64,000 nucleotides of DNA, from assembly GCA_021792365.1 (NCBI GenBank), contig JAJYUT010000007.1:62001-126000 (forward strand). Direction: 5' to 3'. The notes under the pieces were generated by a model. It worked only from the letters and a program-made list of their open reading frames with translations, ran no database searches and had not been told where the DNA came from. Positions 1 to 64,000 of this stretch are shown here, piece by piece. This DNA is from Pseudomonadota bacterium (lineage in GTDB: Bacteria; Pseudomonadota; Alphaproteobacteria; Dongiales; Dongiaceae). The translations under genes were made by a program, and so were the position numbers. Position 1 is the stretch's first letter, and each line of letters begins with the position of its first letter.

Positions 1-478
1 CATATTCTTCGCCGAAGCGACCCTGCAGCATGATGACCTTGAAGGGCATGCAAGGCTCGCCGAGCGCAGCCCAATCCGCATCGGCGGCGCGGAGGCCGCG
101 GCGACGCGCTGGGAGATCCACGAATGGCTGACCCGCGGCAAGGTCGGCATCGTGCAGCCCAATATCGGCCGCGGCGGCGGCCTGACCGAGATCCGCCGGA
201 TCGCCGACCTGTGCGAGCTGCACGGCGCCGAGGTCGTGCCGCATGGCTGGAAGACCGGCATCACCTCCGCGGTCGGGCGGCATTTTCAGGCGGCCTGCGG
301 GCCGGCGCCGGTCTTCGAATACGTGTCCCCGAAAGTGTTCGACAGCCTGCTGCGGCGCGAGCTGGTCTCGCCCGAGCCCGCGGTGGTCGACGGCTTCATG
401 GCCCTGCCGGACCGGCCGGGCCTTGGCATCGACTTGAATGAAGAGCTGGTTGAGCGGTTACGAGCCGATCGTCGTTAG
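1..478 (+). CDS. Enolase-superfamily (mandelate racemase type) enzyme, C-terminal part, truncated by window start
   Basis: The open frame runs from base 2 to a TAG at 476-478 and has no start inside the window, so only about 158 C-terminal residues are seen. They cover the end of a TIM barrel: FFAEATLQHDDL (strand with a metal-binding Glu), RIGGAE (next metal Glu), GIVQPNIGRGGGLTE (Asp position replaced by Asn within QPN), then VVPHGWKTGI with the likely catalytic His, and the family-typical LPDRPGLGIDLNEE tail. Such enzymes dehydrate or epimerise sugar acids after abstracting the proton alpha to a carboxylate. Three more members lie within the next 12 kb. It converges on the gene at 623-1753, with a palindromic repeat between them. 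Family assignment is firm; the substrate is unknown. Confidence 0.85.
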   Translation, partial: IFFAEATLQHDDLEGHARLAERSPIRIGGAEAAATRWEIHEWLTRGKVGIVQPNIGRGGGLTEIRRIADLCELHGAEVVPHGWKTGITSAVGRHFQAACGPAPVFEYVSPKVFDSLLRRELVSPEPAVVDGFMALPDRPGLGIDLNEELVERLRADRR

Positions 479-510
479 AGCCAACTCCAAGGATAGCCGT
501 CATTATCGTC

Positions 511-604
511 ATCCCAAGGCTTGGCCTTGGGATCCACGAGTTTGTGACCCGCCGCTCGGTCCTGCTGGACGGACCTCGTGGATGGCAAGGCCAAGCCTTG
601 CCAT
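511..604. repeat. Compound interspersed palindrome between convergent genes
   Basis: Two 30-bp arms (511-540 and 575-604) are reverse complements of each other except at four compensated positions. Each arm is itself a near-perfect palindrome: CCCAAGGCTTGGCCTTGGG in the left, GGCAAGGCCAAGCCTTGCC in the right. The spacer holds a small GTCC-TGCT-GGAC hairpin (559-570). The DNA can fold as one long stem or as a cruciform of two hairpins. The left arm context (CGTCATCC...GGATCCACG) looks like dispersed palindromic repeats common in alphaproteobacterial genomes. It lies between the stops of two convergent genes and may act as a bidirectional terminator. Confidence 0.7.
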
Positions 605-622
605 AACCAAGGGGATGCGCGT

Positions 623-1753
623 TTAGCCGAGCCGGTATTTCTCCACCGTCGCCATATCGAGGCTCACGCCCAGCCCCGGCGCTTCCGGCACCGGGATGCG
701 GCCATCCGGCCCGATCTCGAACCTCTCGCGCGTCAGGTTCCAGCGGAGGGGCGACTCGCTGGTGGAATATTCGGCCGGCTCGTCATCCCAATGCTGCGAC
801 AGGAAGGCGAGGTTCGCGGCAATCGTGATGTTCGACTTGTAGCCGTGGGTCACGACGCGCTTTCCGCGCCTTTTGGCGATCGCGGCGATGCGCATCAGTT
901 CAGTCAGGCCGCCGGCCATCGTGACGTCCGGCTGGGCGATGTCGATCTTCCCGACCTCGAACGCGTGCTCGTATTCGTAGCGTGTGGTGAGGCCGAGATC
1001 GCCGCCGCCGATCGGCACGCCGAATCCCTGGAACCGGGCATGGCCTTCGAGGTCGTCGATCGGAAGCGGCGCCTCGACCCAGAGGAAGTTGTTGTCACGG
1101 AAGATCGGCATCAAAGGCAAGCCGTCCTCCGCCTTCTCCCACGCCGTGGCGGCATCCACCATCAGCCGGATGTCGGGGCCGACATGCTCGCGCGCGGCAC
1201 GGATGATCGCCTCGGCCTTGCGCACGTCCTGCCGCCAATGCGGATCGGCCACGATCTTGATCGCCTTCAGGCCCAGCTTCAGTCCGCGGTCGATGTTGCG
1301 CCGGACCTCGTCCGGCGTTTCGCCGAGCGGGTAGACCGTGCCATAGGCCAGCAGCCGGTTGCGCTTGCGCGGGCCGAGCAGGTCGGCGAGCGGCTTGCCC
1401 TCGACCTTGCCCCGGATGTCCCACAGGGCGATGTCGATGGCGCTCATGGCGTGGATGACGACTCCGCGCCGGCCGTAATAGCTGGTCCAGTCGTACATCC
1501 GGTCCCACAGGGCCTCGACCTCGAGGGGGTTCTCCCCGATCAGCACTTCCTTCAGGCCCATGGCATGGGTGTGGGACCGCGGCGCGTCGACGATTGCCTT
1601 GATGACGGCGGGAACGCTGTCCGCCTCCGCAATCCCCGTGACCCCCGCATCCGTGTGGACGAGGATCACGCAATTGTCGTATGACCCATCGAAAGTTGCG
1701 CCGGTCCAGCCCGGCACCCGTAGTTCGATCGTCTCGATGTCCGTGATCTTCAT
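623..1753 (-). CDS. Enolase-superfamily (mandelate racemase/muconate lactonising type) enzyme
   Basis: A 376-residue protein of normal family length. The start at 1753 follows a strong site (GGGAGGGGAC) and begins MKITDIETIELRV, like its paralogue at 9405. Barrel motifs visible: KAIKI with the candidate base K166, metal ligands D200 (LMVD) and E227 (WVEAPL), then GGGD where the third ligand is Asp252 rather than the usual Glu, and the D276 (QPDV)/H303 (VVTHGYKS) dyad. It probably dehydrates or racemises a sugar acid in the cytoplasm. It is divergent from the IclR gene, and the shared 78-bp gap carries one of three matching palindromes, so it is likely IclR-controlled. The exact substrate cannot be read from the sequence. 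Confidence 0.88.
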   Translation of the reverse strand: MKITDIETIELRVPGWTGATFDGSYDNCVILVHTDAGVTGIAEADSVPAVIKAIVDAPRSHTHAMGLKEVLIGENPLEVEALWDRMYDWTSYYGRRGVVIHAMSAIDIALWDIRGKVEGKPLADLLGPRKRNRLLAYGTVYPLGETPDEVRRNIDRGLKLGLKAIKIVADPHWRQDVRKAEAIIRAAREHVGPDIRLMVDAATAWEKAEDGLPLMPIFRDNNFLWVEAPLPIDDLEGHARFQGFGVPIGGGDLGLTTRYEYEHAFEVGKIDIAQPDVTMAGGLTELMRIAAIAKRRGKRVVTHGYKSNITIAANLAFLSQHWDDEPAEYSTSESPLRWNLTRERFEIGPDGRIPVPEAPGLGVSLDMATVEKYRLG

Positions 1754-1807
1754 GACGGCGTCCCCTCCCGGACAGGTTTGCGCAGTCGTCTGAAATATTG
1801 GATACTG

Positions 1808-1823
1808 GTCCAGAATGTTGGAA
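1808..1823. promoter_or_regulatory. Putative IclR operator, copy 1
   Basis: GTCCAGAATGTTGGAA is an imperfect palindrome with arms GTCCAG/TTGGAA. It lies in the divergent gap between the enolase-superfamily gene and the IclR gene, ending 8 bases before the regulator start, which suits autoregulation. It matches the sites at 3853-3868 and 11834-11849. Confidence 0.6.
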
Positions 1824-1831
1824 TGTGAAGC

Positions 1832-2650
1832 ATGACGCAAGCGGTAAAGGCATCCATGCGCGCCAACGCGCAGTCTTCGTTGCCGGATGAGGAGCAGGGC
1901 GGCTCGCGCAGCGTCCGGCGTGCGCTGGACATCCTCGAGTTCCTGCTGCAGCGGGGCGAGCCGGCGACCGTGGCCGGGATCGTCACCGCCTTGCAGATCC
2001 CCAAATCCACTGCCTATGAGCTGGTCCGCACCTTGACCGAGTCCGGCTATATCGAACCGACGCGTCGCGGCGCCGGCCTGTATCTCGGTCGCAAGCTGTT
2101 CGAGCTGGGCATGGCCTATCGCAGCCAGGTTGACCTGCTGCGGGACGGCAGCCAGATCGTCGAGGAGCTGCGCGACGCCACCGGCGAGACCGTGCAGCTC
2201 TCCGTGCTGGAGAACGACATGATGCTGGTGCTGCTGAAGGAGGAGGGATCCCACTCCATCCGCATCATCAGCCGGGTCGGATCCCGCGTGCCGGTAAACT
2301 GGGCGGCGGCCGGGCGCCTGCTGGTCTCGGATATGGACGATGCGACGCTCGGGGCGTTGCTGAAGCGCTCGGTCCGCCAGTCGCCGACGGGGCGCTCGAT
2401 CACCGAGGTGCCGAAGCTGATCCAGCAGATCCGCAAGTTCCGCAAGCAGGGATATGCGACGGAGCTCAACGAGACCAACGAGCATGCCGGCTGCGTCGCC
2501 GCGCCGGTGATCGACGGCAGCGGCCGCTGCATCGCCGCCATCAGCGTCGTCGCGCCCGAACATCGGCTGGGCAAGACGAACCGGGAAGAGCTGATCAAGA
2601 GGGTAAGGGAAGCCGCGGCCAAGCTCTCCAGCCGCCTCGGCGCGCACTAG
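1832..2650 (+). CDS. IclR-family transcriptional regulator
   Basis: A 272-residue protein. Residues about 25-90 form the N-terminal winged helix-turn-helix (SVRRALDILEFLL through PKSTAYELVRTL). Residues about 100-268 form the IclR effector domain with the typical LNETNEHAGCVAAPV and ISVVAPEHRL segments. IclR proteins usually bind short palindromes and respond to aromatic or sugar-acid metabolites. It lies between the enolase gene (divergent) and a binding-protein-like gene (convergent; the two stop codons overlap by 4 bp). ATG 1832 is used; ATG 1856 is an alternative with a better-placed GTAAAGG and would leave the operator farther from the start. It is the natural candidate to bind the three palindromes in this island. 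Confidence 0.92.
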   Translation: MTQAVKASMRANAQSSLPDEEQGGSRSVRRALDILEFLLQRGEPATVAGIVTALQIPKSTAYELVRTLTESGYIEPTRRGAGLYLGRKLFELGMAYRSQVDLLRDGSQIVEELRDATGETVQLSVLENDMMLVLLKEEGSHSIRIISRVGSRVPVNWAAAGRLLVSDMDDATLGALLKRSVRQSPTGRSITEVPKLIQQIRKFRKQGYATELNETNEHAGCVAAPVIDGSGRCIAAISVVAPEHRLGKTNREELIKRVREAAAKLSSRLGAH

Positions 2651-3786
2651 GCCGGCGGCGCCTCGAACAGTTTCTGAAGACGATCGAGCAGGTCGGCTTC
2701 CGCGATCTCGCCACGCAGGTGATGCTCGATCAGGTCGCCCGCCTTGGCCTGGAAGCCGAGATAGCCGGCGAAGCGCGGGCGGATCCAGCAGGCCTCCATG
2801 GTGTGCAGCGTGCTGCTGTAGCAGCCGCCGAAACGCGCATCGATGGCCGCGTCCTGCCAGACGTCGCGCCTGGCCGGCTGTCCATGGTGCAAAGCGAAGG
2901 CTGACTGGGCGGCGGCCGTGGCCGCGAACCGTGCATAGGCCAGCGCCGCCTCTGGATGCGCGCAATGGGCCGAGACGCCAAGGCCCGTTCCGCCGATGGT
3001 GGAACCGCGCAATCCGGTAGGGCCAGGTAGATCGTGGAAGCGCAATGGGCGCCTCTGGTCCGCCTCGGCGTAGGTCGCGTAGCAATAGACGGCGGGGCAG
3101 AAGACCAGGTCGTCGCGCGCGACCATGACGTCGTGTAGCGCGATGCTGTTCCAGTCCAAGGCCTCGGTTGGGCAGAGAGACAGCAACTCCCGCATATGCG
3201 CGAGCGCATGGCGCGCGGTATCCCGGTCGACGAGCGCCTCGCTGGGATGTGTCGCGCACGGCCTTCCCAGGTTGGCGCAAAGCGTGAAGAACGTCATGAG
3301 GCTATGCACCCCGCGCAGGCCGATCGCGAGCTTCATGCCCTGGCGCGCTGCCCGCCGGCCCAGCGCGATCAACGCCGACCAGTCGTCGGGCGGGGCCGCA
3401 TGCAGCCGCACCATCAGGTCGGGGCGAGACACGGCCACCTGGCATGCGGCATCGACCGGCAGCGCCCAGATGTGACCGGCATAGGAATAGGTCTCCAGCG
3501 AAGGCCCGACGAACGCCGAACGCAGTGCGCCTGCCACGACATCGTCCAATGGAAGCAGGCATTTGCTCGCCGCGATGTCGCCGCAGAACGGGTGGTCGAG
3601 GATGATGAAATCGTAGGACCGCGCCAGTTCCGCGACCGGTGTGAACTCAAAGCCGTGCAGCGGGCGCGACGACCATTCGATCTCGATCTCGGGATGCAGC
3701 GCCGCGAACATCGCCTGCGTCGCCAGCAACGGGTCGATGGCGCGGCGATGGTCCCAGGTCATTCCGCGCAGGCGCAGAGCGTTCAT
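2647..3786 (-). CDS. Family-1 solute-binding-protein-like protein without a signal peptide
   Basis: A 379-residue protein with the fold signature of ABC sugar-binding proteins: LRGMTWDHRRAIDPLLA at the start, a middle segment YSYAGHIWALPVDAACQVAVSRPD, and STIGGTGLGVSA followed by PEAALAYARFAA. The N-terminus goes straight into the mature fold, with no Sec, Tat or lipoprotein signal, so it should stay in the cytoplasm unless the start is misplaced. It is transcribed divergently from the importer operon at 3927, with a putative IclR operator between them, and its stop overlaps the iclR stop. It may sense or bind an intracellular metabolite of the pathway; that is inference. The family call is reasonable and the function unknown. 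Confidence 0.75.
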   Translation of the reverse strand: MNALRLRGMTWDHRRAIDPLLATQAMFAALHPEIEIEWSSRPLHGFEFTPVAELARSYDFIILDHPFCGDIAASKCLLPLDDVVAGALRSAFVGPSLETYSYAGHIWALPVDAACQVAVSRPDLMVRLHAAPPDDWSALIALGRRAARQGMKLAIGLRGVHSLMTFFTLCANLGRPCATHPSEALVDRDTARHALAHMRELLSLCPTEALDWNSIALHDVMVARDDLVFCPAVYCYATYAEADQRRPLRFHDLPGPTGLRGSTIGGTGLGVSAHCAHPEAALAYARFAATAAAQSAFALHHGQPARRDVWQDAAIDARFGGCYSSTLHTMEACWIRPRFAGYLGFQAKAGDLIEHHLRGEIAEADLLDRLQKLFEAPPA

Positions 3787-3852
3787 CCGCTGGACTCCCG
3801 TTGACTCAGTGGCGATTCGCGCTAACCTACCATTCTATAAATGCGTACAACA

Positions 3853-3868
3853 GTCCAGCATTCTGGAA
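3853..3868. promoter_or_regulatory. Putative IclR operator, copy 2
   Basis: GTCCAGCATTCTGGAA is a palindrome with arms GTCCAG/CTGGAA (one mismatch). It sits in the 140-bp divergent gap between the gene ending at 3786 and the importer gene starting at 3927, so it could control both directions. Confidence 0.65.
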
Positions 3869-3926
3869 ATAAGGGCGCGGCTCGCTGCATCACGCAAAGG
3901 CGGCGGGAAACAACAGGGAGGTAGCG

Positions 3927-5456
3927 ATGACTTTGGCACGATTGATGGGCGGCGCGGCGATTGGCGCGCTCGCCGTTACGGGACTGTCGAATGCGGCATT
4001 GGCTGCCGCCGGCGACGAATGCGTGAAGGTGCTGGGATACGAGTGGAGCGGGGAGAAGCAGTCGATGGATCCCGCCGACATGCATTCCGGCGACGATGGC
4101 TATCACATTTTCGCGGTCTACAACCGCCTGGTCGACATCGACGACAATTTCAACGTCATCCCAGAGCTGGCCACTGAATGGTCGGTTTCGGAGGACGGGC
4201 TCACCTGGACCTTCAAGCTGCGCGACGGCGTGAAGTTCCACAGCGGAAAGGACTTTTCCTCCGCGGACGTGGTCTACAGCTTCCAGCGCTTGTTGGACGA
4301 GAAGACCGGCTCCGGCGCCCGCGCGGTGCTCGAGTTTCTCGATCCGGAGGGAATCAAGGCCCCGGATGCGCGCACCGTGACGTTCACCACCAAGCAGCCG
4401 GTAGTCGAGCTGCCGGTCCTCATCAGCAACAAGTTCACCAATATCGTGGCGGACGGCGCCAAGCAGGCGGATCTGCGCCTGCACGGTGACGGCACGGGTC
4501 CGTTCATGCAGGAGCAGTTCACGCCGAACGCGCCGGTCCGCATCCTGCGCAAGAACCCGAACTACTGGGATGCCGGCAAGCCGAAGGCGGAATGCCTGAG
4601 GATCACCGTCGCGCAGGAGGCGGTCGCCGCGGTCTCCGCGATGAAGTCGGGCGAAGTGGATCTGATGCTGAACGTCGATCCCTCGGTCATTCCGGCCCTG
4701 AAGGGCGACCCCAACGTCGCGCTGCTGGAAACCGGCGCCTCCAACTCGATGACGGTCTCCTTCTGGGTGGACACCAAGCCGTTCGACGACGTGAAGGTGC
4801 GCCAAGCCTTGAAGGCGGTGGTGGACCGGCAGGCGATGGTTGACACCGTGCTGCTTGGCTTCGGCCAGGCCGGCGCCGACAGCCCGGTGCCGATCGGCAG
4901 CCCGGCGTCCTACACCAAGGAAGCACCGAAGCAGGACTACGAGCTTGCGAAGAAGCTGCTGGCCGAAGCCGGATATGCGGACGGCCTGAAGTTCGACCTC
5001 TACACCGCGGAGGGTGTGCCCGGCATGGTCCGCATGGCACAGGTCTATGCGGAGATGGCGAAGCCCGCCGGCATCGATGTCAATGTCGTCGTCACGCCGG
5101 CCGAGAGCTTCTGGGACGATGTGTGGCTGAAGCAGTCTGCCGTGACCTCGGCCTGGTCCATGCGGCCGCCGGGAGAGGGGCTGGCGGTCGCCTATACCCA
5201 GAACGCCAAATGGAAGGAGACGCACTGGGAGCGGCCTGACTACGACGCGCTGCTGCTGAAGGCCAACACGACGGTCGACACGGAAGAGCGCTTGAAGGCG
5301 TTCCAGCAGGTCGGTGAATTGCTGGCGAAGGAAGGCGGCGTCGTGATCCCGATGTTCGTCCACCAGGTCCTTGCCTTGCGGAAAGGGTGCGAGGGCTACA
5401 CGCCGCGGGCGCAGAACTTCAACTTGAACTTTGAAGATCTGGGCTGCAGCAAATAG
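3927..5456 (+). CDS. ABC importer periplasmic binding protein, dipeptide/oligopeptide class (SBP_bac_5)
   Basis: A 509-residue secreted protein. Residues 1-27 are a Sec signal peptide ending ALAAAG; the rest is a class C binding protein with LVDIDDNFNVIPELATEWSV, WTFKLRDGVKFHSG and ADVVYSFQRLL, the usual family blocks. The start follows AGGGAGGTAG. It begins the operon SBP-permease-permease-ATPase-enolase-enolase (3927-11765). Although the family is named for peptides, members in sugar-acid loci often carry oligosaccharides or glycosides, and the two downstream enolase-type enzymes favour a sugar or sugar-acid ligand. A strong hairpin follows the stop, probably raising the binding protein above the membrane subunits. 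Confidence 0.92.
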   Translation: MTLARLMGGAAIGALAVTGLSNAALAAAGDECVKVLGYEWSGEKQSMDPADMHSGDDGYHIFAVYNRLVDIDDNFNVIPELATEWSVSEDGLTWTFKLRDGVKFHSGKDFSSADVVYSFQRLLDEKTGSGARAVLEFLDPEGIKAPDARTVTFTTKQPVVELPVLISNKFTNIVADGAKQADLRLHGDGTGPFMQEQFTPNAPVRILRKNPNYWDAGKPKAECLRITVAQEAVAAVSAMKSGEVDLMLNVDPSVIPALKGDPNVALLETGASNSMTVSFWVDTKPFDDVKVRQALKAVVDRQAMVDTVLLGFGQAGADSPVPIGSPASYTKEAPKQDYELAKKLLAEAGYADGLKFDLYTAEGVPGMVRMAQVYAEMAKPAGIDVNVVVTPAESFWDDVWLKQSAVTSAWSMRPPGEGLAVAYTQNAKWKETHWERPDYDALLLKANTTVDTEERLKAFQQVGELLAKEGGVVIPMFVHQVLALRKGCEGYTPRAQNFNLNFEDLGCSK

Positions 5457-5463
5457 GCTTGCC

Positions 5464-5507
5464 GGAAAGCGGGTGCCGCGTCGACCGGCGGCGCCCGCTT
5501 TCCTTTT
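5464..5507 (+). terminator. Intra-operon hairpin (attenuator/terminator) after the binding-protein gene
   Basis: A 16-bp stem (5464-5479 with 5488-5503, one G-U pair) and an 8-nt loop are followed by TTTT. It lies 8 bases after the binding-protein stop and before the first permease, where partial termination or mRNA 3-prime-end protection commonly sets subunit ratios. Confidence 0.75.
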
Positions 5508-5537
5508 ATGGGTACTGCAGCGTAGCGGGGGATTGCA

Positions 5538-6488
5538 TTGCCGATTTTGAGGCTCGTCGCCGGCCGCATCCTGCTCTCGATCGTGACGCTGCTGATCGTC
5601 TCCCTGATCATTTTCGGCGTGCTCGAAGTGCTGCCGGGCGACGTGGCATCGCGCATCCTCGGGCGCGATGCGACCCCGGAGGCGCTCGGGCAATTGCGCG
5701 ACAGGCTCGGGCTCAATGATCCCGCGCCGGTGCGGTATCTGCACTGGCTGGGCGGCCTGCTGTCCGGCGATTTCGGGCAGTCGCTGGTCTCCAGCCGGCC
5801 GGTGACGGAGATCCTGGCGCCGCGCATCTACAACACGGTCCTGCTCTCGGCATATGCCTTCCTGCTCTACCTGCCGCTGACCATCCTGCCGGCGCTGGTC
5901 CAGGCGATCCGCCGCGACCGGCCGGTGGATCACGGCCTGTCCATCGTCACGCTCGTTCTGCTGTCGATGCCGGATTTCCTGCTCGCCACCATCCTGCTCT
6001 TCACGTTCGTGGTGCTGGTGCCGATTCTGCCGGCGATATCGCTGGTCGATCACTCCTCCAGCGCGATGGACTACCTGCGCGCCATGACCTTGCCGGCCTT
6101 GACGCTGGCGATCGTAATGGCGGTCTACGCGGTGCGCATGCTGCGCGACAACTTGATCGAGGTTCTGGATTCCGATTATGTCCGCATGGCGGAACTGAAA
6201 GGCCTCAGCGCCTCTCGGGTGCTGCTGCGGCATGCCTTGCCCAATGCCCTGGTGCCGACCCTGAATGTCACGGCGCTCAATCTCGCCTATCTCGTGGGTG
6301 GCGTGGTGGTCGTGGAGAAGGTGTTCTCCTATCCCGGCTTCGGCAGCCTGCTGGTGGACTCGCTGCAATTGCGTGACCTCCCGGTCATCGAGGCCACTGT
6401 GATGATCGCCGCTCTGGTCTATGTCGGCGCAAATCTGATCGCCGACATCGCCGCCGTGCTGCTCAATCCGAGGCTGAGGACCGCGTGA
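5538..6488 (+). CDS. ABC importer permease, DppB type
   Basis: A 316-residue integral membrane protein of the dipeptide/oligopeptide importer class. It has an N-terminal helix (about 10-30), the conserved LPGDVA segment, about six transmembrane helices, and the cytoplasmic coupling loop MAELKGLSASRVLLRHALPN that contacts the ATPase. The start is TTG at 5538, preceded by GCGGGGGAT. Its stop overlaps the next permease start (TGATG). It forms the translocation pore with the product of 6488-7384. Confidence 0.92.
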   Translation: MPILRLVAGRILLSIVTLLIVSLIIFGVLEVLPGDVASRILGRDATPEALGQLRDRLGLNDPAPVRYLHWLGGLLSGDFGQSLVSSRPVTEILAPRIYNTVLLSAYAFLLYLPLTILPALVQAIRRDRPVDHGLSIVTLVLLSMPDFLLATILLFTFVVLVPILPAISLVDHSSSAMDYLRAMTLPALTLAIVMAVYAVRMLRDNLIEVLDSDYVRMAELKGLSASRVLLRHALPNALVPTLNVTALNLAYLVGGVVVVEKVFSYPGFGSLLVDSLQLRDLPVIEATVMIAALVYVGANLIADIAAVLLNPRLRTA

Positions 6489-7384
6489 TGAGCCTCGATC
6501 ACGCAGCAACGCCCTCCCACCAGTCAGCGCTCAGCCGCTATCGGCTGCTGTGGAGCCAGACGCCGCAGAGCTTCCGCATCGGGCTGGTGATCCTGCTGGC
6601 GCATCTGATCGTCGCCGTGACGGGCCCGTTCTGGGCGCCCTACGGCTTCTCGCAGATGGGCACTGGCATCCCGCTTTCCGGCGCGAGCTGGGGACATCCG
6701 TTCGGCGTCGACCAGCTTGGCCGCGACGTGTTCAGCCGCGTGGTGCATGGCTCGCACATCGTCATCCTGCTGTCGCTGTCCGGCACGGCGCTCGGCCTGG
6801 TGGTCGGCGCTGTGCTGGGGCTGCTGTCCGGCTATCTTGGCGGCTGGTTCGACAACCTGCTGCAGCGCTTTCTCGAAGCCCTGATCAGCATTCCGTTCCT
6901 GGTCCTGGCGCTGATCGCGATCGCGTCGGCGGGGCCGGAGCTGTCGGGCAATCCCATCCTGGTGGTCTTGGTGGTGGCGCTGGTCTATGCGCCCCGCATC
7001 GCGCGGATGGCGCGCGCCGCGGCTATGGACATCGCCACGCGCGACTATGTCACGGTCGCGCGGCTGCGCGGCGAGAGTGCCTGGTCGGTGATGCGGCGCG
7101 AGCTGTTGCCGAATGCGACCGGCGTGCTGCTGGTGGAGTTCGCCCTGCGCGCCGGCTATGCGCCGGTGCTGGTGGGATCGCTGGGCTTCCTCGGTTTCGG
7201 CCTCCGGCCGCCAACGCCGGAATGGGGTTTGATGATCAGCGAGAACCGCGCCCTCATCATCATCACGCCCATCACCGTCCTCGGCCCCGGCCTCGCCCTG
7301 GCCTCGCTGGTCGTCGGCCTGAACCTGTTCACCGAGGGTTTGGCGCGCATCCTTGGCCGCACCGTCCGGCTCGGCGCGCAATGA
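6488..7384 (+). CDS. ABC importer permease, DppC type
   Basis: A 298-residue permease from ATG 6488 (GTG 6485 is one codon upstream). It has a first helix at about residues 33-53, then HPFGVDQLGRDVFSRVVHGS, typical of DppC proteins, and the coupling loop VARLRGESAWSVMRRELLPN. Five to six helices are expected. The 4-bp ATGA overlap with the ATPase gene indicates translational coupling. It is the partner of the DppB-type permease. Confidence 0.92.
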   Translation: MSLDHAATPSHQSALSRYRLLWSQTPQSFRIGLVILLAHLIVAVTGPFWAPYGFSQMGTGIPLSGASWGHPFGVDQLGRDVFSRVVHGSHIVILLSLSGTALGLVVGAVLGLLSGYLGGWFDNLLQRFLEALISIPFLVLALIAIASAGPELSGNPILVVLVVALVYAPRIARMARAAAMDIATRDYVTVARLRGESAWSVMRRELLPNATGVLLVEFALRAGYAPVLVGSLGFLGFGLRPPTPEWGLMISENRALIIITPITVLGPGLALASLVVGLNLFTEGLARILGRTVRLGAQ

Positions 7385-9408
7385 CCGGCGCAACGCCATT
7401 GCTCGAGGTGCGCGACCTCACCGTGGCGTACCGCCAGGGCGGCGGCTGGGCGTGCGCGGTCGACCAGGTCAGCTTCTCCGTCCAGGCCGGCGAGGTGTTC
7501 GGGTTGGTCGGGGAATCCGGCTGCGGGAAGTCGACGGTCTCGCTGCAGCTCCTCGGCTACCGGCATCCCTCCACGAAGGTGCAACAGGGCGATGTTATCT
7601 TCAAAGGGCGAAGCCTGGTCGGCATGTCGCGACCGGAATTGGATGCCTTGCGCGGCGACCGCATCGCCTTCGTGCCGCAGAATCCGACGACCGCACTCAA
7701 CCCGGGCATTCGCATCGGCGACCAGCTTGTCGAGACCACGGCCGCCCATGGCCGTGCGGAACGGGCGCAAGGCGCCGCCGTCATCACGGAGGTCCTGAAG
7801 CTGGTCGGGCTTCCCGCCGATCCCGCTTTCCAGCGCCGCTACCCGCATCAATTGTCCGGCGGGCAGCAGCAGCGCGTTTGCATCGCCATGGCCTTGGCTT
7901 GCGATCCCGATCTGCTGGTCCTGGACGAGCCCACCACAGGGCTCGATGTCACTACCCAGGAGCAGATCGTCGGCCTGCTCGCCGACCTGCGCCGCCGCAT
8001 CGGCGTTGCGATGCTGTATGTCACGCACGATCTCGCGCTGCTGTCGCAGATCGCCGATTGCATCGGCGTGATGTACGCCGGGCGCATGGTGGAGATTGCC
8101 CCGACGCATGAAATCTTCCAGCGCCCACGGCATCCCTACACGCAAGGCCTGATCGCCTCCATCCCGCTGATCGAGGAGCAATCCGCGCGCAAATCCAGGC
8201 CGCTGCGCGGCCTGCTGCGCCGGCGCGACTTGCCGACGGGCTGCCCCTTCACGCCGCGTTGCGACTACGCACAGGCGCGTTGCGCCGCCGAGCGGCAGGA
8301 ACTGAAGGCGATTGACGACAGCCGCGCTGTCGCCTGCTGGCGCTGGCGGGAGATCGCGCCGATCCCGGCCGAACCGCCCGCAGCTTTGGCTGTCACTCGG
8401 CCGGCCGTCGCCGTGCCCGCGCTCTCCGTCGATCGCGTCGACGTGCTCTACGGGGCCAAGGGGCGCGGCTTTCGCGCAGTCAACGGCGTGTCCTTCGACA
8501 TCGAAGAGGGAGAGGTCTTCGCCCTGGTCGGTGAATCCGGCAGCGGCAAGTCCACGCTGGCACGTGCCATCAGCGGGCTTGTGGCGCCGGACGGCGGCGC
8601 CATCAAGCTGCGCGGCGAGGCATTGGCGCCGGCAGTCGGGGACCGCAGCCGGGACCAGCGACGCCTGATCCAGTACATCTTCCAGAATCCCGACGCGTCG
8701 CTGAACCCGCGCGCCCGCATCGGCGAGACCATCGCGCGCCCCTTGGTCCATTTCTTCGGTATGGACGGACGGCGCGCACGAACGATGGTCGCCGATGCCC
8801 TGCACGACGTGCGGCTCGACTTGTCCTATCAGGAGCGCTATCCCGACCAGCTTTCGGGCGGCGAGCGGCAGCGTGTCGCGATCGCCCGCGCCCTGGTCGC
8901 CAAGCCGGCGCTGCTGCTGTGCGATGAGATCCTGTCGGCGCTGGACGTTTCCGTGCAGGCCAGCATCCTGGCGTTGCTCCAGCAGCTCAAGTCCGAGCAC
9001 GGCATTGCCATGCTGTTCATCTCGCACGACCTCGCCGTGGTGCGCATGCTGGCGGATCGGGTCTGCGTCCTCTATGGCGGCGAGGTGATGGAGATCGGCC
9101 CGCGCGAGGCGGTCTTCGCCCCGCCTTATCATCCTTACACCTACAGCCTGCTGCACGCCGTTCCGGTGCCCCTGCGGCGACCGGACAAGCCTATTCAATC
9201 GCGCGGCCTCGCCGAGCCGAAGCGCGGCGGCGCGGGTTGCGTCTATGCGGGGCGCTGTCCCTGGCAGCTCGGCGAAATCTGCGAGACCGAGCGGCCGCCC
9301 TGGCGGGAGGCGCACGCCGGCACCCGCCTGCGGTGCCATCACACTCTGGAAGACCTCAATGCGCGCGCGGTCTCGCCGTCGGCGCGGAACAAGGAGATCG
9401 CGGTATGA
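7381..9408 (+). CDS. Fused double ABC ATPase (DppD-DppF type) of the importer
   Basis: A 675-residue protein combining two ATPase modules usually encoded separately. Module 1: Walker [10 protein letters not shown] (44-52), signature LSGGQQQR (about 158), Walker B LLVLDEP, then the oligopeptide-transport tail with [14 protein letters not shown]. Module 2: Walker [10 protein letters not shown] (about 384-392), signature LSGGERQR (about 491), Walker [13 protein letters not shown], and a second Cys-rich tail [15 protein letters not shown]. Both modules look catalytically complete. It overlaps the permease before it and the enolase gene after it by 4 bp each. It powers import through the two upstream permeases. 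Confidence 0.93.
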
Positions 9409-10577
9409 AGATCACCAAGGTTGAATGCTTTGTCCTGCTGGTGCCGGACTATCGCGCCGACGCCTGTTCGTCCGCGCAGGACGACCTGGTCGTGAAGATC
9501 CACACCGACGAGGGGCTGGTGGGCATCGGCGAAACCGACACCAATCCCTGGGTCGCGCGGGCGATGATCGAAGCGCCGGGCACGCACATCATGGGCCTCG
9601 GCCTCACCGAGATGCTGATCGGCAAGGACCCTACGGACGTCGAGGGCTTGTGGGAGAAAATGTATACGGGCTCCGCGATGACCGGGCGGCGCGGCCTCGG
9701 CATCTGCGCCATCGGCGCGCTCGACATGGCGCTGTGGGACCTGCGCGGCAAGATCGAGGGCAAGCCTTGTTGGCAGATCCTTGGAGGCGCCCTTAACCGT
9801 CACATCACGCCCTATGCTTCGTTGCTCCCGGAGGGCGACGACCTGGAAACCTACACGCGCATCCTGGTCGAGCGCGCCGTGAAGGCGAAGGCTCTGGGTT
9901 TCCGGGCTGCCAAGCTGGAGATCTGTATCAAAGGACCGTACTCGCACAATTCACTGCAGATCGCCGACGACCGGGAGTGCGCCAAGATCGTTGCTGCCTG
10001 CCGCAAAGCCGTAGGGCCGGAGATGACGCTGATGGTCGATGTCGCCTACGCATGGGCCGACTGGAAGGAGGCGCTGCGCGCGATCGACATGTTCGCGGAC
10101 CAGGACATCTATTTCATCGAGACGCCGCTGCCCTCCGACGACATCGAGGGCTATGCCAAGCTGGTGAAGGCATCGCCGGTGCGGGTCGCCGCCGGCGAGT
10201 GGCTCAACTCGCGCTTCGAGTTCCGCGAGCTGATGGACCGGGACGCGCTCGACGTGGTGCAGCCGGATGTCGGCCGCGTCGGCGGCCTGACCGAGGCGCG
10301 CCGGGTCGCCATGGCGGCACGGGACAAGGGGCTGGCCGTCGTGCCGCATTGCTGGAAATCGGCGATCGGCATCGCGGCTTCGGCGCATCTGGCGGCGGTC
10401 TCGCCGACCTGCACCTATATCGAGTTCCTGCCGCGCGAGCTGGCGGATTCGAGCCTGCGCAAGGACCTGTGCAGTGTCGAGCTGCCGGTGGTGGACGGCC
10501 GCATCCCGCTGCCGACCGCGCCGGGTCTCGGCGTAACCCTGAATGAAGAAGCCTTGATTAGCTATCGCGTGCAATAA
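9405..10577 (+). CDS. Enolase-superfamily (mandelate racemase type) sugar-acid dehydratase/epimerase
   Basis: A 390-residue protein translationally coupled to the ATPase gene (ATGA at 9405). Barrel residues seen: K170 in AAKLEI (a K-x-E motif), metal ligands D212 (LMVD), E239 (FIETPL) and E265 (AAGEW), the Asp of VQPDVGRVGG, and H315 in VVPHCWKSAI. The end, LPTAPGLGVTLNEE, matches the truncated first gene of the window. The complete ligand set predicts an active Mg2+ enzyme acting on a carboxylate sugar, probably dehydration to a 2-keto-3-deoxy acid. Being inside the importer operon suggests it acts on the imported compound. Substrate not determined. Confidence 0.9.
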   Translation: MKITKVECFVLLVPDYRADACSSAQDDLVVKIHTDEGLVGIGETDTNPWVARAMIEAPGTHIMGLGLTEMLIGKDPTDVEGLWEKMYTGSAMTGRRGLGICAIGALDMALWDLRGKIEGKPCWQILGGALNRHITPYASLLPEGDDLETYTRILVERAVKAKALGFRAAKLEICIKGPYSHNSLQIADDRECAKIVAACRKAVGPEMTLMVDVAYAWADWKEALRAIDMFADQDIYFIETPLPSDDIEGYAKLVKASPVRVAAGEWLNSRFEFRELMDRDALDVVQPDVGRVGGLTEARRVAMAARDKGLAVVPHCWKSAIGIAASAHLAAVSPTCTYIEFLPRELADSSLRKDLCSVELPVVDGRIPLPTAPGLGVTLNEEALISYRVQ

Positions 10578-10586
10578 GGCGGTGCC

Positions 10587-11765
10587 ATGAAGATCGAGTC
10601 GGTTGATTTCTTCTATCTGTCCATGCCGGTGGTGACCGATGCCGGCGACGGCAGCCAGGATGCGCTCGCCGTCCGCGTGCGCGCCGGCGGGATCGAGGCC
10701 TGGGGCGAATGCGAAGCCTCGCCGCTCACCTCGATCGCGTCCTTCGTCTGCCCGATGTCGCATGGCGCTTGCCGCCCGGTGGGCGCCTCGGTGCTGGGAG
10801 AGGATGTATCCTCGCCCGCCGACATCGCGCGTATCGCGGCGACCATCCAGTGGAACAGCATGGACCTGCTTCAGGCCGCGCACACCTGGTCGGGCGTGGA
10901 GATCGCGCTCTGGGACCTGCTGGGCAAGCAGCGCGGCGAGCCGGTCTACAAGCTGCTCGGCTACGATCGCGCCTATCCCAAGACGCCCTATGCCTCGCAG
11001 CTTTTCGGCGACACGCCGCAACAGACGCTGGAGTTCTGCAGCGCCGCGCGCGCGGCTGGCTTTCGCGCGGTGAAATGCGGCTGGGGGCCGTTCGGGCGCG
11101 GCACCCTGAAGGACGATGCCGACCAGCTTGCCGCGGCGCGCGAGGGCATCGGGCCGGACGGCATCCTGCTGATCGATGCCGGCCAGATCTGGAACCAGGA
11201 TGTCGAGGCGGCCGCGGCACGCCTGCCGTATCTGGAAGGCGTCAAGGCGACCTGGCTCGAGGAGCCGTTCAACGGCAGCGCCTACGAGGCCTATGGCGCG
11301 CTGGCGCGCCGCCCCAGTTCGGTGAAGCTTGCGGGCGGCGAGGCCGCGCACAACATCTTCATGGCAAAGCACACCATCGACATCGGCGAGGTCGGCTTCA
11401 TCCAGATCGATTGCGGCCGGATCGGCGGCATCGGTCCCGCGAAGCAGGTGGCGGACTACGCGCAGGCGAAGGGTGTCACCTATGTGAACCACACCTTCAC
11501 CTCGCATCTCGCGCTGTGCGCCTCGATCCAGCCTTATGCCGGGCTGGAGGCGCACTGGATCTGCGAATATCCGGTGAAGCCGCAGCCGATGGCATGGGAG
11601 ATGTGCAAGACCCATATCGCGCCGGACGGCAACGGCGAGATCCGCGTGCCGGACCGGCCGGGCCTCGGCATCGAGCTCGATCGCGCCGCGATGAAGCGCT
11701 ACCTGGTCGAGGCGGAGATCAAAGCGGGCGGCAAGTACCTCTACAGAACGCCCGCGCTCGATTGA
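10587..11765 (+). CDS. Second enolase-superfamily enzyme in the importer operon
   Basis: A 392-residue protein starting 9 bases after the previous stop. Candidate catalytic residues: K163 (AVKCGWGP), metal ligands D197 (LLIDAGQIW), E225/E226 (WLEEPF) and E252 (LAGGE), D275 (IQIDCGRIGG) and H302 (YVNHTFTSH). The His motif differs clearly from the HxWK type of its neighbours, so it probably uses another substrate or catalyses a different step, for example an epimerisation or lactone step before or after the dehydratase. The last 20 residues extend past the usual end. The operon ends with a hairpin at 11769-11796. Confidence 0.9.
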   Translation: MKIESVDFFYLSMPVVTDAGDGSQDALAVRVRAGGIEAWGECEASPLTSIASFVCPMSHGACRPVGASVLGEDVSSPADIARIAATIQWNSMDLLQAAHTWSGVEIALWDLLGKQRGEPVYKLLGYDRAYPKTPYASQLFGDTPQQTLEFCSAARAAGFRAVKCGWGPFGRGTLKDDADQLAAAREGIGPDGILLIDAGQIWNQDVEAAAARLPYLEGVKATWLEEPFNGSAYEAYGALARRPSSVKLAGGEAAHNIFMAKHTIDIGEVGFIQIDCGRIGGIGPAKQVADYAQAKGVTYVNHTFTSHLALCASIQPYAGLEAHWICEYPVKPQPMAWEMCKTHIAPDGNGEIRVPDRPGLGIELDRAAMKRYLVEAEIKAGGKYLYRTPALD

Positions 11766-11768
11766 CCG

Positions 11769-11796
11769 CGAAGCCCCCTCTCTTGACGGGGCTTCG
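11769..11796. terminator. Hairpin at the end of the importer/enolase operon
   Basis: CGAAGCCCC and GGGGCTTCG form a perfect 9-bp stem with a 10-nt loop just after the stop at 11765. There is no T tract, so termination efficiency is uncertain. Confidence 0.5.
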
Positions 11797-11833
11797 AGCA
11801 ACCGCCTAGAGTCATCCGGGATGTTAGAACATA

Positions 11834-11849
11834 TTCCAGGATACTGGAA
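11834..11849. promoter_or_regulatory. Putative IclR operator, copy 3 (perfect palindrome)
   Basis: TTCCAGGATACTGGAA has perfect 6-bp arms, extendable to 8 bp (11832-11851). A second perfect palindrome, ATGTTAGAACAT (11821-11832), abuts it. The pair lies in front of the SDR gene that opens the second importer operon. Confidence 0.7.
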
Positions 11850-11887
11850 TACGTGTATGCGGGTGGCCACTGCGTTGGGACGTGTCG

Positions 11888-12664
11888 ATGGGCTTGCTCA
11901 CTGGCCAGGTTTGCATTGTCACGGGTGCCGGGCAGGGGCTCGGCCGTTCCGTCTCGCTCGAGATGGCCGGCGAGGGCGCCAAGGTCATGCTGCTCGAGCG
12001 CAATCCGGAAACGCTGCGCGCGCTGGAAGCTGAAATCACCGCTGCCGGCGGCACGGCCAGGTGCTTCGGCCTGGACGTCACGGACTACGACGCATACCGC
12101 TCGGCCGTAGACGGCGTTGTCAATGAATTCGGCCGCATCGACGTGCTGGTCAATAATGCGGCCATCAATCCCCCCGCCAAGACGATCCTGAACGACACGC
12201 TGGAGGACTGGCGGCGCACCATCGCCATCAATCTCGAATCCGTCTACATGGGCTCCAAGCTCGTCGCGCCACATATGGTCGCGCGCAGATCGGGCCGCAT
12301 CATCCATATTGCCTCGATCCAGGGCTTCGCTTCGAGCGGCGAGGTCGGCGCCTACAACGCGGCCAAGGGCGGCATCATCGCATACACCAAGTCGATGGCG
12401 GTGGAGCTTGGTCCCCACGATATCCTGGTCAATGCGGTGGCGCCGGGCTTCATGTCGACGCCGATGTCGGTCATCAACGGCGTCAACGAGACGGAGACCC
12501 CCGAGTTCCTCGAATGGTACGTCAAGAAGGGCAAGATCCCGCTGCGCCGGACCGGCTATCCGGAGGATGTCTCGGGCGCGGTGGTCTTTCTCGCATCGAA
12601 ATACTGCCGCTACATGACGGGCCAGTTGCTGGTCGTCGATGGCGGTCTCATGAGCACATTCTGA
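11888..12664 (+). CDS. Short-chain dehydrogenase/reductase (SDR)
   Basis: A 258-residue classical SDR: Rossmann motif TGAGQGLG (12-19), NNAA (about 90), and the catalytic Tyr156/Lys160 in YNAAK with an upstream active-site Ser in HIASIQG. D67 in LDVTD is the usual adenine-side residue. It should oxidise or reduce a sugar or sugar acid with NAD(P). ATG 11888 is chosen; an in-frame GTG lies two codons earlier (11882). It opens the operon SDR-SBP-permease-permease-epimerase and has the perfect operator copy 38 bases upstream. Confidence 0.9.
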   Translation: MGLLTGQVCIVTGAGQGLGRSVSLEMAGEGAKVMLLERNPETLRALEAEITAAGGTARCFGLDVTDYDAYRSAVDGVVNEFGRIDVLVNNAAINPPAKTILNDTLEDWRRTIAINLESVYMGSKLVAPHMVARRSGRIIHIASIQGFASSGEVGAYNAAKGGIIAYTKSMAVELGPHDILVNAVAPGFMSTPMSVINGVNETETPEFLEWYVKKGKIPLRRTGYPEDVSGAVVFLASKYCRYMTGQLLVVDGGLMSTF

Positions 12665-12719
12665 GAATACCGGACGCGGGCGAGCCGGAAGCACATAACA
12701 AGGAGGCTAGGGAAGCGCG

Positions 12720-14054
12720 ATGACAGGGAAGTGGAGTTTCTCGCGGCGGGACGTCCTGAGGACATCCGCAGCGGCCGGTGCCGGCGTGGCGCTCGGCGGA
12801 ATGCTGCCGGCGTGGCGCGCGCGTGCTGCGGCCGAACTGAACATGTGGTGGTGGGGCGAGCAGGAGCTGCCCGGCCTGCAGGCGTTCGTCGATGATTCGG
12901 TGAAGAAATACACCGCAGCGACCGTGAAGCCGATGCTGCAGGACACCGCCGTGGTGATCTCGCAGTTCCAGACTGCGGCCGCCTCCGGCGAGGCCCCGGA
13001 CATCCAGTTCCTGTGGAACGGCATCTATCACATGGAGAGCGTGTGGCTGGGCTATCTCCAACCGCTCAACGGACTCGTGAGCGACGCGGTGATCCAGGCC
13101 TCGAACCCGACGCTGCTCAGCAATTTCGGCGGCAACACCTACCGCGTCGGCTGGTATCCGCTGCCGATGATCTGGGTCTACAACAAGGACGCCTTCGACA
13201 AGGCCGGGCTGGACGGCGACAAGGCGCCCCAGACCTGGGATGAGTTCCTGGCCGCCTGCGAGAAGCTGAAATCGGCGGGTATCGCGCCGGTTGGCGGCGG
13301 CATCCAGGACGGCTACTGGGGCGAGTGGTATTTCGGCCATGCGCTTGCGCAGAACGTGGACTCGGCCGGCGAAACCATCGGGCTCTTCACCGGCGAACGC
13401 GACTTCCGCGAGCCCAAATACCACGAGCATTGGGTCAAGCTGGAAGAGCTGCGGAAGGCCGGCTTCTTCAATTCGGAAATGCTGTCGACCGAGCTCTATC
13501 CGGGCATCGACCTCATCGTCGCGGGCAAGGTGGGCATGGGCCTCTCGGTCGGCTCGCGCGTGCCGGCGGACAGCAAGGCGAGCAACGGCCGGGTCGGGAC
13601 GATGGTGATGCCGGTCTATGGCAAAGGCAAGCTCGCGGGCCAGCCGATCTTCGATTCCCAGGGGCTCGGCATCGCCGCCAAGGCGAAGGACCCGAAGGGG
13701 GCCGCGGCGTTCCTCGAGTATCTGCAATCGCCGGATCGCCTGAAGGCGGTGCACGAGTCGACAGGCTGGATTCCCGCCAACAAGAACTTCGATGTATCGG
13801 TGCTCACCGATGCGACAGTGAAAGACATGTGGCAGCGCTGGGGCCTGTCGCCGAACATCCCGTATCTCTCCAATCTCGTGCCCGGGCAGTTCTACGAGCA
13901 GGCATTGCTGCCGACCGCTCAGCAGGTGGTCGAGGGCAAGATCACCGGCGAGCAGGCGGGCGAGCTCGCCTACAACGTCGCGAAGGAGTGGCGCGACTTC
14001 AACCCGGATATCGTCGAGAACTACAAGAAGTGGGCTGTCGATCTCGGCGGGTGA
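12720..14054 (+). CDS. ABC sugar-binding protein, family 1, Tat-exported
   Basis: A 444-residue protein. The N-terminus carries a twin-arginine motif (SRRDVLR, residues 8-14), a hydrophobic stretch and an Ala-rich cleavage region near residue 37, so it is probably exported folded by Tat. The mature part is a MalE-class carbohydrate-binding protein (APDIQFLWNG, YNKDAFDKAGL, TWDEFLAACEKL, GKVGMGLSVGSR). A site AACAAGGAGG precedes the start. It belongs with the two permeases that follow, and a hairpin separates it from them. The ligand is unknown; the neighbours suggest a sugar or glycoside. Confidence 0.9.
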   Translation: MTGKWSFSRRDVLRTSAAAGAGVALGGMLPAWRARAAAELNMWWWGEQELPGLQAFVDDSVKKYTAATVKPMLQDTAVVISQFQTAAASGEAPDIQFLWNGIYHMESVWLGYLQPLNGLVSDAVIQASNPTLLSNFGGNTYRVGWYPLPMIWVYNKDAFDKAGLDGDKAPQTWDEFLAACEKLKSAGIAPVGGGIQDGYWGEWYFGHALAQNVDSAGETIGLFTGERDFREPKYHEHWVKLEELRKAGFFNSEMLSTELYPGIDLIVAGKVGMGLSVGSRVPADSKASNGRVGTMVMPVYGKGKLAGQPIFDSQGLGIAAKAKDPKGAAAFLEYLQSPDRLKAVHESTGWIPANKNFDVSVLTDATVKDMWQRWGLSPNIPYLSNLVPGQFYEQALLPTAQQVVEGKITGEQAGELAYNVAKEWRDFNPDIVENYKKWAVDLGG

Positions 14055-14072
14055 TGCGGTCAACGGGGGGAA

Positions 14073-14108
14073 GGGAGTCCGGCCGTGCCTGGCCGGGCTC
14101 CCGCTTTT
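14073..14108 (+). terminator. Intra-operon hairpin after the second binding-protein gene
   Basis: A 12-bp stem (14073-14084 with 14091-14102, one G-U pair) with a 6-nt loop is followed by GCTTTT. Its placement is the same as in the first importer (5464-5507), which suggests deliberate tuning of binding protein over permeases. Confidence 0.7.
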
Positions 14109-14154
14109 CGGCAGCAAGCCCCTATGACGCGCGCATGAAAACAGGGCTACGGCG

Positions 14155-15036
14155 GTGAACCAGACATCCAGGTTTGCGCCCTATCTCTATGTCGCTCCGC
14201 TGGTTGCGCTTCTGCTGTTCGTATTCGGCTACCCGCTGGTGCGCATCTTCGAGTTCAGCTTCAAGATGGTGCGCGGCATAGATGGGCCGTGGATCGGGCT
14301 GCGCAACTACGAGCTCGTGCTGAACCAGCCGCTGTTCTGGGAATCCGTCCGGCACAATCTTCTGCTCCTGCTTGCCGTCCCGTTCATGGTGGCGTGGTCT
14401 CTGCTGATCGCGGTGGTTCTGTATGAGCGCCTGAAGGGGTGGAAGCTCTACCGCGTCGTCCTGTTCCTGCCCTATATCCTGGCGATCCCGATCATCGCCG
14501 TGATCATGAAGAAGCTGTTCCAGTTCAACGGCCCGGTGAACGAGGTGCTGCGCTGGATCGGCCTCGATTTCCTGGCCCTGGACTGGATCGGGTCGTCGGA
14601 TGTCGCGCTGTGGACCGTGATGCTGCTGATCATCTGGCGCGAATCCGCCCTTGGTATCATCCTGTTCCTCGCGCGCATGCTGAGCCTGGATGAATCTCTG
14701 ATGGAGGCGGCGAAGCTAGAGGGTGCCAATTGGTGGCAGCGCGTGTGGCACGTCATCGTGCCGCAGATGCGCGTGGTGATGGAGTTCTACATCGTGACCA
14801 GTGTCATCACGATCCTCTCCGCCGTGTTCGCGTACGTATACATGATCGGCGGTGGACGAGGCGGGCCGGGGACCTCGACGATGGTGGTCGAGCTCTACAT
14901 TTTCAACGCGCTGATCAGGACGAGCCTGCCGGGAATCGCCGCGGCGGTCTCGGTCATGCTCTTCCTGGTATCGCTGCTCCTGATCGTGCCGCTGTTCGCG
15001 GCCCGCCGGCGCGCCAATGAAGAGGAGACGGCCTAA
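14155..15036 (+). CDS. ABC sugar permease, MalF/UgpA type
   Basis: A 293-residue six-helix permease starting at GTG 14155. It begins FAPYLYVAPLVALLLFVFGYP, typical of the family, and carries the coupling loop EAAKLEGANWWQRVWHVIVP. The last helix (VSVMLFLVSLLLIVPLF) is followed by a basic tail. The stop overlaps the next permease start (TAATG). It works with the binding protein at 12720 and the permease at 15036; no cognate MalK-type ATPase is encoded nearby. Confidence 0.92.
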   Translation: MNQTSRFAPYLYVAPLVALLLFVFGYPLVRIFEFSFKMVRGIDGPWIGLRNYELVLNQPLFWESVRHNLLLLLAVPFMVAWSLLIAVVLYERLKGWKLYRVVLFLPYILAIPIIAVIMKKLFQFNGPVNEVLRWIGLDFLALDWIGSSDVALWTVMLLIIWRESALGIILFLARMLSLDESLMEAAKLEGANWWQRVWHVIVPQMRVVMEFYIVTSVITILSAVFAYVYMIGGGRGGPGTSTMVVELYIFNALIRTSLPGIAAAVSVMLFLVSLLLIVPLFAARRRANEEETA

Positions 15037-15890
15037 TGGGCGCGATGGCGCGTAAAAAGCAACCGGCGATGCACGTGACGCCCGACCGGGTGCTTAAGCA
15101 CGGCATTCTCGTCATCGCCACGCTGGTCGCGCTCGCGCCGAGCGTTTTCATGATCCTGACCGCCCTCAAGAGCCAGGAGGAATACACCTTCAACAAGGTC
15201 GGCCTTCCGCAGAGTCTGGTTCTCGATCACTTCCGCGGCGTCCTGTTCGAGAGCGACTTCATCGCCTGGATGGGCAACAGCCTGATCCTCGCGGCCGGGG
15301 CGGTGGCGCTGAGCACGGTGGTGTCGTGCCTCGGGGCCTATGCGATCGCCCGTTTGCAGTTTCGCGGCCGCAGCCTGCTGTTCTCGATCAGCACGTCGCT
15401 GATGGCTATCCCGCCCGTCGTGATGATCGTCCCGTTGTTCGTGCTCTATGCCCAGCTCTCGCTCATCAGCACCTATGAAGGCGCGATCCTGATCTATGCG
15501 GGCCTGATCACACCTTTCTCGGTCTATCTGCTCACCAGCTTCTTCCGGACATTGCCGCGCGAACTGTTCGAAGCGGCGCGGATCGACGGTGCCGGCGATC
15601 TGCTGATCCTGCTCAAGATCGTGATCCCACTCTCCTTGCCGGCCCTGCTGACGCTCGTCGTGGTGAACGCGCTCTATGTCTGGAACGACCTGCTGATTGC
15701 CATCATCTTCCTGCAGGACGATGCCAAGCGGACCCTCATGGCCGGCATCAGCGTGTTCCAGGGCCGCTACAACGACCAGATCCCGCTCACCATGGCGGGG
15801 ATGGTGTTTGCCAGCGCGCCCATGATCATTCTCTATCTCGCGTTCCAGAAGCACTACATCCAGGGCCTGATGGCCGGATCCCTCAAATGA
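15036..15890 (+). CDS. ABC sugar permease, MalG/UgpE type
   Basis: A 284-residue permease with six predicted helices, the family segment MILTALKSQEEYTFN after helix 1, and the coupling loop EAARIDGAGDLLILLKIVIP. It overlaps both neighbours (TAATG upstream, ATGA downstream), so the three products are made together. It is the second half of the pore formed with the MalF-type protein. Confidence 0.92.
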   Translation: MGAMARKKQPAMHVTPDRVLKHGILVIATLVALAPSVFMILTALKSQEEYTFNKVGLPQSLVLDHFRGVLFESDFIAWMGNSLILAAGAVALSTVVSCLGAYAIARLQFRGRSLLFSISTSLMAIPPVVMIVPLFVLYAQLSLISTYEGAILIYAGLITPFSVYLLTSFFRTLPRELFEAARIDGAGDLLILLKIVIPLSLPALLTLVVVNALYVWNDLLIAIIFLQDDAKRTLMAGISVFQGRYNDQIPLTMAGMVFASAPMIILYLAFQKHYIQGLMAGSLK

Positions 15891-16888
15891 GTGCCGATGT
15901 GATCCTGGAAAGCGAGTCGCTGCGCGTCGCCGTCCGGCCGCGGGTCGGCGGCACCATCACGGCGGTCGAGCACAAGGGGCTCGGGCTCTCCGTGCTCGGC
16001 ACGGTTCCCTGGGAGCCGCTCGACACACCGCTGGATTCGGGCGCGGCACCCGACGAGCGGACTTGGCTCACCCGCTACACCGGCGGCTGGCCGTTGCTGT
16101 TCCCGAATGGCGGCGATGCCTGCACGGTGGACGGCGTATTCCACGGCTTTCATGGCGAGGCTTCGGTCTCGCCCTGGGAGGCGGAGATGCGCGATGGCGC
16201 GGTCACGCTGCAGCGCCGCTTCGCGACCGTGCCGGTCCGCATGGCGAGGACCATCTCGCTTCAGGACGATCTCGTGCGGATCCGGGAGATCGCAACAGCC
16301 GAAGGCGATTCACCCGTGACGGTGATGTGGGGACACCACCCGACCTTCGGCTCCGATCTGCTGGCGGGAGATTTCGAGATCACGACCGGTGCGCACGGGG
16401 TGACCATCGACGAGGGGTATGATCCGCCGACCAATCCGCTCCAGGCGGGAGCGCATGGCGGATGGCCTTTCGTGGCGGGGAAGACCGGCCCGGTCGATCT
16501 GCGGCGGCCCCTGTCTTACGCACCCGACGGAAGAATGGCGTCGCTCGCCTATCTGAGCGATTTCGCATCGCCATGGATCGCGATCCGACGGCTGGACGAT
16601 GCGGTCGCGATCGCCTTGTCCTGGGATGCGGGCGTGCTGCCGTCCGCATGGCTGTGGTTCGAGATCGGCGGCACGTCCGATGCCCCGTGGTGCGGGCGCA
16701 CGCGCCTGATCGGCCTGGAGCCCAACAGCACGAGGCTGGCCTACGGCTTGGCCGAAGCGCGCCGGCGCGGTGCGCGACTGCTCACGCTGCAGCCTGGCGT
16801 CTCGGCGGAACTCGCTCTCCAGCTCCATGTCTTCAGGCCACAGGGCCCGGTGCAAGGCGTCGGCCCGGACGGGCGCGCACTGCGCTAG
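15887..16888 (+). CDS. Aldose 1-epimerase-like (mutarotase family) protein
   Basis: A 333-residue protein of the galactose-mutarotase superfamily: GGTITAVEHKGLGLSVL at the start, GGWPLLFPNGG, then HGFHGEASVSPWE and MWGHHPTFGSDLL with the His residues expected at the active site, and LGLE-like IGLEPNS near the end. Such proteins interconvert sugar anomers or related carbohydrates. Coupled to the MalG-type permease by ATGA, it probably prepares the imported sugar for the first enzyme. Some relatives are annotated DUF4432; I cannot tell which subgroup fits better. Confidence 0.8.
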   Translation: MSADVILESESLRVAVRPRVGGTITAVEHKGLGLSVLGTVPWEPLDTPLDSGAAPDERTWLTRYTGGWPLLFPNGGDACTVDGVFHGFHGEASVSPWEAEMRDGAVTLQRRFATVPVRMARTISLQDDLVRIREIATAEGDSPVTVMWGHHPTFGSDLLAGDFEITTGAHGVTIDEGYDPPTNPLQAGAHGGWPFVAGKTGPVDLRRPLSYAPDGRMASLAYLSDFASPWIAIRRLDDAVAIALSWDAGVLPSAWLWFEIGGTSDAPWCGRTRLIGLEPNSTRLAYGLAEARRRGARLLTLQPGVSAELALQLHVFRPQGPVQGVGPDGRALR

Positions 16889-17121
16889 GCCTGGGCGGCG
16901 GTGCTACCGAATCGGCCGTTGGAGGGGTGCCGGCGGCATGCTCAATGTGGGAGAGAGCAGAGGCCGCCGGCCCGCGCGTCCTTTGATGAGGGCACGGGAC
17001 GCCGCGGATCGAATGGGCGTAGTCTCTCGCCAACTACCTGAACCGCGGCTGAACGGCCGGAGCTTGACTGCCGGCCACGGCTTTGGTCAGGTCGCGCTCG
17101 GATCCGATCAGGAAAAACGAG

Positions 17122-17706
17122 ATGAAGCCCAACCCGCCCTTGAGACCGGGGACTATCGAGGACGCCCCCATCCTGGCCGAACTCGTCAACTATGCGGGCG
17201 AAGGCATGCCGCTCTACCTGTGGAGCAAGATGGCGGCACCCGGCGAGACCGCCTGGGAGGTTGGCCGTCGCCGCGCCGCGCGCGAGGAGGGTAGCTTCTC
17301 TTATCGCAACGCCATCATGGTCGATCACGCCGGCGAATGCGCGGGATGCCTGATCGGCTATGCGATCCCGGATGATCCAGTGCCGATCGGCGATGACATG
17401 CCGCCCATGTTCGCAGGGCTCCAGGAGCTGGAGAACCTCGCGCCCGCCACCTGGTACGTGAACGTCCTGGCGGTGCGGCCGCAGTTCCGCGGACGGGGGC
17501 TCGGTACGGCGCTCCTGGCCTTCGCGGACGAGACCGGCCGCGCGCTCGGAAAACGCGGCATGAGCGTGATCGTATCGGACGCGAATGCCGGCGCGCGGCG
17601 ACTCTATGAGCGCTGCGGTTATCGCGAGGCGGCCAGCAGGCCGATGGTCAAGGAGGGCTGGCAGAACGAAGGCCGCAACTGGGTCCTGCTGACCAAGCTG
17701 CTGTAG
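17122..17706 (+). CDS. GNAT-family N-acetyltransferase
   Basis: A 194-residue protein from ATG 17122 behind AGGAAAAA; an in-frame start 39 bases upstream has no good site. The acetyl-CoA-binding motif VRPQFRGRGLGTALLAFADE (about residues 121-140) and SDANAGARRLYERCGYRE define the GNAT fold. The order is the standard one for small-molecule or protein acetyltransferases. It stands alone between the sugar island and the DUF72 gene, so context gives no substrate. Confidence 0.88.
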   Translation: MKPNPPLRPGTIEDAPILAELVNYAGEGMPLYLWSKMAAPGETAWEVGRRRAAREEGSFSYRNAIMVDHAGECAGCLIGYAIPDDPVPIGDDMPPMFAGLQELENLAPATWYVNVLAVRPQFRGRGLGTALLAFADETGRALGKRGMSVIVSDANAGARRLYERCGYREAASRPMVKEGWQNEGRNWVLLTKLL

Positions 17707-17831
17707 AGGCCCTTTGGTGAAAGGAGGCTGGGCGGCGATGAGTCCGCAGGCCGCTGGTGACATGATCCGGCCGCCCATCGCATAATGCTGGCGCTGCGCC
17801 ATTCCGGCGCGGTCGGCGAGGATCGGGAGTC

Positions 17832-18638
17832 ATGGCGGCCAAGGGCAACGGCAGAATCTGCGTCGGTATCGGCGGCTGGACCTTCCAGCCGTGGCGCGGA
17901 ACGTTCTATCCCAAGGACCTGCCGCAGAAGCGCGAGCTGGAATATGCCAGCCGCCATCTGACCGCGATCGAGATCAATGGCACCTATTACGGCTCACAAA
18001 AGCCGGAGAGCTTCGCCCGCTGGCGCGCGGAATCGCCGGAGGGATTCGTGTTCTCGGTCAAGGGGCCGCGCTTCGCCACCAACCGCAGCGTGTTGGCCGA
18101 GGCGGGATCCAGCATCGACCGCTTCCTCGCCAGCGGCGTGACCGAGCTCAAGGAGAAGCTGGGCCCGATCAACTGGCAGTTCTTGCCTACCAAGAGATTC
18201 GATCCAGCGGATTTCGAGGCCTTCCTGAAGCTGCTGCCGGACGAGGCCGGGGGCCTGCCCATCCGCCACGTGGTCGAGGTGCGGCACGAGAGCTTCCGCG
18301 TGCCGGAATTCATAGCGCTGCTGCGCAAATGCCGCGTCGCCACGGTGTTCACCGACAAGGACGCGTTTCCGGAGATTCCCGACGTCACGGCGGATTTCGT
18401 CTATCTTCGCCTGCAGCGCTCGGCCGAGACCGTAGCGACCGGCTATCCGCCGAAGGAACTGGACAAATGGGCAGAACGGGCGCGCGCCTGGGCCGCCGGC
18501 GGCGCGCCTAAGGATCTGGCGCCCATCGCGGCCCCGGAGAAGAAGGCGCCAAAATCGCGCGACGTGTTCGTCTACATGATCAATGGCTTCAAGCCGAAGG
18601 CGCCGGCCGCCGCAATGGCCCTGATCGAGCGACTCTAG
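17832..18638 (+). CDS. DUF72 (YecE-like) TIM-barrel protein
   Basis: A 268-residue protein with DUF72 blocks: VGIGGWTFQPWRGTFYP at the start, EINGTYYGSQKPESFARW, FSVKGPRFATNR, and FVYLRLQRS near the end. The biochemical role of the family is not established. The start follows GGGAGTC. The last codons and stop are part of a perfect 16-bp tandem duplication. It is probably a single-gene unit. Confidence 0.9.
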   Translation: MAAKGNGRICVGIGGWTFQPWRGTFYPKDLPQKRELEYASRHLTAIEINGTYYGSQKPESFARWRAESPEGFVFSVKGPRFATNRSVLAEAGSSIDRFLASGVTELKEKLGPINWQFLPTKRFDPADFEAFLKLLPDEAGGLPIRHVVEVRHESFRVPEFIALLRKCRVATVFTDKDAFPEIPDVTADFVYLRLQRSAETVATGYPPKELDKWAERARAWAAGGAPKDLAPIAAPEKKAPKSRDVFVYMINGFKPKAPAAAMALIERL

Positions 18639-18657
18639 CTACGAGCGACTCTAGCTA
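18626..18657 (+). repeat. Perfect 16-bp tandem duplication over a stop codon
   Basis: CGAGCGACTCTAGCTA occurs twice back to back (18626-18641, 18642-18657). The first copy contains the DUF72 stop at 18636-18638 and the second repeats it downstream, so the duplication is silent for the protein. It looks like recent slippage. Confidence 0.9.
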
Positions 18658-18765
18658 TCGGTCCAAGCACATCCTTGTCACCGAAAAGACGCCGGTGTGC
18701 CAGGCGTCCGCAGGGAACGGCATGAAAGCTCCAATGTTGGCTTAAGGCCGCATTGGGGAGATTGC

Positions 18766-20880
18766 ATGAGCGTTCCAAGCCGAGTAGCAAAGAAACCCGC
18801 GAACGATCTGATTTCGTTCGATATCAGCAAGCGCTCGCCCGAGCAGATCGCGGAGATGTTCGCGCGCTGGAAGGAACGGCGCAAGACTCTGGAGCGCACG
18901 CAGCAGCCGAAGGCATCCAGGCCGCGGCCCGTGCGTTTTGTGCTGGCGGCCGCGTCGGCGCCCGAGCCGAGGCCACCGGCGCCCGAGGTCATCAGTCGAC
19001 AGCATCCGGAACCACGCCGCTCGCAATACAGCGCTGACTTTGCCGCTATTCTCGCGGCCGAGGACGGCAGGACGGTTCCCCCTCCACTCAAGGAATTGAG
19101 GTTGACACCGGCGGATCTTGAACTGCGCTCACCGGTGGTGAAGGCGAGGTCGAGCCTGCGATTGGTGCTGGTCGGCGCAGCCTCCGTCATCGCGGTAGCG
19201 GCCTTTGCCGGCGCCGCGGTATGGCCGGAACGGGAAACATCGCGCGCCGTCCAGTCTGCGGCGGTCGCCGCCGCCCCAACGCCGGTCGTGCCTGCCGCCG
19301 GACCGCGGGAAAGCCGCAGCCTGCTGCCGATCCTTGGCGCCGCAACCAGCCCGCTGGTCGCCGAGGCACGGGACCTGGAGTACATCGTGGAGGCCGCTTT
19401 GGCCCGCCCGGCGGAGAATGAGGCCGTGGTGCTGGCATTGATGCCGAAGCTGAAGCCGCCTGCGCCGGCCGTCCAAACGGCTAGCCAAGCGGCGGCCGCG
19501 GCGGAACCCGTCCTTGAAACATCCTCCGGTGCCGAGCCAAGCTCAGGCCTCGCCATGCCCGCCCGCGTCGAGGCCGCTCAGACGGGCATCGCGGCCGCCG
19601 CCGTCGATGCCACCCGCACGGACGGCGGTGAAGAGGCGGATACCCCGACGGACCGACGGACCGGCATCCTCGACACCCGTAGCAATAGCAAGGACTGGCG
19701 CCGCTATCGCGCCGATACGGTGGCTTCTCTGCCCGAAGATCGGGCATTTGAATCCGCAACCGCGTCCGTCGGCGATGTCGGCGACGATACCGGGAATCCT
19801 GCTCCTGAAGCCAGGCCCGGCGACCAACGCGCCTCAAGCGCGCCCGGTGGCGATGAGGCCGGCGATCCCGCCGCCCATGCAGATGCCGGCGCCTCCGTCA
19901 GCAACGGCGCGGATAGCAGCAGCGGCACATCGCGCGGCAGCGCCGACAGCGATACCGGCGCCAATATCGGCAGCGGGTCGAGTACCGGCACCGACGCTGG
20001 CGGCACTGACAGTGGCGCCGTCGACAGCGGCAACGGCGCGTCGGCCCGTGGCGCTGTCGGTGCTGGCGAAGGCCCCACCGGCGATTCCTCGAGCGGCGCT
20101 TCGGACGCGGAGGGAAGCGGTTCCGATGCCGGCAGCTCTGATCCCGGCGGGGACACCGATGGCGGATCGGATGGCGCTGGAGCAAGCGGCAGTGGCTCTG
20201 ACGCTGGTGGCTCTGATGTCGGTGGTTCTGATAGCGGCGGTGCTGATACCGGTGGTGCTGATACCGGTGGTGCTGATGCCGGGGGTTCTGATGCCGGCGG
20301 TTCCGATCCCGGCGGTTCCGATCCCGGCGGTTCCGATCCCGGCGGTTCTGATGCCGGCGGTGCTGATACCGGTGGTGCTGATGCTGGCGGTTCCGATGCC
20401 GGCGGTTCCGATCCCGGCGGTTCCGATGCCAGCGGTTCCGATGCCAGCGGTTCCGATGGTGGTGCTGGCGGTTCGGATTCCGACAGCGACGGCTCGAACG
20501 GTGGCAACTCGAACAGTGGCAGCGGCTCCGGCGGTGACTCTGATTCGGGCGGCTCGGATGCCGGCGATTCCGACGGTGGCGGCTCCGACAGCGGTGATTC
20601 CGACGGCGGCGATTCCGACGGTGGTGATTCCGACGGTGGTGATTCCGACGGCGGCGATTCCGACGGCGGTGAGTCCGATGGAGGCTCGAACGATAGCGAG
20701 TCCAGAGGACGCGGCCTTGGCAGCGCACTCGGTGGCGCGATCGGCGGTGCGCGCGACGCCATCGGCGGAGCGCTTGGCGGTGCGCGCGATGCACTTGGCG
20801 GTAAGGGCAAGGGCAAAGGCAAGGGCGAGAGCAAGGGGAAAGGCGGCAACGGCAAGGGCGGCAAGGGCGGCAGGGATTGA
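18766..20880 (+). CDS. Single-pass membrane protein with long Gly-Ser-Asp pentapeptide-repeat tail
   Basis: A 704-residue protein I do not recognise. Residues 1-130 are basic and Pro-rich, opening with ANDLISFDISKRSPEQIAEMFARW; residues about 131-152 are one hydrophobic helix (LRLVLVGAASVIAVAAFAGA). Then follow about 325 Ala/Glu/Pro/Asp-rich disordered residues, a repeat block (about 476-641) of G-G-S/A-D-X and later G-G-D-S-D units, a short Gly/Ala part with two ARDA elements, and a Lys-Gly tail. By the positive-inside pattern the long acidic tail should face the periplasm. Polyacidic, then polybasic, makes it a block polyampholyte; roles such as cation or surface binding are guesses. The start follows GGGGAG. 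It could be partly repeat-expanded. Confidence 0.75.
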   Translation: MSVPSRVAKKPANDLISFDISKRSPEQIAEMFARWKERRKTLERTQQPKASRPRPVRFVLAAASAPEPRPPAPEVISRQHPEPRRSQYSADFAAILAAEDGRTVPPPLKELRLTPADLELRSPVVKARSSLRLVLVGAASVIAVAAFAGAAVWPERETSRAVQSAAVAAAPTPVVPAAGPRESRSLLPILGAATSPLVAEARDLEYIVEAALARPAENEAVVLALMPKLKPPAPAVQTASQAAAAAEPVLETSSGAEPSSGLAMPARVEAAQTGIAAAAVDATRTDGGEEADTPTDRRTGILDTRSNSKDWRRYRADTVASLPEDRAFESATASVGDVGDDTGNPAPEARPGDQRASSAPGGDEAGDPAAHADAGASVSNGADSSSGTSRGSADSDTGANIGSGSSTGTDAGGTDSGAVDSGNGASARGAVGAGEGPTGDSSSGASDAEGSGSDAGSSDPGGDTDGGSDGAGASGSGSDAGGSDVGGSDSGGADTGGADTGGADAGGSDAGGSDPGGSDPGGSDPGGSDAGGADTGGADAGGSDAGGSDPGGSDASGSDASGSDGGAGGSDSDSDGSNGGNSNSGSGSGGDSDSGGSDAGDSDGGGSDSGDSDGGDSDGGDSDGGDSDGGDSDGGESDGGSNDSESRGRGLGSALGGAIGGARDAIGGALGGARDALGGKGKGKGKGESKGKGGNGKGGKGGRD
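20193..20690 (+). repeat. In-frame 15-bp minisatellite encoding GGSDX units
   Basis: The stretch is built from degenerate 15-bp units such as GGCGGTTCCGATCCC; three copies in a row are identical (20296-20340). A second family, GGTGATTCCGACGGT-like, fills about 20560-20690. The unit length is a multiple of three, so copy changes keep the frame. Confidence 0.85.
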
Positions 20881-20883
20881 CAA

Positions 20884-20931
20884 TCGACGGCAGAGCGGAG
20901 CGAAGTCCACTCCGTCATTGTGCGCCGTCGA
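20884..20931. terminator. Hairpin between convergent genes
   Basis: TCGACGGC (20884-20891) pairs with GCCGTCGA (20924-20931), and inside it CGGAG pairs with CTCCG (20896-20900/20910-20914). It lies between the repeat-protein stop and the rhaD stop and could end transcription from both sides, although there is no T tract. Confidence 0.5.
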
Positions 20932-20943
20932 GTGCCTCAGGCT

Positions 20944-23046
20944 TCAGCGCGCAAAGCTCTGTGCGTTGCCCGCATCGACATTGATGATGTTGCCCGTCGA
21001 CTTCGCCGATAGATCGGATGCCAGGAAGTAGACCGCTTCGGCGACATCCTCGGGGTAGACCGGCAGCTTGAGCATCGACCGCTTGCGGTAATGCTCCTCC
21101 AGATCATCCGGCCTCATGTTGTAGGCGGCGGCACGCTGGGCGCGCCATTCGCTGCTCCAGATCTTCGAGCCACGCAGCACCGCGTCCGGATTCACCACAT
21201 TCGCGCGGATCCCATGCTCGGCCCCTTCGAGCGCCAGGCATCGGGCGAGATGGATCTCCGCCGCTTTGGCCGTGCAGTAAGCCGAGGCGTTGACCGAAGC
21301 GGCCAGCCCGTTCTTGGAGGCGATGAACACGATCGCACCGCCGAGCTTCTGCCGTTTCATCACGCGGAACGCCTCGCGCGACACCAGGAAATAGCCCTTG
21401 CCCAGGATGTCCATGTTGCGGTCCCAGATCGCGAGGTCGGTCTCGTCGATCGGCGCGGCGGAGGAGATGCCGGCATTGGAGACCAGGATGTCGAGCCCGC
21501 CATACTCGGCTGCGGCATGGGCGAAAGCGGCGGCGACCGCGTTCTCGTCCGTCACGTCCATGGCGAATGACCGGACCTGATCCTTGCCGAAGCTCTTGGT
21601 GAACGCGGCTTCGGTCTCCTTGAGGGACTCCGCATCGATATCGGCGAGGACGATGCACGTCCCTTGGCTCATCAGCTTGGCGGCGATGGCGCGGCCAATG
21701 CCGCCGGCGCCTCCGGTTACCAGCGCGATGCGCCCGGCGAGCGACTTGGGCTTCGGCATGCGTTGCAGCTTCGCCTCTTCCAGCAGCCAGTATTCGATAT
21801 CGAAGGCTTCCTGCTCCGGCAGGCCGACATAGGAATCCACCAGCGCCGCGCCGCGCATCACGTTGATGGCGTTGACGTAGAACTCGCCGGCGATGCGCGC
21901 CGTCGCCTTGTCCCGCGCGAAGGTCATCATGCCGACTCCCGGCACCAGATAGACCACCGCGTTGGGATCGCGCATTTGCGGGCTGTCGGGGCGCTTGCAG
22001 CGCTCGTAGTAGGCGGCATAGTCCGCGCGATACTGCGCGATCGCCGCATCGAGGCCGGAAACCGCCGTGTCGAGGTTCTTCGCGGCCGGGTCGAACGGCA
22101 CGACAAGGGGCGCGATCTTGGTGCGCAGGAAGTGATCGGGGCAGCTCGTGCCCATCGCCGCCAGCCTGTTGAGGTCGCGTGAGTTCACGAACTCGAGGAC
22201 GACAGGCTGGTCGTCGAAATGGCCGACCTTGCGCTCCGCGCCGCTGATGCGCGCGCGGATCTCAACCATCAGCCGCCCGGCCAGGTGGCGCCGGTCGGCC
22301 GGTGACAGCGCCTCGTGCGCCGCTCCGCCGAAGCCCGGCTTGTCGCGTGTCTCCTCGGCGAACCAGCGCACGGCCTTGTTGGTCGCCCGCAAGGTGGCTT
22401 CGTAGCACTCCCTGGCGCTGTCGCCCCAGGTGATGAGCCCATGCCCGCCGAGCACGGCGCCCTTGGCCTGCGGATGCTCCTTCACGAAGCGGTCGAGGTC
22501 GAGGCCGAGCTGGAACCCGGGCCGCCGCCAGGGCAGCCAGCCGATCTCGTCGCCGAACACTTTCCGTGTCACGGCCTGGCTTTTCTTCATCGCCGCGATG
22601 GCGATCACCGCATCGGGATGCATGTGATCGACATGCCTGTGGGGGATGAAGGCGTGAAGCGGCGTGTCGATCGAGGCGGCGCGCGGATTGAGATTGAAGG
22701 TGCAGTGGGGCAGGTAGCCCACCATCTCGTCCTCGTGCCGCTCGCCGCGATACAGCGATTTCAAGTGCTGCAGCTTCTCCATGTAGAGCGTGGCGAAGCC
22801 GTCGAGCTTCATGGTGCCGACGTCGCCGCCCGATCCTTTCACCCACAGCACCGGGACGTCCTTGCCGGTCAGCGGATCGCGCTGCATGACCTTGGCGGAG
22901 GTGTTGCCGCCGCCGTAATTGGTGATGCGCTTGTCGGACCCGAGCAGGTGCGAGCGGTAGAGCAGCCGGCCCGGCTCATCCAGGGTTGCGGCATGGGCTT
23001 CGTCCCAGCGGCTTTCCAGAAGCTCAATCGCGGCCGGATCGGCCAT
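20944..23046 (-). CDS. rhaD: Bifunctional rhamnulose-1-phosphate aldolase / short-chain alcohol dehydrogenase (RhaD type)
   Basis: A 700-residue fusion. Residues 1-about 430 are a class II aldolase domain (NYGGGNTSAKV, LWVKGSGGDVGTM, HRHVDHMHPDAVIA with metal-binding His residues, and GGHGLITWGDSA). Residues about 440-700 are an SDR domain (ALVTGGAGGIGRAIA, YCTAK catalytic pair, late NVDAGN). Known proteins of this fused type cleave L-rhamnulose-1-phosphate to DHAP and L-lactaldehyde and oxidise the aldehyde. Start 23046 is chosen because GGAG lies 7 bases before it. It is divergent from a DeoR regulator next to an rha-like importer, as in rhizobial rhamnose loci, which supports the substrate; the assignment remains by family and context. 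Confidence 0.85.
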   Translation of the reverse strand: MADPAAIELLESRWDEAHAATLDEPGRLLYRSHLLGSDKRITNYGGGNTSAKVMQRDPLTGKDVPVLWVKGSGGDVGTMKLDGFATLYMEKLQHLKSLYRGERHEDEMVGYLPHCTFNLNPRAASIDTPLHAFIPHRHVDHMHPDAVIAIAAMKKSQAVTRKVFGDEIGWLPWRRPGFQLGLDLDRFVKEHPQAKGAVLGGHGLITWGDSARECYEATLRATNKAVRWFAEETRDKPGFGGAAHEALSPADRRHLAGRLMVEIRARISGAERKVGHFDDQPVVLEFVNSRDLNRLAAMGTSCPDHFLRTKIAPLVVPFDPAAKNLDTAVSGLDAAIAQYRADYAAYYERCKRPDSPQMRDPNAVVYLVPGVGMMTFARDKATARIAGEFYVNAINVMRGAALVDSYVGLPEQEAFDIEYWLLEEAKLQRMPKPKSLAGRIALVTGGAGGIGRAIAAKLMSQGTCIVLADIDAESLKETEAAFTKSFGKDQVRSFAMDVTDENAVAAAFAHAAAEYGGLDILVSNAGISSAAPIDETDLAIWDRNMDILGKGYFLVSREAFRVMKRQKLGGAIVFIASKNGLAASVNASAYCTAKAAEIHLARCLALEGAEHGIRANVVNPDAVLRGSKIWSSEWRAQRAAAYNMRPDDLEEHYRKRSMLKLPVYPEDVAEAVYFLASDLSAKSTGNIINVDAGNAQSFAR

Positions 23047-23217
23047 AACGCATCTCCGTGCGAGTGATTTCACCTCGAGCATCGCGTCCGCAGCCGGAAG
23101 CGTCAATCATTTTCGATCAAAACTAATCGCTCTGGCGGCCAAAGTGACGTATCTTGACGGATGTTGATTGACCCGGACGCAGCTTTCCGTAATCTCCGAT
23201 TAGAGAGGGAGGTGCTC

Positions 23218-24024
23218 ATGCACGAGCGGGAACGCCACCGGATCATCCTGAGCGCGGTCCAGGAGCGGCCCGTCGTCACGATCCAGGACGCGATGGAATA
23301 CACCGGCGCGTCGGAGGCGACGATCCGGCGCGACATCGTGGCGCTCGCCGGCGAGGGCCGGTTGCGCAAGGTGCGCGGCGGGGCCGAGGCGATCCACCCG
23401 GTAACAACGCTGACGGCGCGCTCCTTCCGGCAGAGCCAGTCGATCAACCTCGCGCAGAAGCGCGCCGTCGCGCGCGCGGCGGCGGAGCAGTGCCATGACG
23501 GCGAGACGGTCATCATCAATGGCGGCACCACGACCTTCCAGATGGTGCACTATCTCACGGGCCGCCGGCTGCAAGTGCTGACCAACTCGTTCCCGATCTC
23601 GGAGCATCTGCTCAGGCATTCACGCTGCACGGTGATGGTCCCGGCCGGCACCATCTATCGCGAGCAGAGCATCATACTCAGCCCGTTCGAGAACGACGGG
23701 ACCGCGCATTTTTATGCCAAGCGCATGTTCATGGGCGCGCAGGGCGTGAGCCCCCTTGGCATCATGGAATCCGACGCGCTCATCATCCAGTCGGAGCAGC
23801 GCCTGATGCGCCAAGCGGAAGAACTGATCCTGCTGGTGGATTCGAGCAAGTTCCGGAACCGCTCCAGCCTCATCATCTGCCCGCTCGAGCGCGCCACCAC
23901 CATCATCACCGATGACGGCATCGACGACGAGGCGCGCCGCATGGTGGAGGATGCCGGGATCAGGCTGGTGATCGCCGTGCCGGACAGCGCAAGCGAGCGG
24001 GAGGGTTCGACGCTGGTTGCCTGA
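23218..24024 (+). CDS. rhaR: DeoR-family regulator, RhaR-like
   Basis: A 268-residue protein from ATG 23218 with a very strong site (GGGAGGTGCTC). It has an N-terminal DeoR helix-turn-helix (VTIQDAMEYTGASEATIRRDI, about residues 20-40, followed by VRGGAEA) and a C-terminal sugar-phosphate sensor domain (NGGTTTFQMVHYL, LTNSFPISEHLL, VDSSKF). DeoR proteins of this group respond to phosphorylated sugars and usually repress. Position between rhaD (divergent) and rhaTPQS points to control of rhamnose genes. The gene name rests on context and family. Confidence 0.85.
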   Translation: MHERERHRIILSAVQERPVVTIQDAMEYTGASEATIRRDIVALAGEGRLRKVRGGAEAIHPVTTLTARSFRQSQSINLAQKRAVARAAAEQCHDGETVIINGGTTTFQMVHYLTGRRLQVLTNSFPISEHLLRHSRCTVMVPAGTIYREQSIILSPFENDGTAHFYAKRMFMGAQGVSPLGIMESDALIIQSEQRLMRQAEELILLVDSSKFRNRSSLIICPLERATTIITDDGIDDEARRMVEDAGIRLVIAVPDSASEREGSTLVA

Positions 24025-24091
24025 ACTGCTTCGTCGCGCCTTCTAAGCGCGCCGGCCGCGGCAGTAGACATCGGTCATGCTGCATTGCGGA

Positions 24092-24115
24092 GTTCGCGCC
24101 AACGGCGGCGCGAAC
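24092..24115 (+). terminator. Hairpin after the DeoR gene
   Basis: GTTCGCGCC and GGCGCGAAC form a perfect 9-bp stem with loop AACGGC, 67 bases after the regulator stop. There is no T tract. It may end regulator transcription before the importer promoter. Confidence 0.45.
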
Positions 24116-24152
24116 GCTTGGCGCGCGCCATGCGTTTGCGATCGGAAGCCTG

Positions 24153-24206
24153 GCAAGGATGATCGCTTGACGATCCTTGCTCACGCATGTTTATCCTTGA
24201 GCAAGG
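24153..24206 (+). promoter_or_regulatory. Promoter region of the rha importer operon with two overlapping inverted repeats
   Basis: A -35-like TTGACG (24167-24172) and a -10-like TTTATC (24190-24195) are 17 bp apart. Around them, GCAAGGAT/ATCCTTGC (24153-24160/24173-24180) and CCTTGCTCA/TGAGCAAGG (24175-24183/24198-24206) are perfect inverted repeats sharing 24175-24180. They may be adjacent operators for the DeoR protein, or mutually exclusive RNA hairpins if transcription starts upstream. The rest of the 355-bp gap (24025-24379) shows no gene. Confidence 0.5.
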
Positions 24207-24379
24207 CGATAGGGGCGTAAATCCTTCGGTCTTTTCGGCGCATACGGCCGGGAGATCGTCACAAGAGATCGTCATCACGGGAGGCGGGCGCATATGGCCG
24301 GGGCGACATCTGCCAGCCGCCTTGCTCACCTGCTTTGCGCGCGCGACCGCCGCGATGTGCTGCGTCGGAGGCGCGCCCG

Positions 24380-25912
24380 TTGACCGCGCTCATCGAGCTC
24401 ACCGGCATCTCCAAATCCTTCGCCGGCGTCCGCGTGCTGCAGGACATCTCTTTCGACGTGCGTGCCGGCGAAGTGCATGCGCTAGTGGGTGAGAACGGCG
24501 CCGGAAAGTCCACGCTCATCAAGATCATGGGCGGCGTCCACCGGGCCGATGCCGGTGAGATCCGCGTGAACGGCCAGTCCGCGCAGTTCGCCTCGCCGCG
24601 CGCCTCGGCCGCCAGCGGCATCGCTGTTGTGCACCAGGAACTGCTGCTGTTTCCCGATTTGTCAGTCGCGGAGAACATTTTCGTCGGCCACGCGCCTCGC
24701 ACCGGCTGGGGCGCGCTCGATTGGGGCAAGATGCGCAGCCGGGCGCGCGAATTGCTGGACCGGCTGCAGAGCCAACACATCGACGTCGATGCGCGGGTCG
24801 GCGCGCTGTCGGTGGCGAACCGTCAGCGCGTGGAGATCGCGCGCGCCCTCTCGCAGGATGCACGTGCGCTCATCATGGATGAGCCGACGGCTTCCCTGGT
24901 GGAGGAGGACGTGCAGCAACTCCTCGCGATCGTGCGCCTGCTGCGCGACAAGGGCGTGGGCATCGTCTATGTCAGCCACAAGCTGCCGGAAATTTTCGCG
25001 CTGGCCGATCGCGTGACGGTGCTCCGGGACGGGACGCGCGTCGGCACTGCGCCGGTCGCCGAGCTGGACGAGCGCAAGCTGGTTTCCATGATGGTCGGCC
25101 GCCCGATCGATCAACTGTTTCCGAAGCAGGAGACCAAGATCGGCGCCCCGTTGCTGGAAGTGCGCAACCTCAGCTTCGGCGCGGTGGTGCGCGATGTGTC
25201 GCTCACGCTGCATGCGGGCGAGATTCTGGGCGTTGCGGGGCTGATCGGCTCCGGCCGGACGGAGCTGGCTCTCACCATCTTTGGCATCACGCCGGCGACG
25301 GCGGGCGAGATCCTGATCGAGGGAAAAGCCGTCCGCATCGAGAGCCCGCAGCGGGCGCGTGATCTCGGCATAGCCTACGTGCCGGAGGATCGCGGCCTGC
25401 AAGGCCTGGTGCGGCCGCAAAGCATTCAGGAGAATATCTCGCTGACCGTGCTCAAGAGCCTCGCCACCGGCACCTTGATCGATCATCGCAAGGAAGAGAA
25501 GCTGGCGCGCGATTCCATTGCCAAATTCGGCATCCGGGCGCGCGGCCCGCGCCAGATCGTGCGGCAGCTTTCCGGCGGCAATCAGCAGAAGGTGGTCCTG
25601 GCAAAATGGCTCGCGACCGAGCCGCGCATCCTCATCATGGACGAGCCCACACGCGGCATCGACGTCGGCGCCAAGTCGGAGATCCATGCCTTGATGAGCG
25701 CGCTGGCGGCCCGGGGCCTCGGGATCCTGATGATTTCCAGCGAGCTGCCGGAAGTCCTCGGCATGAGCGACCGTGTCCTCGTGATGAAGAACGGCAGGCT
25801 GGTGGCGGAGTTCGACCGCATGCACGCGACGGCCGAAGCAATCGGTGCCGCCATGACGCTGGCCAAGGCGGGAGACAACACGGCAACCGATGCCTCCGGG
25901 GAGGCGGCGTGA
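24380..25912 (+). CDS. rhaT: Sugar ABC importer ATPase, double-domain (RhaT-like)
   Basis: A 510-residue RbsA/MglA-class protein with two ATPase domains. Domain 1 has GENGAGKST (37-45), VVHQELLLF and LIMDEPTASL. Domain 2 has the degenerate P-loop GLIGSGRTEL typical of this class, LSGGNQQKV and LIMDEPTRGIDVG. The start is taken as TTG 24380 because GGAGG lies 8 bases upstream; an in-frame TTG at 24335 lacks a site. It opens the operon ATPase-permease-permease-SBP and couples to the permease by TGATG. The rhamnose assignment comes from the adjacent rhaD and DeoR genes. Confidence 0.85.
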   Translation: MTALIELTGISKSFAGVRVLQDISFDVRAGEVHALVGENGAGKSTLIKIMGGVHRADAGEIRVNGQSAQFASPRASAASGIAVVHQELLLFPDLSVAENIFVGHAPRTGWGALDWGKMRSRARELLDRLQSQHIDVDARVGALSVANRQRVEIARALSQDARALIMDEPTASLVEEDVQQLLAIVRLLRDKGVGIVYVSHKLPEIFALADRVTVLRDGTRVGTAPVAELDERKLVSMMVGRPIDQLFPKQETKIGAPLLEVRNLSFGAVVRDVSLTLHAGEILGVAGLIGSGRTELALTIFGITPATAGEILIEGKAVRIESPQRARDLGIAYVPEDRGLQGLVRPQSIQENISLTVLKSLATGTLIDHRKEEKLARDSIAKFGIRARGPRQIVRQLSGGNQQKVVLAKWLATEPRILIMDEPTRGIDVGAKSEIHALMSALAARGLGILMISSELPEVLGMSDRVLVMKNGRLVAEFDRMHATAEAIGAAMTLAKAGDNTATDASGEAA

Positions 25913-26898
25913 TGGCCGTCGCGGGGGTGCTCGGCCGGCGCTCGGCTGCGTCGCGCCTGGTCGAGGGGTATGGTCAGGAACTTGTGGTGCTCGGGGCGAT
26001 CGCCGCGCTGCTCGTGATCGTCGGCACGGTCAACCCGCGGTTCCTTGGCGAGAACAACCTCATCAGCATGTTCTCGGGCAATGCCTATATCGCCGTCGCA
26101 GCGATCGGGATGAGCCTGGTCATCATCAGCGGCCATATCGACGTGTCGGTTGGGTCGCTGATCGGCGTACTGGCAACCATCGCCGGCACGCTGGCGGTCG
26201 GCGACTATCCGATCTGGGTGGCCTGGACAGTGCCGGTGCTGGTCGGGGTCGTGATCAACACCTTCGTCGGTGCGTTGATCGCCTATTTCCGGATTCCCTC
26301 CATCGTGGTCACGCTCGGCATGCTGTCGATCCTCAAGGGCGGGCTCATCAGCTATACGGCCGGCACCTGGATTACCGGCATGCCGCCGGAATTCTTCATC
26401 GCCCAGGCGCGGCTGTTCGGCATTCCCGCTCCCGTCTACTTCATGGTCGTGCTGACGATCGCGATGGCCTTGTGGATGCGCTATGCCGCCTTGGGCCGGG
26501 CGATCTATGCCGTCGGCGGCAACCCGGAGGCGGCGCGCGCATCCGGCCTCTATCCCGAACGAGTCTGCGTTGCGGCCTTCGCGATGCACGGCTTCTTCGC
26601 CGGCATCGCCGCCCTGCTGTTCGCGACCCAGCTGCAGGTGATCCAGTCGACGGTGCCGCCCAATCTGGAGCTGACGGTGATCACCGCCTCGGTGATCGGC
26701 GGCGTCTCGATCCTCGGCGGCACCGGCACGGTGATCGGTTCCACCCTGGCGGCGATCCTGTTCGCCTGCATCAGTTCGGCGCTGGTATTCCTCAACGTCT
26801 CGGCCTATTGGCTGCGGGCCGTTCTCGGCCTCTTGATCCTGGCAACGGTGCTGGCCGACATGGCGCGCCGGCGGCGGCACCGCGCAGGGAGGCTGTGA
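25912..26898 (+). CDS. rhaP: Sugar ABC importer permease (RhaP-like)
   Basis: A 328-residue RbsC-class permease with about eight to ten helices. Family blocks: GNAYIAVAAIGMSLVIISGHIDVSVGS split by the first helices, FRIPSIVVTLGML, YAVGGNPEAARASG, and ASVIGGVSILGGTGTVIGS near the end. It overlaps the ATPase gene before it and the second permease gene after it (TGATG both times). It forms a heteromeric channel with the 26898 product. Confidence 0.88.
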   Translation: MAVAGVLGRRSAASRLVEGYGQELVVLGAIAALLVIVGTVNPRFLGENNLISMFSGNAYIAVAAIGMSLVIISGHIDVSVGSLIGVLATIAGTLAVGDYPIWVAWTVPVLVGVVINTFVGALIAYFRIPSIVVTLGMLSILKGGLISYTAGTWITGMPPEFFIAQARLFGIPAPVYFMVVLTIAMALWMRYAALGRAIYAVGGNPEAARASGLYPERVCVAAFAMHGFFAGIAALLFATQLQVIQSTVPPNLELTVITASVIGGVSILGGTGTVIGSTLAAILFACISSALVFLNVSAYWLRAVLGLLILATVLADMARRRRHRAGRL

Positions 26899-27839
26899 TG
26901 AGCCGCTACCTGGTGCGGCATGAAACAATCCTGGCTGTCCTGCTGGTGCTGGCGCTGATCGTGCTGTCCTTCCAATCGGACCGGTTCTTCACGGTGGACA
27001 ACCTGCTGAACCAGGGCCGGCTGATGGCGGAGGTCGGGTTGATCGCCTTGGCCATGACGTTCGTGATCGTCTCGGCCGGAATCGATCTCTCGGTCGGCTC
27101 GATCCTGGGGCTGGTTGCCATCCTGCTTGGCGTGTTCTGGCAGAATCTCGGCCTGCCGCTGCCGCTTGCGATGGTTCTCGGCGTGGTGGCGGGCGGCTTG
27201 GCCGGACTGTTCAACGGCATCATCATCACGCGCTTCCGCGTGCCGCCGCTGATCGCCACGCTCGCCACCCTCGCGCTGTATCGCGGCCTCGCAGAAGGTA
27301 TCAGCCAGGCGCGCTCGGTGCGCGGCTATCCCGAATGGTTCTTCGTGCTGGGGCAGGGCGAGGTGCTGGGCGTGCCGACGCAGGTCTGGATCTTCCTCGT
27401 CTGCGCAGCGGTCGCGGCGGTCGTTCTCGGCTTGTCGACCTTCGGCCGCGCCACCTATGCGGCGGGCGCCAATGCCGTCGCGGCACGGTTCTCGGGGATA
27501 CCGGTCGACCGGACCATCCTGCTCATCTACACGGCATCCGGCCTCATCTCGGGTCTCGCGGCGGTCATCTTCGTGTCGCGCGTATCCACCACGCGGTCCG
27601 ACATGGGCACCGGACTGGAACTCGATGTGATCACCGCCGTGGTGCTGGGCGGCACCAGCATTTTCGGCGGGCGAGGCACCATCATCGGCACGCTGCTCGG
27701 CCTGATGCTGATGCAGGCGCTGAAGAACGGCTTGGCCCTCGCGGGCGTGAAGGGCGACGGGACGATCGTGGTGATCGGGCTGATCCTGATCGCCACCATC
27801 ATCATCAGCAATCTGGTGCGGAGAGAGACGGACGGCTAG
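26898..27839 (+). CDS. rhaQ: Sugar ABC importer permease (RhaQ-like)
   Basis: A 313-residue RbsC-class permease. Seen: VIVSAGIDLSVGSILGL, FRVPPLIATLATLALYRGL, YAAGANAVAARFSGIP and AVVLGGTSIFGGRGTIIGT, the conserved segments of the family. Two different permeases, as here, are the rule in rha importers rather than the single permease of ribose systems. Translational coupling to the first permease is by TGATG. Confidence 0.88.
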   Translation: MSRYLVRHETILAVLLVLALIVLSFQSDRFFTVDNLLNQGRLMAEVGLIALAMTFVIVSAGIDLSVGSILGLVAILLGVFWQNLGLPLPLAMVLGVVAGGLAGLFNGIIITRFRVPPLIATLATLALYRGLAEGISQARSVRGYPEWFFVLGQGEVLGVPTQVWIFLVCAAVAAVVLGLSTFGRATYAAGANAVAARFSGIPVDRTILLIYTASGLISGLAAVIFVSRVSTTRSDMGTGLELDVITAVVLGGTSIFGGRGTIIGTLLGLMLMQALKNGLALAGVKGDGTIVVIGLILIATIIISNLVRRETDG

Positions 27840-27903
27840 TCGCGCGCAGATCCGGGCCGCGGCCGTCGGCCATGCATATCCGGGTCAATGGATGGAGGAA
27901 CGG

Positions 27904-29007
27904 ATGATAAGGACGAGCTTGATTGCGGCGGTGGCGCTTTCGGTCATGGCCGGCACCGCCTGGGCGCAGACCTGGACGGGAGGCGACGACCTGCCGACCA
28001 GCCCGCTGGCATGCGACGCCACGCCGGCGACGGCGGCGGCGAAGCCCTATGACGGCGCAGAGCCGGCCAATGTGCCCGATCGCAAGGGCAAGGAAATCAC
28101 GGTTGTCGACGTGCCGAAGCTGATCGGCATCGGCTACTTCAATGCGACATCGAAAGGCATTGCCGATGCCGCCAAGGAGCTGGGCAATGTCAGCGTCAAA
28201 ACCGACGGCCCGACCAAGGCGAACATCGACGAGCAGATCACCTTCATCGACAATTACATCACCAGCGGCGTGGACGGCATTCTGTTCGCGGCCAACGATC
28301 CGGTGGCGATCGCGCCGGTCCTGAAGAAGGCGCTGTCGAAAGGCATCAACGTCGTCGGCTACGATGCGAACTCCACCCCCGATGCGCGTCAATGGTTCGT
28401 CAACCAGGCGGAGTTCAACGGCATCGCCAAGGCCCTGGTCGACAACATGGCCAAGGAGATCGGCGAGGATGGGGCGTTCGCGATCGTCACCTCCACCTTC
28501 ACCACGCCCAACCAGGCGCGCTGGATCGCCGAGATGGCGGCCTATGCCGAGAAATGCCACCCCAACATGAAGTGGCTGGAGACGGTCGAGGCGCAGGAGG
28601 ATAACGTGCTCTCCTTCAACCAGGCCAGCACGCTGATCAACAAGTACGGCGATGAGCTGAAGGGCCTGTTCGGCATGACCTCGGTCGCGACCCCGGCCTC
28701 GGCGGAGGCCGTGACCCAGGCCGGAAAGTGCGGCGAGATCGCGGTTGTTGGCCTCGCCACGCCGAATGCCATGAAGCCATACGTCGAGAAGGATTGCGTG
28801 ACGTCGGTCGTGCTGTGGAACCCGGTCGATCTCGGCTACGCCGCCATGCATGTCATGCGCGCGGTGGCCGATGGCGCGCTGAAGCCGGGCGCGACCTCCG
28901 TGACTGCCGGCAAGCTGGGCGAGCTCCAGGTCATCAACGGCTCGGAGATCCTGCTCGGCGCGCCGTTCACCTTCACGAAGGAGAATATCGGCGGCTTCGA
29001 CTTCTAA
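27904..29007 (+). CDS. rhaS: Periplasmic sugar-binding protein (RhaS-like)
   Basis: A 367-residue protein starting at ATG 27904 behind GGAGGAACGG. Residues 1-22 are a Sec signal peptide ending GTAWAQ. The mature part is a type I periplasmic binding protein resembling LsrB/RhaS proteins: GIGYFNATSKGIADAAKELG, ITSGVDGILFAANDP, and WNPVDLGYAAMHVMRAVADG. A segment of about 40 residues between the signal and the first strand is longer than in ribose-binding proteins. Being last in the operon, behind both permeases, fits the importer. A hairpin follows at 29026-29060. Confidence 0.85.
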   Translation: MIRTSLIAAVALSVMAGTAWAQTWTGGDDLPTSPLACDATPATAAAKPYDGAEPANVPDRKGKEITVVDVPKLIGIGYFNATSKGIADAAKELGNVSVKTDGPTKANIDEQITFIDNYITSGVDGILFAANDPVAIAPVLKKALSKGINVVGYDANSTPDARQWFVNQAEFNGIAKALVDNMAKEIGEDGAFAIVTSTFTTPNQARWIAEMAAYAEKCHPNMKWLETVEAQEDNVLSFNQASTLINKYGDELKGLFGMTSVATPASAEAVTQAGKCGEIAVVGLATPNAMKPYVEKDCVTSVVLWNPVDLGYAAMHVMRAVADGALKPGATSVTAGKLGELQVINGSEILLGAPFTFTKENIGGFDF

Positions 29008-29025
29008 GCGCGGGAGCTTGGCGAG

Positions 29026-29060
29026 ACGGCGCGCTTGCTCAACGCGAGCAGGCGCGCCGT
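29026..29060. terminator. Strong hairpin between convergent rhaS and the aldo/keto reductase
   Basis: A 15-bp stem (29026-29040 with 29046-29060, one T/C mismatch that is G-U in RNA) has a 5-nt loop. It sits 19 bases after the rhaS stop and 5 bases after the stop of the convergent gene as read from the other side. There is no clear T tract. Confidence 0.65.
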
Positions 29061-29064
29061 TCGA

Positions 29065-30044
29065 TCAGGAAAATCCCGCGATCTTACGCGGCACGTAGGG
29101 CTCCTCCAGCGCGGCGATCTCTTCTGCGGAGAGTTTGAGCGATACTGCCGCGAGCGCATCCGTCAAGTGCTGCGGCTTGCTTGCACCGATGATGGGTGCG
29201 GTCACAACGGGCTTTGAGAGCACCCAGGCGAGGGCCACCTGCGCGCGCGAAACGCCGCGGGCGCTTGCGATCCCGGCGACGCGTTCCACCACCTTGCGGT
29301 CGGCCTCCTCGCTGGCGCCGTACAGCGTTCGGCCGAACTCGTCGGTCTCGGAGCGCTTGGTAGCCTCGCTCCAATCGCGGGTCAGGCGGCCGCGCGCCAT
29401 CGGGCTCCAGGGAATGACGCCGATCCCTTCGGCGGCGCAGAGCGGCAGCATCTCGCGCTCCTCCTCGCGATAGAGGAGGTTGAGGTGGTTCTGCATGCTG
29501 GCGAAGCGGGTCCAGCCATGGGCATCGGCGGCATAGAGCGACTTCGCGAACTGCCAGGCGAACATGGAAGAGGCGCCGATGTAGCGCGCCTTGCCCGCCT
29601 TGACGATGTCATGAAGCGCCTCGAGCGTCTCCTCGATCGGCGTGTCATAGTCCCAGCGGTGGATCTGGTAGAGATCGACATAGTCGGTTCCGAGCGCTTC
29701 AGGCTGGCGTCGATCTCGTTGAAGATCGCCTTGCGGGAGAGGCCGCCGCCGTTCGGGCCGGGGCGCATCTTGAAATAGACCTTGGTGGCCAACACGATCT
29801 CCTCGCGCCGGGCAAATTCGCGCAAGGCGCGACCGACGATCTCCTCGCTCGTGCCGTCGGAATAGGTGTCGGCGGTATCGATGAAATTGATGCCGAGCTC
29901 CAGCGCCTGCTTGATGAGCGGCCGGCTGGCCTCCTCGTCCAGGGTCCAGAGGTGGGAACCGCGCTCCGGCACGCCATAGGTCATGCAGCCGAGGCAGATG
30001 CGCGAGACCTTGAGGCCGGTCTTGCCAAGCCTGACATACTCCAT
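29065..30044 (-). pseudogene. Aldo/keto reductase with a single-base frameshift
   Basis: The N-terminal 114 residues (MEYVRLGKTGLKVSRICLGC, FIDTADTYSDG, ATKVYFKM) and the C-terminal part (FAWQFAKSL, GVIPWSPMARGRLTRDW, RAQVALAWVLSKP, IIGASKP) belong to one aldo/keto reductase but lie in different frames. Near 29693-29696 the coding strand reads AAGCGCTCGGAACC where one more C (CGCCTCGG) would restore LGTDYVDLYQIHRWDYDT. With that base the protein would be 326 residues, normal for the family. It is the last gene of the minus-strand operon, behind GAGGAGG. Either a recent pseudogene or a sequencing error. Confidence 0.8.
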
Positions 30045-30054
30045 GCTTGCCTCC

Positions 30055-30882
30055 TCACGTGAAAAGATCGGGATCGGGGCCGATGCGGCCGCGGCTGTTG
30101 TCGAGGGTGGCGATCTTCGCCATGTCCTCCTCGGTCAATTCAAAATTGAACACGTCGAAATTCTCGACGATGCGCGCCGGCGTGACCGATTTTGGAACCG
30201 CAACCAGGCCGTTCTGGATGTGCCAGCGCAGTATCACTTGCGCCGGCGTGCGTCCATGCCTGGCGGCAATCCCGGCGATCAGCGGGTCCCGCACCGCGCG
30301 GCCCTGACCGAGCGGGCTCCAGGATTCTGTGACGATCTTGTGGCGGGCATGGAAGTCCCGCAGCGCCGTCTGCTGGAAGCCCGGATGCAGCTCGATCTGA
30401 TTGATGGGCGGAACGATGCCGGTTTCGCCGATGATGCGCTCCAGATGCGGAATCGTGAAATTCGACGCGCCGACGGATCTGGCGCGGCCGCTGCTCTTGA
30501 TCTCCTGCAACGCGCGCCAGGTCTCGGCATAAAGGTTGGCGCGCGGATTGGGCCAGTGGATGAGATAAAGATCGACATAGTCGAGTTGCAGCTTTCTCAG
30601 GCTCTCATCGAGAGCCTTCGCGGCATTCTTGGCGCCGTGCCGTTCGTTCCACAGCTTTGTGGTGATGAAGAGCTGCTCGCGCGGCACGCCGGCCGCGCGG
30701 ATGCCGGCCGCGACGCCTTCCTCGTTGCCATAGATCGCGGCGGTGTCGATGGAGCGATATCCGGCCTCGATGGCCGCCTTCACCGCCTTCGGCGCCTCGG
30801 TATTGTCGACTTGCCAGACACCGAAGCCGATCTGGGGAATATCCACGCCGTCACTCAGGCGAATACGCGTTGGTTGAACCAT
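30055..30882 (-). CDS. Aldo/keto reductase, 2,5-diketo-D-gluconate reductase-like
   Basis: A 275-residue protein from ATG 30882 (GGAAG upstream; a further in-frame ATG at 30897 is weaker). The catalytic tetrad is visible: Asp and Tyr in SIDTAAIYGNEEGV, Lys in TTKLW, His in YLIHWPNP. NADPH-site blocks AVPKSV and VENFDVFNFEL are present. It probably reduces a keto sugar or aldehyde. It lies between the importer ATPase and the frameshifted reductase on the same strand, so it should take part in metabolism of the imported sugar. Confidence 0.87.
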   Translation of the reverse strand: MVQPTRIRLSDGVDIPQIGFGVWQVDNTEAPKAVKAAIEAGYRSIDTAAIYGNEEGVAAGIRAAGVPREQLFITTKLWNERHGAKNAAKALDESLRKLQLDYVDLYLIHWPNPRANLYAETWRALQEIKSSGRARSVGASNFTIPHLERIIGETGIVPPINQIELHPGFQQTALRDFHARHKIVTESWSPLGQGRAVRDPLIAGIAARHGRTPAQVILRWHIQNGLVAVPKSVTPARIVENFDVFNFELTEEDMAKIATLDNSRGRIGPDPDLFT

Positions 30883-30985
30883 GGTCTGCTTCCGCATTGG
30901 GTGGAGCCAGCAGGAACATAGATTGGCAGACCGGGAGTGTTTGTCACCCCTCGCTCGGTCTCATTCCGTCCGCGACAAGATGGGT

Positions 30986-31726
30986 TTAAGCCGCACCGAC
31001 AATGTGGGCAACCACCGCGTTCATGCTGGTCTGGGTGATCGGCTCGTCGCTGACCACGCGGCCTTGGCGCAGGGCAACGACGCGGTCACAGACGGCGAAC
31101 ACGTCGGTGAGGCGGTGGCTGATGAGGATGACGGCGATCTTCTGCCTCTTGAGTTCGCGGATCAGGTCGAGCACGTGCTCGACCTCGCGCACGGCGAGGG
31201 CGGCCGTGGGCTCGTCCATGATGACGAGCTTGGGGTTGAAGGTGAGGGCGCGGGCGATGGCGACCGATTGCTGCTGCCCGCCCGACAGCTTGCCGACCGG
31301 ATGGCGCACCGAGGGGACGCGCGCACCCAGCTTGCGAATCATCGCCTCGGCCTCCTGCTCGATGCGGGCGCGGTCGAGCATGCGGATCGGCGTGCCAAGC
31401 AGGCGCTTGGTCGGCTCGCGCCCCAGGAAGATGTTGGAGGCGACATCCTGCATGCGGGCAAGGGCGAGGTCCTGGTAGATCATCTCGATGCCGCGTTCGC
31501 GGATCTCGCCGGGCGAATGGCCGCTGATGTCCGCGCCGTCGAAATGGATCGTGCCGCCATCCGGCTTGTGGATGCCGGTGATGATCTTCATCAAGGTGGA
31601 CTTGCCGGCGCCGTTGTCGCCGACCAGCGCGACCACCTCGCCGGCCTCGACCTTGAGATCCACGCCGAGCAGAACCTGCACCGGCCCGAAATGCTTCATG
31701 ATCCCGTCGAGTTCGAGCAGGCTCAT
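30986..31726 (-). CDS. Sugar ABC importer ATPase, half-size
   Basis: A 246-residue single-domain ATPase: Walker A GDNGAGKST (36-44), YQDLALARMQDV in the Q-loop area, signature LSGGQQQS, Walker B LVIMDEPTAALAV, H-loop LISHRL. Most ribose-type importers use a double-domain ATPase; here a homodimer is expected, as in frcA-type systems. It overlaps the permease gene by 4 bp (ATGA). Confidence 0.9.
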   Translation of the reverse strand: MSLLELDGIMKHFGPVQVLLGVDLKVEAGEVVALVGDNGAGKSTLMKIITGIHKPDGGTIHFDGADISGHSPGEIRERGIEMIYQDLALARMQDVASNIFLGREPTKRLLGTPIRMLDRARIEQEAEAMIRKLGARVPSVRHPVGKLSGGQQQSVAIARALTFNPKLVIMDEPTAALAVREVEHVLDLIRELKRQKIAVILISHRLTDVFAVCDRVVALRQGRVVSDEPITQTSMNAVVAHIVGAA

Positions 31727-32712
31727 CGCTGGCCTCGCGCCCTGTTCACCTGGTCCAGCCAGACCGCCAGCACCAGCACCGCGCCGATCGCCATCTGCTG
31801 ATAGAACGAGGAGACCGCCAGCAGATTGAGCCCATTCTGCAGCACGCCCATAACCAGCGCGCCGATGAGGGTGCCGAGGACGCTGGCGCGCCCGCCGAAC
31901 AGGTTGCTGCCGCCCAGGATCGCCGCGGTGATGGCGGTCAGCTCGTAATTGAGGCCGGCGGTCGGGTCGCCCGAATTGACCCGCGCAAGGAAAATGAGCC
32001 CGGCGAGACCTGCCAGGGTTCCCGATACCATATAGAGCGCGACGCGGTGGCGCTCCACCCGGATGCCCATGGCGCGCGCCGCCGTCTCGTTGTCCCCGAT
32101 CACTAGCGCATATTTTCCGAAACGCGTGAAGGCGAGCACGAAATGCGCGACGATCGCCACGCCGATGAAGATGAATACCGGCATCGGGACGCCGAAGGGC
32201 CGGCCCTGCCCGAGGAACACGATCGGGTCCGGCATGCCGTAGACCGGCTGGCCGTTGGTGAAGACGAGGCCGAGGCCGCGCGCCACGCCGAGCATGCCGA
32301 GGGTGACGATGAAGGCCGGGATGCCGGCCTTCGCGTTGAGCAGGCCGTTGATCAGCCCGCAGAACGCGCCGACCGCGAGGCAGGTCACGATCGCCGCCGG
32401 CCAGGGCAGGTTCAGCGCGTTGACGCTGAGTGCGCCGACCACGCCCGACAGCGCGAGCACGGAGCCGAGCGACAGGTCAATCCCGGCGGCAGCGATCACG
32501 AAGGTCGCGCCGAACCCGAGCACCCCGATGACGGAGGTCGCCAGCAGGATGTTGAGGAAGTTCGAGACGCTGAGGAAATAGGGTGACAGGAACGACAGCG
32601 CGACGATCAGGACGACCAGCACCAGAAGCGATTCCAGGCGCACGGAGAACCGGTCGGCGCGAAAGCCGGATTGCGGTACGGTGGCTGCGGTCGAGGGCTC
32701 GTTTGCCGCCAT
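31723..32712 (-). CDS. Sugar ABC importer permease (RbsC/AlsC class)
   Basis: A 329-residue permease of the ribose/allose class: VIAAAGIDLSLGSVLALSG, KAGIPAFIVTLGMLGVARG, YALVIGDNETAARAMGI, and AAILGGSNLFGGRASVLGT. About nine to ten helices. It lies between the binding protein and the ATPase of one importer, and is the only permease of this system, so a homodimeric pore is expected. Confidence 0.9.
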   Translation of the reverse strand: MAANEPSTAATVPQSGFRADRFSVRLESLLVLVVLIVALSFLSPYFLSVSNFLNILLATSVIGVLGFGATFVIAAAGIDLSLGSVLALSGVVGALSVNALNLPWPAAIVTCLAVGAFCGLINGLLNAKAGIPAFIVTLGMLGVARGLGLVFTNGQPVYGMPDPIVFLGQGRPFGVPMPVFIFIGVAIVAHFVLAFTRFGKYALVIGDNETAARAMGIRVERHRVALYMVSGTLAGLAGLIFLARVNSGDPTAGLNYELTAITAAILGGSNLFGGRASVLGTLIGALVMGVLQNGLNLLAVSSFYQQMAIGAVLVLAVWLDQVNRARGQR

Positions 32713-32779
32713 TAATCAGCTCGTCGGAGGTTGGAGAGGCCGCCCCGCCGATGCGCACCGGCGGAGCGGCAGTCGATGG

Positions 32780-33757
32780 CTATTTCACATACTGAAGGTT
32801 CGGGTCGGTGCCGGCATCCATCACCTGCTTGGTGAGGACCAATGTCTGCACATAGGTGAACTTGTCGACCTGCTCGCCGGCGAGCACGGCCTTCGCCTTC
32901 TCTACAGCCTGCTTGCCGACCAGATAGGGGAGCTGCGCCACGCTGGCTGTCAGGCGCCCGGCCTGGATCGACTTCACGGCATCGCTGTTGCCGTCGACGC
33001 CGATCACGGTGATCTCGCCGCCCTTGCCAGCCGCAAAGACGGACTCGACCGCCCCCAGGGCCATCGTGTCATTGGCGCAGAAGATGCCGACCAGGTCCGG
33101 ATTGGCGGTCAGCGTGTCATTGGTGATGTTGGCGGCCTTCTGCCGGTCCCAGTCGCCAGGCAATGAGGCGACGATCTTGAGGTCCGGCGCCACCTGGGCG
33201 AGGCGGTCGGCGAATCCCTTTGCGCGTTTCTGGCCGGTGATGTTGCCCGCAAGGCCCTCGATCACCAAAACCGAGCCCGTCTTGCCCTTCAGTTGCTCCG
33301 CCATGAAGTCCGCGCCCTTGGCGCCCGCCTCGGCATTGTCGGAGCCGATGGTGAAGGCGATCTTCACGCCAGCCTTCTCGGCAATCGCGTGATCCAGGTT
33401 GGCGTCGAGATCGACTACGGGGATGCCCATGTCGGTCGCCTGCTTCAGGCACGGCAGCAGGATGGTGGAGTTGATCGCGGCGGTGATCATCACGGCCGGC
33501 TTGCGCTGCAGCATGGTGTTGCAGGTGTTGAGCTGCGGCTCGGCCGCCTGGTCTGATTCGACCGCCTGCAGGAAATACTCGACGCCGGCTTCCTGCGTGC
33601 CGTCCTTGATGCCCTGCTCCATCGCGCCCCAGAACGGATTGGACAAGGTCTTCAGGAGCACGCCGTATACCGGCTTGTCCTGGGCGCCTGCCGGGCCAGC
33701 AAGGGCGGCGGCAAGGACAGCGGCGGTCAGGCCGATCGAGATGGTCTTGATACGCAT
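32780..33757 (-). CDS. Periplasmic sugar-binding protein, D-allose-binding (AlsB)-like
   Basis: A 325-residue protein with a Sec signal (residues 1-25, ending AGPAGAQ) and a strong site GGGAGGAG. The mature part recalls E. coli AlsB: VLLKTLSNPFWGAM, IEGLAGNITGQKRAKGF, ASLPGDWDRQKA, IFCANDTMALGAVESV. The ligand is therefore likely a pyranose such as allose or a related rare hexose; this is by remembered family resemblance, not by search. It follows the LacI gene by 21 bases in one operon. Confidence 0.82.
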   Translation of the reverse strand: MRIKTISIGLTAAVLAAALAGPAGAQDKPVYGVLLKTLSNPFWGAMEQGIKDGTQEAGVEYFLQAVESDQAAEPQLNTCNTMLQRKPAVMITAAINSTILLPCLKQATDMGIPVVDLDANLDHAIAEKAGVKIAFTIGSDNAEAGAKGADFMAEQLKGKTGSVLVIEGLAGNITGQKRAKGFADRLAQVAPDLKIVASLPGDWDRQKAANITNDTLTANPDLVGIFCANDTMALGAVESVFAAGKGGEITVIGVDGNSDAVKSIQAGRLTASVAQLPYLVGKQAVEKAKAVLAGEQVDKFTYVQTLVLTKQVMDAGTDPNLQYVK

Positions 33758-33778
33758 GATCTCCTCCCGGTCTTCTTG

Positions 33779-34840
33779 TTAGGTGGAACCGAATCGCCGC
33801 TTCGGCTTGGCGGCCGATGGCGGTCTGGTGGACTCCCTGACCTGCAGGGAGCAGGGCAGCCGGACCCGGGCAACGTCGCCCACAGCGCCGGTCAGCCGTT
33901 GCTTCAGCAGCCGCCAGGATTCGGCGGCCATCTCGTCGACCGGCTGGGCCACCGCGCTTACATAGGGGCGCAGCGCCATCATCCAGTCTGTATCGTCGAA
34001 GCTCAACAGCGAGATGTTGTCGGGAAACTCCAGGTCAAGTGCGCGGATCGCCTTGATGGCGCCCAGAGTCGCGATGTAGGCGGCGGAGAAAATCGCGGTC
34101 GGCCGATCGGCGCGGCGCAGCTCCTGCTCGATGGCGCCGCGGCAGCCATCGACCGTGAAGCCGCCGACGATCACGCGTGCGCCGTCGGCCAGGCCGGCCT
34201 CGCTCAGCGCATCGTGATAGCCGGCAATGCGGTCGCTGATGTTGACGAGCCCGGTGTCGCTGACCACCAGCGCGACCTCGCGATGCCCGAGGGAAAGCAG
34301 GTGCTGGCAGCCGCGCTTGGCAGCGTCGTAGTTGTCGGCGGCGACGGTGTCGAAGCCGGCCAGCCCGAACCCGCGATCCACGAAGACGGTAGGCGGCAGA
34401 TCGGCGGCACTGCTGGCGAAGGCAGAGACGTCGTCGCGCGCCGGCGCGATGATCAACCCGTCCGTCTGCCGCGCCAGCAGGACCTGCACGCGATGCGCCT
34501 CCTGATCCACATCCTCGTTGCTGCTCATGAGCAGGATCTGGTAGTCGCTCTCGGCCGCCAGCTCCTCGATACGGTGGACCAGGGCCGCGAAGAACGGGTT
34601 GGTGAGATCGGGGATGACGATGCCGATGGTGCGCGTCTCCTGCCGGCGCAGGCTGGCCGCGAGATGATTGGGCCGGTAGCCGAGCTGCGCGACCGCCGCC
34701 AGCACGCGCTTGCGCCGTTCCTCGGCAACCGGCCGCCTTCCCGTAAGCACGTTGGAGACCGTCGCCGGAGCGACGGAGGCGAGGTCCGCGACATCGCGGA
34801 TGGTGGGAAGCTTGCCGCTGCGCCTGCTGGTATCGTTCAA
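33779..34840 (-). CDS. LacI-family transcriptional regulator
   Basis: A 353-residue LacI protein: helix-turn-helix TIRDVADLASVAPATVSNVL, hinge YRPNHLAASLRRQETRTIGIVIP, and a sugar-binding domain ending in SLLSFDDTDWMMALRPYVSAVAQP. TTG 34840 is chosen because GACGAGGG lies about 7 bases before it; an in-frame GTG at 34873 has no site. A near-match to the operon palindrome (AAAATCGTTTTA, 34881-34892) lies just upstream. It probably represses the operon it sits in, with the imported sugar or a derivative as inducer. Confidence 0.88.
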   Translation of the reverse strand: MNDTSRRSGKLPTIRDVADLASVAPATVSNVLTGRRPVAEERRKRVLAAVAQLGYRPNHLAASLRRQETRTIGIVIPDLTNPFFAALVHRIEELAAESDYQILLMSSNEDVDQEAHRVQVLLARQTDGLIIAPARDDVSAFASSAADLPPTVFVDRGFGLAGFDTVAADNYDAAKRGCQHLLSLGHREVALVVSDTGLVNISDRIAGYHDALSEAGLADGARVIVGGFTVDGCRGAIEQELRRADRPTAIFSAAYIATLGAIKAIRALDLEFPDNISLLSFDDTDWMMALRPYVSAVAQPVDEMAAESWRLLKQRLTGAVGDVARVRLPCSLQVRESTRPPSAAKPKRRFGST

Positions 34841-34880
34841 GTCCGGCCCTCGTCCAAGCAGTTGGGGTCTCACAGCGTGG

Positions 34881-34892
34881 AAAATCGTTTTA
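34881..34892. promoter_or_regulatory. Degenerate copy of the putative LacI operator
   Basis: AAAATCGTTTTA matches TAAATCGATTTA at 10 of 12 positions. It lies between the 2-hydroxyacid dehydrogenase stop and the lacI-type gene, suitable for internal autoregulation. Confidence 0.4.
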
Positions 34893-34909
34893 GCGCGCCA
34901 TTCCGCATC

Positions 34910-35938
34910 TCATGTGATGGAAACCGGCATGGAGCGCAGGCGCCTGGCGATTGCCGGGTCGGCGCGCCGGCACATGACCGGCGGCAGGCCACGCAGGATC
35001 AACTCGGCATCCGCCACCGTCATGCGCCCGATCTGGTGTAGCGCTTCCGGCATGCCGCCGGTGCGATGGGCGGAGAGGATGGCGCCCTCCAGCTTGCGCA
35101 CCGGATGGTCGGCGGGCACCGGCTCTTCGGGGAATACGTCCATCGCCGCCTTGATGCGGCCGCTCTCCACCTGACGCATCAGCGCGGGGAAATCGACCAC
35201 CGCGGCGCGGCTCATCAGCAGAAAAGCGGCGCCCGGCTGGATCAGATCGAGTTCGCGCTCGCCCAGGAAGCCCTGGTTCTCCGTCGTGACGCTGGCGAAC
35301 ACGAAGATGATGCGCGCGCCGGACAGCACCTCGTGCAGGCTTCCGGGCTTGCAGTCATGCGCACGGATGACCTCCTCCGGCAGCCACGGATCGTGGACCG
35401 TGACGGGATTGCGGAAGGGCGTCAGCAGCGTGCGCAAGGTGCGGCCAAGATCGCCGAAGCCGATGATGCCGACCGGCGCGCCCGCGAACAGGAAGCAACC
35501 CGCGTTCGCTTCGAGGCCATAGGCTTCACCCCCGGCGCGGAAGGCGCGGTCCGCGGCCGTGATGCCGCGCACCAGGTCGATCGCCATGGCGAGCGCGGAT
35601 TCCGCCACCGCCTGCGCGAAAGCGGAGGTCGGGCTCAGCACCCAGATGCCGCGCGCCTGGCAATGCTCGTAGTCAACATTGGGCAGGAAGTTGGTCTCGA
35701 CGTTGAAGATCGCCTTGAGGTTCGGCGCGCGATCGATGCGCGCCCTGGGCATCGCCGTCTGGCCGATCAGGATCGCGGCCTCCGGCAGCAGGCGGTCCAC
35801 CATCTCGTCGGGCATGGGCTCGTCTTCCGACACGACGAGATGCCCCAGCGCCTCGAGACGCCGGCGGATGTCGGGCTCGCAGATGACATCCAGCGTCCGC
35901 GGCAGCGGATCGACGAGAATGAGCGGCCGATCGGCCAT
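34910..35938 (-). CDS. D-isomer-specific 2-hydroxyacid dehydrogenase family protein
   Basis: A 342-residue protein starting at ATG 35938 after GGGAGGGAGAAC. Blocks: FNVETNFLPNVDYEHC, GIWVLSPTSAFAQAVAE, the NAD motif VGIIGFGDLGRTL (a GxGxxG form), LMSRAAVVDFPAL with the position normally holding catalytic Arg, DVFPEEPVP with the Glu, and LSAHRTGG with the His. It should reduce or oxidise a 2-keto/2-hydroxy acid with NAD(P). It is the first gene of the minus-strand operon and directly behind the TAAATCGATTTA palindrome. Confidence 0.87.
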   Translation of the reverse strand: MADRPLILVDPLPRTLDVICEPDIRRRLEALGHLVVSEDEPMPDEMVDRLLPEAAILIGQTAMPRARIDRAPNLKAIFNVETNFLPNVDYEHCQARGIWVLSPTSAFAQAVAESALAMAIDLVRGITAADRAFRAGGEAYGLEANAGCFLFAGAPVGIIGFGDLGRTLRTLLTPFRNPVTVHDPWLPEEVIRAHDCKPGSLHEVLSGARIIFVFASVTTENQGFLGERELDLIQPGAAFLLMSRAAVVDFPALMRQVESGRIKAAMDVFPEEPVPADHPVRKLEGAILSAHRTGGMPEALHQIGRMTVADAELILRGLPPVMCRRADPAIARRLRSMPVSIT

Positions 35939-36003
35939 GTTCTCCCTCCCTCCCCGAAGCCGTCCCTTGTACCGGAACGTGCCTCGCTTTCCGACTTTAG
36001 CGT

Positions 36004-36015
36004 TAAATCGATTTA
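36004..36015. promoter_or_regulatory. Putative LacI operator before the minus-strand operon
   Basis: TAAATCGATTTA is a perfect 12-bp palindrome in the 254-bp divergent gap between the 2-hydroxyacid dehydrogenase and the subtilisin-like gene. The same 12 bases followed by GAG recur at 61693-61704. Confidence 0.65.
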
Positions 36016-36192
36016 GAGACAAGGCGACGTCGCGGCGACAACCGCGAACGGCAACAATGTGAGGCCCTCCGTGACTGGGACGTGACGTCACGCGGAAGTC
36101 GCCGTTGCAAGAGGAACCGGCGCGGCGACGCAACTCTTTTCACGCTTGTCTGCGGCCGGGGCTCAAGGCCGCCCACTTGGCGGTGAAAGCAC

Positions 36193-37398
36193 GTGGTCAC
36201 CGGGTTACGGATCACCTTCGCGGTCCTTCTGACAGCCATTGCGGTGATCTGCCAACCGGCCGCAGCAGGCCGGATCGGCGATGGTGAACCGGACCGAATC
36301 CTGATCGCGGATCCATCTCCCGCGCTTGTTCGATCTTTATCCGGCAAAGGCTTCAGAACGGAGAGCACGGAGCGCCTGGAGGCGCTCAATCTTTCTCTGA
36401 CGATCGTCTTGCCGCCGCGCCAGGTTTCGGCAGCGCGCGCGATCCGTGACCTCGAATCGGCCTTTCCCGACGCGCTCATGGCCTTGGATGATCCGTTCCG
36501 TCCGGCGGATGACGGGCAGAGCCGGCGGAGCGAAGGGCCGGCGCACGACGTCCTGAGCGCGATCGACTGGCCCCCGGATGACAGCGCCGCGGGTGCCGGC
36601 ATGCGCGTCGGCATCATCGATAGCGCACTCGATTCCGCGCATCCGGCGCTTCGGAATGCCAGCATCGTGGAGCGAAGCTTCACATCGGGGAAGGCGCCGG
36701 CGACCGATACGGCGCACGGCACCGCGATCGCTTCCATGCTGGTCGGCGACTCGAATGATCGGTCGGTATCCGGCCTGTTGCGCGGTGCGCATCTGCATTA
36801 CGCGAGCATTTTCCAGATTAGCGGGCGGGGCGCGAAGGCGAGCAGCGCGGACTTCCTGCGCGCTATCGACTGGATGCTAAAATCCGGCGTTACTGTCATC
36901 AACGCCAGCATCACCTCGCCGAACAGGAACCCTGTCGTCCTCTATGCGATGTCGATGCTCGAGCACAAGCAGGCGATCGTCGTTGCGGCAGCGGGCAATG
37001 GCGGTCCCTCGGCTCCGCCGGTCTATCCGGCCGCCATCGATTCCGCTTTCGCGGTGACGGCGGTGTCGACCGAAGGCTATGCCTATCCCTATGCCAATGT
37101 TGGCGCCTACATCGACATTTCCGCGCCGGGCATCGACTTGCCGACCACATCTCGCAAAGTCACCTCCGGCACGTCTCTCGCCGTACCGTTCGTGACGGCC
37201 GCGGTCGCGCGCATGGTGCATCTGTGCGGCCTGTCACCGAAAGCCGCCCAGTCCAATCTGCAAGCCCATGCCCGCGATCTCGGCGCGCGCGGCTGGGACT
37301 CGCATTTCGGATGGGGCCTGTTGCAAGCGCCGCGTTGCGACGCACACGCCGGGCGGGCCCTCGACGCCGGCGCCGGTCCACGCCCGCCGGCCCACTAG
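36193..37398 (+). CDS. Secreted S8 (subtilisin-like) serine protease
   Basis: A 401-residue protein starting at GTG 36193. Residues 1-25 are a Sec signal peptide ending QPAAAG. The subtilisin catalytic triad is complete: Asp143 (GIIDSALD), His175 (AHGTAIASML), Ser328 (SGTSLAVP), with Asn269 (AAAGNGG) for the oxyanion hole. Residues about 26-125 form a short N-terminal domain that may be an inhibitory propeptide. The C-terminus ends in a Pro/Ala tail. No substrate is suggested by the neighbours (an LacI-linked operon and an AraC gene). Confidence 0.9.
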   Translation: MVTGLRITFAVLLTAIAVICQPAAAGRIGDGEPDRILIADPSPALVRSLSGKGFRTESTERLEALNLSLTIVLPPRQVSAARAIRDLESAFPDALMALDDPFRPADDGQSRRSEGPAHDVLSAIDWPPDDSAAGAGMRVGIIDSALDSAHPALRNASIVERSFTSGKAPATDTAHGTAIASMLVGDSNDRSVSGLLRGAHLHYASIFQISGRGAKASSADFLRAIDWMLKSGVTVINASITSPNRNPVVLYAMSMLEHKQAIVVAAAGNGGPSAPPVYPAAIDSAFAVTAVSTEGYAYPYANVGAYIDISAPGIDLPTTSRKVTSGTSLAVPFVTAAVARMVHLCGLSPKAAQSNLQAHARDLGARGWDSHFGWGLLQAPRCDAHAGRALDAGAGPRPPAH

Positions 37399-37424
37399 AT
37401 GCGCGGCGCGTTGCGACAAAGCGA

Positions 37425-37452
37425 GGCGCCAAGCCGGAGTCCCCGTGGCGCC
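37425..37452. terminator. Hairpin between the convergent protease and AraC genes
   Basis: GGCGCCA (37425-37431) pairs with TGGCGCC (37446-37452), a 7-bp perfect stem with a 14-nt loop and no T tract. Confidence 0.4.
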
Positions 37453-37456
37453 GGGT

Positions 37457-38236
37457 CTAATCGTGCGCGGCGACATATTCGCTCGGCGGCATGCCGAGCG
37501 CCTTCTTGAACATGGTGGTGAAGGCGGCCGGGCTCTCATAGCCAAGGTCGAGCGCAACGCGCGTGATGGATTCGCGCGCGACCAGCCGGGGCAGGGCGGC
37601 GAATACACAGGCCTGGCGCTGCCAGGCGGCGAAACTCATGCCTGTCTCGCGCTTGAACAGCCGCGTGAAGGAGCGGCGGCTGAGGCCGAGATTTTCCGCC
37701 CAATCGTCGATCGTCTCATGCGGGCTCGGATCCTTGATGTATCGGCGGCAGCGCCGCGCCAGCTCGCGATCAATGGGAAAGGGTAGCGAAAGCGGCAGGA
37801 TCGGCAGCCTCAGCAACTCCTGCAGCATCAGCGCGACGACCAGCCCGTCGCGCCCCTCGACCTCGTATTCGAGCGGGAGGTCGACAGCAGCGAGCAGCAG
37901 GGCGCGCATGAGCGGCGAAATCCCGAGGACGCTGCAGGAGGGCGGCATGCCCGCGATCGCCTCCGGACGGATGAAGATGCTGCTGGTGGTGACCGGCCCG
38001 ACGGTGCGCACGCTGTGCTGCACGCCGACCGGTATCCACACCGCCTGTGCCGGCGGGACGACCCAGGCGCCATGCTCCGTCCAGACCATCATGACGCCGC
38101 TGGCGCCATAGAGCAGTTGATAGCGGCCGTGATGATGCGGCGCCACCTCGAAGTCCGGCGGATAATCGTTGCCGACCGCCACGACCGGACGCGGCGTCGC
38201 CTCGTACAGCATCGACGGGCCGACATTCTTGACCAT
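37457..38236 (-). CDS. AraC-family regulator
   Basis: A 259-residue protein. Residues about 15-110 form a cupin-like sensor (PHHHGRYQLLYGASG, VVPPAQAVWIPVGVQHSV). Residues about 165-255 are the double helix-turn-helix (IDDWAENLGLSRRSFTRLFK and ITRVALDLGYESPAAFTTMF). The start is ATG 38236. It is divergent from an MFS efflux gene with only a short gap, so it probably activates or represses that pump. Confidence 0.9.
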   Translation of the reverse strand: MVKNVGPSMLYEATPRPVVAVGNDYPPDFEVAPHHHGRYQLLYGASGVMMVWTEHGAWVVPPAQAVWIPVGVQHSVRTVGPVTTSSIFIRPEAIAGMPPSCSVLGISPLMRALLLAAVDLPLEYEVEGRDGLVVALMLQELLRLPILPLSLPFPIDRELARRCRRYIKDPSPHETIDDWAENLGLSRRSFTRLFKRETGMSFAAWQRQACVFAALPRLVARESITRVALDLGYESPAAFTTMFKKALGMPPSEYVAAHD

Positions 38237-38344
38237 GGCAAATTCTGTCTGGCCTGCTCGCGAAAGTAAATGGCCCAGTTTCGCAAGCAGGCTGAACGGC
38301 GGCTCCGTATCCTGGCCACCCTGACGACACCGAGCGAGCAACCC

Positions 38345-39577
38345 GTGAGCAATACCAGTCTGGCGGCCGGCCATCATTCCGACGACAAGGCAGCGGAAAG
38401 GACGGCGCTGGCCATCCTGGTCGCGATCAGCTTCTGCCACATGGTCAACGACACCACGCAGTCGCTGCTGCTGTCGATCTACCCGATGCTGAAGGATAGT
38501 TACGCGCTGGACTTCAGCCAGATTGGCATCATCACGCTGACGTTTCAGGTGACCGCCTCGCTGCTGCAACCGGTGATCGGGATGTATACCGACCGCCATC
38601 CGCAACCATACGCGCTTGCAGTCGGGATGGCCTCGACGCTGCTTGGCCTGCTGCTGCTCTCCAACGCGACGAGCTATCCGATGCTGCTGGTGGCATCGGC
38701 GATGATCGGGACGGGATCGTCGGTGTTCCATCCGGAGGCATCGCGGGTCGCGCGGCTGGCGTCGGGCGGCCGGCACGGCCTCGCGCAGTCCTTGTTCCAG
38801 GTCGGCGGCAATATCGGATCGGCGATCGGCCCGCTGGCCGCCGCCTATATCGTGCTGCCGCGCGGGCAGGGCGCCGTCGCCTGGTTCTCCATCGTGGCGT
38901 TGATCGCGATCCTGGTGCTGGTGCGGGTCGGCGTCTGGTATGGCGCCCATCTGGTGGCGCGCGCGGACCAGGGGCAGCGCCGGGTCTCCCTCAACCCCCT
39001 ATCCCGGCGTCAAGTCGGCGTCGCGCTGGCGGTGCTGTTGGGCCTGATCTTCTCCAAGTTCTTCTACACCGCGAGCCTCAGCAGCTACTACACGTTCTAC
39101 ATGATCGAGCATTTCGGCGTTTCGGTGCAGCGCGCGCAGATCTATCTCTTCATCTACCTCGCGGCCTTCTCGCTGGGCACGCTGGCCGGCGGACCCATCG
39201 GCGACAGGATCGGGCGCAAGAAAGTCATCTGGTTCTCGATCCTGGGCGCGCTGCCGTTCACGCTGCTCCTGCCCCACGTCAACGAGGTCTGGGTGGTATT
39301 GCTGACGATCCCGATCGGCCTCATCCTTTCTTCGGCTTTCTCTGCGATCGTGGTCTATGCGCAGGAGTTGATGCCGGGCCGCGTCGGCATGGTGGCCGGC
39401 CTGTTCTTCGGCCTCGCGTTCGGCATGGGCGGTATTGGCGCCGCCGTGCTCGGCGAGCTTGCCGATCTCACCAGCGTGGAACTGGTGTTCCAGCTATGTG
39501 CCTTCCTGCCGGCGATCGGCCTCGTCGCTTGGCTGCTGCCGAACTTGGAAGCCTCCTCGGCGCGCAGCAAGGCCTAA
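38345..39577 (+). CDS. MFS efflux transporter, fosmidomycin-resistance (Fsr) type
   Basis: A 410-residue twelve-helix MFS protein if it starts at GTG 38345; ATG 38270 would add 25 basic residues and leave only 33 bp to the divergent AraC gene. Fsr-type features: FCHMVNDTTQSLLLSIYPMLK, IGMYTDRHPQPYALAVGM, and GTGSSVFHPEASRVARLASG. The second half carries GPIGDRIGRKK, an MFS loop motif. Members export fosmidomycin or other small molecules. Its regulation is probably by the neighbouring AraC protein. Confidence 0.88.
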   Translation: MSNTSLAAGHHSDDKAAERTALAILVAISFCHMVNDTTQSLLLSIYPMLKDSYALDFSQIGIITLTFQVTASLLQPVIGMYTDRHPQPYALAVGMASTLLGLLLLSNATSYPMLLVASAMIGTGSSVFHPEASRVARLASGGRHGLAQSLFQVGGNIGSAIGPLAAAYIVLPRGQGAVAWFSIVALIAILVLVRVGVWYGAHLVARADQGQRRVSLNPLSRRQVGVALAVLLGLIFSKFFYTASLSSYYTFYMIEHFGVSVQRAQIYLFIYLAAFSLGTLAGGPIGDRIGRKKVIWFSILGALPFTLLLPHVNEVWVVLLTIPIGLILSSAFSAIVVYAQELMPGRVGMVAGLFFGLAFGMGGIGAAVLGELADLTSVELVFQLCAFLPAIGLVAWLLPNLEASSARSKA

Positions 39578-39926
39578 GATCGCAGCCCAGGCGATCGTGC
39601 GGGAACCAGGAGCGCTTTCGCGCCTTGTTACCCGTCGGTCCGGCGGGGCGGATCGGTGCACGGAGCTGTGACTTTTTAGTGTCAACTCGTTGACGTGCCG
39701 CACGCGTTTCGCGGCTTGCCTACAATCCGCCGTATTGCGGATGGAGAGTCTGCCGCGGCACGGCGGCGGCATTTCGCTTTGTTGTCAAGTGATCACCGCT
39801 CTTGGCTTTGATCCCGGTGGACAATGCGTGGCGGCAGGATATGGCGTCGGACGTAGGATAGTCACAGTGCAGAGAGAGCGATCGCCGGAAGACACCGGAC
39901 AGCTTACCGGTGGGCAACCAGCAGGG
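39578..39926 (+). other. 349-bp non-coding gap before the exopolysaccharide cluster
   Basis: No convincing gene. It contains GTCAAC-TC-GTTGAC (39681-39694), a perfect 6-bp inverted repeat, and TGTGACTTTTTAGTGTCA (39667-39684), which matches 15 of 18 bases at 49476-49493. It is probably the promoter/operator region of the glycosyltransferase and co-polymerase genes. Confidence 0.5.
39667..39684 (+). promoter_or_regulatory. Shared 18-bp motif upstream of exopolysaccharide genes, copy 1
   Basis: TGTGACTTTTTAGTGTCA lies 243 bases before the glycosyltransferase start at 39927. It shares 15 of 18 positions with the copy at 49476-49493. It may be a regulator site; it is not a CRP-type TGTGA/TCACA palindrome. 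Confidence 0.4.
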
Positions 39927-41045
39927 ATGGGGAGGACTCGGGTTTGCGTGGTCGGGTTGCGCGGCATCCCCGGCGTCATGGGCGGGATCGAATCGCATTG
40001 CGAGCAGGTGTTTCCCCGCCTGAAGGCGCTCGCGCGGCACTACGACATCACCATCATCGGGCGGAAGCCATACATCCCGCGCGGCGCCTATGAATATCAG
40101 GGCGTCAACGTGGTCCCGCTGCCCGCAATCAGGAACAAGTACCTCGAGGCCATCAGCAACACCGCCCTGGCGGTGCTGTACGCGCGCTTTTTCCTGCGCG
40201 CGGAGATACTCCACATTCACGGCATCGGTCCGGCTCTGCTCGGCCCGCTGGCGCGCGTCCTGGGCATGAAGCTGGTGGTCACACATCACGGGCAGGATTT
40301 CGAGCGGCAGAAATGGAACGTAATGGCCAAGGCGGTTCTGCGCCTCGGCGAGCTGTGCGCAACCGTGGCGGCGCACCGCATGATCGTCGTGTCCAAGTCC
40401 GTGACCGAGAAGTTGCACCAGCGCAATCCGCGGCTGCGCGGCCGCATCGACTACATTCCCAACGGCGCGACCGAGTTTGCCGAGATCGAGGCGGCGCAGG
40501 ACGAGCAATCCATCCTGGCCGGGTTCGGGCTGGAGCGGCATCGCTACATCCTGGGGGTCGGCAGGCTGGTTCCGGAAAAGGGCTTTCACCACCTGGTCGC
40601 GGCCTTCGAGAAGGCGGATCCGCCGTACAAGCTCGTGATCGCCGGGTCGGCCGATCACGAGGACGACTATTCCCGCTCGCTCTTGCGCCAGGCCAGCGAG
40701 CGCATCCGTTTCTGCGGGTTCCAGCCGCACGATGTGCTGCGCATCCTCTATCGCAACGCGGCCTTGTTCGTCCTGCCGTCGAGCCATGAAGGCCTGCCGA
40801 TCGCGGCGCTGGAGGCGGCCAATCTCGGGATCCCGGTGCTGCTGAGCGACATCCGCCCGAACCGCGACATCGAGCTCGCGCCGACCAACTACTTCCCGGC
40901 GGGCGACCTCGACGCCCTGCAAAGGAAGCTGCTGGCGAACTATGAGACGTTCCGCGTCGACCGCGATGCGATCGCCAGCCGGTTCAACTGGGGGCGCGTG
41001 AGCGAGGCGACCCGGCAGGTCTATGCCGCCCTGGCGGGTGCGTGA
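39927..41045 (+). CDS. Glycosyltransferase, GT4 family with DUF1972-like N-terminus
   Basis: A 372-residue protein from ATG 39927 (the frame is open upstream but without family similarity). It opens VCVVGLRGIPGVMGGIESHC, as in DUF1972-type rhamnosyl/mannosyl transferases; the donor half has YILGVGRLVPEKGFHHL and PSSHEGLPIAALEAA with the E-x7-E motif of retaining GT4 enzymes. It should add one sugar to the lipid-linked repeat unit on the cytoplasmic face. It is followed by the co-polymerase gene on the same strand. Confidence 0.88.
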   Translation: MGRTRVCVVGLRGIPGVMGGIESHCEQVFPRLKALARHYDITIIGRKPYIPRGAYEYQGVNVVPLPAIRNKYLEAISNTALAVLYARFFLRAEILHIHGIGPALLGPLARVLGMKLVVTHHGQDFERQKWNVMAKAVLRLGELCATVAAHRMIVVSKSVTEKLHQRNPRLRGRIDYIPNGATEFAEIEAAQDEQSILAGFGLERHRYILGVGRLVPEKGFHHLVAAFEKADPPYKLVIAGSADHEDDYSRSLLRQASERIRFCGFQPHDVLRILYRNAALFVLPSSHEGLPIAALEAANLGIPVLLSDIRPNRDIELAPTNYFPAGDLDALQRKLLANYETFRVDRDAIASRFNWGRVSEATRQVYAALAGA

Positions 41046-41101
41046 AGGCGGGCGGCAAGGCCCGGCCGGACTGGTGAGACGGAATGCAACAAGGATAGCG
41101 C

Positions 41102-42823
41102 ATGAGCAATGCAGCAAACACGAACCACGATGACCGGCTGATCAATATCGACGTGCTCGGTGCGTTGCGGCGGCGCAAGTGGATCGGCCTCGTGGTCGGC
41201 GTGCTGGGCGTTGCCGCCGCGTTCACGGTCAGCAAGATGTGGCCTTCGACCTATCAATCGACCGCGACGATCCTGATTGAGGAGCCGGACGTCCCGGCCG
41301 ATCTCGTCAAGTCGACAGTCTCGACCTACGCCCAGGAACGGCTGCAGGTCATCCAGCAGCGGGTGATGACAAGCCAGAATCTCGAGGAGATCATCCGGGA
41401 GTTCAACCTCTATCCGGAAGAGCAGGCGGCCATGCCGCATTCGGCGCTCATCAACAAGATGCGCTCGAACGTCGAGCTCGCGGTTGTGAGCGCGAACATC
41501 TCCGGCCAGCCGCAGCAGCAGAGGTCGCGCCCGCAGCCGCAGGCCTCCATCGCCTTCACCTTGTCGTTCGCCAGCGAAAACCCCAAGCTCGCAGAGCAGG
41601 TCGCCAACCGCCTGACCGACCTCTACCTCGCCGAGAACGAGCGGACTCGGCAGGAGAAGGCCGCCGGCACAACCCAGTTCCTGGGCGAGCAGGCGAAGAA
41701 GCTGTACGCCGAGGTGCAGACGCTCGAGAAACGGCTGCTCGACCTGCGCTCCAAGCACAACGGCAGCCTGCCCGAGCAATTCAGCATGAACACCCAGTTG
41801 CTGAACCAGGCGCAGGCGCAGCTCATGCAGAACCGGGCCGACTTGCAGATCCTGACGGACAAGAGGTCGTATCTGCAGAGCCAGCTCGGCACGATGAGCC
41901 CCTATACGCCCATGACCGAAGGTGGCCGTCCGGCGACACCCCAGGCCCAGCTCATGTCGCTGGAGCTGCAACACACGGACCTCTCCGGCCGCTACGGGCC
42001 GAAGCATCCGGATGTCGTCCGGCTGCAACGCCAGATCGAGGTGCTGAAAACCCAGATCGGCGGAGTTGACAGCACCGCGCTGGACCAGGCGCGATACGGC
42101 GCCCTGCAGAGCGAGCTGAACGACGCCCTTCAGCGCTATGGCGAGAAGCATCCGGACGTGGTGCGCCTGCAGCGCCAGCTCGAGGAACTGCGCACGCAGA
42201 TGAATGCCGCGCCCCCGCCGAGCCTGACTCGGCCTTCGGGCCCGCCGGACAATCCCATGTACCTGCAGGTGCAGAACCAGCTGGCCGACGTGGAGTCCCA
42301 GATCCGCGGCCTCAACGAGCGCTCCGTCGCGCTCGAGACCAACATCCAGGACCTGCAGCAGCGCATCCTGCAGACTCCCACGGTGGAGGCGGAGTACAGC
42401 TCGCTGCAGAACCAGCACCGGGTCGCGTTGGAGCGCTATCAGAGCTTCAAGGACAAGGAAGCGGACGCCCAGGTGGCGGAGACCATGGAGCAGCAGAGCA
42501 AGGGCGAGACGTTCTCGGTGATCGAGCCGCCGCAATACCCCGACGTGCCATCGGGTCCGAACCGCAGGCTCCTCCTGCTGGCCGGTATTTTCCTGACGGC
42601 GATGCTGGCCGCGGGTGCCATGGTCGCGATCGACCTGTTGGATCCGCGCGTCTACGAGCCCAGGGGCCTCATGGTGGCGTTCGGGGAGATGCCGCTCGCG
42701 ACGGTGCCCTATATCCGCACCAGCGACGAGATGCGGGGCCGGCGCATGCGCATGATCGGTGTCGCCAGCGTGGCGGTCATCGTGATGGCCGGCCTCCTGG
42801 CGTTCGGCTTCCCGATGTTCTAG
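41102..42823 (+). CDS. Polysaccharide co-polymerase (Wzz/GumC/ExoP-N type chain-length determinant)
   Basis: A 573-residue inner-membrane protein: helix 1 about 27-46 (GLVVGVLGVAAAFTVSK), a periplasmic domain about 50-485 with long coiled coils, helix 2 about 490-512 and a third helix at the very C-terminus (about 551-573), which is unusual for Wzz proteins. The segment before helix 2 holds the Pro-rich motif EPPQYPDVPSGPN. Within the coiled coil, KHPDVVRLQRQ occurs twice, 48 residues apart. No kinase domain is fused; the kinase-like gene at 45296 is the likely partner. It governs chain length and export of the exopolysaccharide. Confidence 0.9.
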   Translation: MSNAANTNHDDRLINIDVLGALRRRKWIGLVVGVLGVAAAFTVSKMWPSTYQSTATILIEEPDVPADLVKSTVSTYAQERLQVIQQRVMTSQNLEEIIREFNLYPEEQAAMPHSALINKMRSNVELAVVSANISGQPQQQRSRPQPQASIAFTLSFASENPKLAEQVANRLTDLYLAENERTRQEKAAGTTQFLGEQAKKLYAEVQTLEKRLLDLRSKHNGSLPEQFSMNTQLLNQAQAQLMQNRADLQILTDKRSYLQSQLGTMSPYTPMTEGGRPATPQAQLMSLELQHTDLSGRYGPKHPDVVRLQRQIEVLKTQIGGVDSTALDQARYGALQSELNDALQRYGEKHPDVVRLQRQLEELRTQMNAAPPPSLTRPSGPPDNPMYLQVQNQLADVESQIRGLNERSVALETNIQDLQQRILQTPTVEAEYSSLQNQHRVALERYQSFKDKEADAQVAETMEQQSKGETFSVIEPPQYPDVPSGPNRRLLLLAGIFLTAMLAAGAMVAIDLLDPRVYEPRGLMVAFGEMPLATVPYIRTSDEMRGRRMRMIGVASVAVIVMAGLLAFGFPMF

Positions 42824-42828
42824 CCCGC

Positions 42829-42852
42829 GCCATCGGCGGTCGCCGCCGTGGC
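42829..42852. terminator. Hairpin between convergent co-polymerase and beta-helix genes
   Basis: GCCA-T-CGGCGG (42829-42839) pairs with CCGCCG-TGGC (42843-42852) with one bulged T and a 3-nt loop. It lies in the 41-bp gap of two convergent genes. Confidence 0.45.
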
Positions 42853-42864
42853 ATGGCGGTACGC

Positions 42865-44331
42865 CTATTTGTTCTTCTTCTCGAAGACCAGGCGCTTCGT
42901 GGTCGCCACGCCATTGACCATGACTTCGTGCAGCTCGAGCACGCCGTCGCCGTTGGCGTGCACGATCGCGCCACTGCCTTCGAGGGTGATCGCGCCGCCG
43001 CGCATGACCACGGCCGGACCCTCCTTGTTCTTCTTGTGGCTGAGGCTGATGGCGACCGTCCCCGGGCCGGCATGCAGCCTGCTGTCGATGATCTGCAGCG
43101 TGCCGCCGGCCTGGATGCAGGCGCCTTGCGTGTCGTTGCGGGAAACCGGGTCGCGGAAGTCACAGCGCCGGATCACGTTCTCGCCCCTGGCCCAGATGCG
43201 CGCGCCGAACTTGCAGGATTCCGTGCTGCAATCCTCCATCGTCACGTTGGTTGTCTTGAGGTCGAACCCGCCGTCCCCCATGCCGCTCGCACGGCAATTG
43301 CGCACCGTCACGTTTCTGGTCTCGCGCTCGCACACGATGCCGTCGCCCTGCACATAGCCGGGCTGCTTGCCTTCCTTGGGCGGCGGCGGCTGGTTGATGG
43401 CGTTGCGCAGCACGATGTTCTCGAACAGCAGGTTCTCGCCCGCAGTCACCGCGATGAGTTGGCAGACATCCTCGCCGCCGGCATCCATCTTCGCGGCGTC
43501 GAGGTCCAGGTTGCTGAACATGGAATCTGACAGATGACGGAAGCGCGCGAAGCCGCGCACGATGCCGACCGCGCGGCAATCGGCGATGAGGACGTTCTGC
43601 AGCCTCGCGCCGCGCTCGCTCTCGATCACACGGCCGACATTCCTGGCCTCGATCCCGGTGAGGACGATGTCCTGATAGGTGCCCGCCGCATCCTTGCCGC
43701 GGAACTTGAAGAATCCGTCAGCCGAGGTGCCGTCAATGCGGAAGCCGGAGATGCGCAGATGCGATGCTCCGTCGACCAGCGCGAAGTAGCTGGAGGCGCG
43801 CCGGCCGAAGCTCTCGAGCGACCAGGGCTTGGCGCTCTGGAAGAAGGCCTCGGGTGTATCGGCTGTGGCCGCGATCCCGCTCGCACCGGTGATGGCGCCG
43901 GCTTGCAGGAAGATCGGGTCACCGTCGCTGCCCGACACATTGATCCGGACCTGTTCCTTGCCGATAGACACCGGTCCGTTGGCCGGATCGAAGCCGATGA
44001 GAAGCCCCGTTCCTGGCTGGGCGGCGCGAAGCGCGGCCGAGAGCTGCTCGATCGGCATGGCGTTGGACCAATCGCTTCCGTCATTCCGGCCCGCTCCCGA
44101 GGCGGTGAACAGCACGACCGATTTGGGCTTTGCCGCAATCAGAGCCGACGGGTCTGGAAGCGCTCCCTCGGCCCATGATCGCCGCGGTCCCCAAGCACCC
44201 GCAAGGCCGGCCAGCGAGAGCAGCAAGGCTTGACGGCGCGAAATCGGAAACGGTCCGGCGCGCTGCCGTTTGCAATGATCGCTGCATGGCATGTCGGCAT
44301 GTCTCCCAACTGAGTGGCCCGGCGCGGGCAT
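42865..44331 (-). CDS. Tat-exported right-handed beta-helix protein of the exopolysaccharide locus
   Basis: A 488-residue protein. After about 30 residues comes a twin-arginine signal (ISRRQALLLSLAGLAGAWG). Residues about 70-480 show short repeating strands with N/D-rich turns (FRIDGTSADGFF, NVTVRNCRASGMGDGG, VTMEDCSTESCKFGARIW), the pattern of parallel beta-helix proteins, which include polysaccharide lyases, epimerases and binding proteins. No catalytic set can be assigned by eye. ATG 44331 is used; ATG 44292 is an equally possible start. It may trim, modify or bind the polymer in the periplasm. Confidence 0.75.
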   Translation of the reverse strand: MPAPGHSVGRHADMPCSDHCKRQRAGPFPISRRQALLLSLAGLAGAWGPRRSWAEGALPDPSALIAAKPKSVVLFTASGAGRNDGSDWSNAMPIEQLSAALRAAQPGTGLLIGFDPANGPVSIGKEQVRINVSGSDGDPIFLQAGAITGASGIAATADTPEAFFQSAKPWSLESFGRRASSYFALVDGASHLRISGFRIDGTSADGFFKFRGKDAAGTYQDIVLTGIEARNVGRVIESERGARLQNVLIADCRAVGIVRGFARFRHLSDSMFSNLDLDAAKMDAGGEDVCQLIAVTAGENLLFENIVLRNAINQPPPPKEGKQPGYVQGDGIVCERETRNVTVRNCRASGMGDGGFDLKTTNVTMEDCSTESCKFGARIWARGENVIRRCDFRDPVSRNDTQGACIQAGGTLQIIDSRLHAGPGTVAISLSHKKNKEGPAVVMRGGAITLEGSGAIVHANGDGVLELHEVMVNGVATTKRLVFEKKNK

Positions 44332-44448
44332 TGCGGATAGCCCTTGGGCGAGAGAACCCTGTGATGGGCGACCGCCGGATGTCCAACAACAACTCCGTGG
44401 CTCGGCGAGGGTTGCGGTCGCAGTGACGCGGCTTGTTGACGCCGCTGA

Positions 44449-44814
44449 TTAAGCCGGTCCGATGCCGCTGCGCCGGAGCATGGCAACCACGCTACAAGCC
44501 AGGGCCGCCCCGGCGATGTTGGCCAGAGCGTCCAAGACGTCCGGCGACCTGCCGGGCGAGAAGCCCTGGAGCATCTCGATCGCCGTCCCAAAGACCGAGA
44601 CCCCAATCATGGTGCGCAGCACGCCGCGCCGAGACGTTGTGCATCCGAGCAGGGCAAGGAGCGCATAAGCGACCGCGTGCTCTACCTTGTCACTAATGGG
44701 CGCAGCCGGCAGCGCGGCGGCGGGCGCGAGAGACAGAACGCCGACCGCAGCGCTCGCGAGATAGAACGCACCGCGCAACAACGGTCGGGTCAGCCGTGGC
44801 ATATCGTTTCTCAT
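44449..44814 (-). CDS. VanZ-like small membrane protein
   Basis: A 121-residue protein with three to four helices: ARNs such as LASAAVGVLSLAP at the start, DKVEHAVAYALLALLG with the conserved His, and FGTAIEMLQGFSPGRSPDVLDALANIAGAALA, the VanZ core with conserved E, Q and D-x2-D-x3-N residues. VanZ proteins are found beside exopolysaccharide and exosortase genes; their function there is not known. The frame begins MRNDMPRL after AGGTGAACCC. Confidence 0.82.
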   Translation of the reverse strand: MRNDMPRLTRPLLRGAFYLASAAVGVLSLAPAAALPAAPISDKVEHAVAYALLALLGCTTSRRGVLRTMIGVSVFGTAIEMLQGFSPGRSPDVLDALANIAGAALACSVVAMLRRSGIGPA

Positions 44815-45295
44815 GTGGGTTCACCTGCCGATGTCACAGCATTAACGCAGGGCGGTCACGGTCCGCATGTTATCTTCATTTGCTATTCGCGACTGCGAAA
44901 CAGCTCGTTCGAGGCTTCGACGTTCCATGCGCCCGTTGCCTGCTGCTGGTGACGTGTCGGGGCGAGGTGCCGGTCGGAGCGCGCCAAGACGGGTCAGTGA
45001 AGCCTCTGGGCTGTCGCTCAGGGGCTTTTACTATGGGCTGCTGCTGTCGAATTTGTGAGTTATGTTAGTGCGTTCTTCTGTTGATCTTTGTCGTTGCGCG
45101 CGAAATGGACGAAGCAGCGAGCAAGTCATACCTGCTCAGTCGCCACGAAATCGCCACAATAGAATCTTGTGCGGCGCAGAACCATTCACGTGCTGCCGTG
45201 TTGTCAGCACTTGCACGTCAACGCAGCCGTGGTCATGATTCGCAACTGCAGCATCGGAGCCCGGCTGCTGATTTGCATCGCGAACGGAGATGCCG
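44815..45295 (+). other. 481-bp non-coding gap with an isolated terminator-like hairpin
   Basis: No convincing gene on either strand. A hairpin with a short T run lies at 45001-45030 although no gene on the plus strand ends before it. The rest may hold the promoter of the kinase-like/ATPase operon. Confidence 0.45.
45001..45030 (+). terminator. Orphan terminator-like hairpin
   Basis: AGCCTCTG (45001-45008) pairs with CAGGGGCT (45019-45026) with one G-U, then TTTTA. It lies about 270 bases before the kinase-like gene, so it could end a small RNA or attenuate a leader transcript. Confidence 0.45.
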
Positions 45296-46075
45296 ATGGA
45301 GCAGATTGAAAAAGCGCTAGCCAGGGCGCGCGAAATGCGCGCTGGGACGCTTGGCGGGCTGAAGGCACCCGGGCGCACCGTGTCGACCAACGGCTTTACG
45401 CCGCACTATACCGAGACTGCCGTCGCCAAATGCGACCAGAAGCGCACCAACAGGGAGCGTCTGGTCGCCGACAATTTCGGTCACCCGGCATCCGACATCT
45501 ACGGCCTGTTGCGCACGCAGGTCCTGCAGCGGCTGAGAAAGCACGGCATGTCGAGCATCGCCGTCACCGGTCCCGACCTGGGCAGCGGCGTCACCACGAC
45601 GGCGGCGAACCTAGCCATCGCCATCGCGCTCGACGTCAACCAGACGGTGCTGCTGGTGGACCTCAATCTGCGCAAGCCGGCGATTCACGACAAGTTCGGC
45701 TTTCAGCCGCAGGTCGGCATTGACGACTACCTGCGCGGCGAGGCGAACCTGAAGGATTGCCTGGTCTGCCCGGGCATGCCGCGGCTGGTCATGCTTCCGG
45801 CGCGCGAGGCGAAGGGCGAGGCAGCGGCGGAGGTCATCAGCTCCCCGCGCATGACCGCGCTGGCCAGGGAGCTGCAGACCCGCTACGCGGATCGCGTCAT
45901 CATCTACGACACGCCGCCTTTGCTGACCTCCGGCGATACGCTCGGCTTCCTGCCCAATGTGGATGCCGTGCTCCTGGTGGCGCGCAGTGGCCGCACCACG
46001 AAGGTGGAACTTGAGAAATCGGCCCATCTGCTTGGGAGCAAAGCCATCGTCGGTACGCTGCTGAACGCCTACTAG
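45296..46075 (+). CDS. BY-kinase/CpsD-like exopolysaccharide ATPase lacking the Walker A lysine
   Basis: A 259-residue MinD/CpsD-fold protein. The Walker A region reads TGPDLGSGVTTTAANLA (92-108): the invariant Lys is Val99. Walker A' (LLVDLNLRKP, about 119-128) and Walker B (VIIYDTPPLL, about 199-208) are kept. There is no C-terminal Tyr cluster, only a final Tyr. Bacterial tyrosine kinases of this kind switch Wzz-type partners by autophosphorylation; this one may bind nucleotide weakly or act as a scaffold. ATG 45296 has GGAG 6 bases before it; ATG 45290 is also in frame. It is in an operon with the ExeA-like ATPase. Confidence 0.85.
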   Translation: MEQIEKALARAREMRAGTLGGLKAPGRTVSTNGFTPHYTETAVAKCDQKRTNRERLVADNFGHPASDIYGLLRTQVLQRLRKHGMSSIAVTGPDLGSGVTTTAANLAIAIALDVNQTVLLVDLNLRKPAIHDKFGFQPQVGIDDYLRGEANLKDCLVCPGMPRLVMLPAREAKGEAAAEVISSPRMTALARELQTRYADRVIIYDTPPLLTSGDTLGFLPNVDAVLLVARSGRTTKVELEKSAHLLGSKAIVGTLLNAY

Positions 46076-46126
46076 GCGCACTGGCGGCCATCAATATCGC
46101 CAGGGAAGACTGCCAGGAAAGGCCGA

Positions 46127-47305
46127 ATGTACGAATCCTTCTTCGGGCTCAAGGAAAAGCCGTTCTCCCTGCTGCCGGATCCGGACTTCCTGTTCATGAG
46201 CAGCAAGCACTCGCTTGCGCTCAGCATCCTTGAATACAGCCTGGCGGGACAGGCCGGCTTCTGCGCCGTCACCGGCGACATCGGATCGGGCAAGACGACG
46301 CTGATCCGCGCGCTGCTGCGACGGATCGGGCGCGACGTCACCCTCGGCCTGATTTCCAATACCCATAGCGGGTTGACCGACATCACGGCCTGGGCCCTGG
46401 CGGCTTTTGGGCGCGGGACAAACGCCCAGACCGATGCGGATATCTATCAGGAGCTGATGCATTTCCTGATCGGGGAGTATGGCGCGGGCCGGCGCTGCGT
46501 CCTGGTCGTGGACGAGGCACAGAACCTGACGGTGGAGGCGCTGGAGGAATTGCGCCTCCTCTCCAACATCAATTCGGACAAGGACTTGCTGCTGCAGATC
46601 ATCCTGGTCGGCCAGCCGGAACTTCTGGCGAAGCTGAAGAGCCCGGAACTGGCGCAGTTCGCGCAGCGCATCAGCATCTCCTATCACCTGACGCCGCTCG
46701 GCTATCTCGACACGCGGCGCTACATCCGTCACCGGCTGGAGGTGGCGGGCGCGGATCGCCCGATCTTCAGCGACATCGCCGTCGGCGCGGTACAGTTCTT
46801 CTCCGGCGGGGTGCCGCGCGTCATCAACGGGATCTGCGACATGGCGATGGTCTATGGCCTCGCCGACAACAAGACCGAGATCGATCTCGACCTCGTCCTG
46901 CGTGTGGTCGGCGACCGCCAGGCGAGCGGCGTCTCGCCCTTCATCCGCGACGAACGGGCGGACGACCCGGCCGTGATCGCCGAGATCACCGCCATGGTGC
47001 GTGAGGCGGTGGAGCTGCATGCCGTGTCGGCGGAGGAGGAGCAGGCGCGCGATGCTGCGCGCGACATTGATCCGTCCGCGGAAGGCGCACCCGCGCAGGA
47101 GGAGGAGATGCGCGTCAATGGGCATTCATCCCCGGATGACTATCACCACCTGGACATTCCCTCGGCCGCCTCGGGCCAGAGGCATCAGACTCTGCGCGTC
47201 GATGCGCTGTCGCTGAGCGACTACCGGAGCGCGTCCAAGCGCAGCGCCGCCGTCGAGACGGAGCGGCCCTCGTGGTTCCGCCGGACGTTCAGGCGAACGA
47301 GCTGA
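46127..47305 (+). CDS. ExeA/GspA-like AAA ATPase of exopolysaccharide loci
   Basis: A 392-residue protein opening MYESFFGLKEKPFSLLPDPDFLF, as in ExeA and exosortase-associated ATPases. Walker A is GDIGSGKTT (50-58), Walker B VLVVDEAQNL (about 126-135), and a sensor region follows (RISISYHLTPL, FFSGGVPRVIN). Residues about 300-392 are a variable polar tail ending in basic WFRRTFRRTS. No peptidoglycan-binding domain is seen. Such ATPases accompany export of polymers but their exact job is unknown. Its 3-prime end overlaps the convergent glycosyltransferase by 17 bp. Confidence 0.88.
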   Translation: MYESFFGLKEKPFSLLPDPDFLFMSSKHSLALSILEYSLAGQAGFCAVTGDIGSGKTTLIRALLRRIGRDVTLGLISNTHSGLTDITAWALAAFGRGTNAQTDADIYQELMHFLIGEYGAGRRCVLVVDEAQNLTVEALEELRLLSNINSDKDLLLQIILVGQPELLAKLKSPELAQFAQRISISYHLTPLGYLDTRRYIRHRLEVAGADRPIFSDIAVGAVQFFSGGVPRVINGICDMAMVYGLADNKTEIDLDLVLRVVGDRQASGVSPFIRDERADDPAVIAEITAMVREAVELHAVSAEEEQARDAARDIDPSAEGAPAQEEEMRVNGHSSPDDYHHLDIPSAASGQRHQTLRVDALSLSDYRSASKRSAAVETERPSWFRRTFRRTS

Positions 47306-48446
47306 GCTCGGCCTGCTGGGCGCTATGGTCCGCCGTCACGCTCCGATAGACCCGGGAAATGGCCGCGGCGTTGGCTTCCATGGAGAACAGGGCGCGGCAG
47401 CGCGCCACCGCAGCTTCGCCATAGCGGCGCCGCATGTCTTCGTCCGCGACCAGCTCGCGCAGCGCGTCGACGAAGCCTTCGAAATCGTCCGGATCGGTCA
47501 GCAGGCCGGTTTCCCCATCGACCACCGCTTCGGGCACGCCCGCGACCGCGGTGGCGAGCACCGGAATGCCGCATGCCATCGCCTCGACGACGATGCGCGG
47601 AAACGCCTCCTTGTCGCGCTCGGAGGGCAGGACGAGGATATCAAGCGAGCGCAGCACGTCCGGCACGTCAGACCGCGGGCCGATATAGTCATAACGGCCG
47701 GTGATGCCTTCCTGTTTGGCCAGGTCCTGCAATTCCTTGGCCTTGGCGCCGCCGCTGAAATCGTTTCCGGCCAACAGCACCCTGACGTTCAGCCCCTCGC
47801 GAGCCAGCCGGCCCGCCGCCCGCACCAGCCAATCCGGACGTTTGCGGTCCACCAGGTTGCTGACGAAGCCGATCTTGACCGGACCCTCTCGCCTGTTGCC
47901 GGCGGGGTAGTACACCGAAAGGTCGACGCCGTTGTAGATGACGGAGCTGGCCGGCAGGACGGTGCCGTTGAAGCGCCGCTGGTTGTTGGCCGCGACGAAC
48001 ACGATATGCGAGGCGAGACGCCGCAGCAGCCAGTCGATCCAGCGCTGCGGCAGTTGCTGATGCACCTGCCAGATCAGGGGAATCCCCCTTGCGTGCGCGG
48101 CCAGGCCCCAGGCGAGGGCGCTCGATTCGTCGTGGACGTGAATGATGGCGGGCGTGGCGGTTCTGAGGAAACGGCGGGCCGCTCGATACAACGTGAAACG
48201 CTTGGCGATCCGCCGCAGCCGGTTGCCATCGTCCGGCTTGGGCGTGTAGGGCAGGCCCTGGCTCTCCATCAGCGGGACGACCTCGATGCCGATTTTGCGG
48301 TGATAATCGAGCGGCGGTCCGGCGGTGTTGCACACGCTGAGCGTCTTCCATTCACCGCTGGATTCGATTGCCTTTGCAAGCAGGGCGCCGGTGATCACAG
48401 ATCCGCCGAGCCCGTCACGCGAATGAGCCACCAGAACCGTCGGCAT
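47289..48446 (-). CDS. Glycosyltransferase, GT4 family
   Basis: A 385-residue protein from ATG 48446. The acceptor half has AHSRDGLGGSVITGALLAKA and IIHVHDESSALAWGL; the donor half has VIYNGVDLSVYYPAG, IGFVSNLVDRKRPDWLVRAA and LPSERDKEAFPRIVVEAMA with the E-x7-E motif. It probably transfers a sugar from a nucleotide donor to the growing repeat unit. It follows the GT2 gene at 48449 by 2 bases on the same strand, forming a two-gene unit. Confidence 0.9.
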   Translation of the reverse strand: MPTVLVAHSRDGLGGSVITGALLAKAIESSGEWKTLSVCNTAGPPLDYHRKIGIEVVPLMESQGLPYTPKPDDGNRLRRIAKRFTLYRAARRFLRTATPAIIHVHDESSALAWGLAAHARGIPLIWQVHQQLPQRWIDWLLRRLASHIVFVAANNQRRFNGTVLPASSVIYNGVDLSVYYPAGNRREGPVKIGFVSNLVDRKRPDWLVRAAGRLAREGLNVRVLLAGNDFSGGAKAKELQDLAKQEGITGRYDYIGPRSDVPDVLRSLDILVLPSERDKEAFPRIVVEAMACGIPVLATAVAGVPEAVVDGETGLLTDPDDFEGFVDALRELVADEDMRRRYGEAAVARCRALFSMEANAAAISRVYRSVTADHSAQQAELSSFA

Positions 48447-48448
48447 GG

Positions 48449-49327
48449 TCACAAGCTCACCTCGATCACCCGTTTCCTGGTCATTCCCAAGCGCCGCCCG
48501 AGCGTCTCGCGCAGGCCAAGCAGCCGCACCAGCCTTGCCGCCCACACCAGGCGACTCATCAGCGAACCGGCATTGCGCCATCTGATGCCGAGGGCGATGG
48601 CCGTCAAGTCCCGGCGATTGAGCGACGGCATCGCCGCGGCGTGCTTGGCGATGAAGTTCTCGATGCCCGCCGCCCGGCGCAGGCTCGGCGTGGAGATGCG
48701 CTCGCCCTCGTGCTCGCGCCACTCCACAGTGAGGTCGCTGACCACGCCGTATTCGATCCCGCCGGAAATCATGCGGATCAGGAAGTCCCAGTCGTTGTAC
48801 ACCGGCAAGGCGGGATCGAAGCCGCCGACGCGCTCGAATGCCGCGCGGCGGATTACGAGATTGCTGCCCGTCATGCCGAAATTCTTGTCGAACAGCCGAT
48901 CGCGGATCGCGGCCCGGGGGGGCATCACGATGGGCTGGATCGTGCCGTCATGCTTGATGCGCCGCAGGCCCGAAATGACGGCATCGGCGCCGCTGCGCGT
49001 CAGCTCCGCCATGGCGCGCGCCAGGTGGTCCGGCAGCCACACGTCGTCATCGTCCAGGAACGCCAGGAACTCGGCCTCGCTCGCCGCGGCGCCCGCGTTG
49101 CGCGATCCGGATGCGCCGGGATTGCTGCGGTTCAGGATGCGGCGCAGCGGGATCTCGGTGCGCAGCGCCGTCACCTGCACGATGGCGGCGGTTGGGCCAT
49201 CGCCCAGGTCGTCCACCACGATGACCTCGGCGGGAGCGAGCGATTGCTGCAGAACGCTTTCGATCGAGCGGGACAAGTGGCCCGGCCGCCCATGGGTTGG
49301 AATGATGCACGCGACCTTCGAAAGCAA
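48449..49327 (-). CDS. Glycosyltransferase, GT2 family
   Basis: A 292-residue protein starting at TTG 49327 after GAAGGA. It is a GT-A fold inverting enzyme: CIIPTHGRPGHLSRSIESVL, IVVDD, the metal-binding DDDD in FLAFLDDDDVWLPDH, GMTGSNLVIRRAAFERVGGFD and YNDWDFLIRM (ED-like acid base region). No membrane helices. It acts in the cytoplasm in repeat-unit assembly. It is the first gene of a minus-strand pair. Confidence 0.9.
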   Translation of the reverse strand: MLSKVACIIPTHGRPGHLSRSIESVLQQSLAPAEVIVVDDLGDGPTAAIVQVTALRTEIPLRRILNRSNPGASGSRNAGAAASEAEFLAFLDDDDVWLPDHLARAMAELTRSGADAVISGLRRIKHDGTIQPIVMPPRAAIRDRLFDKNFGMTGSNLVIRRAAFERVGGFDPALPVYNDWDFLIRMISGGIEYGVVSDLTVEWREHEGERISTPSLRRAAGIENFIAKHAAAMPSLNRRDLTAIALGIRWRNAGSLMSRLVWAARLVRLLGLRETLGRRLGMTRKRVIEVSL

Positions 49328-49475
49328 TCGCTATTCCTTCGTCATGAAATCCGCCGAGCGCGCTGAGATGATCTGTACCGGGTTGGACGATTGCAGAACG
49401 CTTTGCTCGATCAATGGTTCACGCTTCGCGTTTTTTGGAGCGCGCAACTCTATTCCCGAAGCTGCCATGCATTCA

Positions 49476-49493
49476 TGTGACTATTCTGTGTCA
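49476..49493 (+). promoter_or_regulatory. Shared 18-bp motif upstream of exopolysaccharide genes, copy 2
   Basis: TGTGACTATTCTGTGTCA lies in the 265-bp divergent gap between the GT2 gene (minus) and the GT25 gene (plus), 99 bases before the latter. It matches copy 1 (39667-39684) at 15 of 18 positions. Confidence 0.4.
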
Positions 49494-49592
49494 TAACGAG
49501 GAGTCAGGCGCCGCTCCCGCTGCAACATAGCGAGACTTGGGTCACAGAGATGTCGCGTTGTCGATCCCGACAATGAGCGATATCAACGCTAG

Positions 49593-50396
49593 ATGGAATG
49601 GATGAGGACAGAATCGATCGTGAAGCGCGCTGCGATGCGCACCAGGATCATTGTGATCAGCCTGCCGGAGGCGGAAGAGCGCCGCATCCGGTTCCTGGAC
49701 CGCGCACGCAATGCGTCCGTCCCCTGGAGCTTCTATCCGGCGCGCGCAGGCCTCCATCCCCCTCTGCGTTATGACGAGCAGGCCGCCATCGTCGCCAAGG
49801 GGAGGCCGCTGCGCGCAGGCGAGCTCGGCTGCTTCTCCAGCCACTACGCGGCCTGGGAAGAGCTGCAATCCGACGACGTGGATCAATACGTGATCCTGGA
49901 AGACGATGTGATCGTCGACTGGGCTTTCGTTGGCAAGCTGGCCGCGATCGACCTCGCCGGGATCGGGATCAACTACCTGCGCCTGTACTACAAGCTTCCT
50001 GCTCGCGCGGCCATGGTCAAGGAGAACTTCCTCGAGCGGGCGCGCTCGATCGTGGAGTTGAGTGGTTCCGCCTATGGCACGCAGGGCTATGCCATCACCA
50101 AGGCCGGCGCGCGGATATTCCTTGATCATTGCCGGACCGTGACCAGGCCGATCGACGACGAGATGGACCGCACCTGGATCCACGGCCAGGCGAACCTTGC
50201 GGTGTTCCCGTTTCCGATCATGGAGGATTCCTCCGGATCGACCATCGGCAACGCCCGGTTCGAGGAATTCCTCGTGCCGCGGCACCTCAAGCTGAAACGG
50301 CTGGTGAACTACCGCGTGGAGCGGTGGCGGCGCAACGCCTCGAAGACCATCCGTCGCTTCCGGCGCTTCCGGGAGCGGCATCGATCGAAGATGTGA
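49593..50396 (+). CDS. Glycosyltransferase, GT25 (LPS-type) family
   Basis: A 267-residue protein with the GT25 signature: IIVISLPEAEERRIRFLDRA, LGCFSSHYAAWEEL, YVILEDDVIVDW (a DxD-like EDD motif), and GSAYGTQGYAITKAGARIFLDH. The family adds galactose or related sugars to surface glycans. The start is uncertain: ATG 49593, 49602 and 49635 are in frame and none has a clear site. The last 40 residues are strongly basic and could sit at the membrane surface. It is followed by the pyruvyl transferase gene. Confidence 0.86.
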   Translation: MEWMRTESIVKRAAMRTRIIVISLPEAEERRIRFLDRARNASVPWSFYPARAGLHPPLRYDEQAAIVAKGRPLRAGELGCFSSHYAAWEELQSDDVDQYVILEDDVIVDWAFVGKLAAIDLAGIGINYLRLYYKLPARAAMVKENFLERARSIVELSGSAYGTQGYAITKAGARIFLDHCRTVTRPIDDEMDRTWIHGQANLAVFPFPIMEDSSGSTIGNARFEEFLVPRHLKLKRLVNYRVERWRRNASKTIRRFRRFRERHRSKM

Positions 50397-50447
50397 GATC
50401 GGGGAAGGCTGACAAACGGACGGGGGACCAGGGATTCACGAAGCGAG

Positions 50448-51452
50448 ATGCTCAGCTTGAACGCACAACTCAGCCAGCGGATCGATGAGACGCTGGCGCC
50501 ATTGATCGCCGGCCGTTCGGAGCGGATCTGCATCATCGATCCGCCCGGCTACGCCAATGTCGGCGACAGCGCCATCTTCCTTGGCGAGCTGGCTTTTTTG
50601 CGGCGCAACTTACCAGAGGCCCGCATCGACTTCTTCGATACTGTCAACTACACTCCGGCCTGCGACCGCTTCATCCGGGACTCGTCCGTCATTCTCCTGC
50701 AAGGCGGCGGGAACTTCGGAGAAATCTGGCCGCGTCACCATGCCATCCGCATGGAGATACTTGACCGCTTTCGGGGCAGGCCGATCGTGCAGTTCCCGCA
50801 GAGCATCTCGTTCACGACCCAGGCCGCCGTCGACGCGACGGCACGGGCGATCGAGCGGCAGGGCAACTTCACGCTGCTGGTGCGCGACCGCAAGAGCCAG
50901 GCCTTTGCCGAGACGCATTTTCCATGCACCACGATTCTGTGTCCCGACATGGCTTTTGCCATCGGCGACATCCAGCGCGCGCCGGCATCGCTCGACTTCC
51001 TATGCCTGCTGCGGAAGGACAAGGAGGTGGTGACGGACCATTCCAGGCTGCTGGAGGTCCTGGCCGGCCTGGGCGGCTCGCTCGATGTTGCCGATTGGAT
51101 CGAGGCGCCGGGCTCCCGCCTGGGCAAGCGGGACAGGGCACTCGGCAGCACATGGCGTCGCCATCCCTGGACCATCGGCCTGACGCGGTCCTTCGCGTTC
51201 CGCCTGCGGGAGCGCTATGCCCGCGAGCGTCTGGCCTTCGGCCTCGCGCTGCTGAGCAAGGGGTCTATGGTGATCACGGACCGGCTGCATGCGCATGTCC
51301 TGTGTTGCTTGCTCGGCGTCCGGCACTTGCTGTTCGATTCGCTGGATGGCAAGGTCTCGGCCCTGCACGACGCGTGGACTAAGGGCGCCCAGCACGCGCG
51401 GCTCGTCAGGTCCGTGGATCAGGTCGCGGGGTTGGTGCATGAGCTTCGCTAG
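50448..51452 (+). CDS. Polysaccharide pyruvyl transferase (ExoV-like)
   Basis: A 334-residue protein of the PS_pyruv_trans family: YANVGDSAIFLGELAFLRRN, ILLQGGGNFGEIWPRHHAIR, FPQSISFTTQAAV, LVRDRKSQAFAE, and SKGSMVITDRLHAHVLCCLLG with the conserved D-R-L-H-A. It puts a ketal-linked pyruvate from phosphoenolpyruvate on a sugar, making the polymer acidic. Its 3-prime end overlaps the next glycosyltransferase gene by 14 bp. Confidence 0.9.
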   Translation: MLSLNAQLSQRIDETLAPLIAGRSERICIIDPPGYANVGDSAIFLGELAFLRRNLPEARIDFFDTVNYTPACDRFIRDSSVILLQGGGNFGEIWPRHHAIRMEILDRFRGRPIVQFPQSISFTTQAAVDATARAIERQGNFTLLVRDRKSQAFAETHFPCTTILCPDMAFAIGDIQRAPASLDFLCLLRKDKEVVTDHSRLLEVLAGLGGSLDVADWIEAPGSRLGKRDRALGSTWRRHPWTIGLTRSFAFRLRERYARERLAFGLALLSKGSMVITDRLHAHVLCCLLGVRHLLFDSLDGKVSALHDAWTKGAQHARLVRSVDQVAGLVHELR

Positions 51453-52413
51453 CCCCGATCTGTCGATCGTCATCTGCACGCGCAACCGCGCGGGCCAGTT
51501 GCGTGGCACGCTCGATTCACTGCTGGCAATGAAGACGAACCGTGCGTGGGAAGCCATCCTGGTGGACAACGCGTCTACCGACGGGACCGCCGAGGTGATC
51601 CGGAAGATCGGCGAGGCAGAGCCGCGCATCCGCTATTTCCGCGAGGAGCGCATCGGCCTCGGCGCCGCGCGCGACCGCGGCTGGCGTGAAGCCCGCGGCA
51701 ATCTCATCGCCCTGACCGACGACGATTGCTACGTGGCCGAGGATTACGTTGACGCGGTGGTTTCCGCTTTCCAAGGCCGGCCCGATGTCGGCGTGCTGGG
51801 CGGGCGCATCCTGCTGTTCGATCCGGCGGATGCGCGCATTACCATCGATGAGCGCGACTATGCGGTGGAGATCCCGTCGCATTCCTTCGTGGTGGCGGGC
51901 GCGATCAAGGGCGCCAATCTTGCCTTCCGCCGCGAGGCGCTGCAGGCGATCGGCGGGTTCGATCCGGAACTGGGGGCGGGAACGCCGTTTCCATGCGAGG
52001 ACATCGATGCGGCGGCTGCGGTGCTGTGGGCCGGCTTCAAGGGCCGCTATGACCCGCGGCCGCTCGTGCTGCATCACCACCGGCGGCGCGCACACGACGT
52101 CCCGCGCCTGCGGGCCGGATATGATCGCGGCCGCGGCGCCTATTACGCCAAGTTCCTGCTGCGGCCCGAATGCCGCCGGGCCTACGCAGCGGGTTGGCTG
52201 AGCCAAGTGCGCGCGCATCTCAATCGGGAAGGCCTTGTCCGGCTGTTCCGGGAGCTGCGCTCCGCAGCCGCCTATCTCCGCTTCCGGCGCAAGCTTCTGC
52301 CGTTGGTCGCGCTGACCCTGCCGGCTCTGGCGCTCTACGGAACGGCTGCCCTGGCCACGGCGGCCCGCGCCGTCCTCAAGCCCAGGCCGAGCGGCGCGGC
52401 GGCGGAACTCTAA
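51439..52413 (+). CDS. Glycosyltransferase, GT2 family, with C-terminal hydrophobic segment
   Basis: A 324-residue protein from ATG 51439. GT-A blocks: SIVICTRNRAGQLRGTLDSL, ILVDNASTDGTAEVI, IALTDDDCYVAEDYV with the DDD metal site, GANLAFRREALQAIGGFD and FPCEDIDAAAAVLWAG. A hydrophobic stretch (LLPLVALTLPALALYGTAAL, about residues 286-305) near the end suggests membrane attachment. The stop overlaps that of the convergent GT2 gene by 4 bp. Confidence 0.9.
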   Translation: MSFASPDLSIVICTRNRAGQLRGTLDSLLAMKTNRAWEAILVDNASTDGTAEVIRKIGEAEPRIRYFREERIGLGAARDRGWREARGNLIALTDDDCYVAEDYVDAVVSAFQGRPDVGVLGGRILLFDPADARITIDERDYAVEIPSHSFVVAGAIKGANLAFRREALQAIGGFDPELGAGTPFPCEDIDAAAAVLWAGFKGRYDPRPLVLHHHRRRAHDVPRLRAGYDRGRGAYYAKFLLRPECRRAYAAGWLSQVRAHLNREGLVRLFRELRSAAAYLRFRRKLLPLVALTLPALALYGTAALATAARAVLKPRPSGAAAEL

Positions 52414-53372
52414 CCGGCGGCGCGATGCAGGATGGCCCGCAGCCGCCTTGCGGCGAAGGCGCCGGCATGCGTCGACAGGCCGGCCAGCACCAGGAAACGC
52501 AGGGGATCATCCTGCGCATAGAAACCGCGCCAGAACGCGGGATTGACCTTCCGTTCCTTCGCGGCATAGAGCGCGTAGAGATAGACTTCCAGGTTGAACA
52601 GCTTGCGGAGCAGCGGCCGCGCCTGTTCCGGCGCATCGCGCAGCATCGCGGTGATGGTATCGCACAGGCAATGCCGCGCATCGGTCGTGTTCCTGCGCGT
52701 CACCATGTTGGTGGCGTCGCGGTGGTACACCGCCGTGATCCCAGGCGCCGCGACGACCGGGGCGTTGCGCGCCACCCGCAGCCAAAGATCCTTATCGCCG
52801 CCGCGCACGCAACGACCCGCCGGGAAGAGGCCGGCATCGATCAGGGCCTGGCGCCGGAAGGCCGAGGCGGAAGTCCAGATCGGGCATTCTTCAAGATCCA
52901 GCCAGGTTGCCAGCAGATCCGTGAAATCGAGCAGCCGCTCCTCCTTCCGGCCGAAACGGTGCGTGTAGCGGTCGGGTTCCTTCCTGCCATCCGGCCAGAC
53001 GTTGGAATAGCCGGCGAACACGCAGGCGATCCGGTCCGGCTCCTGCGTCCGCGCGATGGCGGCGCGCAGGGCCGCGAGGTGATCGGGCTCCCAGGCATCA
53101 TCGGCGTCGAGGAAAGCGATCCATTCGGACTGTGCACGCAGGATCGCCATGTTGCGCGCGGCATAGCCGCCGGGCCCCGGCTCTGCCCGGCGCAGGATTC
53201 TGAGCCGCGCGTCGCGATGGCGCAGCACCTCGTCCAGCCCGCCATCGGTGGAGGCGTCATCCACCACGAATATCTCCGCCGCCGGATCGGTCTGCGCGAA
53301 GACGGCGTTGAGCGCGCGCTCGATGTGGGGACGTTTGTTGTAGAGCGGGATGACAACGGCGAAATGGGTCAT
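52410..53372 (-). CDS. Glycosyltransferase, GT2 family
   Basis: A 320-residue protein from ATG 53372: FAVVIPLYNKRPHIERALNA, IFVVDDASTDGGLDEVL, ARNMAILRAQSEWIAFLDAD with the DADD metal site, and GGDKDLWLRVARN in the catalytic-base area. Codons upstream (to ATG 53411 or 53456) are in frame but not family-like. It stands alone on the minus strand between plus-strand glycosyltransferases. Cytoplasmic repeat-unit assembly is the likely role. Confidence 0.9.
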   Translation of the reverse strand: MTHFAVVIPLYNKRPHIERALNAVFAQTDPAAEIFVVDDASTDGGLDEVLRHRDARLRILRRAEPGPGGYAARNMAILRAQSEWIAFLDADDAWEPDHLAALRAAIARTQEPDRIACVFAGYSNVWPDGRKEPDRYTHRFGRKEERLLDFTDLLATWLDLEECPIWTSASAFRRQALIDAGLFPAGRCVRGGDKDLWLRVARNAPVVAAPGITAVYHRDATNMVTRRNTTDARHCLCDTITAMLRDAPEQARPLLRKLFNLEVYLYALYAAKERKVNPAFWRGFYAQDDPLRFLVLAGLSTHAGAFAARRLRAILHRAAG

Positions 53373-53603
53373 GGGATGACCATATATAGTTCGGAGAGCG
53401 TTGTGCTGCATGGTGACAATTTGAGAACATGCCAACATGCTGCGCGCCGTTGTCACCGGTGGTTTCGTTGAACCGCGTGTATGCGCGTGTTAGCTCTTGT
53501 CACCCTCGAACATGGCAAATCCCGGAGCGTGATATTGGCAGGCGATCTCTCGACCTCGGCCCGTTCCCTGCCGACGGATTCCTCCGAAGCGCGATCCGAC
53601 GCG

Positions 53604-54758
53604 ATGACAATGGCGGCGCAAGATAGCCGGCGCATGCTCTTCGTCATCAACTCGCTGGCGGGCGGCGGCGCGGAGCGCGTGATGTGCACGCTGCTGCGCG
53701 CCTCCGAAGGAGAGCTGCGCGGCAGCCGCGCGACATTGCTTTTGCTCGATCGCGAACCCTCCGCCTACGAGGTTCCGCGCTGGGTCGAGGTCGAGCAACT
53801 GGACTGCCGGCACTCTCTCGTTCGCAGCCTCTGGTCGGTGTTTCGCGCGATGCGGCGGCTGCGGCCGGACCTGACGATCAGCTTCCTCACGCGCTCGAAT
53901 GTCGCGAGCATCATCGCGTCCGGTCTCCTCGGCATTCCCGCCATCGTGAGCGAACGCGTCAACACCACCAGTCATCTCGGTCGCGGCATCGGCGCGGCGG
54001 TCGCGCGCTTCCTGGTGCGGGCCACCTATCCGAAGGCGCGGGCGGTGATCGCCGTGTCGCAAGGCGTGGCTGAGGAGCTGTGCGCCGCCTACGGGGTGCG
54101 GAGCGGGCGGATATCCATCATCCCCAATCCGATCGACCTCGATGCGATCCGCGCGCAGGCGGAAGAGGGGGCCGCGGTTTCGGTGGATGGCCCTTACGCG
54201 GTCACCATGGGCCGCCTCACGCCGAACAAGAACTTCTCGATGCTGGTCGACGCGTTCGCGCGCTCCGGTATTCCCGGCAAGCTGGTCATTCTCGGCGAAG
54301 GCCCGGAGCGGCCATCGCTGATGCGACAGGTCGAGGCGCTCGGCCTTGCCGGGCGCATCCTGATGCCGGGCTTTTCGGCCAACCCGTTCCCGACGCTGCG
54401 CCGCGCGGAGTTCTATGTCTCGCCCTCGAACGCCGAAGGATTCCCCAACAGCCTGCTCGAAGCCATGAGCATCGGGCTGCCGGTCATCGCCACCAATTGC
54501 CCATCCGGCCCGTCCGAAGTCCTGGCCGGCCTGCCGCGCGAGGGCGTCGCATCCGGCGTCGTATTCGCGGAGCATGGCATCCTGGTGCCGCCCAACGATC
54601 CCGCGGCGATGGCACAGGCCCTGCGTGCCATGGGCGAGCCGGAGCGCCGGCTTGTCTATCGCGAGCGGACGCCGAAGCGCGCCGCCGCATACGGGGTGGC
54701 GCGCGCCCGGGACGCCTATTGGTCGGTCATCCGCGCAGCGACGAAGGGCCCCGCATAA
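53604..54758 (+). CDS. Glycosyltransferase, GT4 family
   Basis: A 384-residue protein from ATG 53604; the frame is open to 53481, but that extra part is not family-like. The acceptor half has LFVINSLAGGGAERVMCTLL; the donor half has AVTMGRLTPNKNFSMLVDAF, LVILGEGPERPSLMRQ and SPSNAEGFPNSLLEAMSIGL with the E-x7-E motif of retaining GT4 enzymes. It converges on the outer-membrane beta-barrel gene. Confidence 0.9.
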   Translation: MTMAAQDSRRMLFVINSLAGGGAERVMCTLLRASEGELRGSRATLLLLDREPSAYEVPRWVEVEQLDCRHSLVRSLWSVFRAMRRLRPDLTISFLTRSNVASIIASGLLGIPAIVSERVNTTSHLGRGIGAAVARFLVRATYPKARAVIAVSQGVAEELCAAYGVRSGRISIIPNPIDLDAIRAQAEEGAAVSVDGPYAVTMGRLTPNKNFSMLVDAFARSGIPGKLVILGEGPERPSLMRQVEALGLAGRILMPGFSANPFPTLRRAEFYVSPSNAEGFPNSLLEAMSIGLPVIATNCPSGPSEVLAGLPREGVASGVVFAEHGILVPPNDPAAMAQALRAMGEPERRLVYRERTPKRAAAYGVARARDAYWSVIRAATKGPA

Positions 54759-54790
54759 GCGGGCACCATGGACGCGCATCAGCCGTCCGC

Positions 54791-56014
54791 TCAGAAGCCG
54801 CTGCCGGCCCAGGTCGGGAAATTGTATTGCAGCGTCAGGAACACCGCGTTCGAGGACGCGGATTCATCGTCATCCTCGAACAGGCGATACCGGAATCGGT
54901 ACTGCGCCTCCAGGCTCCAGTCTTCCGTCAGCTGCCAGGCGATCGCCGGCCGCACCGACGTATAGCGTGAATCGCCGTCCTCGTCGGAGGTTTCGCTTTG
55001 TTCGCCCAGGACGTCGACATTGTCGGCATAATCGAGGTTGAGCCGGGCCGTGGTGAGCGGCGTCAATCTGTGGTCGAGCCCGATGGTCACCCGGTTGCGG
55101 ACGACCTGGTCGCCGTCGCCAGACGGCTCGGTGTCATGGGACAGCGACGCCCGCGCCGAGGTCTGGTCGCTCATCACATAGCGCATGTTGAACTTGACGC
55201 GATAGCCGAGCTCTTCACTGTCCCGGCCGGGTTCCTCGTGGCGCATGGAATAGGCGAGACCGACGCCGCCGCCGATGGTGAAGAGCTCGGACGGGGTATA
55301 GGTGTATCCGACCAGCGTGTTGATCGTATCGGTGTAATCGTCGCCCGGTCGATCGGGAATGAACCGGGTGGCGCCAATCGTGAAGCTGACCCGCTCGAGC
55401 TCGTTGAGCTGCCGGTTGTAGTCGATGGCCGGGCCCAAATACTGGTAGTCGGTCTTTTCGTCGGTGTGGTAGTTCACGTTGCGGTAATCGCCGCGCACCA
55501 CGATCTGGTCCACCGGCGACAGGAGGTAGGACCAGCCCGGCTCGACGTCCCATCGCACGAAGCGGAAGGAATCGTCCAGGAACCGGCCGGTGATGTCCTG
55601 CTCGTTCTTGAGCGTGGTGTCGCGGGTGAAGCTGGCGTCGAGTTCGAGCGCGCTGCGCTCGCTGAGCGCCTTGTCGATCGCGAGATCCAGGAACTGGTCC
55701 TGGGAATTGAATTCCGAATGGTTCAGGTATTCGGCAAATTCGAACCGCCCATCCAGCGCAATCTGCGACGTCGGCGAGTTCCGCACCAGGCGCAAGGCCG
55801 GTGTCGTGATGAAGCCGACGGTTTCGATATCGCGACTCCGGCTCAGCAGCAGGTTGTCGCTATAGAGCACCTGCTGGGAGATGTTGGCGTCGAGCCTCCA
55901 CTCCTGGGCGGAAGCGTCGTTCCACCCAGCGCAGAAACCCGCAGCCACGATCGCCCCCAGTACGGTACGAATTTCAGTTGTCCCCGAGCGTTTCAGGCGC
56001 TTCCCCCATTGCAT
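54791..56014 (-). CDS. Outer-membrane beta-barrel protein of the exopolysaccharide export system
   Basis: A 407-residue protein with a signal peptide ending NDASAQ (about residue 37) and then alternating polar/hydrophobic strands throughout (DANISQQVLYSDNLLLSRSR, ALELDASFTRDTTLKN, VTIGLDHRLTPLTTARLNLD). It ends in Phe, as outer-membrane barrels do. Sixteen or so strands seem possible. It resembles barrel proteins encoded beside exosortase-type exopolysaccharide genes. It starts 7 bases after the Wza-like gene stop, so they form one operon; it may be the outer-membrane exit or an accessory. Confidence 0.8.
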   Translation of the reverse strand: MQWGKRLKRSGTTEIRTVLGAIVAAGFCAGWNDASAQEWRLDANISQQVLYSDNLLLSRSRDIETVGFITTPALRLVRNSPTSQIALDGRFEFAEYLNHSEFNSQDQFLDLAIDKALSERSALELDASFTRDTTLKNEQDITGRFLDDSFRFVRWDVEPGWSYLLSPVDQIVVRGDYRNVNYHTDEKTDYQYLGPAIDYNRQLNELERVSFTIGATRFIPDRPGDDYTDTINTLVGYTYTPSELFTIGGGVGLAYSMRHEEPGRDSEELGYRVKFNMRYVMSDQTSARASLSHDTEPSGDGDQVVRNRVTIGLDHRLTPLTTARLNLDYADNVDVLGEQSETSDEDGDSRYTSVRPAIAWQLTEDWSLEAQYRFRYRLFEDDDESASSNAVFLTLQYNFPTWAGSGF

Positions 56015-56021
56015 GAACGAT

Positions 56022-56669
56022 CTAGAACAGGCCCGCCTGCGGCACTACGACCACGTCACCGCCTTGGAGCACGATGTTCTTGTCGAGATTTTCCCCATCC
56101 TCGATTTCCGAGTAGTCGAACAGAATTGCCGTCTGTGTTCCGCCATGATCTCGCCGGAGAATCTTGATGTCGTCCTTGCTTGCGAACGGCGTCAGGCCCC
56201 CGGCAAGGCTCAATGCCTGCATCACGTCCAGTTGCGTATCATAAGCGAAAGTTCCCGGTTGCTCCACTTGTCCGACGACCGAGACGGAATTGCCGGTCGC
56301 CTTGACCATGGAAACCGTGACCTCGTTGTCCGTCAGATTTGGAAAATACTGACTTTCCCGTAGGTTAGTGGCAATTCTTTGCTGCAGTTCCTGGAGGGTC
56401 ATGCCGCGTGCATTGAGGTTCCCGACCAGGGGGAAGGCAACGCCGCCATCCGGTTGCACCGGCACGTCCTTGTCCAGATTGGGCTCCCCGTAGACCGAAA
56501 TGTGCAGCACGTCACCGCCATTGATGCGGTATCCCGCGTCCTGGGTCATGGAGTCGGGGGCGACCTGTGGGACGGCCTCCTGGGCGACGCCGGCGCCCGC
56601 GCCGATCACCGCCGCGGCGGCAAGGGAAAGCATGGTTTGCGAGAGAGAACGGAGCATCGAGGTCCTCAT
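56022..56669 (-). CDS. Polysaccharide export protein, Wza/GumB-like
   Basis: A 215-residue protein with a Sec signal (about 1-29, ending GVAQ), a poly-export domain (YRINGGDVLHISVYGEPNLD, PDGGVAFPLVGNLNARGMTL) and one SLBB domain (VSVVGQVEQPGTFAYD, LSLAGGLTPFAS). There is no Cys, hence no lipobox: it is not lipidated, unlike Wza. It lacks the C-terminal membrane helix of Wza and is shorter, as GumB-type proteins are. It should pair with the co-polymerase and the adjacent barrel to pass polymer across the envelope. Confidence 0.88.
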   Translation of the reverse strand: MRTSMLRSLSQTMLSLAAAAVIGAGAGVAQEAVPQVAPDSMTQDAGYRINGGDVLHISVYGEPNLDKDVPVQPDGGVAFPLVGNLNARGMTLQELQQRIATNLRESQYFPNLTDNEVTVSMVKATGNSVSVVGQVEQPGTFAYDTQLDVMQALSLAGGLTPFASKDDIKILRRDHGGTQTAILFDYSEIEDGENLDKNIVLQGGDVVVVPQAGLF

Positions 56670-56779
56670 CGTCAGTCAGTTGCCAGCCAAACGAACTGGG
56701 ACGACGCGAAACGGGACAGGGGTGCCGTTTGTTCCCGACACAAGGAATTTTATTACGCTACCTGTGCGGGTAGGGGCCA

Positions 56780-57778
56780 TCATACCGCAACTGAGAAAAC
56801 ATTGCTACGGTGCCACCGGACGGCCGACTCGACGATGCTCTCAATGTCGCTCCGGGTGGCGACCCAGCCGAGATCGCGCTCCGCCAGCCCCGGCGCCGCG
56901 AACAGGCGGGGCGGATCGCCGGCTCGGCGCGGTGCCTCCACGACCGGCACCGTGGTGCCGAGCACGCGCTCGACGGCGCGAATGACCTGGCGGACCGAGA
57001 CGGGATTGCCGGTGCCAAGGTTGTAGGCCCGGCTGCCGCCGGTCGTTTCGAGGAAGGCGAGGGCCTGGATGTGAGCCTCCGCCAGATCCTCGACATGGAC
57101 GTAGTCGCGCTCGCAGGTTCCATCCGCGGTCGGATAGTCGCTGCCGAAGACATTGAGCGGCCGGCGGGGATCAAGTGCGGCCTGGATGGCGAGCGGGACG
57201 AGGTGAGTCTCGGTCGTGTGCGCTTCGCCGATATTGCCGTCGCCGTCGGCACCTGCCGCATTGAAATAGCGCAGCATGACCGTGCGGATAGCGCCGGTCG
57301 CTGCCGTGTCAGCCAGGAAGTTCTCCACCGCCAGCTTGGTGCGGCCGTAGACGTTGATCGGCCGGGCGAATTCGGTCTCCTCGATCGGCAGCCGGTCCGG
57401 CATGCCGTAGATCGCGCAGGTGCTGGAGAAGACGATGCGCGACACGCCGCAGCGGCGCATGGCCGCGACCAGCGAAATCGCTCCTCCCACATTGTTGTCG
57501 TAATATTCGTATGGCTTTGCGGCGGACTCGCCGACCAGCGAAAGAGCGGCAAAGTGGAGGACGGCCGCCGTCTTGTGCCGGGTCATCGCCTCCGCGACGA
57601 AATCCGCGTCGCGCACGTCGCCGATCTCCAGCGGCCCCCATTGAACCGCCTGCCGATGGCCGGTCGAGAGGTTGTCCAGCGTGACTGGGGTAAAGCCGGA
57701 TCGATGCAGGGCCTTGCACACGTGGCTGCCGACATAGCCGGCGCCGCCGGTCACCAGGACGGTCGGTTGCTTGGTCAT
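56780..57778 (-). CDS. galE: UDP-glucose 4-epimerase
   Basis: A 332-residue extended SDR: NAD motif TGGAGYVGSH (10-19), active-site SST (118-120) and Tyr144/Lys148 in VYGRTK, plus the GalE blocks YFNAAGAD and YVHVEDLAEAH. It interconverts UDP-glucose and UDP-galactose. The setting next to exporter and glycosyltransferase genes means it supplies UDP-galactose for the polymer. ATG 57778 is used. Confidence 0.92.
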   Translation of the reverse strand: MTKQPTVLVTGGAGYVGSHVCKALHRSGFTPVTLDNLSTGHRQAVQWGPLEIGDVRDADFVAEAMTRHKTAAVLHFAALSLVGESAAKPYEYYDNNVGGAISLVAAMRRCGVSRIVFSSTCAIYGMPDRLPIEETEFARPINVYGRTKLAVENFLADTAATGAIRTVMLRYFNAAGADGDGNIGEAHTTETHLVPLAIQAALDPRRPLNVFGSDYPTADGTCERDYVHVEDLAEAHIQALAFLETTGGSRAYNLGTGNPVSVRQVIRAVERVLGTTVPVVEAPRRAGDPPRLFAAPGLAERDLGWVATRSDIESIVESAVRWHRSNVFSVAV

Positions 57779-58553
57779 GGGAAGTCCTTTCCGCTGTGCC
57801 TGACAAGCCCCGAGCGCCGCGGCGGGCCTCTCCTCTGGAGGCCGCCGGACCTGTCGCCGCATCTGGTCGCGATCTGCGCTGCAGCGCATGCCGCGACGAG
57901 AACGGTGTCGGACTCATCCATGCCACGTGGATTGCCGAAGCGTCAACGCGCGAAGCCGCCGCTCGGGGGCAACTGTTGCAGAACCGCACGCGCGCTTCGA
58001 TTTTCCGCCGTCACCAGCCACGCCGGGAACTTTTCGACCGGCCAAAAATTGGTGTCCGCACGTGAAGCTGAGGGCCAACGGGGGGTGATCCGGGCGGCCA
58101 TGCACACGGGCTTGTCGCGCGTTTCTCACAGATTTGTCGGAGTCCTGGAATGCGCCTTGGAGTAAGAATAGCGGCACGCGGTTCTATTGCGTTGCATCAA
58201 ATTGAGCTAGGCGAGCGTCGAAGGGCAGCTGTCGCAAAAACCGGAAGAAGAGCATTTCGGGCTTCCTCCGGAGACGCAGAACGGATGAACGGCCACGGTT
58301 CTGTCGCAGGTCGCTACGGCTTTGTATGCGGCGGCCCAACGTAAACCGAATAGGGAAAAGAAGCTCTCGAACGCTGTTGCCTTGTGACAACTCGGCACGA
58401 GCATGCACGAGACGGTGCGACGTGGCCGGGAGTGAAGGTGCCGGCTTGGCGCCCCAGAACGTTCAATAGCGGTGAAGAGCTGATAAAAAGCCGAAAGCTA
58501 CTGTCTGGTGGGAGACGGAGTGAACTGTTCGGGGGAGGGAAACAGGTGGCGTC
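57779..58553 (+). other. 775-bp gap without a recognisable gene
   Basis: This is the longest non-coding stretch of the window. Short frames in it have no family features. It is less GC-rich in its second half (about 58130-58550), consistent with promoter and 5-prime leader of the phosphoglycosyl transferase gene, and with regulation of the divergent galE gene. No strong palindrome or terminator was found by eye. Confidence 0.5.
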
Positions 58554-60089
58554 ATGCTTCAAATGCGCACTGCGGCCAGGATGCGTCCTCACGCGGTGGA
58601 CTCCTCGGAGCTGAGTTCCTTCCGGACACAAACCCCCGCACGCAGGCACTATCTTCCCCGCGATCCGCGGCTGGGCGGCTTTCTTCTGGCGCTCTGCGAT
58701 CTAGCCGTGTTCACCACGGTGATGGTGTTGATCGCAATGCTGTTCGTGCCGGGCGGGGCGGCGTTCTTCTCCACCTCATGGCCGCATTTCGCGGTCACTG
58801 GCGTGCTGAGCTTTCTGGTCGCGCATTCCCTGGCGGGGTCCTACGATCTCACCGGGGCGGCGCACGCGTCGCTGTTCGATTTCGTGGTCAAGCCGGCCAT
58901 CCTCACCTGCCTGGCGACCACCTTCAGTTATGTAGTGGAGGCCTGGCTCGGCCAGAGCGCTGCGAAAGGCGCCTTCGCGTTCAGCCTCGGGCAACTCTCG
59001 CCGGAGCACTACGTGATCGTGTTCGGCACTCTCGCCATAGCGGGCGAGCGGCTGCTGGGCTATGGCCTGCTCAACCGCTGGCAGGCGGCCGGTCATCTCG
59101 CGACAAGCGTCGTGGTGTTCGGCGCCGACGCGATTGGCCAGCGCCTGGTCAAGGTCGTGCGCGAGGAATACGCGGACAAGGTCGATATCGTCGGCATCTT
59201 CGATGACCGTGCCCAGCGTGCCCCGGCGAAGGTCCATGGCATTCCCGTCGAAGGCGGGATCGACGCGCTGATCGAGTTCGTGAAGTCCGCGCCCGCAGTC
59301 GACAAGGTGCTGGTCGCCCTGCCGATGAGCGCGGAAGGCCGGATCCTGCAGCTCCTCACCAGGCTGCGGAGCTTGGCGGTCGACGTCGCATTGGTGCCCG
59401 ATTTCGTCGGCATGCGCCTGGAGCGGCAGTTCGTGCGGGACGGCGAACCGCCGTTGCTGCGCGTGCTGCGCAAGCCGCAATCGGAATTCGAGTGGTTCCT
59501 GAAGCGCAGCTTCGACTTCGTCACCGCGCTGGCTCTCCTGATCATGCTCTCGCCACTGCTCGCGTTGACGGCTCTTGCCATCAGGCTGGACAGCCCCGGC
59601 CCGATTCTGTTCCGCCAACCCAGGCTTGGCCTGAACAACAAGGAGTTCAACGTCCTCAAATTCCGCTCCATGTATGTCGAGCAATCCGACTTGGCCGCGC
59701 GCGAGCAGACCAGGCGCAACGACGCGCGGGTGACGCGAATCGGCGCATGGCTGCGCCGGCTCAGCATCGACGAGCTGCCGCAGCTGTTCAACGTGCTGGC
59801 TGGGGACATGTCCCTGGTCGGGCCGCGCCCGCATGCCCTCGGCATGCAGGTGAACGACAGGTTGTGCGACGAGATCGTGCGCGAATATGCGGTGCGCCAT
59901 CGCATGCGGCCCGGGATCACCGGCTGGGCGCAGGTGCGCGGGCTGCGGGGCGCGGTCGACGAACCCGCGCTGCTGGAAGCGCGCGTCAATCACGATCTCT
60001 ATTATATCGACAACTGGTCGTTCCTGTTCGATTTGCGTATTCTCATCATGACCGTGATCGAGCTGATAAGGCCGCGCAATGCGTTCTGA
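58554..60089 (+). CDS. Undecaprenyl-phosphate sugar-1-phosphate transferase (polyprenyl phosphoglycosyl transferase)
   Basis: A 511-residue WbaP/WcaJ-type protein. Four to five helices lie in residues about 40-165, then a CoA-binding-3/Rossmann-like domain (VVVFGADAIGQRLVKVV, about 187-300), a re-entrant helix (FDFVTALALLIMLSPLLALT), and the catalytic C-terminal domain with FRQPRLGLNNKEFNVLKFRS, RRLSIDELPQLFNVL (the catalytic D-E), and VGPRPH. It starts each repeat unit by moving a sugar phosphate to undecaprenyl phosphate. The start ATG 58554 follows AGGTGG. Confidence 0.92.
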   Translation: MLQMRTAARMRPHAVDSSELSSFRTQTPARRHYLPRDPRLGGFLLALCDLAVFTTVMVLIAMLFVPGGAAFFSTSWPHFAVTGVLSFLVAHSLAGSYDLTGAAHASLFDFVVKPAILTCLATTFSYVVEAWLGQSAAKGAFAFSLGQLSPEHYVIVFGTLAIAGERLLGYGLLNRWQAAGHLATSVVVFGADAIGQRLVKVVREEYADKVDIVGIFDDRAQRAPAKVHGIPVEGGIDALIEFVKSAPAVDKVLVALPMSAEGRILQLLTRLRSLAVDVALVPDFVGMRLERQFVRDGEPPLLRVLRKPQSEFEWFLKRSFDFVTALALLIMLSPLLALTALAIRLDSPGPILFRQPRLGLNNKEFNVLKFRSMYVEQSDLAAREQTRRNDARVTRIGAWLRRLSIDELPQLFNVLAGDMSLVGPRPHALGMQVNDRLCDEIVREYAVRHRMRPGITGWAQVRGLRGAVDEPALLEARVNHDLYYIDNWSFLFDLRILIMTVIELIRPRNAF

Positions 60090-60246
60090 CCGCCATTTGT
60101 CTCTCCATGCATGACCCGTAATCCTCGGCTGTCTCCCGCCGCACGTCACAAGGCCGGCCCACGAATCTTGCGCGCCGGCGCCCGCCTCGGAGTCATCGCA
60201 ACGGACGCCCCGGTCGGGCGCCGCCACATATAATAAGGAGTCCCAG

Positions 60247-61614
60247 ATGAAGATTGCCGTCGTTGGCAGCGGGTATGTCGGCCTGGTTTCCGGCGCCTGC
60301 TTCTCCGAGTTCGGGTTCGAGGTGGTCTGCGTCGACCAGGATGCGACCAAGATCGCGCAGCTTAATGACGGCAAGATCCCGATCTACGAGCCGGAGCTGG
60401 ACACGCTGGTGAAGAACAATGTCGCCCGCAGGCGGCTCTTTTTCACCACTGACCTGAGCGCCGCGATGGCCGGCGCGTCCGCGGTTTTCATCGCGGTCGG
60501 CACGCCGAGCCGCCGCGGCGACGGGCACGCGGACCTCAGCTATGTCTATGCTGCGGCCAAGAGCATCGCACACGAGATTCGCGGCTATACCGTCATTGTC
60601 ACGAAGTCGACCGTTCCGGTGGGCACCGGCCGCGAGGTCGCGAAGATCATCCGCGAGACCAACCCGAACGCCGATTTCGACGTGGTGTCCAACCCCGAGT
60701 TCCTGCGCGAAGGCTCCGCGATCGGCGACTTCATGCGGCCCGATCGCGTTGTCATCGGCTGCGAATCGGACCGGGCGCGGGACATCATGCGCCAGCTCTA
60801 CCGGCCGCTGTTCCTGATCGAGACTCCGATCCTGTTCACCAATCTCGAGACGTCGGAGCTCACCAAATACGCCGCCAACGCCTTCCTGGCGATGAAGATC
60901 TCCTACATCAACCAGCTCTCCGACCTGTGCGACCAGGTCGGGGCCGACGTGCACGATGTCGCGCGCGGCATCGGCCTCGATGGGCGTATCGGCCCCAAGT
61001 TCCTGCATCCGGGCCCGGGCTATGGCGGCTCCTGCTTCCCGAAGGATACGCTTGCGCTGGTGAAAACCGCGCGGGATGCCGGGGCGCCGATCTCGCTGAT
61101 CGAGACGACGGTGGCGTTCAACGATACACGCAAGCGCCAGATGGTCGAGCGGATCGTGGCGGCATCCGGCGGAACGGTCGCCGGCAAAACAATCGGCGTG
61201 CTCGGCCTCACCTTCAAGCCAAACACGGACGATATGCGGGACGCGCCGAGCCTGGTCATCCTGCCGGAACTGGTGAAGCGCGGCGCGAAGGTGCAGGCGC
61301 ATGATCCGGTCGGCGTGGAGGAGGCGAAGAAGCTCATGCCGGATCTCGGCTATTGCGAGGACGCCTATGATGCGGTCACGGGCGCGGACGTGCTGGTCAT
61401 CCTGACCGAATGGAACTCCTACCGGGCGCTCGACCTCAAGCGCATCAAGACGTTGATGAGGGCGGCCAACATTGTCGACCTGCGCAACATCTACCGGCCC
61501 GATGAACTGGCGCAGCTGGGCTATCGCTACGCGAGTCTCGGGCGGCCCCAGCCCGCGCAGGCCGAACCTGCGGTGATCGATCTGGCCGCAGCACGCGAGG
61601 CCGCGGCACGCTGA
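60247..61614 (+). CDS. ugd: UDP-glucose 6-dehydrogenase
   Basis: A 455-residue protein: NAD motif GSGYVG (7-12), EFLREGSAIGDF (151-162), Lys207/Asn211 in LTKYAANAF, and catalytic Cys263 in GPGYGGSCFPKDT. It makes UDP-glucuronic acid from UDP-glucose. The start follows AAGGAG. With GalE and the pyruvyl transferase this predicts an acidic exopolysaccharide containing galactose and/or glucuronic acid; that is inference. An Ala/Glu-rich tail of about 25 residues extends past the family end. Confidence 0.94.
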   Translation: MKIAVVGSGYVGLVSGACFSEFGFEVVCVDQDATKIAQLNDGKIPIYEPELDTLVKNNVARRRLFFTTDLSAAMAGASAVFIAVGTPSRRGDGHADLSYVYAAAKSIAHEIRGYTVIVTKSTVPVGTGREVAKIIRETNPNADFDVVSNPEFLREGSAIGDFMRPDRVVIGCESDRARDIMRQLYRPLFLIETPILFTNLETSELTKYAANAFLAMKISYINQLSDLCDQVGADVHDVARGIGLDGRIGPKFLHPGPGYGGSCFPKDTLALVKTARDAGAPISLIETTVAFNDTRKRQMVERIVAASGGTVAGKTIGVLGLTFKPNTDDMRDAPSLVILPELVKRGAKVQAHDPVGVEEAKKLMPDLGYCEDAYDAVTGADVLVILTEWNSYRALDLKRIKTLMRAANIVDLRNIYRPDELAQLGYRYASLGRPQPAQAEPAVIDLAAAREAAAR

Positions 61615-61648
61615 GCCGCCGTCTTTCCACAGTCCCGGAAAGGGCTTA

Positions 61649-61665
61649 GACGGGCGTTGCCCGTC
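61649..61665 (+). terminator. Hairpin after ugd
   Basis: GACGGGC and GCCCGTC form a perfect 7-bp stem with loop GTT, 35 bases after the ugd stop. No T run follows. Confidence 0.45.
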
Positions 61666-61692
61666 CGGATTGACCCGACGTGGCCGGTCTTG

Positions 61693-61704
61693 TAAATCGA
61701 TTTA
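61693..61704. promoter_or_regulatory. Putative LacI operator before the epimerase gene
   Basis: TAAATCGATTTA, followed by GAG, is identical to the palindrome at 36004-36015 before the LacI-containing operon. It lies 103 bases upstream of the gene at 61807. Confidence 0.6.
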
Positions 61705-61806
61705 GAGGCTGCGATCGCCGACAGCGGCGGCTCGCGGAATGGCGGCTGCACCTACGGCAAAAAACCTTGGCCGGCGTCTGTTCACGGCAGGGCGCGGGAG
61801 GATGAA

Positions 61807-62697
61807 ATGAACAAGCTGGGCGTGCATGCGCTGGTCTGGGTCGGCGGCTGGAGCCACGACGAGTGCGCCAGGGCCATCGAGCAGACGGCGCAACTGGGCT
61901 TCGACCTGATCGAGATCCCGGCGCTCGATCCCAAATCCATCGACGTCGATTTCACGCGCCGCATGCTCGAGGCGAATCGCCTGGGCGTCACCATGTCGCT
62001 GGGCCTCGATGCCGCGACCGACATCTCCAGCGGGGATCCGGAGCAGATCGCGCGCGGCGAGGCACGGCTGATGGACGCCTTGCGCGTGGCGCGCGACATT
62101 GGCGCGACCCATGTCTGCGGCATTCTCTACTCGGCCTTCCAGAAGTATTTCCTGCCGCCGACGGAGAAGGGGATCGCCGGCTCGATCGACGCGATCCGGC
62201 GCTTGTGCGCCGAAGCGGCGAAGAGCGACATCACCATCGGCGTGGAGGTGGTGAACCGTTACGAGAGCAACGTGCTCAACACGGCGGCCCAGGCGGTGGA
62301 TTTCTGCAAGCGGGTGGGTGCGCCGAACGTCAAGGTGCATCTCGACACCTATCACATGCATATCGAGGAGGCCGACATCGAGGCGGCGATTGTCGAAACC
62401 GGCCCGCTGCTCGGCTATTTCCATATCGGGGAGTCCAATCGCGGCTATCTTGGTGCCGGCTCGCTCGATTTCGACCGGGTGTTCCGCGGCCTCGCCAAGG
62501 CGGAGTATCGCGGGCCCATCACTTTCGAATCCTTCTCCTCCGCCGTGGTCAACCAGCCGCTGTCCGGTATCCTGGCGATCTGGCGCAACCTGTGGACCGA
62601 CGGCCGCGACCTGGCCGCCCACGCCAAGGACTTCATCGAAGCCCATCTCAAGGCCGCACAGGAAGCGCACGCTCGCAGCAGGGCCGGATTGCAATAG
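61807..62697 (+). CDS. Ketose 3-epimerase-like (sugar isomerase/epimerase TIM-barrel) protein
   Basis: A 296-residue xylose-isomerase-like TIM-barrel protein resembling D-tagatose/D-psicose 3-epimerases: GFDLIEIPALDP, the metal-ligand segment IGVEVVNRYESNVLNTA, VHLDTYHMHIEEADIE (D-x2-H-x-H), FHIGESNRGYLGAGSLDF, and FESFSS with the second metal-binding Glu. It should interconvert ketoses at C-3, such as fructose and psicose. The site GGGAGGATGAA is good. The palindrome shared with the distant operon of an AlsB-like importer supports a rare-sugar role (inference). Confidence 0.83.
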   Translation: MNKLGVHALVWVGGWSHDECARAIEQTAQLGFDLIEIPALDPKSIDVDFTRRMLEANRLGVTMSLGLDAATDISSGDPEQIARGEARLMDALRVARDIGATHVCGILYSAFQKYFLPPTEKGIAGSIDAIRRLCAEAAKSDITIGVEVVNRYESNVLNTAAQAVDFCKRVGAPNVKVHLDTYHMHIEEADIEAAIVETGPLLGYFHIGESNRGYLGAGSLDFDRVFRGLAKAEYRGPITFESFSSAVVNQPLSGILAIWRNLWTDGRDLAAHAKDFIEAHLKAAQEAHARSRAGLQ

Positions 62698-62767
62698 GCG
62701 GGATTCTGTGCGAGGCCTTGGAGGGCAATAGGGGGCTCGCAGGCGGCCGGGTAGGGTCGCCGATTCG

Positions 62768-63994
62768 ATGACGCTCTTCATCACGATTCTTTTCGCCCTG
62801 ACTTATGTCGGGATGGCGATCGGGCGCGTCCCGGGCTCGCGGGTCGATCGCACCGGCATCGCCATGATCGCTGCCGTCGTGCTGGTCGTCGCCGGCACCC
62901 TCCCGGGCGATGGGATTGCGGACGCCATCCACTTCCCGACCCTGCTGCTGCTCGCCGGCCTCATGATCCTGTCGGCGCGGGTCGGGGCGGCCGGCTTCTA
63001 TGACGCCGCGGCGGCATGGATCGCTCGCCAGGCGGGGCGCCCGTTGCGCTTGCTGGCCCTGACCGTCGCGATCGGCGGGGTGCTGTCTGCCTTGCTGGTC
63101 AACGACATTGTCGTCTTCGCCATGACTCCGCTGCTTTGCGCAGGGCTCGCCGCGCGCAGGCTGGATGCGCGGCCGTTCCTGTTCGGGCTGGCCGCCGCCA
63201 GCAATGCCGGCTCCGCCGCCACGCTGATCGGCAATCCGCAGAACATCATGATCGGGCAGGTCGGCGATCTCGGATTCTGGTCGTATTTCGCGGCGGCCGT
63301 CGTGCCGGCGCTCCTTGCCCTCGTGGTCTCGTTCGGCTGCGTTGCCTGGGCCTGGCGCGGGAGCCTGCGGGCAGAGGCCGCCGCGGTGGCCGTCGCCGCG
63401 CCGTCCTTCGACCGGCAGCAGACCGGGATCTGCGGCATCGCCCTCGTCGTGTTGCTCGCCCTTTTCACGACTCCGCTGCCGCGGGAGATTTCCGCGCTGC
63501 TGATCGCGGCCTGCCTGATCGTAAGCCGCAGATACGCGACCCGGCAACTGCTGGACGAGATCGACCTGCCGCTGCTGATCCTCTTCGCCTCTCTGTTCGT
63601 GGTGAACGAGGCCTTCGCCCGCACCGGCCTGGCGGAGCAGGCGATGCACGCGCTCGAAGGTCACGGTCTGCTGCCCGATCGCGTCTCGCTGCTGGCGCCC
63701 CTGGCGCTGGTGCTCAGCAATACGATCGGCAACGTCCCGGCGGTGGTCATGATCCTGAAGGTCTGGCACGCCATTCCCGAAGGCACCATGGTCGGGTTGG
63801 CGATCCTTTCGACCCTCGCGGGCAATCTGCTGCTGGTCGGCAGCCTCGCGAACCTGATCGTCGCCGAACGGGCAGCAGGGCAGGGTGTTCATCTCTCCTT
63901 CCGCGATCACGCCAGAGCGGGCGCGCCCCTGACGGTGATCTCCATGCTGCTAGCGGGCGTCTGGCTGTGGGGCACCGGTCTCATGAGCTGGTAG
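62768..63994 (+). CDS. SLC13/ArsB/CitM-type ion transporter
   Basis: A 408-residue membrane protein with about eleven helices, in two repeats each with a re-entrant segment: LVNDIVVFAMTPLLCAGL and GSAATLIGNPQNIMIGQ in the first half, and LSNTIGNVPAVVMIL with NLLLVGSLANLIVAE in the second. The family carries citrate, other dicarboxylates, sodium or arsenite; which one cannot be told. It begins 70 bases after the epimerase stop on the same strand and may be cotranscribed. It ends 6 bases before the window end. Confidence 0.88.
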   Translation: MTLFITILFALTYVGMAIGRVPGSRVDRTGIAMIAAVVLVVAGTLPGDGIADAIHFPTLLLLAGLMILSARVGAAGFYDAAAAWIARQAGRPLRLLALTVAIGGVLSALLVNDIVVFAMTPLLCAGLAARRLDARPFLFGLAAASNAGSAATLIGNPQNIMIGQVGDLGFWSYFAAAVVPALLALVVSFGCVAWAWRGSLRAEAAAVAVAAPSFDRQQTGICGIALVVLLALFTTPLPREISALLIAACLIVSRRYATRQLLDEIDLPLLILFASLFVVNEAFARTGLAEQAMHALEGHGLLPDRVSLLAPLALVLSNTIGNVPAVVMILKVWHAIPEGTMVGLAILSTLAGNLLLVGSLANLIVAERAAGQGVHLSFRDHARAGAPLTVISMLLAGVWLWGTGLMSW

Positions 63995-64000
63995 GGTCTC

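Follow-up and report, generated by a model that had tools for sequence, protein, structure and literature searches.

The D-allose (als) system of Escherichia coli includes a kinase and a phosphosugar epimerase and is governed by an RpiR-type regulator. In Rhizobiales, PsiR is described as a LacI-family repressor responding to D-psicose (PMC7445875), and the motifs reported for LacI-family regulators are 16-22 nt long (PMC4052901). A ketose epimerase of comparable type, MetLRE, is reported to act on L-ribulose, D-ribulose, D-allulose, and D-fructose (PMC8167858). A search of the open-access literature found no paper on a LacI regulon of the kind described below in Dongia.

We analysed a window of 64,000 nucleotides (positions 62,001 to 126,000 of contig JAJYUT010000007.1, assembly GCA_021792365.1) from a genome of 5.43 Mb of the soil bacterium Dongia. 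The 12-bp palindrome TAAATCGATTTA was predicted originally at two positions of the window, together with a 10/12 form before the lacI-type gene; both copies proved exact and the 10/12 form was recovered at its place. Our reading, to which we assign a probability of about 0.78, is that these sites belong to a local LacI-family regulon, in which the regulator acts through two operators to repress its own operon and a ketose 3-epimerase gene until a sugar releases it. In two sets of ten reading frames compared with Pfam, at least three frames of the first and one of the second were non-coding choices that matched no family; the first set had four without a family altogether. The features are as follows.

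30055-30897, minus strand: DkgA-like aldo-keto reductase, 88 bp after the ATPase gene (NCBIfam DkgA 365.6 bits, cut-off 425)
30986-31726, minus strand: single-domain sugar ABC ATPase, 246 aa (Pfam ABC_tran found once)
31723-32712, minus strand: sugar ABC permease of the ribose/arabinose/allose type (Pfam BPD_transp_2 139.6; NCBIfam ribose permease 280.6, cut-off 398)
32780-33757, minus strand: periplasmic sugar-binding protein, D-allose-binding-protein-like (NCBIfam D-allose SBP 213 bits, cut-off 335)
33779-34873, minus strand: LacI-family regulator, 364 aa (353 aa from an alternative start at 34840)
34881-34892, no strand: putative secondary operator, AAAATCGTTTTA, 10/12, in the gap between the dehydrogenase and lacI genes
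34910-35938, minus strand: D-2-hydroxyacid dehydrogenase, 342 aa, first operon gene (Pfam 2-Hacid_dh_C 111 bits; ATG start assigned by reading)
35994-36022, minus strand: predicted dehydrogenase promoter (TTGTCT, -35-like; 17 nt holding the operator; TAAAGT, -10-like)
36004-36015, no strand: operator 1, exact TAAATCGATTTA, 65 bp 5' of the dehydrogenase start
61670-61698, plus strand: predicted epimerase promoter (conserved TTGACC, 17 nt, then the left half of the operator at -10)
61693-61704, no strand: operator 2, exact TAAATCGATTTA, 102 bp 5' of the epimerase start
61807-62697, plus strand: ketose 3-epimerase, 296 aa, L-ribulose/D-allulose 3-epimerase group (NCBIfam psicose epimerase 185 bits, cut-off 300)
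62768-63994, plus strand: CitMHS-family permease, 70 bp after the epimerase gene (Pfam CitMHS 174 bits)

The Dongia operon shares with the als system an allose-binding-protein-like SBP and a related permease, but it contains neither a kinase nor a phosphosugar epimerase, and its regulator is of the LacI type. Its ATPase is also not of double length as in AlsA: the best matches span about positions 1-247 of ~500-residue models, and positions 5-243 of 510 in the AlsA model itself. A LacI-type regulator with a sugar-gene operon is common to our locus and the PsiR regulon as presented in PMC7445875. Candidate psiR loci, picked by the published layout only (a LacI gene divergent from an importer-epimerase operon), also hold a sugar importer and a ketose 3-epimerase, whereas in Dongia a distance of 25.7 kb separates the epimerase from the operon, whose first gene encodes a 2-hydroxyacid dehydrogenase. 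With the local sugar regulons of the LacI family described in PMC4052901 the locus has in common a CG-centred even palindrome 65-102 bp 5' of start codons, two operons, and a site before lacI; the letters of the Dongia operator are absent from the main text of that paper.

When the whole window was scanned with up to two mismatches to TAAATCGATTTA, the three sites and no others were returned; shuffled windows gave a mean of 0.37 such matches, with at least three in 1 of 100 shuffles. The Dongia genome contains two exact copies, both in the window and 25.7 kb apart, none with one mismatch, and 19 with two. A first-order Markov model with the composition of the window (66% GC) puts the expected number of exact copies in 5.43 Mb at 0.013. 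A palindrome frequent in the genome had been named as the finding that would speak against the regulon, and the two copies leave it standing. Matches with up to two mismatches numbered 21 against 12 for the reversed pattern used as a control, 22 against 25 in D. deserti, and 21 against 15 in G014, a genome from another genus of the family; these counts are near background, so by number the exact copies alone stand out. Five perfect 12-bp palindromes are repeated in the window (simulations: mean 1.84, at least one in 87 of 100), and of these TAAATCGATTTA alone has neither copy within a called gene. It is CG-centred, and at both sites the symmetry is limited to the 12-bp core. The earlier remark that both copies are followed by GAG is literally true on the plus strand but means little, since the genes downstream of the two sites run in opposite directions and D. 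deserti has not preserved the GAG.

Inspection of 18 of the 19 two-mismatch sites in this genome and 19 of the 20 in D. deserti, each with its surroundings, revealed no extra conserved target; the one left over in each genome is the copy next to lacI, which had been counted before. Between the two genomes just two pairs of regions can be aligned, and the site falls within a called coding region in both, hence they add no further conserved regulon target. G014 has 20 more sites at two mismatches or fewer, of which three were inspected: one lies 53 bp 5' of a PCMT-type methyltransferase gene, one 99 bp 5' of a gene for an HlyD-like protein, and the third has no called gene start within 300 bp.

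Both promoters were assigned by eye and from cross-species geometry. The geometry of the dehydrogenase promoter is similar in D. deserti and Sinorhizobium but not in G014, where a -35-like box is missing. At the epimerase promoter, CCGGATTGACCC is the second-longest run 5' of the gene that is invariant against D. deserti, and TAAATC is a weak -10 box. A strict promoter/terminator scan returned no promoter at either exact site, so the occlusion model set out below depends on weak boxes.

Conservation was examined in 16 other genomes of the family. A whole-genome scan of D. deserti gave exactly two exact copies of TAAATCGATTTA, at the two orthologous promoters. Operator 1, operator 2, and the lacI-proximal AAAATCGTTTTA are each identical to D. 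deserti in 12/12 positions, as against 59, 56, and 36% identity, respectively, in the non-coding DNA outside them, and each falls in the longest invariant run of its non-coding region. A LacI orthologue (E <= 1e-60) was found in 2 of the 16 genomes, D. deserti (89%) and G014 (69%). The exact palindrome occurs in D. deserti only, and it is absent from the fourteen genomes without a LacI orthologue at that threshold. In G014 a site with one mismatch lies 62 bp 5' of the start called for the dehydrogenase; matches with at most one mismatch are present in 11 of the 16 genomes, so that this site alone is weak evidence. Where the orthologous regulator is present, the sites before the orthologous genes are thus kept at all three places in D. 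deserti and at one, with one mismatch, in G014. In G014 the dehydrogenase-lacI pair is present with no binding-protein orthologue (E <= 1e-50) and no epimerase orthologue (E <= 1e-40), so the epimerase appears to have joined the regulon later. Epimerase orthologues occur without LacI in five genomes of another genus, where the best match within 300 bp upstream is 7/12. Among the family genomes compared, the full arrangement is carried by two only, both of one genus.

The regulator carries a helix-turn-helix domain and periplasmic-binding-protein-like effector domains (PF00356 54.9 bits, cut-off 27; PF00532 92.4; PF13377 89.9). Its orthologues in Sinorhizobium are ~55% identical and lie near orthologous dehydrogenase genes; the recognition helix reads VAPATVSNVL in Dongia and VAPGTVSNVL in Sinorhizobium, and it was seen in none of 27 other LacI domains read, out of 40 others found in five genomes. 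The Sinorhizobium operators upstream of the dehydrogenase have the form GAAAA(A/T)CGTTTTTC, realised as GAAAATCGTTTTTC or GAAAAACGTTTTTC; the distance from core to gene is 32-36 bp. S. meliloti Ak57 has a second operator copy before a binding-protein gene, and in S. medicae no orthologous importer or epimerase adjoins the dehydrogenase-lacI pair. The lacI-proximal site AAAATCGTTTTA equals the S. meliloti core AAAATCGTTTTT in 11 of 12 letters, and a scan of the window with the Sinorhizobium 14-mer GAAAAACGTTTTTC at up to three mismatches gave this site as its single match. The copy at 34881-34892 could possibly serve autoregulation or as a second binding site.

Relatives were also sought elsewhere. 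A search of genome contigs gave R-7, D. deserti, and, at 29-32%, 11 proteins from actinobacteria (Streptomyces, Wenjunlia); among 385 genomes of the class, at a threshold of 1e-64, the window's own genome and one with a 38% relative were returned and no others (the order of G055 contained one genome). Viral contigs yielded no relative, and plasmids no match to the binding protein at 1e-60. Dehydrogenase relatives (37-56%) occur in six other genomes of the 385, at seven places. Four of these loci were read, and in three (L051, L052, and L056) a transporter ATPase gene adjoins the dehydrogenase gene. L052 and L056 also contain near-matches to the palindrome, two with two mismatches and one with one.

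The claim that LacI links the importer operon to the distant epimerase is supported by the rarity of the palindrome, its phylogenetic footprint, its co-occurrence with LacI, and the related Sinorhizobium operators; one LacI-type repressor very probably controls both together through the common palindrome. From the computed sites, rarity, conservation, co-occurrence, and protein families, we infer binding, repression, inducer, and direction of control as follows. A LacI dimer would bind TAAATCGATTTA inside the two promoters. With no inducer present, it would block RNA polymerase, presumably by occlusion, because operator 1 sits between the -35 and -10 boxes of the dehydrogenase promoter and operator 2 covers the -10 region at the epimerase gene. 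Repression would extend to its own operon (dehydrogenase first and lacI second, followed by the three importer genes for binding protein, permease, and ATPase), to the ketose 3-epimerase gene, and perhaps to the CitMHS-type permease gene downstream of the latter. LacI would be released by a sugar or by a metabolite of that sugar, so that import and C3-epimerisation would be induced together.

This scope of dehydrogenase, lacI, importer, and epimerase, perhaps with the CitMHS-family permease, is well supported. Co-transcription of the CitMHS-family permease with the epimerase as a regulon member is possible, and D. deserti keeps the gene order with a 74-bp gap. Membership of the DkgA-like aldo-keto reductase is doubtful; in D. 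deserti the aldo-keto reductases lie apart from the operon, and four opposite-strand genes stand between it and the DkgA-like one. The reduction step of the original prediction is not supported, given this separation and a dehydrogenase of the D-2-hydroxyacid type. Enzymes of that family act on 2-keto and 2-hydroxy acids. The dehydrogenase has 4hy3 as its closest solved chain, a GFGDLG motif, and the Arg, Glu, and His positions that we take to be typical of the family; it is not a ketose reductase. The enzyme is without an obvious place in an allulose-to-fructose route.

The top-scoring solved chains for the binding protein carry allose-binding names. Its residues K36, N40, F42, W43, D118, and N172 match K9, N13, F15, W16, D91, and N145, which we take to be pocket residues of ALBP, and it differs from ALBP at the neighbouring N89D, E92A, and K93N, in a comparison that covered part of the pocket. 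The best solved chains for the epimerase are 5zfs, 8yeb, and 7cj9, and phmmer groups it with L-ribulose/allulose epimerases. Its metal ligands E147, D180, H206, and E241 correspond to E146, D179, H205, and E240 of AgDAE, and the Glu, His, and Arg contacts are also kept. By sequence it falls in the same group as MetLRE, AgDAE, and MlLRE, as these are described in PMC8167858, and its activity is predicted. MetLRE takes four ketoses, so the name of the group does not fix the substrate. Both the binding protein and the epimerase score below the cut-offs of their named families (213 against 335 and 185 against 300 bits), which leaves the substrate uncertain. An allose/psicose-like substrate is plausible, and a hexose of the allose/allulose kind is our leading candidate, held tentatively and at less than even odds; alternatives are a ketopentose, for example L-ribulose, and a sugar-acid route.

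The strongest competing explanation keeps the regulon and changes the pathway: the genes would serve a sugar-acid or 2-keto-acid route built around the dehydrogenase as its core enzyme, with the epimerase and importer handling a sugar other than allose or psicose. No part of the system is kept more widely than the dehydrogenase-lacI pair (G014, S. medicae), a CitMHS-family permease follows the epimerase, the named models nearest to the dehydrogenase, for phosphoglycerate dehydrogenases and glyoxylate reductase, all score far under their cut-offs, and a 2-ketogluconate reductase is among its solved relatives. Against this, the six residues compared in the binding protein, on our assumed list, are kept and point to a neutral hexose, and the epimerase retains the four metal ligands of free-ketose epimerases. 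We regard a sugar-acid pathway as a serious contender, though short of an even chance. It is improbable that the palindrome is bound by another regulator, lacI being a mere neighbour. The genome does contain five other LacI-domain matches, and the binding of our LacI to the palindrome is a prediction; however, none of the five shares its recognition helix, the exact sites within the family are confined to two genomes with a close LacI, and related Sinorhizobium lacI genes accompany related CG-centred palindromes. Still less credit goes to the idea that the locus is the known psicose regulon with LacI as the PsiR orthologue. PsiR is indeed a D-psicose-responsive LacI-family member from Rhizobiales according to PMC7445875, but the candidate psiR loci of S. 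meliloti Ak57 and A. larrymoorei carry a different palindrome, GCACCATCGATTGTGC, and the Dongia protein is 22% identical to the S. meliloti candidate, chosen by layout only, and 29% identical over 174 aa to an A. larrymoorei fragment. S. meliloti Ak57 moreover holds a separate, 54-55% identical LacI near its dehydrogenase. Judged by sequence, the Dongia LacI appears not to be orthologous to these candidate PsiR proteins. Least credible of all is that the palindrome recurs by chance, or is a general promoter-like, AT-rich motif that serves no specific regulator, for although repeated 12-bp palindromes are not rare in the window and two-mismatch copies are at background, two exact copies stand against 0.013 expected genome-wide, and those of D. 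deserti occupy the two equivalent places only, invariant against a 36-59% background.

Returning to the local LacI regulon, its history may be one of capture. On this speculative reading, an old alphaproteobacterial dehydrogenase-LacI regulon gained the epimerase, and perhaps the CitMHS permease, in the Dongia lineage through a perfect operator 25.7 kb off, creating a rare-sugar route of import, C3-epimerisation, and D-2-hydroxyacid dehydrogenase with no kinase in the two operons. The dehydrogenase-lacI pair is common to Dongia and Sinorhizobium, and the epimerase-proximal operator was seen, among the loci read, in two Dongia genomes only, making the locus a case of regulon growth. The operator connects importer and epimerase genes that would remain unlinked on annotation alone and supplies an exact predicted binding site for LacI, whose inducer may be an industrially interesting rare sugar: allulose, L-ribulose, or one related to them.

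The palindrome TAAATCGATTTA was found at the three positions reported in the original prediction, twice as an exact match and once as a 10/12 copy. The sites and the genes around them are as follows.

36004-36015, exact TAAATCGATTTA, operator 1, upstream of the dehydrogenase gene
61693-61704, exact TAAATCGATTTA, operator 2, upstream of the epimerase gene
34881-34892, AAAATCGTTTTA, 10/12 match to TAAATCGATTTA, lacI-proximal copy
34910-35938, minus strand, dehydrogenase
33779-34873, minus strand, lacI
32780-33757, minus strand, binding protein
31723-32712, minus strand, permease
30986-31726, minus strand, ATPase
61807-62697, plus strand, ketose 3-epimerase
62768-63994, plus strand, CitMHS-family permease

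A scan of the whole genome (5.43 Mb, 30 contigs) detected two exact copies of TAAATCGATTTA, no one-mismatch copy and 19 copies that differ at two positions; the exact palindrome is therefore not frequent, and 0.013 exact copies were expected genome-wide from the window composition. Copies with up to two mismatches were near background when compared with the reversed pattern (21 vs. 12 in this genome, 22 vs. 25 in Dongia deserti, and 21 vs. 15 in G014, a genome of another genus of the family). The window contains five different perfect 12-bp palindromes that are each present twice (simulation mean 1.84), among which only TAAATCGATTTA has both copies outside called genes. These background-level counts and the other repeated palindromes caution against over-reading the numbers alone.

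D. deserti also carries exactly two copies of TAAATCGATTTA, upstream of the same two genes; its LacI and epimerase are 89 and 91% identical to those of the window. In alignments of the three non-coding regions, each of the three sites was identical at 12/12 positions, vs. 139/237 (dehydrogenase upstream), 93/167 (epimerase upstream) and 16/44 columns (dehydrogenase-lacI gap) outside the sites, and the longest invariant run of each region is the site or contains it. Among 16 other family genomes, a LacI orthologue (E <= 1e-60) was detected in D. deserti and G014 (one of the 14 genomes without it is only 68% complete), and exact sites in D. deserti only. In G014, the dehydrogenase gene, with lacI next after it, is preceded by TAAATCGATTTC at 62 bp from its called start. 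Matches to the 12-mer with at most one mismatch are widespread (11/16 genomes), so that a one-mismatch site by itself carries little weight. In five genomes of another genus, an epimerase of 70-74% identity is encoded without a LacI orthologue, and the 300 bp upstream of its gene matched the 12-mer at 7/12 at best. We concluded that the predicted LacI link, joining the importer operon and an epimerase gene 25.7 kb away into one regulon, is well supported because the sites are rare, conserved and found with the LacI orthologue.

Outside the family, Sinorhizobium meliloti Ak57 and S. medicae encode an orthologous dehydrogenase (62-64%) near an orthologous LacI (about 55%). The CG-centred palindromes GAAAATCGTTTTTC and GAAAAACGTTTTTC were found at these loci with their core 32-36 bp before the dehydrogenase, the same site being present in all S. 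medicae records examined (3 of 12 listed). The lacI-proximal site of the window matches the S. meliloti core at 11/12 letters, and a search of the window with the Sinorhizobium 14-mer, allowing up to three mismatches, hits this site alone. No such palindrome was seen at dehydrogenases lacking this LacI type alongside (Aureimonas, Rhizobium T1473). In S. meliloti, a second copy of the palindrome lies ahead of the binding-protein match. The importer at this locus looks damaged, since that match is broken across two frames and that of the permease is on the opposite strand. Distant dehydrogenase relatives (38-40%) adjoin a transporter ATPase at loci L052 and L056 of G176, a small-genome alphaproteobacterium (L052 ATPase 49% identical to that of the window), and locus L051 of genome G361 is similarly arranged at 32%.

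Upstream of the dehydrogenase gene in S. meliloti, S. medicae and both Dongia genomes, the operator 12-mer fills the spacer of a putative promoter, with a TTG-type -35-like box that begins 6-7 nt ahead of it and a -10-like box that starts 4 nt past its end. The -35 box was not seen upstream of the G014 dehydrogenase. At the epimerase gene, a conserved TTGACC lies 17 nt before the operator, which places the operator over the -10 position. The boxes are weak, and a strict promoter scan reported no promoter at either site. From the site positions and the protein family we infer that LacI would be a repressor that occludes these promoters and is released by a sugar. The DNA upstream of the dehydrogenase operator holds one more perfect 12-bp palindrome, CGTGACGTCACG (36081-36092). 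Since CGTGACGTCAC in this region is unchanged in D. deserti, a second regulator may be at work there.

Six LacI-domain matches were found in the window's genome. The recognition helix VAPATVSNVL is shared by the LacI of Dongia, D. deserti and G014 (VAPGTVSNVL in Sinorhizobium); among the 40 other LacI domains detected across five genomes, it was absent from the 27 that were read. Another LacI domain of G014 has a two-mismatch palindrome copy (contig C24, 54849-54860) ~230 bp upstream. The nearest named system is PsiR, a LacI-type psicose repressor of Rhizobiales (PMC7445875). Loci with the published PsiR layout, assigned to PsiR by layout alone, have a different operator and a LacI 22-29% identical to that of Dongia, so by sequence the Dongia LacI is probably not a PsiR orthologue; its job may be similar.

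The operon genes run dehydrogenase, lacI, binding protein, permease and ATPase, with gaps of 36, 21, 67 and -4 bp. The closest relatives of the binding protein are D-allose-binding proteins; it scores 213 bits with the family model, below the cut-off of 335. It aligned at 36% identity with an E. coli ALBP sequence that may be approximate; six positions, presumably pocket residues, are kept as in ALBP, and some adjacent positions differ. The ATPase is single-domain; the closest family models of the importer are double-length ATPases. The rare-sugar pathway originally proposed (import, epimerisation, reduction) is plausible in part: its reduction step is unsupported, as the dehydrogenase belongs to the D-2-hydroxyacid dehydrogenase family and in D. 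deserti the aldo-keto reductases stand apart from the operon, a four-gene ABC importer encoded on the opposite strand (locus L026, 3724-8554) lying between them and the operon ATPase. The second aldo-keto reductase of the window (29065-30044, minus strand) is split by a frameshift, its two frames being 91 and 97% identical to an intact 326-aa D. deserti protein; the split may reflect either sequencing error or recent decay. A separate sugar-importer cluster adjoins the operon:

20944-29007, RhaS-nearest binding protein (below cut-off), two permeases, double-length ATPase, DeoR-type regulator and aldolase/short-chain dehydrogenase fusion

The epimerase retains the four metal ligands and the Glu/His/Arg contacts, and its nearest solved chains are AgDAE, MetLRE and MlLRE. 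These relatives do not fix its substrate, since the preferred substrate of MetLRE is L-ribulose, followed by D-ribulose and D-allulose (PMC8167858). The CitMHS-family permease, a possible organic-acid transporter, directly follows the epimerase gene (70 bp in the window, 74 bp in D. deserti) and may belong to the regulon. Relatives of the epimerase (33-65% identical) have a sugar importer next to them in every one of the eight plasmid loci read, and a kinase is also present in 4/7 annotated loci. An association of importer with epimerase is thus already known, and in Dongia it is achieved at a distance.
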